A stretch of 64,000 bases of DNA from Cinnamomum chago (lineage: Eukaryota > Streptophyta > Magnoliopsida > Laurales > Lauraceae), in contig CP142455.1 in the NCBI GenBank assembly GCA_038049695.1, forward strand, positions 21,179,501-21,243,500, written 5' to 3'. Both the position numbers and the translations under genes were made by a program. This document shows positions 1 to 64,000 of the stretch, piece by piece (the stretch's first letter is position 1; each line of letters starts with the position of its first letter). The notes beneath the pieces were generated by a model. That model had not been told where the DNA came from and did no database searches. It saw only the letters and a program-made list of their open reading frames with translations.

Positions 1-1589
1 TTAATACCTTATGTGTCCATAATCATCACAGTTTTTTAGAGCGAAATGACACTTTTGTCCATCTTATATGCATAATTTTAAAAGTTTGGACTTAACTTTT
101 TTTTATAAAGCATGTAGCATTAACAATTTCACTTAGTGGGAGAAAATAATTCTACATAATTTTTTTTTTTATCAATGCAGGGCTCATTTTATTAAATCCA
201 AATTGATCGTGACGACAATTGACACCTGTACTTATAACCGATTATGATTTATCCAATCCATACATAACCCACCATTAGATTGATAAAAGTCTCAAAATAC
301 TTGATTATACTTCATGTATAGGGGGTTTAAAAGAAGTATGGGAACGGGTAAATGTAATATATATATATATTAATTTTTAGAATTTGTGGCGGGAGGTGTT
401 TGGCTCTATGTGAAAAAAATACTGGGGGAATGTGCAAATGTTAGAAAAAAATAATTTTTAGAATCTGCGGGGGGAGAGGAATTTTAAACTTTTCTCATAT
501 ATGGGTGGGGAATTCAGTTTCCAAGCCTTTGCACCTGGTTCCACCCATGGTCATGTAAATGAGAGAGTTATTGAGAGAAAGCATTGGGACTTGAGATAAA
601 ATAATGGTATTTTTATAAATAATAATAGACTCATTTTTGTTTAATAGATGTAAGGGGAAAATGTGTCATTTATATAAAAATTTAATACAAATCTCATGGT
701 AGCTACCATTCTTGTTAAGAATACTGATTTTGGTTGGAGATATAAAAGGTATTAAATAGAAAAGAGCGGGGTGTATTTACAAATGTTAAACCTCAGGAGC
801 CTACATATAAATCCTACAAACTTTAGAGGGGTATATACAAAAAACTCAAAAATATATCGTTTCAGATCATTCTATTCCTGTATTTGCTGGCGGTTGCATC
901 TATAACTTGAAAATCCTAACCCACTCAATATCCTGATTTAAGGAGTTACAAAGTTGAGTGAGGGAGTGTGCCGAGTCATTTAAACCCTAGGAATAACCTT
1001 ATAATTTTCATAGAGTACACACAGTACCAACTGTACATCTAGTATATAATGTATGGTACTGATATATAAAACTGTTCGGGTCGCTGGTAGTGATTTTGTT
1101 TTGGGCCCTCGCAAGCTGCTACCCGATCTGAACCCAACCGTTTAAACTTAAAATAGACCTTCCAATTAGGCGTCGGTATTCTAAATCGAGTGATACTGCG
1201 AACACCCCTTATTAAACTTAATTTACATTCTTTATAATAGCAAGTTGCTACCATGGGCCCACACGAGTAGGCCTGTCAATGAGACCGGCTGTGCCTGGCC
1301 TTGGGTAGGGTTGTCAGGGGTTGTCTGATTTTGATCCTAATTGAACAGGTGTATGCCAAATCCCGTCTCATCCGGGCCAAGGTTTATCACGATATTAAAA
1401 ATAATCTGAACATATTTTTTTTAGGTTGCTTGTTTTAAAAACTTTAATTTAAGGTTTGATAATGTATTTCATGTACGCTAGAGGGGGCTTTCTTACAGGC
1501 CTAGTGAGAGATTTTGCAAGGGACTACTGTAATCTATTTGTTCTCTTGGCTATATTTGGATCTTGTTCTCTCTATAATTCTTACGGCGA
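1..1589. other. AT-rich spacer, no gene recognised
   Basis: No coding region recognised on either strand. It holds a T-run around 166–177, a short (TA)n tract near 356–371, a perfect 14-bp palindrome at 696–709, and the repeat-like patch described separately at 1262–1390. The longest open frame is a 71-codon minus-strand stretch (1039–1254) that resembles no family I know. The gag N-terminus and 5' LTR expected just upstream of the copia relic are not recognisable here. With 7421–7767 this forms one continuous spacer across each unit junction. It recurs in copies 2–9. Confidence 0.7.
1262..1390. repeat. GC-rich repeat-like patch (possible hAT-type MITE remnant)
   Basis: A locally GC-rich stretch in AT-rich surroundings, beginning AGGCCTGTCAATGAGACCGG. 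Plant non-autonomous hAT-type elements often start with a similar GGCCTGTCAATGGG-like phrase rich in GGCC and CCGG, which is the only basis for this call. I did not find a convincing partner terminal repeat or target-site duplication. It could equally be unrelated intergenic repeat DNA. Confidence 0.25.
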
Positions 1590-2229
1590 GAGCTTTGTTC
1601 AAGCATCTCAGAATGGCCAGACAGTGGACCACCGAAGGCCCCAACTGCAGAATCTCCCACAGCAGCAAGGAAAGGCCTGACGACAGCCTCGTCAGTTCCA
1701 GTAACAGCAGCAGAACACGTACAATATACTGTTAAATGCCCGATATATGGCAAAGTGGTCAAATTGCTGTTGGTTGCTTGCACAGTTTTGACAACTCCTA
1801 CCAACTAGATCCCATTCCTCAGGCCCTACCCACAATGACCATTACTGGTCCTTCAAGATGATGAGTGGGTGGCAATTTCAGGTATGCCTTCTCATGGGAC
1901 AGGTAATCCTAGTAAAATACAAAATATTCACCTATGTTCTGGTGCTGGTGATGCCAAGATTCGTATTAGGAAAAATAATATCATTGTCCCCACTGTTTTG
2001 TTAGTTCTTAAGACGAAGTAGAACCTATAGTTTGTTATCAAATTTAAGATCTTTCTTCTTATTTTGTAGTATCAGATGTTTTTTTTTTTAATAAAGAAAA
2101 AGGGCACAGGGGCATTGGAGAAAGAGAGGGCTTGTTTTGTTTTTAGTCAGGAACAGCGGAACAGGACTACATTAAAGCAAATCTGGCATCAGCATCTCGG
2201 ACACGCTTAGGCAAAATTAGTTCAGTTTT

Positions 2230-2500
2230 TATTTTCTAGGTAATCTAATCTATTCATGTGGTTCTTGGAATAAAGCTCACTACGTGTTCAGTAGTTGTCA
2301 GTTGTGCTTTGCACTTGCATGCAAAGCATGAATTCTGCCATCGAATAATCATGCCACACAAGAGAGAGAGAGACGTGGATTTTATGTGGTTCAAGCATAG
2401 CCCGGGATACAAGACATAAACTCAACAAGTTGGAAAAAGGATGCACGCTTCTATTTACTGACAGTAATAAAGTTTTCACTAAGCCGCTTTATTGATATGA
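2230..2500. other. Unassigned segment inside the copia relic
   Basis: Between the GAG-pre-integrase motif (2184–2207) and the first integrase motif (from about 2505) I cannot read the usual zinc-finger-like integrase N-terminus (the C-x-x-C...GK pattern). The stretch instead holds a hairpin with 9-bp arms (2305–2313 and 2320–2328), a short GA tract near 2360–2373, and a phrase seen around other plant repeats. It may be extreme decay or another small insertion; no target duplication was identified. Confidence 0.35.
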
Positions 2501-4023
2501 TCCACAGTAATCTATGGAGCCCTTCTCCTATGTTTTCAAATCAAAAGTATAGTCATTATGTGCTTGTTGTGGAAGATTGCTATTGTTTCTCATGGGTTTG
2601 TCGCTTGAAAAAATGAAATCTGAATTTCTCTTTATTTCTATTAAATTTCAGAGAATGGTTGGAACAAGATTTCCTACTAAAGTAGAAGACTTTCAAAGTT
2701 GAGGGGGAGAATTTTCTAGTGCTGAATTTCTGAATCATCTCAATACTGGAAGGAGTTATTAGACAGTGTCCTACTGTCCTTCTCATGTACCTCTGAATAA
2801 AATGGTGTAGAAGAGAGAAAACACTGGAATGTTGTAGAGTCAGGATTGATTATATGCTATTTTGTTCACATGATCCTAAATTTTATATTGGGCAGAAGAG
2901 CTTCATGCGGCAGTGTACTTGATTAACAAGGTGTCTATAGCATAGTTGGGTATGTCCTCACCAATGTCAGCTGTTGTTTAATGGTGAACCTGATTGTTCC
3001 TCTCTTTCGATTTTTGGGTCTCTCTGTTTTACTCTCATTCAACATACTGTTGCAAATACTGGTGTTTTTTTCTGAGATTGGCTTACAACATAAAAGATTT
3101 CATCGCTGTCTTCAACCTTCAACTGGTAGGGCCTACATCTCCAGGCATGTCATGTTTGATGAGAATGTATTCCCATTTCCCTCTGCTAATAGTCTGCATA
3201 ATAATGTGCTGATTACGAGGGAACCGTCCACATTTTCTATTTGGAAGAACACATGTGATAGCAGGCAGCAGCAACACCAAATGTAGTCCAGGCGGACAAC
3301 AATGACGCATCAGATGCACTATAAAACTTTAACAAGTGAGGTTATACTCATGTAGTTGACATTCTTGCTCAACCACTCGCAAGTGGTCAGCCAAACAAAA
3401 TTCCGTACTTACTAGCTGATGTTCCTTCTGTTTTCCTTAGGAGCCTAGATCTGTCAAGTCCACTGAGCTCATACTGATCAGTATCAAGCTATGCAAGCAG
3501 CATTCAAAGGCAATAATACTTGGTGACTTGTGCATCGTCAGCTCATACAGATGCTATTGGTCGTCGTTGGCTTTAAAACAAAGCTCAAATATGAAGGTAA
3601 CCTTAAAGGACTCTCAGCTCATCTAGTTGCAAAGGGATACATCCAGAAGGAGGGTATGAATTTTTTTAGAGATATTTAATCAATTCATCAAAGTCCTTAT
3701 AGTTGCAACTGCCTCTAAATGGCCTATTAAACAACTAAATCTCAAAAATCTCCATGGTCTGCTTAAAGAACCTATTTTCATGGATCAGACACCTGGTTTT
3801 GTTGGTGATTCCACACCAGCCCATGTTTGTCATCTGCAAGCCCCAAGAGCCTTCTTGATCAATTTAGCTCATATTTCCTTTCTCTTGGATTCTTTTGCAG
3901 TTTGGCTGACAGCCATCTATTTCTGAATTGAACTTCTTCCAGCACTATTTTATTATTAGTTTTTGTTGATGATATTTTGGTGACGGGCAAAAATCCAGAT
4001 TATCAGTGAGTTCAACAACTTAG

Positions 4024-4208
4024 GGCCATTACTTTAGTGCCATGGTAAAAGTCTCGGGTGCCATACGTCATAACGCAGGTTCGAGACCTGAGAGCAACCA
4101 CTTTGTACAAAATTGCCAAAGGTTATGTTTGTCTCCAGTTTGGCCCCTCCCAGGACATGGCTTTGGCAGGACCCACACTGGGTAATGATCTTTTTTCAGT
4201 TTTGTTCT
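4024..4208 (+). mobile_element. Au-like SINE nested in copia reverse transcriptase
   Basis: A tRNA-derived short element of about 185 bp. An internal polymerase III box B (GTTCGAGAC, 4079–4087) fits the GWTCRANNC consensus exactly, and a box A-like AGTGCCATGG lies at 4036–4045. Downstream text (CCACTTTGTACAAAATTGCC, then a CCCACACTGGGT-type end and a T-run at 4191–4196) resembles the plant Au SINE family from memory. The insertion is framed by an imperfect 9-bp target duplication, ACAACTTAG (4015–4023) and ACAACTTGG (4209–4217), and it interrupts the copia reverse transcriptase shortly after FVDD. The SINE is therefore younger than the copia element. The mismatch in the duplication indicates later decay. 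Confidence 0.75.
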
Positions 4209-4935
4209 ACAACTTGGCCAAAACTTTGCAATGAGGAACTTGGTCCCAGTCACTATTTTCTTGGCGTAGAAGTGATTCCATTCACAGGTGGCATTTTCCT
4301 TTCTCAATTGAAATATTCCCAAGACTATCAGCATGTATTCAAATGGAGGGATCCAAGCATGCATCCACTTCCATTGCTCTTAAACATGAGCTTTCTGATC
4401 CTTCCCAGGCTTTTTCTACCCCAAAGTAAAATTGCAGTATTGTTGGTGCACTGCAGTATCTGATAATAACCTGTCTATATTCTCTTATTCTTTCGATTTT
4501 GTTTTCCAATTTATGAATAAACCTACAGTTGCACATTTTCAGGCTGTGAAAAGGATTTTGTTTCAGAACTCTCAGTCTACTACAGATCTCTATGTAGAGT
4601 GGGGAAGATGTTCTTCCACTAGGTTCTCTACTATGGGTTACTATACCTTTCTGGATGCAAGCCTCAGCCCTTGGTATGTTAAGAAACAATCTACTATGTA
4701 GCAGATCTAGCGTTGAAGCAGAATATTGAGCTATGGCCTCTACTAAAGCTGAGCTAACCTGGCTTACTTTTACTCTTCCTGAAATTTGTGTCTTTTATAT
4801 CGGAGCCCTATCCTGTTCTATAATAATTTTAATTCTTTGCACAAGAGTACAAGACTGCATATCCTTTTTTTCCATGCACGCACTAAACATATCAAGATGG
4901 ATTATAATTTTGTATAAGAGAAAATCTCCTTAGGA

Positions 4936-5700
4936 CTGTTCATATTCGCATGGAAAGACCCACAAATGACCATAAATAAGCTCTCCCTCAGAGAAAAAAC
5001 TAATTATCAAGGCAGATTGTCTACATCTTGTTGGCAATAAACAAGCCTTGGGCAAAGATGATGAGAGAAGCATCATGTATGAGATATTGAGTGACCTTAT
5101 TTACGAGATCAGTATTAGTAATCGCCGTGGATCTCGTATCAGATTTCTAAGTAATCCAGATGTGCCGGTTTGACGCGCCAGTGTAGCGAGTGACTAAGTT
5201 CAATAAGTAAATAATAGGAATTTGATGTACATTGAAACATTTGCTATATTATTTATGGCTTAATTGTTAACTTAAAACTGCATGGTTGTAAGGGTGCCAG
5301 ATGAGGTATTAACTTGGACAAGAGGAGTTCATGTCCTTAGGCAAGTACTGCTTTTCTAAGATAGAAAAGAAATAGGTCTTGGAAGCTCTATCAAGAGAAG
5401 AAGTTGAGTTCACAACAAGGAAATGCAGTGATAGTCCAAGTGGCCATCAGGTTGCATCTCTTCATGGATAATCGAAGTTGGTAAGAACTGATACACCGAT
5501 GCAAATATTAAAGTCCACCATCACATCAGTAAAACAGAACATTAATTCCATAATCCCCTAATTAAACTAAGATCATAGAGTATCCGAGATGTGGGTAAAA
5601 AAAATGAGATTATCATCTCGTGTGACCCACTTGTGGAACTGATTTACAGTAAGTTAATGTGTATATAGTCAGGCATGTGATGTGTATCTAGACGGGGGAT
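4936..5700. other. Spacer between copia relic and internal duplication, nothing recognised
   Basis: No open frame of note and no recognisable LTR, though a copia 3' LTR would be expected at its left side. Stop codons are frequent in all frames. Short inverted pieces (for example GTGGGT near 5590 and ACCCAC near 5625) are too small to interpret. It recurs in copies 2–8. Confidence 0.6.
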
Positions 5701-6090
5701 GGACTTTTTTATGTACGCAGCGTTCATGTCAAGTGGAAGATCGTGTGGCCTACATGCTACGGGCCCCATGCCAAATCAAGCAGGGTAGATGCTTGCAAGG
5801 AATACAACCCCACTTAATGTAAGACTTAATCTATCTCCACAAATCAGACTCGTAATAGGATCAGTGGTGTAGGTGTGAGTTTCTTAGCAAAGAAACTTTG
5901 TTTGGACTTTTTATGTACGTGGCGTTTGGAAGATCGTGTGGCCTACATGCTATGGGTCCCATGCCAGATCAAGCAGGGCATATGCTTGCACAAAATACAA
6001 CCCCACTTAATGTAAAATTTGATCCGTCTCCACAATTCAAACTCGTAAGAGGATCAGTGGCGTGGGTGTGAGTTTCTTGACGAAGAAGTC
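5701..6090. repeat. Internal direct duplication, two diverged copies of about 190 bp
   Basis: Copy A is 5701–5896 and copy B is 5904–6090, offset about 203 bases. They align over their full length, with scattered substitutions and a 9-base stretch present only in A (after the shared GCGTT). Shared landmarks in order: GGACTTTTTATGTAC, GATCGTGTGGCCTACATGCT, CAAGCAGGG, ATACAACCCCACTTAATGTA and GGTGTGAGTTTCTT. The divergence between A and B contrasts with near-perfect identity between 7,767-bp units, so this duplication is much older than the array. Function unknown. Confidence 0.9.
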
Positions 6091-6449
6091 TCCAATAAGA
6101 TGCAAAATGATCCGCGGAGATTCCCTATCGCCGCAACGAATATAGATCTATGTTCGGGTGTTGGAGTCTCCGTATCGAGATCCATCACATCTCCCTCTTC
6201 ATATTCTTCACCCTCTCACCCAATTTATATTCAAATCCATCCAAACAAAGGGCCTTCTAAGATTGGGGCTGGAAGGAGATTTCTTAGAGGGGCCCCATAT
6301 GCTAAAAATAAAAAAAAAATCCTCATAAAAAATGTAAAAAAAAAAAAACGTCTGGGTTCCATCAATGCCCTCCGGCATCCCAAACTCTGCCGCACAGATC
6401 ATCAAAAGACTTTTGAGGAAGGTGCAGAGGAATCAGTTCCTTCCTTAGA
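6091..6449. other. AT-rich stretch 3' of the ankyrin ORF (intronic or decayed), no gene assigned
   Basis: Downstream of the ankyrin exon on the minus strand, so it would be intron if the gene is spliced. It holds two A-runs near 6307–6319 and 6335–6348. A 142-codon plus-strand frame (6100–6528) passes through it, but it is low-complexity and Lys-rich and resembles no family. I found no ankyrin-like second exon here on the minus strand. Confidence 0.5.
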
Positions 6450-7109
6450 TTATATAAAAAAGAAAAGAAAAGGGATGTGCATATCAATATCATCAGAGGT
6501 TATTATTCGGAATGAAATGAGGCAGTAGTTACCGATTTGTTGCCGAAGAACTGCTGCGTGGAGAGGGGTGAGACCTTTGGGGCCTCTCCAAGAGGCATTT
6601 AACGCATCTTTGGTGACATTTAGGATATCTTGTACAATTTTAGCATCCCCTTCTTCTGCAGCTACATGGAGCGCAGAAGACTCAGCTTTGTTTGGAACGA
6701 ACACCAAATCACGGTCCTTCTCTATGAGTAGATCCACCAATTTATGGTTGCGGTGCCTCACAGCCTCGTGCAGGACCGTGTTTTTTTCCGCGTTCGTCAT
6801 CCTCAGCATCTGCCCTTTGAAACCCATCCTCTCAGCGCAATCGATGAGCTCGGCCACCAGGCCCAAATGCCCAGCTTTTGCTGCGACGTGCAGTGCAGTG
6901 TCGCCCCTTGAATTCAGCCTTAGAAGAAGTGATGGACATAGCGCACAGATGGTGACAACGAAATCGGTGTGCCCATGCACGGAGGCAATGTGCAAGGCCG
7001 TGTTCCCGTTGAAAGTGGATCCTTCTAGCGTGCGGGGGTTCCTGTCTGCGACTCGCATTAGCTCGATTGCGTTGCCGCATCTTGCAGAATTAAACAACTC
7101 TGGTTCCAT
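6450..7109 (-). CDS. ACD6-like ankyrin repeat protein, first exon only (219-codon ORF)
   Basis: Ankyrin repeats mediate protein binding. In plants, the ACD6/At5g02620-type family pairs N-terminal ankyrin repeats with C-terminal PGG-domain membrane helices and acts in defence and cell-death signalling. Four clear repeats are visible: residues 34–63 (GNTALHIASVHGH), 67–95 (GDTALHVAAKAGHLGLV), 108–137 (NTVLHEAVRHRNH) and 143–164 (SSALHVAAEEGD). A fifth begins at 178 (KGLTPLHAAVLR). The start ATG at 7107–7109 has a strong context (A at -3, G at +4). After residue 192 the similarity stops at a CG|GTAACT splice donor (6533|6532), so residues 193–219 are probably intron read-through ending in a Phe-rich tail. 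No second exon, further repeats or membrane domain were found in the unit. The frame is unbroken although neighbouring DNA is decayed. Whether it is expressed, spliced to something outside the array, or a gene fragment is undetermined. Confidence 0.82.
   Translation of the reverse strand: MEPELFNSARCGNAIELMRVADRNPRTLEGSTFNGNTALHIASVHGHTDFVVTICALCPSLLLRLNSRGDTALHVAAKAGHLGLVAELIDCAERMGFKGQMLRMTNAEKNTVLHEAVRHRNHKLVDLLIEKDRDLVFVPNKAESSALHVAAEEGDAKIVQDILNVTKDALNASWRGPKGLTPLHAAVLRQQIGNYCLISFRIITSDDIDMHIPFLFFFI
6531..6534 (-). other. Probable 5' splice site ending ankyrin exon 1
   Basis: On the minus strand the bases read ...AAATCG|GTAACT, with the GT at 6532–6531. Ankyrin similarity ends here, giving an exon of 577 nt from the ATG (192 codons plus one base, a phase-1 intron). 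The donor matches the plant consensus only moderately. No matching acceptor followed by ankyrin coding sequence was found. Confidence 0.5.
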
Positions 7110-7250
7110 TGTCGCAGCGCAGAGGAGGAGAGATGGATGAGTGCTGTGGAGTAGTCTGCATTTCTCAAGTCACTGAGAATTTCATTTTATTGAATATGCC
7201 AAACGCCAACAGATCCCTTAGTTGAGCAAGATGATCGACAAACTGTTACC

Positions 7251-7260
7251 CTTTATATAA
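7251..7260 (-). promoter_or_regulatory. TATA box of the ankyrin gene
   Basis: The minus strand reads TTATATAAAG, a good plant TATA element, about 142 bases upstream of the ATG at 7109. A start site roughly 30 bases downstream would give a 5' leader of about 110 bases containing CT-rich text just before the ATG, as is common in plant leaders. Position relative to a strong start codon supports it; no transcript evidence is available. Confidence 0.55.
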
Positions 7261-7328
7261 GACCGCAGAAGGAGGACAAACACGAGCCAAAAACGAAACG
7301 AACCATTCTCAAAGTATCATACATGCTA

Positions 7329-7420
7329 CCTGGACATACTCCGGGGGTCCGGTCCCCAGAGTATGTCCAGCACCTGGGATCCTACGGTCCTCATGGCCCG
7401 GTCCTCAAAGTATGTCTAGG
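7329..7420. repeat. Compact inverted/direct repeat cluster upstream of the ankyrin promoter
   Basis: A perfect 12-bp inverted repeat (CTGGACATACTC at 7330–7341, GAGTATGTCCAG at 7359–7370) continues past one mismatch into a GGGG/CCCC stem, making a strong hairpin. The right part is repeated directly: 7349–7370 and 7398–7419 match at 19 of 22 positions. The outer ends (7329 and 7420) are thus imperfect terminal inverted repeats of a roughly 92-bp segment, which suggests a miniature transposon. The bases just outside (TA on the left, TTA on the right) offer only a minimal target duplication. It lies about 70–170 bases upstream of the TATA box, so a regulatory role is possible but unsupported. 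Confidence 0.6.
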
Positions 7421-7767
7421 TTAACTTACTCATCATTATAACATTACATGCAAATTGGGCCGTGCTAGGTTTTAAACGGAGGCATTGCCTTCGAGGGCCA
7501 AGCCGGTCTAGCCCACGGGCCTTTCTTTCTTCAAATTTTTTTATGAATCAATGGTAAAATGGTCAAGCATGGGGAACTAAAGAGTTTCTTTGTGGGAAAG
7601 AAAGGGAGTGAGAGATGGCTAAATTTTACATAGGGAGTGTATAGATATTAATGAGGGAGGGCTAGGCTAGTTATGAATATGGGTAAAAAAGAAAAAAAAA
7701 TTATATAGCTTTTTTATATATTCTTCTAAGGTTTTAGTATTTGCAAATATGCATCTGTATTTTCATT
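7421..7767. other. Spacer to the unit junction
   Basis: No gene recognised. A GC-rich patch at about 7457–7523 (containing GGGCCGTGC and TAGCCCACGGGCC) sits in AT-rich DNA and resembles plant intergenic repeats. It may belong with the patch at 1262–1390 of the next unit, but that is speculative. The sequence runs into the next unit with no junction scar. Confidence 0.55.
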
Positions 7768-9356
7768 TTAATACCTTATGTGTCCATAATCATCACAGTT
7801 TTTTAGAGCGAAATGACACTTTTGTCCATCTTATATGCATAATTTTAAAAGTTTGGACTTAACTTTTTTTTATAAAGCATGTAGCATTAACAATTTCACT
7901 TAGTGGGAGAAAATAATTCTACATAATTTTTTTTTTTATCAATGCAGGGCTCATTTTATTAAATCCAAATTGATCGTGACGACAATTGACACCTGTACTT
8001 ATAACCGATTATGATTTATCCAATCCATACATAACCCACCATTAGATTGATAAAAGTCTCAAAATACTTGATTATACTTCATGTATAGGGGGTTTAAAAG
8101 AAGTATGGGAACGGGTAAATGTAATATATATATATATTAATTTTTAGAATTTGTGGCGGGAGGTGTTTGGCTCTATGTGAAAAAAATACTGGGGGAATGT
8201 GCAAATGTTAGAAAAAAATAATTTTTAGAATCTGCGGGGGGAGAGGAATTTTAAACTTTTCTCATATATGGGTGGGGAATTCAGTTTCCAAGCCTTTGCA
8301 CCTGGTTCCACCCATGGTCATGTAAATGAGAGAGTTATTGAGAGAAAGCATTGGGACTTGAGATAAAATAATGGTATTTTTATAAATAATAATAGACTCA
8401 TTTTTGTTTAATAGATGTAAGGGGAAAATGTGTCATTTATATAAAAATTTAATACAAATCTCATGGTAGCTACCATTCTTGTTAAGAATACTGATTTTGG
8501 TTGGAGATATAAAAGGTATTAAATAGAAAAGAGCGGGGTGTATTTACAAATGTTAAACCTCAGGAGCCTACATATAAATCCTACAAACTTTAGAGGGGTA
8601 TATACAAAAAACTCAAAAATATATCGTTTCAGATCATTCTATTCCTGTATTTGCTGGCGGTTGCATCTATAACTTGAAAATCCTAACCCACTCAATATCC
8701 TGATTTAAGGAGTTACAAAGTTGAGTGAGGGAGTGTGCCGAGTCATTTAAACCCTAGGAATAACCTTATAATTTTCATAGAGTACACACAGTACCAACTG
8801 TACATCTAGTATATAATGTATGGTACTGATATATAAAACTGTTCGGGTCGCTGGTAGTGATTTTGTTTTGGGCCCTCGCAAGCTGCTACCCGATCTGAAC
8901 CCAACCGTTTAAACTTAAAATAGACCTTCCAATTAGGCGTCGGTATTCTAAATCGAGTGATACTGCGAACACCCCTTATTAAACTTAATTTACATTCTTT
9001 ATAATAGCAAGTTGCTACCATGGGCCCACACGAGTAGGCCTGTCAATGAGACCGGCTGTGCCTGGCCTTGGGTAGGGTTGTCAGGGGTTGTCTGATTTTG
9101 ATCCTAATTGAACAGGTGTATGCCAAATCCCGTCTCATCCGGGCCAAGGTTTATCACGATATTAAAAATAATCTGAACATATTTTTTTTAGGTTGCTTGT
9201 TTTAAAAACTTTAATTTAAGGTTTGATAATGTATTTCATGTACGCTAGAGGGGGCTTTCTTACAGGCCTAGTGAGAGATTTTGCAAGGGACTACTGTAAT
9301 CTATTTGTTCTCTTGGCTATATTTGGATCTTGTTCTCTCTATAATTCTTACGGCGA

Positions 9357-12300
9357 GAGCTTTGTTCAAGCATCTCAGAATGGCCAGACAGTGGACCACC
9401 GAAGGCCCCAACTGCAGAATCTCCCACAGCAGCAAGGAAAGGCCTGACGACAGCCTCGTCAGTTCCAGTAACAGCAGCAGAACACGTACAATATACTGTT
9501 AAATGCCCGATATATGGCAAAGTGGTCAAATTGCTGTTGGTTGCTTGCACAGTTTTGACAACTCCTACCAACTAGATCCCATTCCTCAGGCCCTACCCAC
9601 AATGACCATTACTGGTCCTTCAAGATGATGAGTGGGTGGCAATTTCAGGTATGCCTTCTCATGGGACAGGTAATCCTAGTAAAATACAAAATATTCACCT
9701 ATGTTCTGGTGCTGGTGATGCCAAGATTCGTATTAGGAAAAATAATATCATTGTCCCCACTGTTTTGTTAGTTCTTAAGACGAAGTAGAACCTATAGTTT
9801 GTTATCAAATTTAAGATCTTTCTTCTTATTTTGTAGTATCAGATGTTTTTTTTTTTAATAAAGAAAAAGGGCACAGGGGCATTGGAGAAAGAGAGGGCTT
9901 GTTTTGTTTTTAGTCAGGAACAGCGGAACAGGACTACATTAAAGCAAATCTGGCATCAGCATCTCGGACACGCTTAGGCAAAATTAGTTCAGTTTTTATT
10001 TTCTAGGTAATCTAATCTATTCATGTGGTTCTTGGAATAAAGCTCACTACGTGTTCAGTAGTTGTCAGTTGTGCTTTGCACTTGCATGCAAAGCATGAAT
10101 TCTGCCATCGAATAATCATGCCACACAAGAGAGAGAGAGACGTGGATTTTATGTGGTTCAAGCATAGCCCGGGATACAAGACATAAACTCAACAAGTTGG
10201 AAAAAGGATGCACGCTTCTATTTACTGACAGTAATAAAGTTTTCACTAAGCCGCTTTATTGATATGATCCACAGTAATCTATGGAGCCCTTCTCCTATGT
10301 TTTCAAATCAAAAGTATAGTCATTATGTGCTTGTTGTGGAAGATTGCTATTGTTTCTCATGGGTTTGTCGCTTGAAAAAATGAAATCTGAATTTCTCTTT
10401 ATTTCTATTAAATTTCAGAGAATGGTTGGAACAAGATTTCCTACTAAAGTAGAAGACTTTCAAAGTTGAGGGGGAGAATTTTCTAGTGCTGAATTTCTGA
10501 ATCATCTCAATACTGGAAGGAGTTATTAGACAGTGTCCTACTGTCCTTCTCATGTACCTCTGAATAAAATGGTGTAGAAGAGAGAAAACACTGGAATGTT
10601 GTAGAGTCAGGATTGATTATATGCTATTTTGTTCACATGATCCTAAATTTTATATTGGGCAGAAGAGCTTCATGCGGCAGTGTACTTGATTAACAAGGTG
10701 TCTATAGCATAGTTGGGGATGTCCTCACCAATGTCAGCTGTTGTTTAATGGTGAACCTGATTGTTCCTCTCTTTCGATTTTTGGGTCTCTCTGTTTTACT
10801 CTCATTCAACATACTGTTGCAAATACTGGTGTTTTTTTCTGAGATTGGCTTACAACATAAAAGATTTCATCGCTGTCTTCAACCTTCAACTGGTAGGGCC
10901 TACATCTCCAGGCATGTCATGTTTGATGAGAATGTATTCCCATTTCCCTCTGCTAATAGTCTGCATAATAATGTGCTGATTACGAGGGAACCGTCCACAT
11001 TTTCTATTTGGAAGAACACATGTGATAGCAGGCAGCAGCAACACCAAATGTAGTCCAGGCGGACAACAATGACGCATCAGATGCACTATAAAACTTTAAC
11101 AAGTGAGGTTATACTCATGTAGTTGACATTCTTGCTCAACCACTCGCAAGTGGTCAGCCAAACAAAATTCCGTACTTACTAGCTGATGTTCCTTCTGTTT
11201 TCCTTAGGAGCCTAGATCTGTCAAGTCCACTGAGCTCATACTGATCAGTATCAAGCTATGCAAGCAGCATTCAAAGGCAATAATACTTGGTGACTTGTGC
11301 ATCGTCAGCTCATACAGATGCTATTGGTCGTCGTTGGCTTTAAAACAAAGCTCAAATATGAAGGTAACCTTAAAGGACTCTCAGCTCATCTAGTTGCAAA
11401 GGGATACATCCAGAAGGAGGGTATGAATTTTTTTAGAGATATTTAATCAATTCATCAAAGTCCTTATAGTTGCAACTGCCTCTAAATGGCCTATTAAACA
11501 ACTAAATCTCAAAAATCTCCATGGTCTGCTTAAAGAACCTATTTTCATGGATCAGACACCTGGTTTTGTTGGTGATTCCACACCAGCCCATGTTTGTCAT
11601 CTGCAAGCCCCAAGAGCCTTCTTGATCAATTTAGCTCATATTTCCTTTCTCTTGGATTCTTTTGCAGTTTGGCTGACAGCCATCTATTTCTGAATTGAAC
11701 TTCTTCCAGCACTATTTTATTATTAGTTTTTGTTGATGATATTTTGGTGACGGGCAAAAATCCAGATTATCAGTGAGTTCAACAACTTAGGGCCATTACT
11801 TTAGTGCCATGGTAAAAGTCTCGGGTGCCATACGTCATAACGCAGGTTCGAGACCTGAGAGCAACCACTTTGTACAAAATTGCCAAAGGTTATGTTTGTC
11901 TCCAGTTTGGCCCCTCCCAGGACATGGCTTTGGCAGGACCCACACTGGGTAATGATCTTTTTTCAGTTTTGTTCTACAACTTGGCCAAAACTTTGCAATG
12001 AGGAACTTGGTCCCAGTCACTATTTTCTTGGCGTAGAAGTGATTCCATTCACAGGTGGCATTTTCCTTTCTCAATTGAAATATTCCCAAGACTATCAGCA
12101 TGTATTCAAATGGAGGGATCCAAGCATGCATCCACTTCCATTGCTCTTAAACATGAGCTTTCTGATCCTTCCCAGGCTTTTTCTACCCCAAAGTAAAATT
12201 GCAGTATTGTTGGTGCACTGCAGTATCTGATAATAACCTGTCTATATTCTCTTATTCTTTCGATTTTGTTTTCCAATTTATGAATAAACCTACAGTTGCA

Positions 12301-12702
12301 CATTTTCAGGCTGTGAAAAGGATTTTGTTTCAGAACTCTCAGTCTACTACAGATCTCTATGTAGAGTGGGGAAGATGTTCTTCCACTAGGTTCTCTACTA
12401 TGGGTTACTATACCTTTCTGGATGCAAGCCTCAGCCCTTGGTATGTTAAGAAACAATCTACTATGTAGCAGATCTAGCGTTGAAGCAGAATATTGAGCTA
12501 TGGCCTCTACTAAAGCTGAGCTAACCTGGCTTACTTTTACTCTTCCTGAAATTTGTGTCTTTTATATCGGAGCCCTATCCTGTTCTATAATAATTTTAAT
12601 TCTTTGCACAAGAGTACAAGACTGCATATCCTTTTTTTCCATGCACGCACTAAACATATCAAGATGGATTATAATTTTGTATAAGAGAAAATCTCCTTAG
12701 GA
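9357..12702 (+). pseudogene. Decayed copia relic, array copy 2
   Basis: Same broken element as at 1590–4935, with the same stops; it differs from that copy by G at 10718 where copy 1 has T. Confidence 0.92.
11791..11975 (+). mobile_element. Au-like SINE nested in copia, array copy 2
   Basis: Copy of the 4024–4208 SINE, flanked by the same imperfect 9-bp duplication. Confidence 0.75.
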
Positions 12703-13467
12703 CTGTTCATATTCGCATGGAAAGACCCACAAATGACCATAAATAAGCTCTCCCTCAGAGAAAAAACTAATTATCAAGGCAGATTGTCTACATCTTGTTG
12801 GCAATAAACAAGCCTTGGGCAAAGATGATGAGAGAAGCATCATGTATGAGATATTGAGTGACCTTATTTACGAGATCAGTATTAGTAATCGCCGTGGATC
12901 TCGTATCAGATTTCTAAGTAATCCAGATGTGCCGGTTTGACGCGCCAGTGTAGCGAGTGACTAAGTTCAATAAGTAAATAATAGGAATTTGATGTACATT
13001 GAAACATTTGCTATATTATTTATGGCTTAATTGTTAACTTAAAACTGCATGGTTGTAAGGGTGCCAGATGAGGTATTAACTTGGACAAGAGGAGTTCATG
13101 TCCTTAGGCAAGTACTGCTTTTCTAAGATAGAAAAGAAATAGGTCTTGGAAGCTCTATCAAGAGAAGAAGTTGAGTTCACAACAAGGAAATGCAGTGATA
13201 GTCCAAGTGGCCATCAGGTTGCATCTCTTCATGGATAATCGAAGTTGGTAAGAACTGATACACCGATGCAAATATTAAAGTCCACCATCACATCAGTAAA
13301 ACAGAACATTAATTCCATAATCCCCTAATTAAACTAAGATCATAGAGTATCCGAGATGTGGGTAAAAAAAATGAGATTATCATCTCGTGTGACCCACTTG
13401 TGGAACTGATTTACAGTAAGTTAATGTGTATATAGTCAGGCATGTGATGTGTATCTAGACGGGGGAT

Positions 13468-13857
13468 GGACTTTTTTATGTACGCAGCGTTCATGTCAAG
13501 TGGAAGATCGTGTGGCCTACATGCTACGGGCCCCATGCCAAATCAAGCAGGGTAGATGCTTGCAAGGAATACAACCCCACTTAATGTAAGACTTAATCTA
13601 TCTCCACAAATCAGACTCGTAATAGGATCAGTGGTGTAGGTGTGAGTTTCTTAGCAAAGAAACTTTGTTTGGACTTTTTATGTACGTGGCGTTTGGAAGA
13701 TCGTGTGGCCTACATGCTATGGGTCCCATGCCAGATCAAGCAGGGCATATGCTTGCACAAAATACAACCCCACTTAATGTAAAATTTGATCCGTCTCCAC
13801 AATTCAAACTCGTAAGAGGATCAGTGGCGTGGGTGTGAGTTTCTTGACGAAGAAGTC
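13468..13857. repeat. Internal 190-bp direct duplication, array copy 2
   Basis: Copies A 13468–13663 and B 13671–13857, equivalent to 5701–6090. Confidence 0.9.
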
Positions 13858-14216
13858 TCCAATAAGATGCAAAATGATCCGCGGAGATTCCCTATCGCCG
13901 CAACGAATATAGATCTATGTTCGGGTGTTGGAGTCTCCGTATCGAGATCCATCACATCTCCCTCTTCATATTCTTCACCCTCTCACCCAATTTATATTCA
14001 AATCCATCCAAACAAAGGGCCTTCTAAGATTGGGGCTGGAAGGAGATTTCTTAGAGGGGCCCCATATGCTAAAAATAAAAAAAAAATCCTCATAAAAAAT
14101 GTAAAAAAAAAAAAACGTCTGGGTTCCATCAATGCCCTCCGGCATCCCAAACTCTGCCGCACAGATCATCAAAAGACTTTTGAGGAAGGTGCAGAGGAAT
14201 CAGTTCCTTCCTTAGA

Positions 14217-14876
14217 TTATATAAAAAAGAAAAGAAAAGGGATGTGCATATCAATATCATCAGAGGTTATTATTCGGAATGAAATGAGGCAGTAGTTACC
14301 GATTTGTTGCCGAAGAACTGCTGCGTGGAGAGGGGTGAGACCTTTGGGGCCTCTCCAAGAGGCATTTAACGCATCTTTGGTGACATTTAGGATATCTTGT
14401 ACAATTTTAGCATCCCCTTCTTCTGCAGCTACATGGAGCGCAGAAGACTCAGCTTTGTTTGGAACGAACACCAAATCACGGTCCTTCTCTATGAGTAGAT
14501 CCACCAATTTATGGTTGCGGTGCCTCACAGCCTCGTGCAGGACCGTGTTTTTTTCCGCGTTCGTCATCCTCAGCATCTGCCCTTTGAAACCCATCCTCTC
14601 AGCGCAATCGATGAGCTCGGCCACCAGGCCCAAATGCCCAGCTTTTGCTGCGACGTGCAGTGCAGTGTCGCCCCTTGAATTCAGCCTTAGAAGAAGTGAT
14701 GGACATAGCGCACAGATGGTGACAACGAAATCGGTGTGCCCATGCACGGAGGCAATGTGCAAGGCCGTGTTCCCGTTGAAAGTGGATCCTTCTAGCGTGC
14801 GGGGGTTCCTGTCTGCGACTCGCATTAGCTCGATTGCGTTGCCGCATCTTGCAGAATTAAACAACTCTGGTTCCAT
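14217..14876 (-). CDS. ACD6-like ankyrin first exon, array copy 2
   Basis: Translation identical to the 6450–7109 ORF; the exon proper would end at 14300. Confidence 0.82.
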   Translation of the reverse strand: MEPELFNSARCGNAIELMRVADRNPRTLEGSTFNGNTALHIASVHGHTDFVVTICALCPSLLLRLNSRGDTALHVAAKAGHLGLVAELIDCAERMGFKGQMLRMTNAEKNTVLHEAVRHRNHKLVDLLIEKDRDLVFVPNKAESSALHVAAEEGDAKIVQDILNVTKDALNASWRGPKGLTPLHAAVLRQQIGNYCLISFRIITSDDIDMHIPFLFFFI

Positions 14877-15017
14877 TGTCGCAGCGCAGAGGAGGAGAGA
14901 TGGATGAGTGCTGTGGAGTAGTCTGCATTTCTCAAGTCACTGAGAATTTCATTTTATTGAATATGCCAAACGCCAACAGATCCCTTAGTTGAGCAAGATG
15001 ATCGACAAACTGTTACC

Positions 15018-15027
15018 CTTTATATAA
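15018..15027 (-). promoter_or_regulatory. TATA box, array copy 2
   Basis: Same TTATATAAAG, upstream of the ATG at 14876. Confidence 0.55.
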
Positions 15028-15095
15028 GACCGCAGAAGGAGGACAAACACGAGCCAAAAACGAAACGAACCATTCTCAAAGTATCATACATGCTA

Positions 15096-15187
15096 CCTGG
15101 ACATACTCCGGGGGTCCGGTCCCCAGAGTATGTCCAGCACCTGGGATCCTACGGTCCTCATGGCCCGGTCCTCAAAGTATGTCTAGG
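15096..15187. repeat. Inverted/direct repeat cluster, array copy 2
   Basis: Equivalent to 7329–7420. Confidence 0.6.
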
Positions 15188-17123
15188 TTAACTTACTCAT
15201 CATTATAACATTACATGCAAATTGGGCCGTGCTAGGTTTTAAACGGAGGCATTGCCTTCGAGGGCCAAGCCGGTCTAGCCCACGGGCCTTTCTTTCTTCA
15301 AATTTTTTTATGAATCAATGGTAAAATGGTCAAGCATGGGGAACTAAAGAGTTTCTTTGTGGGAAAGAAAGGGAGTGAGAGATGGCTAAATTTTACATAG
15401 GGAGTGTATAGATATTAATGAGGGAGGGCTAGGCTAGTTATGAATATGGGTAAAAAAGAAAAAAAAATTATATAGCTTTTTTATATATTCTTCTAAGGTT
15501 TTAGTATTTGCAAATATGCATCTGTATTTTCATTTTAATACCTTATGTGTCCATAATCATCACAGTTTTTTAGAGCGAAATGACACTTTTGTCCATCTTA
15601 TATGCATAATTTTAAAAGTTTGGACTTAACTTTTTTTTATAAAGCATGTAGCATTAACAATTTCACTTAGTGGGAGAAAATAATTCTACATAATTTTTTT
15701 TTTTATCAATGCAGGGCTCATTTTATTAAATCCAAATTGATCGTGACGACAATTGACACCTGTACTTATAACCGATTATGATTTATCCAATCCATACATA
15801 ACCCACCATTAGATTGATAAAAGTCTCAAAATACTTGATTATACTTCATGTATAGGGGGTTTAAAAGAAGTATGGGAACGGGTAAATGTAATATATATAT
15901 ATATTAATTTTTAGAATTTGTGGCGGGAGGTGTTTGGCTCTATGTGAAAAAAATACTGGGGGAATGTGCAAATGTTAGAAAAAAATAATTTTTAGAATCT
16001 GCGGGGGGAGAGGAATTTTAAACTTTTCTCATATATGGGTGGGGAATTCAGTTTCCAAGCCTTTGCACCTGGTTCCACCCATGGTCATGTAAATGAGAGA
16101 GTTATTGAGAGAAAGCATTGGGACTTGAGATAAAATAATGGTATTTTTATAAATAATAATAGACTCATTTTTGTTTAATAGATGTAAGGGGAAAATGTGT
16201 CATTTATATAAAAATTTAATACAAATCTCATGGTAGCTACCATTCTTGTTAAGAATACTGATTTTGGTTGGAGATATAAAAGGTATTAAATAGAAAAGAG
16301 CGGGGTGTATTTACAAATGTTAAACCTCAGGAGCCTACATATAAATCCTACAAACTTTAGAGGGGTATATACAAAAAACTCAAAAATATATCGTTTCAGA
16401 TCATTCTATTCCTGTATTTGCTGGCGGTTGCATCTATAACTTGAAAATCCTAACCCACTCAATATCCTGATTTAAGGAGTTACAAAGTTGAGTGAGGGAG
16501 TGTGCCGAGTCATTTAAACCCTAGGAATAACCTTATAATTTTCATAGAGTACACACAGTACCAACTGTACATCTAGTATATAATGTATGGTACTGATATA
16601 TAAAACTGTTCGGGTCGCTGGTAGTGATTTTGTTTTGGGCCCTCGCAAGCTGCTACCCGATCTGAACCCAACCGTTTAAACTTAAAATAGACCTTCCAAT
16701 TAGGCGTCGGTATTCTAAATCGAGTGATACTGCGAACACCCCTTATTAAACTTAATTTACATTCTTTATAATAGCAAGTTGCTACCATGGGCCCACACGA
16801 GTAGGCCTGTCAATGAGACCGGCTGTGCCTGGCCTTGGGTAGGGTTGTCAGGGGTTGTCTGATTTTGATCCTAATTGAACAGGTGTATGCCAAATCCCGT
16901 CTCATCCGGGCCAAGGTTTATCACGATATTAAAAATAATCTGAACATATTTTTTTTAGGTTGCTTGTTTTAAAAACTTTAATTTAAGGTTTGATAATGTA
17001 TTTCATGTACGCTAGAGGGGGCTTTCTTACAGGCCTAGTGAGAGATTTTGCAAGGGACTACTGTAATCTATTTGTTCTCTTGGCTATATTTGGATCTTGT
17101 TCTCTCTATAATTCTTACGGCGA

Positions 17124-20100
17124 GAGCTTTGTTCAAGCATCTCAGAATGGCCAGACAGTGGACCACCGAAGGCCCCAACTGCAGAATCTCCCACAGCAGC
17201 AAGGAAAGGCCTGACGACAGCCTCGTCAGTTCCAGTAACAGCAGCAGAACACGTACAATATACTGTTAAATGCCCGATATATGGCAAAGTGGTCAAATTG
17301 CTGTTGGTTGCTTGCACAGTTTTGACAACTCCTACCAACTAGATCCCATTCCTCAGGCCCTACCCACAATGACCATTACTGGTCCTTCAAGATGATGAGT
17401 GGGTGGCAATTTCAGGTATGCCTTCTCATGGGACAGGTAATCCTAGTAAAATACAAAATATTCACCTATGTTCTGGTGCTGGTGATGCCAAGATTCGTAT
17501 TAGGAAAAATAATATCATTGTCCCCACTGTTTTGTTAGTTCTTAAGACGAAGTAGAACCTATAGTTTGTTATCAAATTTAAGATCTTTCTTCTTATTTTG
17601 TAGTATCAGATGTTTTTTTTTTTAATAAAGAAAAAGGGCACAGGGGCATTGGAGAAAGAGAGGGCTTGTTTTGTTTTTAGTCAGGAACAGCGGAACAGGA
17701 CTACATTAAAGCAAATCTGGCATCAGCATCTCGGACACGCTTAGGCAAAATTAGTTCAGTTTTTATTTTCTAGGTAATCTAATCTATTCATGTGGTTCTT
17801 GGAATAAAGCTCACTACGTGTTCAGTAGTTGTCAGTTGTGCTTTGCACTTGCATGCAAAGCATGAATTCTGCCATCGAATAATCATGCCACACAAGAGAG
17901 AGAGAGACGTGGATTTTATGTGGTTCAAGCATAGCCCGGGATACAAGACATAAACTCAACAAGTTGGAAAAAGGATGCACGCTTCTATTTACTGACAGTA
18001 ATAAAGTTTTCACTAAGCCGCTTTATTGATATGATCCACAGTAATCTATGGAGCCCTTCTCCTATGTTTTCAAATCAAAAGTATAGTCATTATGTGCTTG
18101 TTGTGGAAGATTGCTATTGTTTCTCATGGGTTTGTCGCTTGAAAAAATGAAATCTGAATTTCTCTTTATTTCTATTAAATTTCAGAGAATGGTTGGAACA
18201 AGATTTCCTACTAAAGTAGAAGACTTTCAAAGTTGAGGGGGAGAATTTTCTAGTGCTGAATTTCTGAATCATCTCAATACTGGAAGGAGTTATTAGACAG
18301 TGTCCTACTGTCCTTCTCATGTACCTCTGAATAAAATGGTGTAGAAGAGAGAAAACACTGGAATGTTGTAGAGTCAGGATTGATTATATGCTATTTTGTT
18401 CACATGATCCTAAATTTTATATTGGGCAGAAGAGCTTCATGCGGCAGTGTACTTGATTAACAAGGTGTCTATAGCATAGTTGGGGATGTCCTCACCAATG
18501 TCAGCTGTTGTTTAATGGTGAACCTGATTGTTCCTCTCTTTCGATTTTTGGGTCTCTCTGTTTTACTCTCATTCAACATACTGTTGCAAATACTGGTGTT
18601 TTTTTCTGAGATTGGCTTACAACATAAAAGATTTCATCGCTGTCTTCAACCTTCAACTGGTAGGGCCTACATCTCCAGGCATGTCATGTTTGATGAGAAT
18701 GTATTCCCATTTCCCTCTGCTAATAGTCTGCATAATAATGTGCTGATTACGAGGGAACCGTCCACATTTTCTATTTGGAAGAACACATGTGATAGCAGGC
18801 AGCAGCAACACCAAATGTAGTCCAGGCGGACAACAATGACGCATCAGATGCACTATAAAACTTTAACAAGTGAGGTTATACTCATGTAGTTGACATTCTT
18901 GCTCAACCACTCGCAAGTGGTCAGCCAAACAAAATTCCGTACTTACTAGCTGATGTTCCTTCTGTTTTCCTTAGGAGCCTAGATCTGTCAAGTCCACTGA
19001 GCTCATACTGATCAGTATCAAGCTATGCAAGCAGCATTCAAAGGCAATAATACTTGGTGACTTGTGCATCGTCAGCTCATACAGATGCTATTGGTCGTCG
19101 TTGGCTTTAAAACAAAGCTCAAATATGAAGGTAACCTTAAAGGACTCTCAGCTCATCTAGTTGCAAAGGGATACATCCAGAAGGAGGGTATGAATTTTTT
19201 TAGAGATATTTAATCAATTCATCAAAGTCCTTATAGTTGCAACTGCCTCTAAATGGCCTATTAAACAACTAAATCTCAAAAATCTCCATGGTCTGCTTAA
19301 AGAACCTATTTTCATGGATCAGACACCTGGTTTTGTTGGTGATTCCACACCAGCCCATGTTTGTCATCTGCAAGCCCCAAGAGCCTTCTTGATCAATTTA
19401 GCTCATATTTCCTTTCTCTTGGATTCTTTTGCAGTTTGGCTGACAGCCATCTATTTCTGAATTGAACTTCTTCCAGCACTATTTTATTATTAGTTTTTGT
19501 TGATGATATTTTGGTGACGGGCAAAAATCCAGATTATCAGTGAGTTCAACAACTTAGGGCCATTACTTTAGTGCCATGGTAAAAGTCTCGGGTGCCATAC
19601 GTCATAACGCAGGTTCGAGACCTGAGAGCAACCACTTTGTACAAAATTGCCAAAGGTTATGTTTGTCTCCAGTTTGGCCCCTCCCAGGACATGGCTTTGG
19701 CAGGACCCACACTGGGTAATGATCTTTTTTCAGTTTTGTTCTACAACTTGGCCAAAACTTTGCAATGAGGAACTTGGTCCCAGTCACTATTTTCTTGGCG
19801 TAGAAGTGATTCCATTCACAGGTGGCATTTTCCTTTCTCAATTGAAATATTCCCAAGACTATCAGCATGTATTCAAATGGAGGGATCCAAGCATGCATCC
19901 ACTTCCATTGCTCTTAAACATGAGCTTTCTGATCCTTCCCAGGCTTTTTCTACCCCAAAGTAAAATTGCAGTATTGTTGGTGCACTGCAGTATCTGATAA
20001 TAACCTGTCTATATTCTCTTATTCTTTCGATTTTGTTTTCCAATTTATGAATAAACCTACAGTTGCACATTTTCAGGCTGTGAAAAGGATTTTGTTTCAG

Positions 20101-20469
20101 AACTCTCAGTCTACTACAGATCTCTATGTAGAGTGGGGAAGATGTTCTTCCACTAGGTTCTCTACTATGGGTTACTATACCTTTCTGGATGCAAGCCTCA
20201 GCCCTTGGTATGTTAAGAAACAATCTACTATGTAGCAGATCTAGCGTTGAAGCAGAATATTGAGCTATGGCCTCTACTAAAGCTGAGCTAACCTGGCTTA
20301 CTTTTACTCTTCCTGAAATTTGTGTCTTTTATATCGGAGCCCTATCCTGTTCTATAATAATTTTAATTCTTTGCACAAGAGTACAAGACTGCATATCCTT
20401 TTTTTCCATGCACGCACTAAACATATCAAGATGGATTATAATTTTGTATAAGAGAAAATCTCCTTAGGA
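17124..20469 (+). pseudogene. Decayed copia relic, array copy 3
   Basis: Equivalent to 1590–4935; FVDD codons at 19496–19507. Confidence 0.92.
19558..19742 (+). mobile_element. Au-like SINE nested in copia, array copy 3
   Basis: Equivalent to 4024–4208. Confidence 0.75.
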
Positions 20470-21234
20470 CTGTTCATATTCGCATGGAAAGACCCACAAA
20501 TGACCATAAATAAGCTCTCCCTCAGAGAAAAAACTAATTATCAAGGCAGATTGTCTACATCTTGTTGGCAATAAACAAGCCTTGGGCAAAGATGATGAGA
20601 GAAGCATCATGTATGAGATATTGAGTGACCTTATTTACGAGATCAGTATTAGTAATCGCCGTGGATCTCGTATCAGATTTCTAAGTAATCCAGATGTGCC
20701 GGTTTGACGCGCCAGTGTAGCGAGTGACTAAGTTCAATAAGTAAATAATAGGAATTTGATGTACATTGAAACATTTGCTATATTATTTATGGCTTAATTG
20801 TTAACTTAAAACTGCATGGTTGTAAGGGTGCCAGATGAGGTATTAACTTGGACAAGAGGAGTTCATGTCCTTAGGCAAGTACTGCTTTTCTAAGATAGAA
20901 AAGAAATAGGTCTTGGAAGCTCTATCAAGAGAAGAAGTTGAGTTCACAACAAGGAAATGCAGTGATAGTCCAAGTGGCCATCAGGTTGCATCTCTTCATG
21001 GATAATCGAAGTTGGTAAGAACTGATACACCGATGCAAATATTAAAGTCCACCATCACATCAGTAAAACAGAACATTAATTCCATAATCCCCTAATTAAA
21101 CTAAGATCATAGAGTATCCGAGATGTGGGTAAAAAAAATGAGATTATCATCTCGTGTGACCCACTTGTGGAACTGATTTACAGTAAGTTAATGTGTATAT
21201 AGTCAGGCATGTGATGTGTATCTAGACGGGGGAT

Positions 21235-21624
21235 GGACTTTTTTATGTACGCAGCGTTCATGTCAAGTGGAAGATCGTGTGGCCTACATGCTACGGGCCC
21301 CATGCCAAATCAAGCAGGGTAGATGCTTGCAAGGAATACAACCCCACTTAATGTAAGACTTAATCTATCTCCACAAATCAGACTCGTAATAGGATCAGTG
21401 GTGTAGGTGTGAGTTTCTTAGCAAAGAAACTTTGTTTGGACTTTTTATGTACGTGGCGTTTGGAAGATCGTGTGGCCTACATGCTATGGGTCCCATGCCA
21501 GATCAAGCAGGGCATATGCTTGCACAAAATACAACCCCACTTAATGTAAAATTTGATCCGTCTCCACAATTCAAACTCGTAAGAGGATCAGTGGCGTGGG
21601 TGTGAGTTTCTTGACGAAGAAGTC
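21235..21624. repeat. Internal 190-bp direct duplication, array copy 3
   Basis: Copies A 21235–21430 and B 21438–21624. Confidence 0.9.
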
Positions 21625-21983
21625 TCCAATAAGATGCAAAATGATCCGCGGAGATTCCCTATCGCCGCAACGAATATAGATCTATGTTCGGGTGTTGGAG
21701 TCTCCGTATCGAGATCCATCACATCTCCCTCTTCATATTCTTCACCCTCTCACCCAATTTATATTCAAATCCATCCAAACAAAGGGCCTTCTAAGATTGG
21801 GGCTGGAAGGAGATTTCTTAGAGGGGCCCCATATGCTAAAAATAAAAAAAAAATCCTCATAAAAAATGTAAAAAAAAAAAAACGTCTGGGTTCCATCAAT
21901 GCCCTCCGGCATCCCAAACTCTGCCGCACAGATCATCAAAAGACTTTTGAGGAAGGTGCAGAGGAATCAGTTCCTTCCTTAGA

Positions 21984-22643
21984 TTATATAAAAAAGAAAA
22001 GAAAAGGGATGTGCATATCAATATCATCAGAGGTTATTATTCGGAATGAAATGAGGCAGTAGTTACCGATTTGTTGCCGAAGAACTGCTGCGTGGAGAGG
22101 GGTGAGACCTTTGGGGCCTCTCCAAGAGGCATTTAACGCATCTTTGGTGACATTTAGGATATCTTGTACAATTTTAGCATCCCCTTCTTCTGCAGCTACA
22201 TGGAGCGCAGAAGACTCAGCTTTGTTTGGAACGAACACCAAATCACGGTCCTTCTCTATGAGTAGATCCACCAATTTATGGTTGCGGTGCCTCACAGCCT
22301 CGTGCAGGACCGTGTTTTTTTCCGCGTTCGTCATCCTCAGCATCTGCCCTTTGAAACCCATCCTCTCAGCGCAATCGATGAGCTCGGCCACCAGGCCCAA
22401 ATGCCCAGCTTTTGCTGCGACGTGCAGTGCAGTGTCGCCCCTTGAATTCAGCCTTAGAAGAAGTGATGGACATAGCGCACAGATGGTGACAACGAAATCG
22501 GTGTGCCCATGCACGGAGGCAATGTGCAAGGCCGTGTTCCCGTTGAAAGTGGATCCTTCTAGCGTGCGGGGGTTCCTGTCTGCGACTCGCATTAGCTCGA
22601 TTGCGTTGCCGCATCTTGCAGAATTAAACAACTCTGGTTCCAT
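21984..22643 (-). CDS. ACD6-like ankyrin first exon, array copy 3
   Basis: Translation identical to the 6450–7109 ORF; exon end at 22067. Confidence 0.82.
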   Translation of the reverse strand: MEPELFNSARCGNAIELMRVADRNPRTLEGSTFNGNTALHIASVHGHTDFVVTICALCPSLLLRLNSRGDTALHVAAKAGHLGLVAELIDCAERMGFKGQMLRMTNAEKNTVLHEAVRHRNHKLVDLLIEKDRDLVFVPNKAESSALHVAAEEGDAKIVQDILNVTKDALNASWRGPKGLTPLHAAVLRQQIGNYCLISFRIITSDDIDMHIPFLFFFI

Positions 22644-22784
22644 TGTCGCAGCGCAGAGGAGGAGAGATGGATGAGTGCTGTGGAGTAGTCTGCATTTCTC
22701 AAGTCACTGAGAATTTCATTTTATTGAATATGCCAAACGCCAACAGATCCCTTAGTTGAGCAAGATGATCGACAAACTGTTACC

Positions 22785-22794
22785 CTTTATATAA
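22785..22794 (-). promoter_or_regulatory. TATA box, array copy 3
   Basis: Same element, upstream of the ATG at 22643. Confidence 0.55.
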
Positions 22795-22862
22795 GACCGC
22801 AGAAGGAGGACAAACACGAGCCAAAAACGAAACGAACCATTCTCAAAGTATCATACATGCTA

Positions 22863-22954
22863 CCTGGACATACTCCGGGGGTCCGGTCCCCAGAGTATGT
22901 CCAGCACCTGGGATCCTACGGTCCTCATGGCCCGGTCCTCAAAGTATGTCTAGG
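22863..22954. repeat. Inverted/direct repeat cluster, array copy 3
   Basis: Equivalent to 7329–7420. Confidence 0.6.
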
Positions 22955-24890
22955 TTAACTTACTCATCATTATAACATTACATGCAAATTGGGCCGTGCT
23001 AGGTTTTAAACGGAGGCATTGCCTTCGAGGGCCAAGCCGGTCTAGCCCACGGGCCTTTCTTTCTTCAAATTTTTTTATGAATCAATGGTAAAATGGTCAA
23101 GCATGGGGAACTAAAGAGTTTCTTTGTGGGAAAGAAAGGGAGTGAGAGATGGCTAAATTTTACATAGGGAGTGTATAGATATTAATGAGGGAGGGCTAGG
23201 CTAGTTATGAATATGGGTAAAAAAGAAAAAAAAATTATATAGCTTTTTTATATATTCTTCTAAGGTTTTAGTATTTGCAAATATGCATCTGTATTTTCAT
23301 TTTAATACCTTATGTGTCCATAATCATCACAGTTTTTTAGAGCGAAATGACACTTTTGTCCATCTTATATGCATAATTTTAAAAGTTTGGACTTAACTTT
23401 TTTTTATAAAGCATGTAGCATTAACAATTTCACTTAGTGGGAGAAAATAATTCTACATAATTTTTTTTTTTATCAATGCAGGGCTCATTTTATTAAATCC
23501 AAATTGATCGTGACGACAATTGACACCTGTACTTATAACCGATTATGATTTATCCAATCCATACATAACCCACCATTAGATTGATAAAAGTCTCAAAATA
23601 CTTGATTATACTTCATGTATAGGGGGTTTAAAAGAAGTATGGGAACGGGTAAATGTAATATATATATATATTAATTTTTAGAATTTGTGGCGGGAGGTGT
23701 TTGGCTCTATGTGAAAAAAATACTGGGGGAATGTGCAAATGTTAGAAAAAAATAATTTTTAGAATCTGCGGGGGGAGAGGAATTTTAAACTTTTCTCATA
23801 TATGGGTGGGGAATTCAGTTTCCAAGCCTTTGCACCTGGTTCCACCCATGGTCATGTAAATGAGAGAGTTATTGAGAGAAAGCATTGGGACTTGAGATAA
23901 AATAATGGTATTTTTATAAATAATAATAGACTCATTTTTGTTTAATAGATGTAAGGGGAAAATGTGTCATTTATATAAAAATTTAATACAAATCTCATGG
24001 TAGCTACCATTCTTGTTAAGAATACTGATTTTGGTTGGAGATATAAAAGGTATTAAATAGAAAAGAGCGGGGTGTATTTACAAATGTTAAACCTCAGGAG
24101 CCTACATATAAATCCTACAAACTTTAGAGGGGTATATACAAAAAACTCAAAAATATATCGTTTCAGATCATTCTATTCCTGTATTTGCTGGCGGTTGCAT
24201 CTATAACTTGAAAATCCTAACCCACTCAATATCCTGATTTAAGGAGTTACAAAGTTGAGTGAGGGAGTGTGCCGAGTCATTTAAACCCTAGGAATAACCT
24301 TATAATTTTCATAGAGTACACACAGTACCAACTGTACATCTAGTATATAATGTATGGTACTGATATATAAAACTGTTCGGGTCGCTGGTAGTGATTTTGT
24401 TTTGGGCCCTCGCAAGCTGCTACCCGATCTGAACCCAACCGTTTAAACTTAAAATAGACCTTCCAATTAGGCGTCGGTATTCTAAATCGAGTGATACTGC
24501 GAACACCCCTTATTAAACTTAATTTACATTCTTTATAATAGCAAGTTGCTACCATGGGCCCACACGAGTAGGCCTGTCAATGAGACCGGCTGTGCCTGGC
24601 CTTGGGTAGGGTTGTCAGGGGTTGTCTGATTTTGATCCTAATTGAACAGGTGTATGCCAAATCCCGTCTCATCCGGGCCAAGGTTTATCACGATATTAAA
24701 AATAATCTGAACATATTTTTTTTAGGTTGCTTGTTTTAAAAACTTTAATTTAAGGTTTGATAATGTATTTCATGTACGCTAGAGGGGGCTTTCTTACAGG
24801 CCTAGTGAGAGATTTTGCAAGGGACTACTGTAATCTATTTGTTCTCTTGGCTATATTTGGATCTTGTTCTCTCTATAATTCTTACGGCGA

Positions 24891-27800
24891 GAGCTTTGTT
24901 CAAGCATCTCAGAATGGCCAGACAGTGGACCACCGAAGGCCCCAACTGCAGAATCTCCCACAGCAGCAAGGAAAGGCCTGACGACAGCCTCGTCAGTTCC
25001 AGTAACAGCAGCAGAACACGTACAATATACTGTTAAATGCCCGATATATGGCAAAGTGGTCAAATTGCTGTTGGTTGCTTGCACAGTTTTGACAACTCCT
25101 ACCAACTAGATCCCATTCCTCAGGCCCTACCCACAATGACCATTACTGGTCCTTCAAGATGATGAGTGGGTGGCAATTTCAGGTATGCCTTCTCATGGGA
25201 CAGGTAATCCTAGTAAAATACAAAATATTCACCTATGTTCTGGTGCTGGTGATGCCAAGATTCGTATTAGGAAAAATAATATCATTGTCCCCACTGTTTT
25301 GTTAGTTCTTAAGACGAAGTAGAACCTATAGTTTGTTATCAAATTTAAGATCTTTCTTCTTATTTTGTAGTATCAGATGTTTTTTTTTTTAATAAAGAAA
25401 AAGGGCACAGGGGCATTGGAGAAAGAGAGGGCTTGTTTTGTTTTTAGTCAGGAACAGCGGAACAGGACTACATTAAAGCAAATCTGGCATCAGCATCTCG
25501 GACACGCTTAGGCAAAATTAGTTCAGTTTTTATTTTCTAGGTAATCTAATCTATTCATGTGGTTCTTGGAATAAAGCTCACTACGTGTTCAGTAGTTGTC
25601 AGTTGTGCTTTGCACTTGCATGCAAAGCATGAATTCTGCCATCGAATAATCATGCCACACAAGAGAGAGAGAGACGTGGATTTTATGTGGTTCAAGCATA
25701 GCCCGGGATACAAGACATAAACTCAACAAGTTGGAAAAAGGATGCACGCTTCTATTTACTGACAGTAATAAAGTTTTCACTAAGCCGCTTTATTGATATG
25801 ATCCACAGTAATCTATGGAGCCCTTCTCCTATGTTTTCAAATCAAAAGTATAGTCATTATGTGCTTGTTGTGGAAGATTGCTATTGTTTCTCATGGGTTT
25901 GTCGCTTGAAAAAATGAAATCTGAATTTCTCTTTATTTCTATTAAATTTCAGAGAATGGTTGGAACAAGATTTCCTACTAAAGTAGAAGACTTTCAAAGT
26001 TGAGGGGGAGAATTTTCTAGTGCTGAATTTCTGAATCATCTCAATACTGGAAGGAGTTATTAGACAGTGTCCTACTGTCCTTCTCATGTACCTCTGAATA
26101 AAATGGTGTAGAAGAGAGAAAACACTGGAATGTTGTAGAGTCAGGATTGATTATATGCTATTTTGTTCACATGATCCTAAATTTTATATTGGGCAGAAGA
26201 GCTTCATGCGGCAGTGTACTTGATTAACAAGGTGTCTATAGCATAGTTGGGGATGTCCTCACCAATGTCAGCTGTTGTTTAATGGTGAACCTGATTGTTC
26301 CTCTCTTTCGATTTTTGGGTCTCTCTGTTTTACTCTCATTCAACATACTGTTGCAAATACTGGTGTTTTTTTCTGAGATTGGCTTACAACATAAAAGATT
26401 TCATCGCTGTCTTCAACCTTCAACTGGTAGGGCCTACATCTCCAGGCATGTCATGTTTGATGAGAATGTATTCCCATTTCCCTCTGCTAATAGTCTGCAT
26501 AATAATGTGCTGATTACGAGGGAACCGTCCACATTTTCTATTTGGAAGAACACATGTGATAGCAGGCAGCAGCAACACCAAATGTAGTCCAGGCGGACAA
26601 CAATGACGCATCAGATGCACTATAAAACTTTAACAAGTGAGGTTATACTCATGTAGTTGACATTCTTGCTCAACCACTCGCAAGTGGTCAGCCAAACAAA
26701 ATTCCGTACTTACTAGCTGATGTTCCTTCTGTTTTCCTTAGGAGCCTAGATCTGTCAAGTCCACTGAGCTCATACTGATCAGTATCAAGCTATGCAAGCA
26801 GCATTCAAAGGCAATAATACTTGGTGACTTGTGCATCGTCAGCTCATACAGATGCTATTGGTCGTCGTTGGCTTTAAAACAAAGCTCAAATATGAAGGTA
26901 ACCTTAAAGGACTCTCAGCTCATCTAGTTGCAAAGGGATACATCCAGAAGGAGGGTATGAATTTTTTTAGAGATATTTAATCAATTCATCAAAGTCCTTA
27001 TAGTTGCAACTGCCTCTAAATGGCCTATTAAACAACTAAATCTCAAAAATCTCCATGGTCTGCTTAAAGAACCTATTTTCATGGATCAGACACCTGGTTT
27101 TGTTGGTGATTCCACACCAGCCCATGTTTGTCATCTGCAAGCCCCAAGAGCCTTCTTGATCAATTTAGCTCATATTTCCTTTCTCTTGGATTCTTTTGCA
27201 GTTTGGCTGACAGCCATCTATTTCTGAATTGAACTTCTTCCAGCACTATTTTATTATTAGTTTTTGTTGATGATATTTTGGTGACGGGCAAAAATCCAGA
27301 TTATCAGTGAGTTCAACAACTTAGGGCCATTACTTTAGTGCCATGGTAAAAGTCTCGGGTGCCATACGTCATAACGCAGGTTCGAGACCTGAGAGCAACC
27401 ACTTTGTACAAAATTGCCAAAGGTTATGTTTGTCTCCAGTTTGGCCCCTCCCAGGACATGGCTTTGGCAGGACCCACACTGGGTAATGATCTTTTTTCAG
27501 TTTTGTTCTACAACTTGGCCAAAACTTTGCAATGAGGAACTTGGTCCCAGTCACTATTTTCTTGGCGTAGAAGTGATTCCATTCACAGGTGGCATTTTCC
27601 TTTCTCAATTGAAATATTCCCAAGACTATCAGCATGTATTCAAATGGAGGGATCCAAGCATGCATCCACTTCCATTGCTCTTAAACATGAGCTTTCTGAT
27701 CCTTCCCAGGCTTTTTCTACCCCAAAGTAAAATTGCAGTATTGTTGGTGCACTGCAGTATCTGATAATAACCTGTCTATATTCTCTTATTCTTTCGATTT

Positions 27801-28236
27801 TGTTTTCCAATTTATGAATAAACCTACAGTTGCACATTTTCAGGCTGTGAAAAGGATTTTGTTTCAGAACTCTCAGTCTACTACAGATCTCTATGTAGAG
27901 TGGGGAAGATGTTCTTCCACTAGGTTCTCTACTATGGGTTACTATACCTTTCTGGATGCAAGCCTCAGCCCTTGGTATGTTAAGAAACAATCTACTATGT
28001 AGCAGATCTAGCGTTGAAGCAGAATATTGAGCTATGGCCTCTACTAAAGCTGAGCTAACCTGGCTTACTTTTACTCTTCCTGAAATTTGTGTCTTTTATA
28101 TCGGAGCCCTATCCTGTTCTATAATAATTTTAATTCTTTGCACAAGAGTACAAGACTGCATATCCTTTTTTTCCATGCACGCACTAAACATATCAAGATG
28201 GATTATAATTTTGTATAAGAGAAAATCTCCTTAGGA
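24891..28236 (+). pseudogene. Decayed copia relic, array copy 4
   Basis: Equivalent to 1590–4935; FVDD codons at 27263–27274. Confidence 0.92.
27325..27509 (+). mobile_element. Au-like SINE nested in copia, array copy 4
   Basis: Equivalent to 4024–4208. Confidence 0.75.
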
Positions 28237-29001
28237 CTGTTCATATTCGCATGGAAAGACCCACAAATGACCATAAATAAGCTCTCCCTCAGAGAAAAAA
28301 CTAATTATCAAGGCAGATTGTCTACATCTTGTTGGCAATAAACAAGCCTTGGGCAAAGATGATGAGAGAAGCATCATGTATGAGATATTGAGTGACCTTA
28401 TTTACGAGATCAGTATTAGTAATCGCCGTGGATCTCGTATCAGATTTCTAAGTAATCCAGATGTGCCGGTTTGACGCGCCAGTGTAGCGAGTGACTAAGT
28501 TCAATAAGTAAATAATAGGAATTTGATGTACATTGAAACATTTGCTATATTATTTATGGCTTAATTGTTAACTTAAAACTGCATGGTTGTAAGGGTGCCA
28601 GATGAGGTATTAACTTGGACAAGAGGAGTTCATGTCCTTAGGCAAGTACTGCTTTTCTAAGATAGAAAAGAAATAGGTCTTGGAAGCTCTATCAAGAGAA
28701 GAAGTTGAGTTCACAACAAGGAAATGCAGTGATAGTCCAAGTGGCCATCAGGTTGCATCTCTTCATGGATAATCGAAGTTGGTAAGAACTGATACACCGA
28801 TGCAAATATTAAAGTCCACCATCACATCAGTAAAACAGAACATTAATTCCATAATCCCCTAATTAAACTAAGATCATAGAGTATCCGAGATGTGGGTAAA
28901 AAAAATGAGATTATCATCTCGTGTGACCCACTTGTGGAACTGATTTACAGTAAGTTAATGTGTATATAGTCAGGCATGTGATGTGTATCTAGACGGGGGA
29001 T

Positions 29002-29391
29002 GGACTTTTTTATGTACGCAGCGTTCATGTCAAGTGGAAGATCGTGTGGCCTACATGCTACGGGCCCCATGCCAAATCAAGCAGGGTAGATGCTTGCAAG
29101 GAATACAACCCCACTTAATGTAAGACTTAATCTATCTCCACAAATCAGACTCGTAATAGGATCAGTGGTGTAGGTGTGAGTTTCTTAGCAAAGAAACTTT
29201 GTTTGGACTTTTTATGTACGTGGCGTTTGGAAGATCGTGTGGCCTACATGCTATGGGTCCCATGCCAGATCAAGCAGGGCATATGCTTGCACAAAATACA
29301 ACCCCACTTAATGTAAAATTTGATCCGTCTCCACAATTCAAACTCGTAAGAGGATCAGTGGCGTGGGTGTGAGTTTCTTGACGAAGAAGTC
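29002..29391. repeat. Internal 190-bp direct duplication, array copy 4
   Basis: Copies A 29002–29197 and B 29205–29391. Confidence 0.9.
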
Positions 29392-29750
29392 TCCAATAAG
29401 ATGCAAAATGATCCGCGGAGATTCCCTATCGCCGCAACGAATATAGATCTATGTTCGGGTGTTGGAGTCTCCGTATCGAGATCCATCACATCTCCCTCTT
29501 CATATTCTTCACCCTCTCACCCAATTTATATTCAAATCCATCCAAACAAAGGGCCTTCTAAGATTGGGGCTGGAAGGAGATTTCTTAGAGGGGCCCCATA
29601 TGCTAAAAATAAAAAAAAAATCCTCATAAAAAATGTAAAAAAAAAAAAACGTCTGGGTTCCATCAATGCCCTCCGGCATCCCAAACTCTGCCGCACAGAT
29701 CATCAAAAGACTTTTGAGGAAGGTGCAGAGGAATCAGTTCCTTCCTTAGA

Positions 29751-30410
29751 TTATATAAAAAAGAAAAGAAAAGGGATGTGCATATCAATATCATCAGAGG
29801 TTATTATTCGGAATGAAATGAGGCAGTAGTTACCGATTTGTTGCCGAAGAACTGCTGCGTGGAGAGGGGTGAGACCTTTGGGGCCTCTCCAAGAGGCATT
29901 TAACGCATCTTTGGTGACATTTAGGATATCTTGTACAATTTTAGCATCCCCTTCTTCTGCAGCTACATGGAGCGCAGAAGACTCAGCTTTGTTTGGAACG
30001 AACACCAAATCACGGTCCTTCTCTATGAGTAGATCCACCAATTTATGGTTGCGGTGCCTCACAGCCTCGTGCAGGACCGTGTTTTTTTCCGCGTTCGTCA
30101 TCCTCAGCATCTGCCCTTTGAAACCCATCCTCTCAGCGCAATCGATGAGCTCGGCCACCAGGCCCAAATGCCCAGCTTTTGCTGCGACGTGCAGTGCAGT
30201 GTCGCCCCTTGAATTCAGCCTTAGAAGAAGTGATGGACATAGCGCACAGATGGTGACAACGAAATCGGTGTGCCCATGCACGGAGGCAATGTGCAAGGCC
30301 GTGTTCCCGTTGAAAGTGGATCCTTCTAGCGTGCGGGGGTTCCTGTCTGCGACTCGCATTAGCTCGATTGCGTTGCCGCATCTTGCAGAATTAAACAACT
30401 CTGGTTCCAT
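29751..30410 (-). CDS. ACD6-like ankyrin first exon, array copy 4
   Basis: Translation identical to the 6450–7109 ORF; exon end at 29834. Confidence 0.82.
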   Translation of the reverse strand: MEPELFNSARCGNAIELMRVADRNPRTLEGSTFNGNTALHIASVHGHTDFVVTICALCPSLLLRLNSRGDTALHVAAKAGHLGLVAELIDCAERMGFKGQMLRMTNAEKNTVLHEAVRHRNHKLVDLLIEKDRDLVFVPNKAESSALHVAAEEGDAKIVQDILNVTKDALNASWRGPKGLTPLHAAVLRQQIGNYCLISFRIITSDDIDMHIPFLFFFI

Positions 30411-30551
30411 TGTCGCAGCGCAGAGGAGGAGAGATGGATGAGTGCTGTGGAGTAGTCTGCATTTCTCAAGTCACTGAGAATTTCATTTTATTGAATATGC
30501 CAAACGCCAACAGATCCCTTAGTTGAGCAAGATGATCGACAAACTGTTACC

Positions 30552-30561
30552 CTTTATATAA
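30552..30561 (-). promoter_or_regulatory. TATA box, array copy 4
   Basis: Same element, upstream of the ATG at 30410. Confidence 0.55.
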
Positions 30562-30629
30562 GACCGCAGAAGGAGGACAAACACGAGCCAAAAACGAAAC
30601 GAACCATTCTCAAAGTATCATACATGCTA

Positions 30630-30721
30630 CCTGGACATACTCCGGGGGTCCGGTCCCCAGAGTATGTCCAGCACCTGGGATCCTACGGTCCTCATGGCCC
30701 GGTCCTCAAAGTATGTCTAGG
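30630..30721. repeat. Inverted/direct repeat cluster, array copy 4
   Basis: Equivalent to 7329–7420. Confidence 0.6.
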
Positions 30722-32657
30722 TTAACTTACTCATCATTATAACATTACATGCAAATTGGGCCGTGCTAGGTTTTAAACGGAGGCATTGCCTTCGAGGGCC
30801 AAGCCGGTCTAGCCCACGGGCCTTTCTTTCTTCAAATTTTTTTATGAATCAATGGTAAAATGGTCAAGCATGGGGAACTAAAGAGTTTCTTTGTGGGAAA
30901 GAAAGGGAGTGAGAGATGGCTAAATTTTACATAGGGAGTGTATAGATATTAATGAGGGAGGGCTAGGCTAGTTATGAATATGGGTAAAAAAGAAAAAAAA
31001 ATTATATAGCTTTTTTATATATTCTTCTAAGGTTTTAGTATTTGCAAATATGCATCTGTATTTTCATTTTAATACCTTATGTGTCCATAATCATCACAGT
31101 TTTTTAGAGCGAAATGACACTTTTGTCCATCTTATATGCATAATTTTAAAAGTTTGGACTTAACTTTTTTTTATAAAGCATGTAGCATTAACAATTTCAC
31201 TTAGTGGGAGAAAATAATTCTACATAATTTTTTTTTTTATCAATGCAGGGCTCATTTTATTAAATCCAAATTGATCGTGACGACAATTGACACCTGTACT
31301 TATAACCGATTATGATTTATCCAATCCATACATAACCCACCATTAGATTGATAAAAGTCTCAAAATACTTGATTATACTTCATGTATAGGGGGTTTAAAA
31401 GAAGTATGGGAACGGGTAAATGTAATATATATATATATTAATTTTTAGAATTTGTGGCGGGAGGTGTTTGGCTCTATGTGAAAAAAATACTGGGGGAATG
31501 TGCAAATGTTAGAAAAAAATAATTTTTAGAATCTGCGGGGGGAGAGGAATTTTAAACTTTTCTCATATATGGGTGGGGAATTCAGTTTCCAAGCCTTTGC
31601 ACCTGGTTCCACCCATGGTCATGTAAATGAGAGAGTTATTGAGAGAAAGCATTGGGACTTGAGATAAAATAATGGTATTTTTATAAATAATAATAGACTC
31701 ATTTTTGTTTAATAGATGTAAGGGGAAAATGTGTCATTTATATAAAAATTTAATACAAATCTCATGGTAGCTACCATTCTTGTTAAGAATACTGATTTTG
31801 GTTGGAGATATAAAAGGTATTAAATAGAAAAGAGCGGGGTGTATTTACAAATGTTAAACCTCAGGAGCCTACATATAAATCCTACAAACTTTAGAGGGGT
31901 ATATACAAAAAACTCAAAAATATATCGTTTCAGATCATTCTATTCCTGTATTTGCTGGCGGTTGCATCTATAACTTGAAAATCCTAACCCACTCAATATC
32001 CTGATTTAAGGAGTTACAAAGTTGAGTGAGGGAGTGTGCCGAGTCATTTAAACCCTAGGAATAACCTTATAATTTTCATAGAGTACACACAGTACCAACT
32101 GTACATCTAGTATATAATGTATGGTACTGATATATAAAACTGTTCGGGTCGCTGGTAGTGATTTTGTTTTGGGCCCTCGCAAGCTGCTACCCGATCTGAA
32201 CCCAACCGTTTAAACTTAAAATAGACCTTCCAATTAGGCGTCGGTATTCTAAATCGAGTGATACTGCGAACACCCCTTATTAAACTTAATTTACATTCTT
32301 TATAATAGCAAGTTGCTACCATGGGCCCACACGAGTAGGCCTGTCAATGAGACCGGCTGTGCCTGGCCTTGGGTAGGGTTGTCAGGGGTTGTCTGATTTT
32401 GATCCTAATTGAACAGGTGTATGCCAAATCCCGTCTCATCCGGGCCAAGGTTTATCACGATATTAAAAATAATCTGAACATATTTTTTTTAGGTTGCTTG
32501 TTTTAAAAACTTTAATTTAAGGTTTGATAATGTATTTCATGTACGCTAGAGGGGGCTTTCTTACAGGCCTAGTGAGAGATTTTGCAAGGGACTACTGTAA
32601 TCTATTTGTTCTCTTGGCTATATTTGGATCTTGTTCTCTCTATAATTCTTACGGCGA

Positions 32658-35600
32658 GAGCTTTGTTCAAGCATCTCAGAATGGCCAGACAGTGGACCAC
32701 CGAAGGCCCCAACTGCAGAATCTCCCACAGCAGCAAGGAAAGGCCTGACGACAGCCTCGTCAGTTCCAGTAACAGCAGCAGAACACGTACAATATACTGT
32801 TAAATGCCCGATATATGGCAAAGTGGTCAAATTGCTGTTGGTTGCTTGCACAGTTTTGACAACTCCTACCAACTAGATCCCATTCCTCAGGCCCTACCCA
32901 CAATGACCATTACTGGTCCTTCAAGATGATGAGTGGGTGGCAATTTCAGGTATGCCTTCTCATGGGACAGGTAATCCTAGTAAAATACAAAATATTCACC
33001 TATGTTCTGGTGCTGGTGATGCCAAGATTCGTATTAGGAAAAATAATATCATTGTCCCCACTGTTTTGTTAGTTCTTAAGACGAAGTAGAACCTATAGTT
33101 TGTTATCAAATTTAAGATCTTTCTTCTTATTTTGTAGTATCAGATGTTTTTTTTTTTAATAAAGAAAAAGGGCACAGGGGCATTGGAGAAAGAGAGGGCT
33201 TGTTTTGTTTTTAGTCAGGAACAGCGGAACAGGACTACATTAAAGCAAATCTGGCATCAGCATCTCGGACACGCTTAGGCAAAATTAGTTCAGTTTTTAT
33301 TTTCTAGGTAATCTAATCTATTCATGTGGTTCTTGGAATAAAGCTCACTACGTGTTCAGTAGTTGTCAGTTGTGCTTTGCACTTGCATGCAAAGCATGAA
33401 TTCTGCCATCGAATAATCATGCCACACAAGAGAGAGAGAGACGTGGATTTTATGTGGTTCAAGCATAGCCCGGGATACAAGACATAAACTCAACAAGTTG
33501 GAAAAAGGATGCACGCTTCTATTTACTGACAGTAATAAAGTTTTCACTAAGCCGCTTTATTGATATGATCCACAGTAATCTATGGAGCCCTTCTCCTATG
33601 TTTTCAAATCAAAAGTATAGTCATTATGTGCTTGTTGTGGAAGATTGCTATTGTTTCTCATGGGTTTGTCGCTTGAAAAAATGAAATCTGAATTTCTCTT
33701 TATTTCTATTAAATTTCAGAGAATGGTTGGAACAAGATTTCCTACTAAAGTAGAAGACTTTCAAAGTTGAGGGGGAGAATTTTCTAGTGCTGAATTTCTG
33801 AATCATCTCAATACTGGAAGGAGTTATTAGACAGTGTCCTACTGTCCTTCTCATGTACCTCTGAATAAAATGGTGTAGAAGAGAGAAAACACTGGAATGT
33901 TGTAGAGTCAGGATTGATTATATGCTATTTTGTTCACATGATCCTAAATTTTATATTGGGCAGAAGAGCTTCATGCGGCAGTGTACTTGATTAACAAGGT
34001 GTCTATAGCATAGTTGGGGATGTCCTCACCAATGTCAGCTGTTGTTTAATGGTGAACCTGATTGTTCCTCTCTTTCGATTTTTGGGTCTCTCTGTTTTAC
34101 TCTCATTCAACATACTGTTGCAAATACTGGTGTTTTTTTCTGAGATTGGCTTACAACATAAAAGATTTCATCGCTGTCTTCAACCTTCAACTGGTAGGGC
34201 CTACATCTCCAGGCATGTCATGTTTGATGAGAATGTATTCCCATTTCCCTCTGCTAATAGTCTGCATAATAATGTGCTGATTACGAGGGAACCGTCCACA
34301 TTTTCTATTTGGAAGAACACATGTGATAGCAGGCAGCAGCAACACCAAATGTAGTCCAGGCGGACAACAATGACGCATCAGATGCACTATAAAACTTTAA
34401 CAAGTGAGGTTATACTCATGTAGTTGACATTCTTGCTCAACCACTCGCAAGTGGTCAGCCAAACAAAATTCCGTACTTACTAGCTGATGTTCCTTCTGTT
34501 TTCCTTAGGAGCCTAGATCTGTCAAGTCCACTGAGCTCATACTGATCAGTATCAAGCTATGCAAGCAGCATTCAAAGGCAATAATACTTGGTGACTTGTG
34601 CATCGTCAGCTCATACAGATGCTATTGGTCGTCGTTGGCTTTAAAACAAAGCTCAAATATGAAGGTAACCTTAAAGGACTCTCAGCTCATCTAGTTGCAA
34701 AGGGATACATCCAGAAGGAGGGTATGAATTTTTTTAGAGATATTTAATCAATTCATCAAAGTCCTTATAGTTGCAACTGCCTCTAAATGGCCTATTAAAC
34801 AACTAAATCTCAAAAATCTCCATGGTCTGCTTAAAGAACCTATTTTCATGGATCAGACACCTGGTTTTGTTGGTGATTCCACACCAGCCCATGTTTGTCA
34901 TCTGCAAGCCCCAAGAGCCTTCTTGATCAATTTAGCTCATATTTCCTTTCTCTTGGATTCTTTTGCAGTTTGGCTGACAGCCATCTATTTCTGAATTGAA
35001 CTTCTTCCAGCACTATTTTATTATTAGTTTTTGTTGATGATATTTTGGTGACGGGCAAAAATCCAGATTATCAGTGAGTTCAACAACTTAGGGCCATTAC
35101 TTTAGTGCCATGGTAAAAGTCTCGGGTGCCATACGTCATAACGCAGGTTCGAGACCTGAGAGCAACCACTTTGTACAAAATTGCCAAAGGTTATGTTTGT
35201 CTCCAGTTTGGCCCCTCCCAGGACATGGCTTTGGCAGGACCCACACTGGGTAATGATCTTTTTTCAGTTTTGTTCTACAACTTGGCCAAAACTTTGCAAT
35301 GAGGAACTTGGTCCCAGTCACTATTTTCTTGGCGTAGAAGTGATTCCATTCACAGGTGGCATTTTCCTTTCTCAATTGAAATATTCCCAAGACTATCAGC
35401 ATGTATTCAAATGGAGGGATCCAAGCATGCATCCACTTCCATTGCTCTTAAACATGAGCTTTCTGATCCTTCCCAGGCTTTTTCTACCCCAAAGTAAAAT
35501 TGCAGTATTGTTGGTGCACTGCAGTATCTGATAATAACCTGTCTATATTCTCTTATTCTTTCGATTTTGTTTTCCAATTTATGAATAAACCTACAGTTGC

Positions 35601-36003
35601 ACATTTTCAGGCTGTGAAAAGGATTTTGTTTCAGAACTCTCAGTCTACTACAGATCTCTATGTAGAGTGGGGAAGATGTTCTTCCACTAGGTTCTCTACT
35701 ATGGGTTACTATACCTTTCTGGATGCAAGCCTCAGCCCTTGGTATGTTAAGAAACAATCTACTATGTAGCAGATCTAGCGTTGAAGCAGAATATTGAGCT
35801 ATGGCCTCTACTAAAGCTGAGCTAACCTGGCTTACTTTTACTCTTCCTGAAATTTGTGTCTTTTATATCGGAGCCCTATCCTGTTCTATAATAATTTTAA
35901 TTCTTTGCACAAGAGTACAAGACTGCATATCCTTTTTTTCCATGCACGCACTAAACATATCAAGATGGATTATAATTTTGTATAAGAGAAAATCTCCTTA
36001 GGA
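32658..36003 (+). pseudogene. Decayed copia relic, array copy 5
   Basis: Equivalent to 1590–4935. The private A at 36262 lies just downstream of it, in spacer. Confidence 0.92.
35092..35276 (+). mobile_element. Au-like SINE nested in copia, array copy 5
   Basis: Equivalent to 4024–4208. Confidence 0.75.
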
Positions 36004-36768
36004 CTGTTCATATTCGCATGGAAAGACCCACAAATGACCATAAATAAGCTCTCCCTCAGAGAAAAAACTAATTATCAAGGCAGATTGTCTACATCTTGTT
36101 GGCAATAAACAAGCCTTGGGCAAAGATGATGAGAGAAGCATCATGTATGAGATATTGAGTGACCTTATTTACGAGATCAGTATTAGTAATCGCCGTGGAT
36201 CTCGTATCAGATTTCTAAGTAATCCAGATGTGCCGGTTTGACGCGCCAGTGTAGCGAGTGAATAAGTTCAATAAGTAAATAATAGGAATTTGATGTACAT
36301 TGAAACATTTGCTATATTATTTATGGCTTAATTGTTAACTTAAAACTGCATGGTTGTAAGGGTGCCAGATGAGGTATTAACTTGGACAAGAGGAGTTCAT
36401 GTCCTTAGGCAAGTACTGCTTTTCTAAGATAGAAAAGAAATAGGTCTTGGAAGCTCTATCAAGAGAAGAAGTTGAGTTCACAACAAGGAAATGCAGTGAT
36501 AGTCCAAGTGGCCATCAGGTTGCATCTCTTCATGGATAATCGAAGTTGGTAAGAACTGATACACCGATGCAAATATTAAAGTCCACCATCACATCAGTAA
36601 AACAGAACATTAATTCCATAATCCCCTAATTAAACTAAGATCATAGAGTATCCGAGATGTGGGTAAAAAAAATGAGATTATCATCTCGTGTGACCCACTT
36701 GTGGAACTGATTTACAGTAAGTTAATGTGTATATAGTCAGGCATGTGATGTGTATCTAGACGGGGGAT

Positions 36769-37158
36769 GGACTTTTTTATGTACGCAGCGTTCATGTCAA
36801 GTGGAAGATCGTGTGGCCTACATGCTACGGGCCCCATGCCAAATCAAGCAGGGTAGATGCTTGCAAGGAATACAACCCCACTTAATGTAAGACTTAATCT
36901 ATCTCCACAAATCAGACTCGTAATAGGATCAGTGGTGTAGGTGTGAGTTTCTTAGCAAAGAAACTTTGTTTGGACTTTTTATGTACGTGGCGTTTGGAAG
37001 ATCGTGTGGCCTACATGCTATGGGTCCCATGCCAGATCAAGCAGGGCATATGCTTGCACAAAATACAACCCCACTTAATGTAAAATTTGATCCGTCTCCA
37101 CAATTCAAACTCGTAAGAGGATCAGTGGCGTGGGTGTGAGTTTCTTGACGAAGAAGTC
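36769..37158. repeat. Internal 190-bp direct duplication, array copy 5
   Basis: Copies A 36769–36964 and B 36972–37158. Confidence 0.9.
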
Positions 37159-37517
37159 TCCAATAAGATGCAAAATGATCCGCGGAGATTCCCTATCGCC
37201 GCAACGAATATAGATCTATGTTCGGGTGTTGGAGTCTCCGTATCGAGATCCATCACATCTCCCTCTTCATATTCTTCACCCTCTCACCCAATTTATATTC
37301 AAATCCATCCAAACAAAGGGCCTTCTAAGATTGGGGCTGGAAGGAGATTTCTTAGAGGGGCCCCATATGCTAAAAATAAAAAAAAAATCCTCATAAAAAA
37401 TGTAAAAAAAAAAAAACGTCTGGGTTCCATCAATGCCCTCCGGCATCCCAAACTCTGCCGCACAGATCATCAAAAGACTTTTGAGGAAGGTGCAGAGGAA
37501 TCAGTTCCTTCCTTAGA

Positions 37518-38177
37518 TTATATAAAAAAGAAAAGAAAAGGGATGTGCATATCAATATCATCAGAGGTTATTATTCGGAATGAAATGAGGCAGTAGTTAC
37601 CGATTTGTTGCCGAAGAACTGCTGCGTGGAGAGGGGTGAGACCTTTGGGGCCTCTCCAAGAGGCATTTAACGCATCTTTGGTGACATTTAGGATATCTTG
37701 TACAATTTTAGCATCCCCTTCTTCTGCAGCTACATGGAGCGCAGAAGACTCAGCTTTGTTTGGAACGAACACCAAATCACGGTCCTTCTCTATGAGTAGA
37801 TCCACCAATTTATGGTTGCGGTGCCTCACAGCCTCGTGCAGGACCGTGTTTTTTTCCGCGTTCGTCATCCTCAGCATCTGCCCTTTGAAACCCATCCTCT
37901 CAGCGCAATCGATGAGCTCGGCCACCAGGCCCAAATGCCCAGCTTTTGCTGCGACGTGCAGTGCAGTGTCGCCCCTTGAATTCAGCCTTAGAAGAAGTGA
38001 TGGACATAGCGCACAGATGGTGACAACGAAATCGGTGTGCCCATGCACGGAGGCAATGTGCAAGGCCGTGTTCCCGTTGAAAGTGGATCCTTCTAGCGTG
38101 CGGGGGTTCCTGTCTGCGACTCGCATTAGCTCGATTGCGTTGCCGCATCTTGCAGAATTAAACAACTCTGGTTCCAT
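37518..38177 (-). CDS. ACD6-like ankyrin first exon, array copy 5
   Basis: Translation identical to the 6450–7109 ORF; exon end at 37601. Confidence 0.82.
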   Translation of the reverse strand: MEPELFNSARCGNAIELMRVADRNPRTLEGSTFNGNTALHIASVHGHTDFVVTICALCPSLLLRLNSRGDTALHVAAKAGHLGLVAELIDCAERMGFKGQMLRMTNAEKNTVLHEAVRHRNHKLVDLLIEKDRDLVFVPNKAESSALHVAAEEGDAKIVQDILNVTKDALNASWRGPKGLTPLHAAVLRQQIGNYCLISFRIITSDDIDMHIPFLFFFI

Positions 38178-38318
38178 TGTCGCAGCGCAGAGGAGGAGAG
38201 ATGGATGAGTGCTGTGGAGTAGTCTGCATTTCTCAAGTCACTGAGAATTTCATTTTATTGAATATGCCAAACGCCAACAGATCCCTTAGTTGAGCAAGAT
38301 GATCGACAAACTGTTACC

Positions 38319-38328
38319 CTTTATATAA
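38319..38328 (-). promoter_or_regulatory. TATA box, array copy 5
   Basis: Same element, upstream of the ATG at 38177. Confidence 0.55.
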
Positions 38329-38396
38329 GACCGCAGAAGGAGGACAAACACGAGCCAAAAACGAAACGAACCATTCTCAAAGTATCATACATGCTA

Positions 38397-38488
38397 CCTG
38401 GACATACTCCGGGGGTCCGGTCCCCAGAGTATGTCCAGCACCTGGGATCCTACGGTCCTCATGGCCCGGTCCTCAAAGTATGTCTAGG
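38397..38488. repeat. Inverted/direct repeat cluster, array copy 5
   Basis: Equivalent to 7329–7420. Confidence 0.6.
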
Positions 38489-40424
38489 TTAACTTACTCA
38501 TCATTATAACATTACATGCAAATTGGGCCGTGCTAGGTTTTAAACGGAGGCATTGCCTTCGAGGGCCAAGCCGGTCTAGCCCACGGGCCTTTCTTTCTTC
38601 AAATTTTTTTATGAATCAATGGTAAAATGGTCAAGCATGGGGAACTAAAGAGTTTCTTTGTGGGAAAGAAAGGGAGTGAGAGATGGCTAAATTTTACATA
38701 GGGAGTGTATAGATATTAATGAGGGAGGGCTAGGCTAGTTATGAATATGGGTAAAAAAGAAAAAAAAATTATATAGCTTTTTTATATATTCTTCTAAGGT
38801 TTTAGTATTTGCAAATATGCATCTGTATTTTCATTTTAATACCTTATGTGTCCATAATCATCACAGTTTTTTAGAGCGAAATGACACTTTTGTCCATCTT
38901 ATATGCATAATTTTAAAAGTTTGGACTTAACTTTTTTTTATAAAGCATGTAGCATTAACAATTTCACTTAGTGGGAGAAAATAATTCTACATAATTTTTT
39001 TTTTTATCAATGCAGGGCTCATTTTATTAAATCCAAATTGATCGTGACGACAATTGACACCTGTACTTATAACCGATTATGATTTATCCAATCCATACAT
39101 AACCCACCATTAGATTGATAAAAGTCTCAAAATACTTGATTATACTTCATGTATAGGGGGTTTAAAAGAAGTATGGGAACGGGTAAATGTAATATATATA
39201 TATATTAATTTTTAGAATTTGTGGCGGGAGGTGTTTGGCTCTATGTGAAAAAAATACTGGGGGAATGTGCAAATGTTAGAAAAAAATAATTTTTAGAATC
39301 TGCGGGGGGAGAGGAATTTTAAACTTTTCTCATATATGGGTGGGGAATTCAGTTTCCAAGCCTTTGCACCTGGTTCCACCCATGGTCATGTAAATGAGAG
39401 AGTTATTGAGAGAAAGCATTGGGACTTGAGATAAAATAATGGTATTTTTATAAATAATAATAGACTCATTTTTGTTTAATAGATGTAAGGGGAAAATGTG
39501 TCATTTATATAAAAATTTAATACAAATCTCATGGTAGCTACCATTCTTGTTAAGAATACTGATTTTGGTTGGAGATATAAAAGGTATTAAATAGAAAAGA
39601 GCGGGGTGTATTTACAAATGTTAAACCTCAGGAGCCTACATATAAATCCTACAAACTTTAGAGGGGTATATACAAAAAACTCAAAAATATATCGTTTCAG
39701 ATCATTCTATTCCTGTATTTGCTGGCGGTTGCATCTATAACTTGAAAATCCTAACCCACTCAATATCCTGATTTAAGGAGTTACAAAGTTGAGTGAGGGA
39801 GTGTGCCGAGTCATTTAAACCCTAGGAATAACCTTATAATTTTCATAGAGTACACACAGTACCAACTGTACATCTAGTATATAATGTATGGTACTGATAT
39901 ATAAAACTGTTCGGGTCGCTGGTAGTGATTTTGTTTTGGGCCCTCGCAAGCTGCTACCCGATCTGAACCCAACCGTTTAAACTTAAAATAGACCTTCCAA
40001 TTAGGCGTCGGTATTCTAAATCGAGTGATACTGCGAACACCCCTTATTAAACTTAATTTACATTCTTTATAATAGCAAGTTGCTACCATGGGCCCACACG
40101 AGTAGGCCTGTCAATGAGACCGGCTGTGCCTGGCCTTGGGTAGGGTTGTCAGGGGTTGTCTGATTTTGATCCTAATTGAACAGGTGTATGCCAAATCCCG
40201 TCTCATCCGGGCCAAGGTTTATCACGATATTAAAAATAATCTGAACATATTTTTTTTAGGTTGCTTGTTTTAAAAACTTTAATTTAAGGTTTGATAATGT
40301 ATTTCATGTACGCTAGAGGGGGCTTTCTTACAGGCCTAGTGAGAGATTTTGCAAGGGACTACTGTAATCTATTTGTTCTCTTGGCTATATTTGGATCTTG
40401 TTCTCTCTATAATTCTTACGGCGA

Positions 40425-43400
40425 GAGCTTTGTTCAAGCATCTCAGAATGGCCAGACAGTGGACCACCGAAGGCCCCAACTGCAGAATCTCCCACAGCAG
40501 CAAGGAAAGGCCTGACGACAGCCTCGTCAGTTCCAGTAACAGCAGCAGAACACGTACAATATACTGTTAAATGCCCGATATATGGCAAAGTGGTCAAATT
40601 GCTGTTGGTTGCTTGCACAGTTTTGACAACTCCTACCAACTAGATCCCATTCCTCAGGCCCTACCCACAATGACCATTACTGGTCCTTCAAGATGATGAG
40701 TGGGTGGCAATTTCAGGTATGCCTTCTCATGGGACAGGTAATCCTAGTAAAATACAAAATATTCACCTATGTTCTGGTGCTGGTGATGCCAAGATTCGTA
40801 TTAGGAAAAATAATATCATTGTCCCCACTGTTTTGTTAGTTCTTAAGACGAAGTAGAACCTATAGTTTGTTATCAAATTTAAGATCTTTCTTCTTATTTT
40901 GTAGTATCAGATGTTTTTTTTTTTAATAAAGAAAAAGGGCACAGGGGCATTGGAGAAAGAGAGGGCTTGTTTTGTTTTTAGTCAGGAACAGCGGAACAGG
41001 ACTACATTAAAGCAAATCTGGCATCAGCATCTCGGACACGCTTAGGCAAAATTAGTTCAGTTTTTATTTTCTAGGTAATCTAATCTATTCATGTGGTTCT
41101 TGGAATAAAGCTCACTACGTGTTCAGTAGTTGTCAGTTGTGCTTTGCACTTGCATGCAAAGCATGAATTCTGCCATCGAATAATCATGCCACACAAGAGA
41201 GAGAGAGACGTGGATTTTATGTGGTTCAAGCATAGCCCGGGATACAAGACATAAACTCAACAAGTTGGAAAAAGGATGCACGCTTCTATTTACTGACAGT
41301 AATAAAGTTTTCACTAAGCCGCTTTATTGATATGATCCACAGTAATCTATGGAGCCCTTCTCCTATGTTTTCAAATCAAAAGTATAGTCATTATGTGCTT
41401 GTTGTGGAAGATTGCTATTGTTTCTCATGGGTTTGTCGCTTGAAAAAATGAAATCTGAATTTCTCTTTATTTCTATTAAATTTCAGAGAATGGTTGGAAC
41501 AAGATTTCCTACTAAAGTAGAAGACTTTCAAAGTTGAGGGGGAGAATTTTCTAGTGCTGAATTTCTGAATCATCTCAATACTGGAAGGAGTTATTAGACA
41601 GTGTCCTACTGTCCTTCTCATGTACCTCTGAATAAAATGGTGTAGAAGAGAGAAAACACTGGAATGTTGTAGAGTCAGGATTGATTATATGCTATTTTGT
41701 TCACATGATCCTAAATTTTATATTGGGCAGAAGAGCTTCATGCGGCAGTGTACTTGATTAACAAGGTGTCTATAGCATAGTTGGGGATGTCCTCACCAAT
41801 GTCAGCTGTTGTTTAATGGTGAACCTGATTGTTCCTCTCTTTCGATTTTTGGGTCTCTCTGTTTTACTCTCATTCAACATACTGTTGCAAATACTGGTGT
41901 TTTTTTCTGAGATTGGCTTACAACATAAAAGATTTCATCGCTGTCTTCAACCTTCAACTGGTAGGGCCTACATCTCCAGGCATGTCATGTTTGATGAGAA
42001 TGTATTCCCATTTCCCTCTGCTAATAGTCTGCATAATAATGTGCTGATTACGAGGGAACCGTCCACATTTTCTATTTGGAAGAACACATGTGATAGCAGG
42101 CAGCAGCAACACCAAATGTAGTCCAGGCGGACAACAATGACGCATCAGATGCACTATAAAACTTTAACAAGTGAGGTTATACTCATGTAGTTGACATTCT
42201 TGCTCAACCACTCGCAAGTGGTCAGCCAAACAAAATTCCGTACTTACTAGCTGATGTTCCTTCTGTTTTCCTTAGGAGCCTAGATCTGTCAAGTCCACTG
42301 AGCTCATACTGATCAGTATCAAGCTATGCAAGCAGCATTCAAAGGCAATAATACTTGGTGACTTGTGCATCGTCAGCTCATACAGATGCTATTGGTCGTC
42401 GTTGGCTTTAAAACAAAGCTCAAATATGAAGGTAACCTTAAAGGACTCTCAGCTCATCTAGTTGCAAAGGGATACATCCAGAAGGAGGGTATGAATTTTT
42501 TTAGAGATATTTAATCAATTCATCAAAGTCCTTATAGTTGCAACTGCCTCTAAATGGCCTATTAAACAACTAAATCTCAAAAATCTCCATGGTCTGCTTA
42601 AAGAACCTATTTTCATGGATCAGACACCTGGTTTTGTTGGTGATTCCACACCAGCCCATGTTTGTCATCTGCAAGCCCCAAGAGCCTTCTTGATCAATTT
42701 AGCTCATATTTCCTTTCTCTTGGATTCTTTTGCAGTTTGGCTGACAGCCATCTATTTCTGAATTGAACTTCTTCCAGCACTATTTTATTATTAGTTTTTG
42801 TTGATGATATTTTGGTGACGGGCAAAAATCCAGATTATCAGTGAGTTCAACAACTTAGGGCCATTACTTTAGTGCCATGGTAAAAGTCTCGGGTGCCATA
42901 CGTCATAACGCAGGTTCGAGACCTGAGAGCAACCACTTTGTACAAAATTGCCAAAGGTTATGTTTGTCTCCAGTTTGGCCCCTCCCAGGACATGGCTTTG
43001 GCAGGACCCACACTGGGTAATGATCTTTTTTCAGTTTTGTTCTACAACTTGGCCAAAACTTTGCAATGAGGAACTTGGTCCCAGTCACTATTTTCTTGGC
43101 GTAGAAGTGATTCCATTCACAGGTGGCATTTTCCTTTCTCAATTGAAATATTCCCAAGACTATCAGCATGTATTCAAATGGAGGGATCCAAGCATGCATC
43201 CACTTCCATTGCTCTTAAACATGAGCTTTCTGATCCTTCCCAGGCTTTTTCTACCCCAAAGTAAAATTGCAGTATTGTTGGTGCACTGCAGTATCTGATA
43301 ATAACCTGTCTATATTCTCTTATTCTTTCGATTTTGTTTTCCAATTTATGAATAAACCTACAGTTGCACATTTTCAGGCTGTGAAAAGGATTTTGTTTCA

Positions 43401-43770
43401 GAACTCTCAGTCTACTACAGATCTCTATGTAGAGTGGGGAAGATGTTCTTCCACTAGGTTCTCTACTATGGGTTACTATACCTTTCTGGATGCAAGCCTC
43501 AGCCCTTGGTATGTTAAGAAACAATCTACTATGTAGCAGATCTAGCGTTGAAGCAGAATATTGAGCTATGGCCTCTACTAAAGCTGAGCTAACCTGGCTT
43601 ACTTTTACTCTTCCTGAAATTTGTGTCTTTTATATCGGAGCCCTATCCTGTTCTATAATAATTTTAATTCTTTGCACAAGAGTACAAGACTGCATATCCT
43701 TTTTTTCCATGCACGCACTAAACATATCAAGATGGATTATAATTTTGTATAAGAGAAAATCTCCTTAGGA
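40425..43770 (+). pseudogene. Decayed copia relic, array copy 6
   Basis: Equivalent to 1590–4935; FVDD codons at 42797–42808. Confidence 0.92.
42859..43043 (+). mobile_element. Au-like SINE nested in copia, array copy 6
   Basis: Equivalent to 4024–4208. Confidence 0.75.
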
Positions 43771-44535
43771 CTGTTCATATTCGCATGGAAAGACCCACAA
43801 ATGACCATAAATAAGCTCTCCCTCAGAGAAAAAACTAATTATCAAGGCAGATTGTCTACATCTTGTTGGCAATAAACAAGCCTTGGGCAAAGATGATGAG
43901 AGAAGCATCATGTATGAGATATTGAGTGACCTTATTTACGAGATCAGTATTAGTAATCGCCGTGGATCTCGTATCAGATTTCTAAGTAATCCAGATGTGC
44001 CGGTTTGACGCGCCAGTGTAGCGAGTGACTAAGTTCAATAAGTAAATAATAGGAATTTGATGTACATTGAAACATTTGCTATATTATTTATGGCTTAATT
44101 GTTAACTTAAAACTGCATGGTTGTAAGGGTGCCAGATGAGGTATTAACTTGGACAAGAGGAGTTCATGTCCTTAGGCAAGTACTGCTTTTCTAAGATAGA
44201 AAAGAAATAGGTCTTGGAAGCTCTATCAAGAGAAGAAGTTGAGTTCACAACAAGGAAATGCAGTGATAGTCCAAGTGGCCATCAGGTTGCATCTCTTCAT
44301 GGATAATCGAAGTTGGTAAGAACTGATACACCGATGCAAATATTAAAGTCCACCATCACATCAGTAAAACAGAACATTAATTCCATAATCCCCTAATTAA
44401 ACTAAGATCATAGAGTATCCGAGATGTGGGTAAAAAAAATGAGATTATCATCTCGTGTGACCCACTTGTGGAACTGATTTACAGTAAGTTAATGTGTATA
44501 TAGTCAGGCATGTGATGTGTATCTAGACGGGGGAT

Positions 44536-44925
44536 GGACTTTTTTATGTACGCAGCGTTCATGTCAAGTGGAAGATCGTGTGGCCTACATGCTACGGGCC
44601 CCATGCCAAATCAAGCAGGGTAGATGCTTGCAAGGAATACAACCCCACTTAATGTAAGACTTAATCTATCTCCACAAATCAGACTCGTAATAGGATCAGT
44701 GGTGTAGGTGTGAGTTTCTTAGCAAAGAAACTTTGTTTGGACTTTTTATGTACGTGGCGTTTGGAAGATCGTGTGGCCTACATGCTATGGGTCCCATGCC
44801 AGATCAAGCAGGGCATATGCTTGCACAAAATACAACCCCACTTAATGTAAAATTTGATCCGTCTCCACAATTCAAACTCGTAAGAGGATCAGTGGCGTGG
44901 GTGTGAGTTTCTTGACGAAGAAGTC
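44536..44925. repeat. Internal 190-bp direct duplication, array copy 6
   Basis: Copies A 44536–44731 and B 44739–44925. Confidence 0.9.
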
Positions 44926-45284
44926 TCCAATAAGATGCAAAATGATCCGCGGAGATTCCCTATCGCCGCAACGAATATAGATCTATGTTCGGGTGTTGGA
45001 GTCTCCGTATCGAGATCCATCACATCTCCCTCTTCATATTCTTCACCCTCTCACCCAATTTATATTCAAATCCATCCAAACAAAGGGCCTTCTAAGATTG
45101 GGGCTGGAAGGAGATTTCTTAGAGGGGCCCCATATGCTAAAAATAAAAAAAAAATCCTCATAAAAAATGTAAAAAAAAAAAAACGTCTGGGTTCCATCAA
45201 TGCCCTCCGGCATCCCAAACTCTGCCGCACAGATCATCAAAAGACTTTTGAGGAAGGTGCAGAGGAATCAGTTCCTTCCTTAGA

Positions 45285-45944
45285 TTATATAAAAAAGAAA
45301 AGAAAAGGGATGTGCATATCAATATCATCAGAGGTTATTATTCGGAATGAAATGAGGCAGTAGTTACCGATTTGTTGCCGAAGAACTGCTGCGTGGAGAG
45401 GGGTGAGACCTTTGGGGCCTCTCCAAGAGGCATTTAACGCATCTTTGGTGACATTTAGGATATCTTGTACAATTTTAGCATCCCCTTCTTCTGCAGCTAC
45501 ATGGAGCGCAGAAGACTCAGCTTTGTTTGGAACGAACACCAAATCACGGTCCTTCTCTATGAGTAGATCCACCAATTTATGGTTGCGGTGCCTCACAGCC
45601 TCGTGCAGGACCGTGTTTTTTTCCGCGTTCGTCATCCTCAGCATCTGCCCTTTGAAACCCATCCTCTCAGCGCAATCGATGAGCTCGGCCACCAGGCCCA
45701 AATGCCCAGCTTTTGCTGCGACGTGCAGTGCAGTGTCGCCCCTTGAATTCAGCCTTAGAAGAAGTGATGGACATAGCGCACAGATGGTGACAACGAAATC
45801 GGTGTGCCCATGCACGGAGGCAATGTGCAAGGCCGTGTTCCCGTTGAAAGTGGATCCTTCTAGCGTGCGGGGGTTCCTGTCTGCGACTCGCATTAGCTCG
45901 ATTGCGTTGCCGCATCTTGCAGAATTAAACAACTCTGGTTCCAT
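45285..45944 (-). CDS. ACD6-like ankyrin first exon, array copy 6
   Basis: Translation identical to the 6450–7109 ORF; exon end at 45368. Confidence 0.82.
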   Translation of the reverse strand: MEPELFNSARCGNAIELMRVADRNPRTLEGSTFNGNTALHIASVHGHTDFVVTICALCPSLLLRLNSRGDTALHVAAKAGHLGLVAELIDCAERMGFKGQMLRMTNAEKNTVLHEAVRHRNHKLVDLLIEKDRDLVFVPNKAESSALHVAAEEGDAKIVQDILNVTKDALNASWRGPKGLTPLHAAVLRQQIGNYCLISFRIITSDDIDMHIPFLFFFI

Positions 45945-46085
45945 TGTCGCAGCGCAGAGGAGGAGAGATGGATGAGTGCTGTGGAGTAGTCTGCATTTCT
46001 CAAGTCACTGAGAATTTCATTTTATTGAATATGCCAAACGCCAACAGATCCCTTAGTTGAGCAAGATGATCGACAAACTGTTACC

Positions 46086-46095
46086 CTTTATATAA
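46086..46095 (-). promoter_or_regulatory. TATA box, array copy 6
   Basis: Same element, upstream of the ATG at 45944. Confidence 0.55.
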
Positions 46096-46163
46096 GACCG
46101 CAGAAGGAGGACAAACACGAGCCAAAAACGAAACGAACCATTCTCAAAGTATCATACATGCTA

Positions 46164-46255
46164 CCTGGACATACTCCGGGGGTCCGGTCCCCAGAGTATG
46201 TCCAGCACCTGGGATCCTACGGTCCTCATGGCCCGGTCCTCAAAGTATGTCTAGG
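46164..46255. repeat. Inverted/direct repeat cluster, array copy 6
   Basis: Equivalent to 7329–7420. Confidence 0.6.
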
Positions 46256-48191
46256 TTAACTTACTCATCATTATAACATTACATGCAAATTGGGCCGTGC
46301 TAGGTTTTAAACGGAGGCATTGCCTTCGAGGGCCAAGCCGGTCTAGCCCACGGGCCTTTCTTTCTTCAAATTTTTTTATGAATCAATGGTAAAATGGTCA
46401 AGCATGGGGAACTAAAGAGTTTCTTTGTGGGAAAGAAAGGGAGTGAGAGATGGCTAAATTTTACATAGGGAGTGTATAGATATTAATGAGGGAGGGCTAG
46501 GCTAGTTATGAATATGGGTAAAAAAGAAAAAAAAATTATATAGCTTTTTTATATATTCTTCTAAGGTTTTAGTATTTGCAAATATGCATCTGTATTTTCA
46601 TTTTAATACCTTATGTGTCCATAATCATCACAGTTTTTTAGAGCGAAATGACACTTTTGTCCATCTTATATGCATAATTTTAAAAGTTTGGACTTAACTT
46701 TTTTTTATAAAGCATGTAGCATTAACAATTTCACTTAGTGGGAGAAAATAATTCTACATAATTTTTTTTTTTATCAATGCAGGGCTCATTTTATTAAATC
46801 CAAATTGATCGTGACGACAATTGACACCTGTACTTATAACCGATTATGATTTATCCAATCCATACATAACCCACCATTAGATTGATAAAAGTCTCAAAAT
46901 ACTTGATTATACTTCATGTATAGGGGGTTTAAAAGAAGTATGGGAACGGGTAAATGTAATATATATATATATTAATTTTTAGAATTTGTGGCGGGAGGTG
47001 TTTGGCTCTATGTGAAAAAAATACTGGGGGAATGTGCAAATGTTAGAAAAAAATAATTTTCAGAATCTGCGGGGGGAGAGGAATTTTAAACTTTTCTCAT
47101 ATATGGGTGGGGAATTCAGTTTCCAAGCCTTTGCACCTGGTTCCACCCATGGTCATGTAAATGAGAGAGTTATTGAGAGAAAGCATTGGGACTTGAGATA
47201 AAATAATGGTATTTTTATAAATAATAATAGACTCATTTTTGTTTAATAGATGTAAGGGGAAAATGTGTCATTTATATAAAAATTTAATACAAATCTCATG
47301 GTAGCTACCATTCTTGTTAAGAATACTGATTTTGGTTGGAGATATAAAAGGTATTAAATAGAAAAGAGCGGGGTGTATTTACAAATGTTAAACCTCAGGA
47401 GCCTACATATAAATCCTACAAACTTTAGAGGGGTATATACAAAAAACTCAAAAATATATCGTTTCAGATCATTCTATTCCTGTATTTGCTGGCGGTTGCA
47501 TCTATAACTTGAAAATCCTAACCCACTCAATATCCTGATTTAAGGAGTTACAAAGTTGAGTGAGGGAGTGTGCCGAGTCATTTAAACCCTAGGAATAACC
47601 TTATAATTTTCATAGAGTACACACAGTACCAACTGTACATCTAGTATATAATGTATGGTACTGATATATAAAACTGTTCGGGTCGCTGGTAGTGATTTTG
47701 TTTTGGGCCCTCGCAAGCTGCTACCCGATCTGAACCCAACCGTTTAAACTTAAAATAGACCTTCCAATTAGGCGTCGGTATTCTAAATCGAGTGATACTG
47801 CGAACACCCCTTATTAAACTTAATTTACATTCTTTATAATAGCAAGTTGCTACCATGGGCCCACACGAGTAGGCCTGTCAATGAGACCGGCTGTGCCTGG
47901 CCTTGGGTAGGGTTGTCAGGGGTTGTCTGATTTTGATCCTAATTGAACAGGTGTATGCCAAATCCCGTCTCATCCGGGCCAAGGTTTATCACGATATTAA
48001 AAATAATCTGAACATATTTTTTTTAGGTTGCTTGTTTTAAAAACTTTAATTTAAGGTTTGATAATGTATTTCATGTACGCTAGAGGGGGCTTTCTTACAG
48101 GCCTAGTGAGAGATTTTGCAAGGGACTACTGTAATCTATTTGTTCTCTTGGCTATATTTGGATCTTGTTCTCTCTATAATTCTTACGGCGA

Positions 48192-51100
48192 GAGCTTTGT
48201 TCAAGCATCTCAGAATGGCCAGACAGTGGACCACCGAAGGCCCCAACTGCAGAATCTCCCACAGCAGCAAGGAAAGGCCTGACGACAGCCTCGTCAGTTC
48301 CAGTAACAGCAGCAGAACACGTACAATATACTGTTAAATGCCCGATATATGGCAAAGTGGTCAAATTGCTGTTGGTTGCTTGCACAGTTTTGACAACTCC
48401 TACCAACTAGATCCCATTCCTCAGGCCCTACCCACAATGACCATTACTGGTCCTTCAAGATGATGAGTGGGTGGCAATTTCAGGTATGCCTTCTCATGGG
48501 ACAGGTAATCCTAGTAAAATACAAAATATTCACCTATGTTCTGGTGCTGGTGATGCCAAGATTCGTATTAGGAAAAATAATATCATTGTCCCCACTGTTT
48601 TGTTAGTTCTTAAGACGAAGTAGAACCTATAGTTTGTTATCAAATTTAAGATCTTTCTTCTTATTTTGTAGTATCAGATGTTTTTTTTTTTAATAAAGAA
48701 AAAGGGCACAGGGGCATTGGAGAAAGAGAGGGCTTGTTTTGTTTTTAGTCAGGAACAGCGGAATAGGACTACATTAAAGCAAATCTGGCATCAGCATCTC
48801 GGACACGCTTAGGCAAAATTAGTTCAGTTTTTATTTTCTAGGTAATCTAATCTATTCATGTGGTTCTTGGAATAAAGCTCACTACGTGTTCAGTAGTTGT
48901 CAGTTGTGCTTTGCACTTGCATGCAAAGCATGAATTCTGCCATCGAATAATCATGCCACACAAGAGAGAGAGAGACGTGGATTTTATGTGGTTCAAGCAT
49001 AGCCCGGGATACAAGACATAAACTCAACAAGTTGGAAAAAGGATGCACGCTTCTATTTACTGACAGTAATAAAGTTTTCACTAAGCCGCTTTATTGATAT
49101 GATCCACAGTAATCTATGGAGCCCTTCTCCTATGTTTTCAAATCAAAAGTATAGTCATTATGTGCTTGTTGTGGAAGATTGCTATTGTTTCTCATGGGTT
49201 TGTCGCTTGAAAAAATGAAATCTGAATTTCTCTTTATTTCTATTAAATTTCAGAGAATGGTTGGAACAAGATTTCCTACTAAAGTAGAAGACTTTCAAAG
49301 TTGAGGGGGAGAATTTTCTAGTGCTGAATTTCTGAATCATCTCAATACTGGAAGGAGTTATTAGACAGTGTCCTACTGTCCTTCTCATGTACCTCTGAAT
49401 AAAATGGTGTAGAAGAGAGAAAACACTGGAATGTTGTAGAGTCAGGATTGATTATATGCTATTTTGTTCACATGATCCTAAATTTTATATTGGGCAGAAG
49501 AGCTTCATGCGGCAGTGTACTTGATTAACAAGGTGTCTATAGCATAGTTGGGGATGTCCTCACCAATGTCAGCTGTTGTTTAATGGTGAACCTGATTGTT
49601 CCTCTCTTTCGATTTTTGGGTCTCTCTGTTTTACTCTCATTCAACATACTGTTGCAAATACTGGTGTTTTTTTCTGAGATTGGCTTACAACATAAAAGAT
49701 TTCATCGCTGTCTTCAACCTTCAACTGGTAGGGCCTACATCTCCAGGCATGTCATGTTTGATGAGAATGTATTCCCATTTCCCTCTGCTAATAGTCTGCA
49801 TAATAATGTGCTGATTACGAGGGAACCGTCCACATTTTCTATTTGGAAGAACACATGTGATAGCAGGCAGCAGCAACACCAAATGTAGTCCAGGCGGACA
49901 ACAATGACGCATCAGATGCACTATAAAACTTTAACAAGTGAGGTTATACTCATGTAGTTGACATTCTTGCTCAACCACTCGCAAGTGGTCAGCCAAACAA
50001 AATTCCGTACTTACTAGCTGATGTTCCTTCTGTTTTCCTTAGGAGCCTAGATCTGTCAAGTCCACTGAGCTCATACTGATCAGTATCAAGCTATGCAAGC
50101 AGCATTCAAAGGCAATAATACTTGGTGACTTGTGCATCGTCAGCTCATACAGATGCTATTGGTCGTCGTTGGCTTTAAAACAAAGCTCAAATATGAAGGT
50201 AACCTTAAAGGACTCTCAGCTCATCTAGTTGCAAAGGGATACATCCAGAAGGAGGGTATGAATTTTTTTAGAGATATTTAATCAATTCATCAAAGTCCTT
50301 ATAGTTGCAACTGCCTCTAAATGGCCTATTAAACAACTAAATCTCAAAAATCTCCATGGTCTGCTTAAAGAACCTATTTTCATGGATCAGACACCTGGTT
50401 TTGTTGGTGATTCCACACCAGCCCATGTTTGTCATCTGCAAGCCCCAAGAGCCTTCTTGATCAATTTAGCTCATATTTCCTTTCTCTTGGATTCTTTTGC
50501 AGTTTGGCTGACAGCCATCTATTTCTGAATTGAACTTCTTCCAGCACTATTTTATTATTAGTTTTTGTTGATGATATTTTGGTGACGGGCAAAAATCCAG
50601 ATTATCAGTGAGTTCAACAACTTAGGGCCATTACTTTAGTGCCATGGTAAAAGTCTCGGGTGCCATACGTCATAACGCAGGTTCGAGACCTGAGAGCAAC
50701 CACTTTGTACAAAATTGCCAAAGGTTATGTTTGTCTCCAGTTTGGCCCCTCCCAGGACATGGCTTTGGCAGGACCCACACTGGGTAATGATCTTTTTTCA
50801 GTTTTGTTCTACAACTTGGCCAAAACTTTGCAATGAGGAACTTGGTCCCAGTCACTATTTTCTTGGCGTAGAAGTGATTCCATTCACAGGTGGCATTTTC
50901 CTTTCTCAATTGAAATATTCCCAAGACTATCAGCATGTATTCAAATGGAGGGATCCAAGCATGCATCCACTTCCATTGCTCTTAAACATGAGCTTTCTGA
51001 TCCTTCCCAGGCTTTTTCTACCCCAAAGTAAAATTGCAGTATTGTTGGTGCACTGCAGTATCTGATAATAACCTGTCTATATTCTCTTATTCTTTCGATT

Positions 51101-51537
51101 TTGTTTTCCAATTTATGAATAAACCTACAGTTGCACATTTTCAGGCTGTGAAAAGGATTTTGTTTCAGAACTCTCAGTCTACTACAGATCTCTATGTAGA
51201 GTGGGGAAGATGTTCTTCCACTAGGTTCTCTACTATGGGTTACTATACCTTTCTGGATGCAAGCCTCAGCCCTTGGTATGTTAAGAAACAATCTACTATG
51301 TAGCAGATCTAGCGTTGAAGCAGAATATTGAGCTATGGCCTCTACTAAAGCTGAGCTAACCTGGCTTACTTTTACTCTTCCTGAAATTTGTGTCTTTTAT
51401 ATCGGAGCCCTATCCTGTTCTATAATAATTTTAATTCTTTGCACAAGAGTACAAGACTGCATATCCTTTTTTTCCATGCACGCACTAAACATATCAAGAT
51501 GGATTATAATTTTGTATAAGAGAAAATCTCCTTAGGA
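48192..51537 (+). pseudogene. Decayed copia relic, array copy 7
   Basis: Equivalent to 1590–4935, with a private T at 48764 about 20 bases before the WHQHLGHA codons. Confidence 0.92.
50626..50810 (+). mobile_element. Au-like SINE nested in copia, array copy 7
   Basis: Equivalent to 4024–4208. Confidence 0.75.
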
Positions 51538-52302
51538 CTGTTCATATTCGCATGGAAAGACCCACAAATGACCATAAATAAGCTCTCCCTCAGAGAAAAA
51601 ACTAATTATCAAGGCAGATTGTCTACATCTTGTTGGCAATAAACAAGCCTTGGGCAAAGATGATGAGAGAAGCATCATGTATGAGATATTGAGTGACCTT
51701 ATTTACGAGATCAGTATTAGTAATCGCCGTGGATCTCGTATCAGATTTCTAAGTAATCCAGATGTGCCGGTTTGACGCGCCAGTGTAGCGAGTGACTAAG
51801 TTCAATAAGTAAATAATAGGAATTTGATGTACATTGAAACATTTGCTATATTATTTATGGCTTAATTGTTAACTTAAAACTGCATGGTTGTAAGGGTGCC
51901 AGATGAGGTATTAACTTGGACAAGAGGAGTTCATGTCCTTAGGCAAGTACTGCTTTTCTAAGATAGAAAAGAAATAGGTCTTGGAAGCTCTATCAAGAGA
52001 AGAAGTTGAGTTCACAACAAGGAAATGCAGTGATAGTCCAAGTGGCCATCAGGTTGCATCTCTTCATGGATAATCGAAGTTGGTAAGAACTGATACACCG
52101 ATGCAAATATTAAAGTCCACCATCACATCAGTAAAACAGAACATTAATTCCATAATCCCCTAATTAAACTAAGATCATAGAGTATCCGAGATGTGGGTAA
52201 AAAAAATGAGATTATCATCTCGTGTGACCCACTTGTGGAACTGATTTACAGTAAGTTAATGTGTATATAGTCAGGCATGTGATGTGTATCTAGACGGGGG
52301 AT

Positions 52303-52692
52303 GGACTTTTTTATGTACGCAGCGTTCATGTCAAGTGGAAGATCGTGTGGCCTACATGCTACGGGCCCCATGCCAAATCAAGCAGGGTAGATGCTTGCAA
52401 GGAATACAACCCCACTTAATGTAAGACTTAATCTATCTCCACAAATCAGACTCGTAATAGGATCAGTGGTGTAGGTGTGAGTTTCTTAGCAAAGAAACTT
52501 TGTTTGGACTTTTTATGTACGTGGCGTTTGGAAGATCGTGTGGCCTACATGCTATGGGTCCCATGCCAGATCAAGCAGGGCATATGCTTGCACAAAATAC
52601 AACCCCACTTAATGTAAAATTTGATCCGTCTCCACAATTCAAACTCGTAAGAGGATCAGTGGCGTGGGTGTGAGTTTCTTGACGAAGAAGTC
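52303..52692. repeat. Internal 190-bp direct duplication, array copy 7
   Basis: Copies A 52303–52498 and B 52506–52692. Confidence 0.9.
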
Positions 52693-53051
52693 TCCAATAA
52701 GATGCAAAATGATCCGCGGAGATTCCCTATCGCCGCAACGAATATAGATCTATGTTCGGGTGTTGGAGTCTCCGTATCGAGATCCATCACATCTCCCTCT
52801 TCATATTCTTCACCCTCTCACCCAATTTATATTCAAATCCATCCAAACAAAGGGCCTTCTAAGATTGGGGCTGGAAGGAGATTTCTTAGAGGGGCCCCAT
52901 ATGCTAAAAATAAAAAAAAAATCCTCATAAAAAATGTAAAAAAAAAAAAACGTCTGGGTTCCATCAATGCCCTCCGGCATCCCAAACTCTGCCGCACAGA
53001 TCATCAAAAGACTTTTGAGGAAGGTGCAGAGGAATCAGTTCCTTCCTTAGA

Positions 53052-53711
53052 TTATATAAAAAAGAAAAGAAAAGGGATGTGCATATCAATATCATCAGAG
53101 GTTATTATTCGGAATGAAATGAGGCAGTAGTTACCGATTTGTTGCCGAAGAACTGCTGCGTGGAGAGGGGTGAGACCTTTGGGGCCTCTCCAAGAGGCAT
53201 TTAACGCATCTTTGGTGACATTTAGGATATCTTGTACAATTTTAGCATCCCCTTCTTCTGCAGCTACATGGAGCGCAGAAGACTCAGCTTTGTTTGGAAC
53301 GAACACCAAATCACGGTCCTTCTCTATGAGTAGATCCACCAATTTATGGTTGCGGTGCCTCACAGCCTCGTGCAGGACCGTGTTTTTTTCCGCGTTCGTC
53401 ATCCTCAGCATCTGCCCTTTGAAACCCATCCTCTCAGCGCAATCGATGAGCTCGGCCACCAGGCCCAAATGCCCAGCTTTTGCTGCGACGTGCAGTGCAG
53501 TGTCGCCCCTTGAATTCAGCCTTAGAAGAAGTGATGGACATAGCGCACAGATGGTGACAACGAAATCGGTGTGCCCATGCACGGAGGCAATGTGCAAGGC
53601 CGTGTTCCCGTTGAAAGTGGATCCTTCTAGCGTGCGGGGGTTCCTGTCTGCGACTCGCATTAGCTCGATTGCGTTGCCGCATCTTGCAGAATTAAACAAC
53701 TCTGGTTCCAT
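53052..53711 (-). CDS. ACD6-like ankyrin first exon, array copy 7
   Basis: Translation identical to the 6450–7109 ORF; exon end at 53135. Confidence 0.82.
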   Translation of the reverse strand: MEPELFNSARCGNAIELMRVADRNPRTLEGSTFNGNTALHIASVHGHTDFVVTICALCPSLLLRLNSRGDTALHVAAKAGHLGLVAELIDCAERMGFKGQMLRMTNAEKNTVLHEAVRHRNHKLVDLLIEKDRDLVFVPNKAESSALHVAAEEGDAKIVQDILNVTKDALNASWRGPKGLTPLHAAVLRQQIGNYCLISFRIITSDDIDMHIPFLFFFI

Positions 53712-53852
53712 TGTCGCAGCGCAGAGGAGGAGAGATGGATGAGTGCTGTGGAGTAGTCTGCATTTCTCAAGTCACTGAGAATTTCATTTTATTGAATATG
53801 CCAAACGCCAACAGATCCCTTAGTTGAGCAAGATGATCGACAAACTGTTACC

Positions 53853-53862
53853 CTTTATATAA
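53853..53862 (-). promoter_or_regulatory. TATA box, array copy 7
   Basis: Same element, upstream of the ATG at 53711. Confidence 0.55.
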
Positions 53863-53930
53863 GACCGCAGAAGGAGGACAAACACGAGCCAAAAACGAAA
53901 CGAACCATTCTCAAAGTATCATACATGCTA

Positions 53931-54022
53931 CCTGGACATACTCCGGGGGTCCGGTCCCCAGAGTATGTCCAGCACCTGGGATCCTACGGTCCTCATGGCC
54001 CGGTCCTCAAAGTATGTCTAGG
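53931..54022. repeat. Inverted/direct repeat cluster, array copy 7
   Basis: Equivalent to 7329–7420. Confidence 0.6.
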
Positions 54023-55958
54023 TTAACTTACTCATCATTATAACATTACATGCAAATTGGGCCGTGCTAGGTTTTAAACGGAGGCATTGCCTTCGAGGGC
54101 CAAGCCGGTCTAGCCCACGGGCCTTTCTTTCTTCAAATTTTTTTATGAATCAATGGTAAAATGGTCAAGCATGGGGAACTAAAGAGTTTCTTTGTGGGAA
54201 AGAAAGGGAGTGAGAGATGGCTAAATTTTACATAGGGAGTGTATAGATATTAATGAGGGAGGGCTAGGCTAGTTATGAATATGGGTAAAAAAGAAAAAAA
54301 AATTATATAGCTTTTTTATATATTCTTCTAAGGTTTTAGTATTTGCAAATATGCATCTGTATTTTCATTTTAATACCTTATGTGTCCATAATCATCACAG
54401 TTTTTTAGAGCGAAATGACACTTTTGTCCATCTTATATGCATAATTTTAAAAGTTTGGACTTAACTTTTTTTTATAAAGCATGTAGCATTAACAATTTCA
54501 CTTAGTGGGAGAAAATAATTCTACATAATTTTTTTTTTTATCAATGCAGGGCTCATTTTATTAAATCCAAATTGATCGTGACGACAATTGACACCTGTAC
54601 TTATAACCGATTATGATTTATCCAATCCATACATAACCCACCATTAGATTGATAAAAGTCTCAAAATACTTGATTATACTTCATGTATAGGGGGTTTAAA
54701 AGAAGTATGGGAACGGGTAAATGTAATATATATATATATTAATTTTTAGAATTTGTGGCGGGAGGTGTTTGGCTCTATGTGAAAAAAATACTGGGGGAAT
54801 GTGCAAATGTTAGAAAAAAATAATTTTTAGAATCTGCGGGGGGAGAGGAATTTTAAACTTTTCTCATATATGGGTGGGGAATTCAGTTTCCAAGCCTTTG
54901 CACCTGGTTCCACCCATGGTCATGTAAATGAGAGAGTTATTGAGAGAAAGCATTGGGACTTGAGATAAAATAATGGTATTTTTATAAATAATAATAGACT
55001 CATTTTTGTTTAATAGATGTAAGGGGAAAATGTGTCATTTATATAAAAATTTAATACAAATCTCATGGTAGCTACCATTCTTGTTAAGAATACTGATTTT
55101 GGTTGGAGATATAAAAGGTATTAAATAGAAAAGAGCGGGGTGTATTTACAAATGTTAAACCTCAGGAGCCTACATATAAATCCTACAAACTTTAGAGGGG
55201 TATATACAAAAAACTCAAAAATATATCGTTTCAGATCATTCTATTCCTGTATTTGCTGGCGGTTGCATCTATAACTTGAAAATCCTAACCCACTCAATAT
55301 CCTGATTTAAGGAGTTACAAAGTTGAGTGAGGGAGTGTGCCGAGTCATTTAAACCCTAGGAATAACCTTATAATTTTCATAGAGTACACACAGTACCAAC
55401 TGTACATCTAGTATATAATGTATGGTACTGATATATAAAACTGTTCGGGTCGCTGGTAGTGATTTTGTTTTGGGCCCTCGCAAGCTGCTACCCGATCTGA
55501 ACCCAACCGTTTAAACTTAAAATAGACCTTCCAATTAGGCGTCGGTATTCTAAATCGAGTGATACTGCGAACACCCCTTATTAAACTTAATTTACATTCT
55601 TTATAATAGCAAGTTGCTACCATGGGCCCACACGAGTAGGCCTGTCAATGAGACCGGCTGTGCCTGGCCTTGGGTAGGGTTGTCAGGGGTTGTCTGATTT
55701 TGATCCTAATTGAACAGGTGTATGCCAAATCCCGTCTCATCCGGGCCAAGGTTTATCACGATATTAAAAATAATCTGAACATATTTTTTTTAGGTTGCTT
55801 GTTTTAAAAACTTTAATTTAAGGTTTGATAATGTATTTCATGTACGCTAGAGGGGGCTTTCTTACAGGCCTAGTGAGAGATTTTGCAAGGGACTACTGTA
55901 ATCTATTTGTTCTCTTGGCTATATTTGGATCTTGTTCTCTCTATAATTCTTACGGCGA

Positions 55959-58900
55959 GAGCTTTGTTCAAGCATCTCAGAATGGCCAGACAGTGGACCA
56001 CCGAAGGCCCCAACTGCAGAATCTCCCACAGCAGCAAGGAAAGGCCTGACGACAGCCTCGTCAGTTCCAGTAACAGCAGCAGAACACGTACAATATACTG
56101 TTAAATGCCCGATATATGGCAAAGTGGTCAAATTGCTGTTGGTTGCTTGCACAGTTTTGACAACTCCTACCAACTAGATCCCATTCCTCAGGCCCTACCC
56201 ACAATGACCATTACTGGTCCTTCAAGATGATGAGTGGGTGGCAATTTCAGGTATGCCTTCTCATGGGACAGGTAATCCTAGTAAAATACAAAATATTCAC
56301 CTATGTTCTGGTGCTGGTGATGCCAAGATTCGTATTAGGAAAAATAATATCATTGTCCCCACTGTTTTGTTAGTTCTTAAGACGAAGTAGAACCTATAGT
56401 TTGTTATCAAATTTAAGATCTTTCTTCTTATTTTGTAGTATCAGATGTTTTTTTTTTTAATAAAGAAAAAGGGCACAGGGGCATTGGAGAAAGAGAGGGC
56501 TTGTTTTGTTTTTAGTCAGGAACAGCGGAACAGGACTACATTAAAGCAAATCTGGCATCAGCATCTCGGACACGCTTAGGCAAAATTAGTTCAGTTTTTA
56601 TTTTCTAGGTAATCTAATCTATTCATGTGGTTCTTGGAATAAAGCTCACTACGTGTTCAGTAGTTGTCAGTTGTGCTTTGCACTTGCATGCAAAGCATGA
56701 ATTCTGCCATCGAATAATCATGCCACACAAGAGAGAGAGAGACGTGGATTTTATGTGGTTCAAGCATAGCCCGGGATACAAGACATAAACTCAACAAGTT
56801 GGAAAAAGGATGCACGCTTCTATTTACTGACAGTAATAAAGTTTTCACTAAGCCGCTTTATTGATATGATCCACAGTAATCTATGGAGCCCTTCTCCTAT
56901 GTTTTCAAATCAAAAGTATAGTCATTATGTGCTTGTTGTGGAAGATTGCTATTGTTTCTCATGGGTTTGTCGCTTGAAAAAATGAAATCTGAATTTCTCT
57001 TTATTTCTATTAAATTTCAGAGAATGGTTGGAACAAGATTTCCTACTAAAGTAGAAGACTTTCAAAGTTGAGGGGGAGAATTTTCTAGTGCTGAATTTCT
57101 GAATCATCTCAATACTGGAAGGAGTTATTAGACAGTGTCCTACTGTCCTTCTCATGTACCTCTGAATAAAATGGTGTAGAAGAGAGAAAACACTGGAATG
57201 TTGTAGAGTCAGGATTGATTATATGCTATTTTGTTCACATGATCCTAAATTTTATATTGGGCAGAAGAGCTTCATGCGGCAGTGTACTTGATTAACAAGG
57301 TGTCTATAGCATAGTTGGGGATGTCCTCACCAATGTCAGCTGTTGTTTAATGGTGAACCTGATTGTTCCTCTCTTTCGATTTTTGGGTCTCTCTGTTTTA
57401 CTCTCATTCAACATACTGTTGCAAATACTGGTGTTTTTTTCTGAGATTGGCTTACAACATAAAAGATTTCATCGCTGTCTTCAACCTTCAACTGGTAGGG
57501 CCTACATCTCCAGGCATGTCATGTTTGATGAGAATGTATTCCCATTTCCCTCTGCTAATAGTCTGCATAATAATGTGCTGATTACGAGGGAACCGTCCAC
57601 ATTTTCTATTTGGAAGAACACATGTGATAGCAGGCAGCAGCAACACCAAATGTAGTCCAGGCGGACAACAATGACGCATCAGATGCACTATAAAACTTTA
57701 ACAAGTGAGGTTATACTCATGTAGTTGACATTCTTGCTCAACCACTCGCAAGTGGTCAGCCAAACAAAATTCCGTACTTACTAGCTGATGTTCCTTCTGT
57801 TTTCCTTAGGAGCCTAGATCTGTCAAGTCCACTGAGCTCATACTGATCAGTATCAAGCTATGCAAGCAGCATTCAAAGGCAATAATACTTGGTGACTTGT
57901 GCATCGTCAGCTCATACAGATGCTATTGGTCGTCGTTGGCTTTAAAACAAAGCTCAAATATGAAGGTAACCTTAAAGGACTCTCAGCTCATCTAGTTGCA
58001 AAGGGATACATCCAGAAGGAGGGTATGAATTTTTTTAGAGATATTTAATCAATTCATCAAAGTCCTTATAGTTGCAACTGCCTCTAAATGGCCTATTAAA
58101 CAACTAAATCTCAAAAATCTCCATGGTCTGCTTAAAGAACCTATTTTCATGGATCAGACACCTGGTTTTGTTGGTGATTCCACACCAGCCCATGTTTGTC
58201 ATCTGCAAGCCCCAAGAGCCTTCTTGATCAATTTAGCTCATATTTCCTTTCTCTTGGATTCTTTTGCAGTTTGGCTGACAGCCATCTATTTCTGAATTGA
58301 ACTTCTTCCAGCACTATTTTATTATTAGTTTTTGTTGATGATATTTTGGTGACGGGCAAAAATCCAGATTATCAGTGAGTTCAACAACTTAGGGCCATTA
58401 CTTTAGTGCCATGGTAAAAGTCTCGGGTGCCATACGTCATAACGCAGGTTCGAGACCTGAGAGCAACCACTTTGTACAAAATTGCCAAAGGTTATGTTTG
58501 TCTCCAGTTTGGCCCCTCCCAGGACATGGCTTTGGCAGGACCCACACTGGGTAATGATCTTTTTTCAGTTTTGTTCTACAACTTGGCCAAAACTTTGCAA
58601 TGAGGAACTTGGTCCCAGTCACTATTTTCTTGGCGTAGAAGTGATTCCATTCACAGGTGGCATTTTCCTTTCTCAATTGAAATATTCCCAAGACTATCAG
58701 CATGTATTCAAATGGAGGGATCCAAGCATGCATCCACTTCCATTGCTCTTAAACATGAGCTTTCTGATCCTTCCCAGGCTTTTTCTACCCCAAAGTAAAA
58801 TTGCAGTATTGTTGGTGCACTGCAGTATCTGATAATAACCTGTCTATATTCTCTTATTCTTTCGATTTTGTTTTCCAATTTATGAATAAACCTACAGTTG

Positions 58901-59304
58901 CACATTTTCAGGCTGTGAAAAGGATTTTGTTTCAGAACTCTCAGTCTACTACAGATCTCTATGTAGAGTGGGGAAGATGTTCTTCCACTAGGTTCTCTAC
59001 TATGGGTTACTATACCTTTCTGGATGCAAGCCTCAGCCCTTGGTATGTTAAGAAACAATCTACTATGTAGCAGATCTAGCGTTGAAGCAGAATATTGAGC
59101 TATGGCCTCTACTAAAGCTGAGCTAACCTGGCTTACTTTTACTCTTCCTGAAATTTGTGTCTTTTATATCGGAGCCCTATCCTGTTCTATAATAATTTTA
59201 ATTCTTTGCACAAGAGTACAAGACTGCATATCCTTTTTTTCCATGCACGCACTAAACATATCAAGATGGATTATAATTTTGTATAAGAGAAAATCTCCTT
59301 AGGA
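55959..59304 (+). pseudogene. Decayed copia relic, array copy 8
   Basis: Equivalent to 1590–4935; FVDD codons at 58331–58342. Confidence 0.92.
58393..58577 (+). mobile_element. Au-like SINE nested in copia, array copy 8
   Basis: Equivalent to 4024–4208. Confidence 0.75.
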
Positions 59305-60069
59305 CTGTTCATATTCGCATGGAAAGACCCACAAATGACCATAAATAAGCTCTCCCTCAGAGAAAAAACTAATTATCAAGGCAGATTGTCTACATCTTGT
59401 TGGCAATAAACAAGCCTTGGGCAAAGATGATGAGAGAAGCATCATGTATGAGATATTGAGTGACCTTATTTACGAGATCAGTATTAGTAATCGCCGTGGA
59501 TCTCGTATCAGATTTCTAAGTAATCCAGATGTGCCGGTTTGACGCGCCAGTGTAGCGAGTGACTAAGTTCAATAAGTAAATAATAGGAATTTGATGTACA
59601 TTGAAACATTTGCTATATTATTTATGGCTTAATTGTTAACTTAAAACTGCATGGTTGTAAGGGTGCCAGATGAGGTATTAACTTGGACAAGAGGAGTTCA
59701 TGTCCTTAGGCAAGTACTGCTTTTCTAAGATAGAAAAGAAATAGGTCTTGGAAGCTCTATCAAGAGAAGAAGTTGAGTTCACAACAAGGAAATGCAGTGA
59801 TAGTCCAAGTGGCCATCAGGTTGCATCTCTTCATGGATAATCGAAGTTGGTAAGAACTGATACACCGATGCAAATATTAAAGTCCACCATCACATCAGTA
59901 AAACAGAACATTAATTCCATAATCCCCTAATTAAACTAAGATCATAGAGTATCCGAGATGTGGGTAAAAAAAATGAGATTATCATCTCGTGTGACCCACT
60001 TGTGGAACTGATTTACAGTAAGTTAATGTGTATATAGTCAGGCATGTGATGTGTATCTAGACGGGGGAT

Positions 60070-60459
60070 GGACTTTTTTATGTACGCAGCGTTCATGTCA
60101 AGTGGAAGATCGTGTGGCCTACATGCTACGGGCCCCATGCCAAATCAAGCAGGGTAGATGCTTGCAAGGAATACAACCCCACTTAATGTAAGACTTAATC
60201 TATCTCCACAAATCAGACTCGTAATAGGATCAGTGGTGTAGGTGTGAGTTTCTTAGCAAAGAAACTTTGTTTGGACTTTTTATGTACGTGGCGTTTGGAA
60301 GATCGTGTGGCCTACATGCTATGGGTCCCATGCCAGATCAAGCAGGGCATATGCTTGCACAAAATACAACCCCACTTAATGTAAAATTTGATCCGTCTCC
60401 ACAATTCAAACTCGTAAGAGGATCAGTGGCGTGGGTGTGAGTTTCTTGACGAAGAAGTC
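60070..60459. repeat. Internal 190-bp direct duplication, array copy 8
   Basis: Copies A 60070–60265 and B 60273–60459. Confidence 0.9.
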
Positions 60460-60818
60460 TCCAATAAGATGCAAAATGATCCGCGGAGATTCCCTATCGC
60501 CGCAACGAATATAGATCTATGTTCGGGTGTTGGAGTCTCCGTATCGAGATCCATCACATCTCCCTCTTCATATTCTTCACCCTCTCACCCAATTTATATT
60601 CAAATCCATCCAAACAAAGGGCCTTCTAAGATTGGGGCTGGAAGGAGATTTCTTAGAGGGGCCCCATATGCTAAAAATAAAAAAAAAATCCTCATAAAAA
60701 ATGTAAAAAAAAAAAAACGTCTGGGTTCCATCAATGCCCTCCGGCATCCCAAACTCTGCCGCACAGATCATCAAAAGACTTTTGAGGAAGGTGCAGAGGA
60801 ATCAGTTCCTTCCTTAGA

Positions 60819-61478
60819 TTATATAAAAAAGAAAAGAAAAGGGATGTGCATATCAATATCATCAGAGGTTATTATTCGGAATGAAATGAGGCAGTAGTTA
60901 CCGATTTGTTGCCGAAGAACTGCTGCGTGGAGAGGGGTGAGACCTTTGGGGCCTCTCCAAGAGGCATTTAACGCATCTTTGGTGACATTTAGGATATCTT
61001 GTACAATTTTAGCATCCCCTTCTTCTGCAGCTACATGGAGCGCAGAAGACTCAGCTTTGTTTGGAACGAACACCAAATCACGGTCCTTCTCTATGAGTAG
61101 ATCCACCAATTTATGGTTGCGGTGCCTCACAGCCTCGTGCAGGACCGTGTTTTTTTCCGCGTTCGTCATCCTCAGCATCTGCCCTTTGAAACCCATCCTC
61201 TCAGCGCAATCGATGAGCTCGGCCACCAGGCCCAAATGCCCAGCTTTTGCTGCGACGTGCAGTGCAGTGTCGCCCCTTGAATTCAGCCTTAGAAGAAGTG
61301 ATGGACATAGCGCACAGATGGTGACAACGAAATCGGTGTGCCCATGCACGGAGGCAATGTGCAAGGCCGTGTTCCCGTTGAAAGTGGATCCTTCTAGCGT
61401 GCGGGGGTTCCTGTCTGCGACTCGCATTAGCTCGATTGCGTTGCCGCATCTTGCAGAATTAAACAACTCTGGTTCCAT
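60819..61478 (-). CDS. ACD6-like ankyrin first exon, array copy 8
   Basis: Translation identical to the 6450–7109 ORF; exon end at 60902. Confidence 0.82.
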   Translation of the reverse strand: MEPELFNSARCGNAIELMRVADRNPRTLEGSTFNGNTALHIASVHGHTDFVVTICALCPSLLLRLNSRGDTALHVAAKAGHLGLVAELIDCAERMGFKGQMLRMTNAEKNTVLHEAVRHRNHKLVDLLIEKDRDLVFVPNKAESSALHVAAEEGDAKIVQDILNVTKDALNASWRGPKGLTPLHAAVLRQQIGNYCLISFRIITSDDIDMHIPFLFFFI

Positions 61479-61619
61479 TGTCGCAGCGCAGAGGAGGAGA
61501 GATGGATGAGTGCTGTGGAGTAGTCTGCATTTCTCAAGTCACTGAGAATTTCATTTTATTGAATATGCCAAACGCCAACAGATCCCTTAGTTGAGCAAGA
61601 TGATCGACAAACTGTTACC

Positions 61620-61629
61620 CTTTATATAA
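61620..61629 (-). promoter_or_regulatory. TATA box, array copy 8
   Basis: Same element, upstream of the ATG at 61478. Confidence 0.55.
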
Positions 61630-61697
61630 GACCGCAGAAGGAGGACAAACACGAGCCAAAAACGAAACGAACCATTCTCAAAGTATCATACATGCTA

Positions 61698-61789
61698 CCT
61701 GGACATACTCCGGGGGTCCGGTCCCCAGAGTATGTCCAGCACCTGGGATCCTACGGTCCTCATGGCCCGGTCCTCAAAGTATGTCTAGG
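61698..61789. repeat. Inverted/direct repeat cluster, array copy 8
   Basis: Equivalent to 7329–7420. Confidence 0.6.
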
Positions 61790-62136
61790 TTAACTTACTC
61801 ATCATTATAACATTACATGCAAATTGGGCCGTGCTAGGTTTTAAACGGAGGCATTGCCTTCGAGGGCCAAGCCGGTCTAGCCCACGGGCCTTTCTTTCTT
61901 CAAATTTTTTTATGAATCAATGGTAAAATGGTCAAGCATGGGGAACTAAAGAGTTTCTTTGTGGGAAAGAAAGGGAGTGAGAGATGGCTAAATTTTACAT
62001 AGGGAGTGTATAGATATTAATGAGGGAGGGCTAGGCTAGTTATGAATATGGGTAAAAAAGAAAAAAAAATTATATAGCTTTTTTATATATTCTTCTAAGG
62101 TTTTAGTATTTGCAAATATGCATCTGTATTTTCATT

Positions 62137-64000
62137 TTAATACCTTATGTGTCCATAATCATCACAGTTTTTTAGAGCGAAATGACACTTTTGTCCATCT
62201 TATATGCATAATTTTAAAAGTTTGGACTTAACTTTTTTTTATAAAGCATGTAGCATTAACAATTTCACTTAGTGGGAGAAAATAATTCTACATAATTTTT
62301 TTTTTTATCAATGCAGGGCTCATTTTATTAAATCCAAATTGATCGTGACGACAATTGACACCTGTACTTATAACCGATTATGATTTATCCAATCCATACA
62401 TAACCCACCATTAGATTGATAAAAGTCTCAAAATACTTGATTATACTTCATGTATAGGGGGTTTAAAAGAAGTATGGGAACGGGTAAATGTAATATATAT
62501 ATATATTAATTTTTAGAATTTGTGGCGGGAGGTGTTTGGCTCTATGTGAAAAAAATACTGGGGGAATGTGCAAATGTTAGAAAAAAATAATTTTTAGAAT
62601 CTGCGGGGGGAGAGGAATTTTAAACTTTTCTCATATATGGGTGGGGAATTCAGTTTCCAAGCCTTTGCACCTGGTTCCACCCATGGTCATGTAAATGAGA
62701 GAGTTATTGAGAGAAAGCATTGGGACTTGAGATAAAATAATGGTATTTTTATAAATAATAATAGACTCATTTTTGTTTAATAGATGTAAGGGGAAAATGT
62801 GTCATTTATATAAAAATTTAATACAAATCTCATGGTAGCTACCATTCTTGTTAAGAATACTGATTTTGGTTGGAGATATAAAAGGTATTAAATAGAAAAG
62901 AGCGGGGTGTATTTACAAATGTTAAACCTCAGGAGCCTACATATAAATCCTACAAACTTTAGAGGGGTATATACAAAAAACTCAAAAATATATCGTTTCA
63001 GATCATTCTATTCCTGTATTTGCTGGCGGTTGCATCTATAACTTGAAAATCCTAACCCACTCAATATCCTGATTTAAGGAGTTACAAAGTTGAGTGAGGG
63101 AGTGTGCCGAGTCATTTAAACCCTAGGAATAACCTTATAATTTTCATAGAGTACACACAGTACCAACTGTACATCTAGTATATAATGTATGGTACTGATA
63201 TATAAAACTGTTCGGGTCGCTGGTAGTGATTTTGTTTTGGGCCCTCGCAAGCTGCTACCCGATCTGAACCCAACCGTTTAAACTTAAAATAGACCTTCCA
63301 ATTAGGCGTCGGTATTCTAAATCGAGTGATACTGCGAACACCCCTTATTAAACTTAATTTACATTCTTTATAATAGCAAGTTGCTACCATGGGCCCACAC
63401 GAGTAGGCCTGTCAATGAGACCGGCTGTGCCTGGCCTTGGGTAGGGTTGTCAGGGGTTGTCTGATTTTGATCCTAATTGAACAGGTGTATGCCAAATCCC
63501 GTCTCATCCGGGCCAAGGTTTATCACGATATTAAAAATAATCTGAACATATTTTTTTTAGGTTGCTTGTTTTAAAAACTTTAATTTAAGGTTTGATAATG
63601 TATTTCATGTACGCTAGAGGGGGCTTTCTTACAGGCCTAGTGAGAGATTTTGCAAGGGACTACTGTAATCTATTTGTTCTCTTGGCTATATTTGGATCTT
63701 GTTCTCTCTATAATTCTTACGGCGAGAGCTTTGTTCAAGCATCTCAGAATGGCCAGACAGTGGACCACCGAAGGCCCCAACTGCAGAATCTCCCACAGCA
63801 GCAAGGAAAGGCCTGACGACAGCCTCGTCAGTTCCAGTAACAGCAGCAGAACACGTACAATATACTGTTAAATGCCCGATATATGGCAAAGTGGTCAAAT
63901 TGCTGTTGGTTGCTTGCACAGTTTTGACAACTCCTACCAACTAGATCCCATTCCTCAGGCCCTACCCACAATGACCATTACTGGTCCTTCAAGATGATGA
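62137..64000. repeat. Tandem array unit, copy 9 (partial, cut by window end)
   Basis: First 1,864 bp of a further unit, covering the spacer and the beginning of the copia relic. It ends because the window ends, not because the array visibly ends. Confidence 0.98.
63726..64000 (+). pseudogene. Decayed copia relic, array copy 9 (cut by window end)
   Basis: Only the gag C-terminal part is present, up to the start of the protease stretch; the rest lies beyond the window. Confidence 0.85.

Follow-up and report, generated by a model that had tools for sequence, protein, structure and literature searches.

An ACD6-like ankyrin gene of Cinnamomum chago with what appears to be a tandem array of its promoter and first exon beside a single set of downstream exons

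The closest precedent for the locus described here is PEP1 of Arabis alpina, the orthologue of FLC. According to the available text on this gene, two copies of exon 1 lie 6.3 kb apart and are both spliced to one exon 2 (PMC3527215; review PMC7927791). About 2 kb is duplicated in this case, and the use of both exon-1 copies was shown by cDNA and 5' RACE (PMC3527215). For animals, the organisations of Ugt1, Gcnt2 and Ugt2a have been termed vertebrate-specific in the accessible part of a further account (PMC1885805). Long plant repeats are known from maize P1-wr, where eleven repeat units, each 12.6-13.0 kb long and near-perfect, lie head to tail and contain relics of transposable elements; as far as the available text goes, unequal crossover together with gene conversion is put forward for them (PMC2686159).

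In Cinnamomum chago, a locus was found where a single gene seems to possess twenty near-identical front ends, 2 to 150 kb from its exons 2 and 3. The analysis started from a stretch of 64,000 bp, called the window here, of contig CP142455.1 (C5 in the following). Units are numbered along the contig from c00 to c19, and positions without a prefix are those of the window. Two small contigs of the assembly, 707,525 and 152,753 bp long, are probably the mitochondrion and the plastid, and the second carries a matK frame with 100% identity to a cluster named Litsea glutinosa and 100% over 98% of its length to Laurus azorica. Both of these belong to the Laureae, so this matK indicates Lauraceae and probably Laureae, and twelve large contigs would agree with the 2n = 24 of Litsea cubeba (PMC7125107).

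1..64000 (C5:21179501-21243500), unstranded: section of the array in the window, with c08-c14 complete, flanked by 4,943 bp of c07 on the left and by 4,688 bp of c15 on the right
4944..12710, plus strand: unit c08 in full, delimited by the original duplication junction, which is found again at each 4943/4944 + 7767k

When the window was compared with itself, a shift of 7,767 bp and its multiples up to 38,835 gave 99.988% identity, and all other shifts from 1 to 39,999 gave at most 29.5%. The window holds eight full periods of 7,767 bp and 1,864 bp of a partial ninth, with no N and no indels, and variation is confined to four of the 7,767 unit positions, each in one copy (window 2951, 36262, 47061 and 48764). 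An exact period of this length had been claimed by the sequence-only reading, which is right for the window but not for the whole array, where only 13 of the 20 units measure exactly 7,767 bp; the remainder range from 7,531 to about 7,900 bp, with c19 taken without its insertion. Tandem Repeats Finder reported no repeat in the window, because its longest period is 500.

The flanks were read over 260 kb (C5:21,060,001-21,320,000). Within these, one head-to-tail array of 20 complete units spans C5:21,122,217-21,289,335 as assembled, the unit junction sequence occurring 19 times with up to 3 substitutions allowed, which gives 20 units. Both window edges were indeed inside the array, as had been supposed, and the array exceeds the window, with two defined edges in the assembly. 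The last unit, c19, is interrupted by an 11,525-bp element, which was removed roughly for the unit alignment (11,544 bp cut). Genome-wide (1.061 Gb in 14 contigs, up to 3 mismatches, match counts being lower bounds), a 41-mer from exon 1 was found in at least 20 places, all on one strand within C5:21,124,020-21,271,875. Satellite DNA, meaning a short non-coding unit in bulk, was rejected, since the unit is 7.8 kb long with a coding exon and the exon 41-mer lies in one array.

The contents of the unit are given below for c08 and its left neighbour.

6533..7109, minus strand: first exon of an ACD6-like gene with ankyrin repeats, 192 codons plus 1 nt (open reading frame, Pfam Ank)
14300-14876, 22067-22643, 29834-30410, 37601-38177, 45368-45944, 53135-53711 and 60902-61478, minus strand: further exon-1 copies in the window
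6527..6532, minus strand: GTAACT, the splice donor that follows exon 1 (phase 1), found in every one of the 20 units
7110..7767, minus strand: promoter region, with a TATA-like site (7252-7260) that all 20 units share; holds most of the differences between A and B types
5734..6087, unstranded: direct duplication in the intron part, two 161-nt copies at a spacing of 193; c00 lacks 193 bp here
7316..7431, unstranded: 116 bp absent from c00; the length differs in other unit types
3089..4943, plus strand: decayed pieces of a Copia-type retrotransposon, with weak Pfam matches at 3089-3178 and 3687-3839
4022..4203, plus strand: tRNA-derived SINE-like insertion within the Copia relic, with an exact box B GGTTCGAGACC at 4078

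A gene exon, its promoter, a retrotransposon relic and a SINE had been proposed from the window, and they were recovered as the ankyrin exon, a TATA-like site upstream of the ATG, Copia-type matches and a SINE-like insertion. The Copia-type matches (SH3_retrovirus and RVT_2) both lie under the Pfam cut-off, and what we take to be the rest of the relic, up to the unit junction, was assigned by eye from motifs. By the same kind of motif, the right flank of the array presumably continues as copia-like sequence. The SINE-like insertion is flanked by 12-bp repeats, GTTCAACAACTT at 4010 and GTTCTACAACTT at 4204, which differ at one base. Searches for structural RNAs and tRNAs over window positions 1-9000 gave no matches.

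The remainder of the gene was found beside the array. Exon 2 (C5:21,121,648-21,121,116) lies just past its left end and exon 3 (C5:21,118,205-21,117,504) further to the left, and no copy of either was found inside the array. In the 260 kb, there are 20 full matches to exon 1 and one each to exons 2 and 3. Exon 1 of c00 joined to exons 2 and 3 gives 1,812 nt in frame, encoding 603 aa with a single terminal stop, and both introns of the joined gene are GT-AG. The product displays 62% identity over 559 aa to an avocado protein, and its open frame is colinear with the comparison protein P0002. Pfam Ank matches in exons 1 and 2 and a PGG match in exon 3 are all above the cut-offs. N-terminal ankyrin repeats and a C-terminal PGG domain are thus predicted in one frame, which places the gene in the ACD6-like ankyrin/PGG family. 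Relatives of exon 1 are plant ankyrin proteins, several of them named ACCELERATED CELL DEATH 6; among the best 120 of 2,872, most have a PGG domain, and the top one is from avocado with 54% over the exon. Eight relatives were aligned to the unit and every one matched exon 1 alone. A comparison of the exon with the PDB gave generic ankyrin matches only.

Amplification of a whole gene was rejected, since exons 2 and 3 are missing from the repeated units. The array had been read as a complex locus amplified as a block, and not as satellite DNA or ordinary gene-by-gene duplication, and this part stands. The exon, however, had been taken as one exon of the amplified locus, and the flanks reveal a narrower amplification: what is repeated is the front of the gene alone, with its promoter, exon 1 and a part of intron 1, and exons 2 and 3 are single in the 260 kb.

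The edges of the array also tell how it may have been founded. The left flank reads ..AACAT/TTCGC.., the right flank ..GTTCAT/CACTG.. and the internal junction ..GTTCAT-A-TTCGC.., so that both outer breakpoints are found, and they fit a single tandem duplication. Such a duplication would have broken within intron 1 on the left and, on the right, within the Copia relic upstream of the promoter. The repeated block comprises the promoter region, the first exon and 1.6 kb of the intron after it, and leaves out exons 2 and 3. Founding by recombination between two Copia copies was considered and is disfavoured, as BLAST of the unit itself shows no match left of the break; for this reason the founding join seems to be non-homologous, one filler base having been added. 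Growth to about 20 units would then be due to unequal crossing over and gene conversion, with the inner ones homogenised and the outermost left diverged. Judged from the assembled sequence, this proposal for the structure and origin of the array is held with high confidence.

How far the number of units can be trusted is a separate matter. The 20 units comprise 11 distinct sequences, eight of the 20 being identical, and from window position 2951 to 36262 (33 kb) there are zero variants. Ordinary HiFi reads are too short for such a variant-free distance. Together, the identical units and this stretch imply that the assembled copy number could be off. Furthermore, c16 equals c19 for 2,751 bp and then returns to the A type at an equal offset and not at the homologous base, which looks like a register chimera or a flaw of the assembly. 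The extreme case, that the assembler multiplied one or a few real units, could draw on the eight identical units as well as on this type switch, but it is very improbable: the units show 11 distinct sequences, their divergence is graded, and the flanks on either side are unique, with breakpoints that match. These same features require a real multi-unit array in which mainly the count is doubtful. In our view the array is real, and the count of 20 rests on the assembly.

Divergence drops from edge to centre: it is about 2-3% in the outer units, and the inner ones are near-identical. The outermost units c00 and c19 differ by 255 substitutions in 7,423 aligned bp, and compared with the core unit c08 there are 224 substitutions in c00, 137 in c19 and 43 in c01; in the MAFFT alignment, a part of these outer sequences (c19, and likewise c16) is misplaced near the promoter, and the counts for c16 and c19 hold some misaligned columns; this part was also inspected directly. 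The twelve A-type units show a pairwise difference of 0.8 on average. B-type units (c01, c02 and c04-c06) contrast with them mainly in the promoter, and the two promoter types are interspersed along the array. Of the 11 intron positions at which c01 differs from c08, 8 have the letter of c00, which fits, together with the interspersion, an exchange between units. Unit c19 equals c08 over its first 2.4 kb including exon 1 and is divergent beyond. Since c00 lacks both the 193-bp intron duplication and the 116 bp of the promoter, their gain or loss postdates the first duplication. As far as the unit sequences tell, the pattern is one of concerted evolution with diverged edges. Assuming 3-7e-9 substitutions per site per year, c00 and c19 would have separated roughly 2.5-5.9 My ago, an age lowered by conversion.

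Several functional readings can be attached to this array, and their probabilities overlap in part. One is that it is a neutral by-product, an illegitimate duplication grown by unequal exchange, whose distal copies would be methylated and without function. Unequal exchange yields diverged outer and near-identical inner units without any selection, and a relic of a transposable element makes up part of the unit. Against this reading, exon 1 is open and identical in its protein in 20 of 20 units including the diverged c00; conversion explains that too. A by-product of this kind is a serious candidate, held tentatively.

What the units have kept bears on their possible use. The ATG, the stop-free frame, the donor and the TATA-like site are retained in 20 of 20 units, and the 192-aa translation, the donor and its phase are identical throughout. 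All 20 copies of exon 1 point in the same direction, toward the single set of exons 2 and 3, at distances to exon 2 from 2,006 bp (c00) up to 149,821 bp (c19). These donors, their phase, the orientation and the TATA-like sites would allow splicing from a distal exon 1 to exon 2. Since first exons carry a 5' splice site and lack a 3' one, a transcript from a distal unit that reached the left end of the array would find its next known acceptor at exon 2 and give the same protein. Full-length mRNA would be expected mainly from c00 with its 2.0-kb intron and perhaps from c01 and c02 (9.7 and 17.5 kb), and far units would mostly give early-ending 5' transcripts or stay silent. This expectation of proximal-unit use is by analogy with PEP1. 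Splicing of one or more distal exon-1 copies to exon 2 in the plant is quite conceivable, if somewhat doubtful.

A more far-reaching reading takes the locus as a multi-promoter gene, a large-scale counterpart of PEP1 with the layout of UGT1 and protocadherin clusters, with most or all of the 20 first exons transcribed and spliced to the shared exons, the length of the array setting the dose of one immune regulator. The features kept in every unit, their one orientation and the absence of exon 2 from the array speak for it, as does the two-copy plant precedent in the available text on PEP1 (PMC3527215). In addition, c00 and c08 differ by one substitution, synonymous and at coding position 117 of exon 1, in 794 bp around exon 1, compared with 3.4% elsewhere. 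However, 182 bp of the intron and 35 bp ahead of the ATG also belong to this quiet block; conversion is thus needed to account for it, and selection on the protein alone is insufficient. A Poisson test of the block (P about 7e-11) was set aside, because divergence is patchy, a second 794-bp stretch having 4 substitutions between the same units. Moreover, introns would reach 150 kb through repeated Copia relics, and recent homogenisation alone also keeps reading frames. The multi-promoter reading is regarded as rather unlikely. Its full form, in which some 20 near-identical promoters and identical first exons would all be spliced to one set of exons 2 and 3 across introns of 2 to 150 kb, with unequal crossing over altering the number of promoters and thereby the dose of an immune regulator while the gene itself is not duplicated, is judged improbable.

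Alternatively, short 5' transcripts with the intron left in might arise from the distal units. Their product would be a soluble protein of about 219 aa with ankyrin repeats only, a potential competitor of the membrane protein. In the window units, the open frame continues for 27 codons beyond the last whole codon of exon 1 and then reaches a stop, and a partially duplicated interaction domain can be functional in plant immunity, as is described for HvARM1 in the text available (PMC6092874). Against this, the 1.6 kb after exon 1 of c08 holds no AATAAA; of the four polyadenylation-like motifs sought, AATAAT is present twice and TATAAA once. Such truncated proteins are considered unlikely.

Copy-number variation at plant genes is usually treated as a matter of extra genes; here, the number of front ends was changed and the rest of the gene is single in the 260 kb. 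If even a few distal first exons were used, the array would act as a switch of promoter dose whose length unequal exchange can raise or reduce, and it would represent a natural test of the splicing range of plant first exons. The array is also a clear record of the birth of a tandem array, in which the founding breakpoints on both sides, the outermost pair of units and several steps of homogenisation are still preserved. In the output of annotation pipelines, this locus would probably appear as many truncated genes plus one. Searches of open-licence full-text literature showed no plant array with more than two first exons, which is not proof of absence.

Among known systems, Arabidopsis ACD6 shares the ankyrin repeats and the nature of a transmembrane protein, and its locus varies widely in copy number and sequence (PMC6168153). 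The likeness is at the family level, and a first-exon array is not among the features described in the accessible part of that account (PMC6168153). The vertebrate UGT1 and protocadherin clusters are similar in layout only, with tandem first exons of one orientation upstream of a single set of constant exons (PMC1885805). Their first exons, as far as described there, are diverse and lead to many proteins, whereas all 20 in the array encode the same 192 residues (PMC1885805). Maize P1-wr resembles the array in its long, near-identical head-to-tail repeats with relics of transposable elements, but according to the text available its repeat is a whole gene and the Cinnamomum unit is the front of a gene only (PMC2686159). 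With PEP1, the array shares more than one promoter and exon 1 in tandem before one exon 2 (in the 260 kb). In both, as far as PEP1 is described in the sources available, part of the promoter, exon 1 and part of intron 1 were tandemly duplicated, and the upstream sequences differ between copies (PMC3527215). In contrast to PEP1, 20 units of 7.8 kb and another gene family are involved here, and splicing of the copies to exon 2 would be allowed by their compatible sites and phase.

Among the units of the array, c16 was compared with the rightmost unit, c19, and with the A-type units, a class set apart mainly by its promoter. The stretches concerned are:

C5:21246580-21254346, unit c16, beyond the window
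Window 7316-7431 and equivalents in other units, promoter segment containing nested sub-repeats
Window 5734-6087, two direct copies of 161 nt, spaced 193 apart, within the intronic portion of the unit
C5:about 21273219-21284743, insertion of 11,525 bp within c19

The comparison revealed that c16 matches c19 without any difference over 2,751 bp and is then of A type again, the return being located at an equal offset and not at the homologous base, while the unit is exactly 7,767 bp long. Unit c16 is possibly an assembly chimera. Both c16 and c19 contain a second TATA-like site, which lies in additional sequence of these two units.

The promoter segment at window 7316-7431 varies in length among unit types and is absent from the leftmost unit, c00. 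Also at the intron duplication, whose copies are 87% alike, 193 bp are absent from c00.

At the contig ends, a count of TTTAGGG and CCCTAAA gave zero for the first kilobase of C1, C5 and C12 and for the last kilobase of C5. The initial 80 bases of these three contigs are N.

The c19 insertion, which targeted a TA-repeat, is bordered by terminal inverted repeats of 175 bp (99% alike), and its structure suggests a MULE-like DNA transposon.
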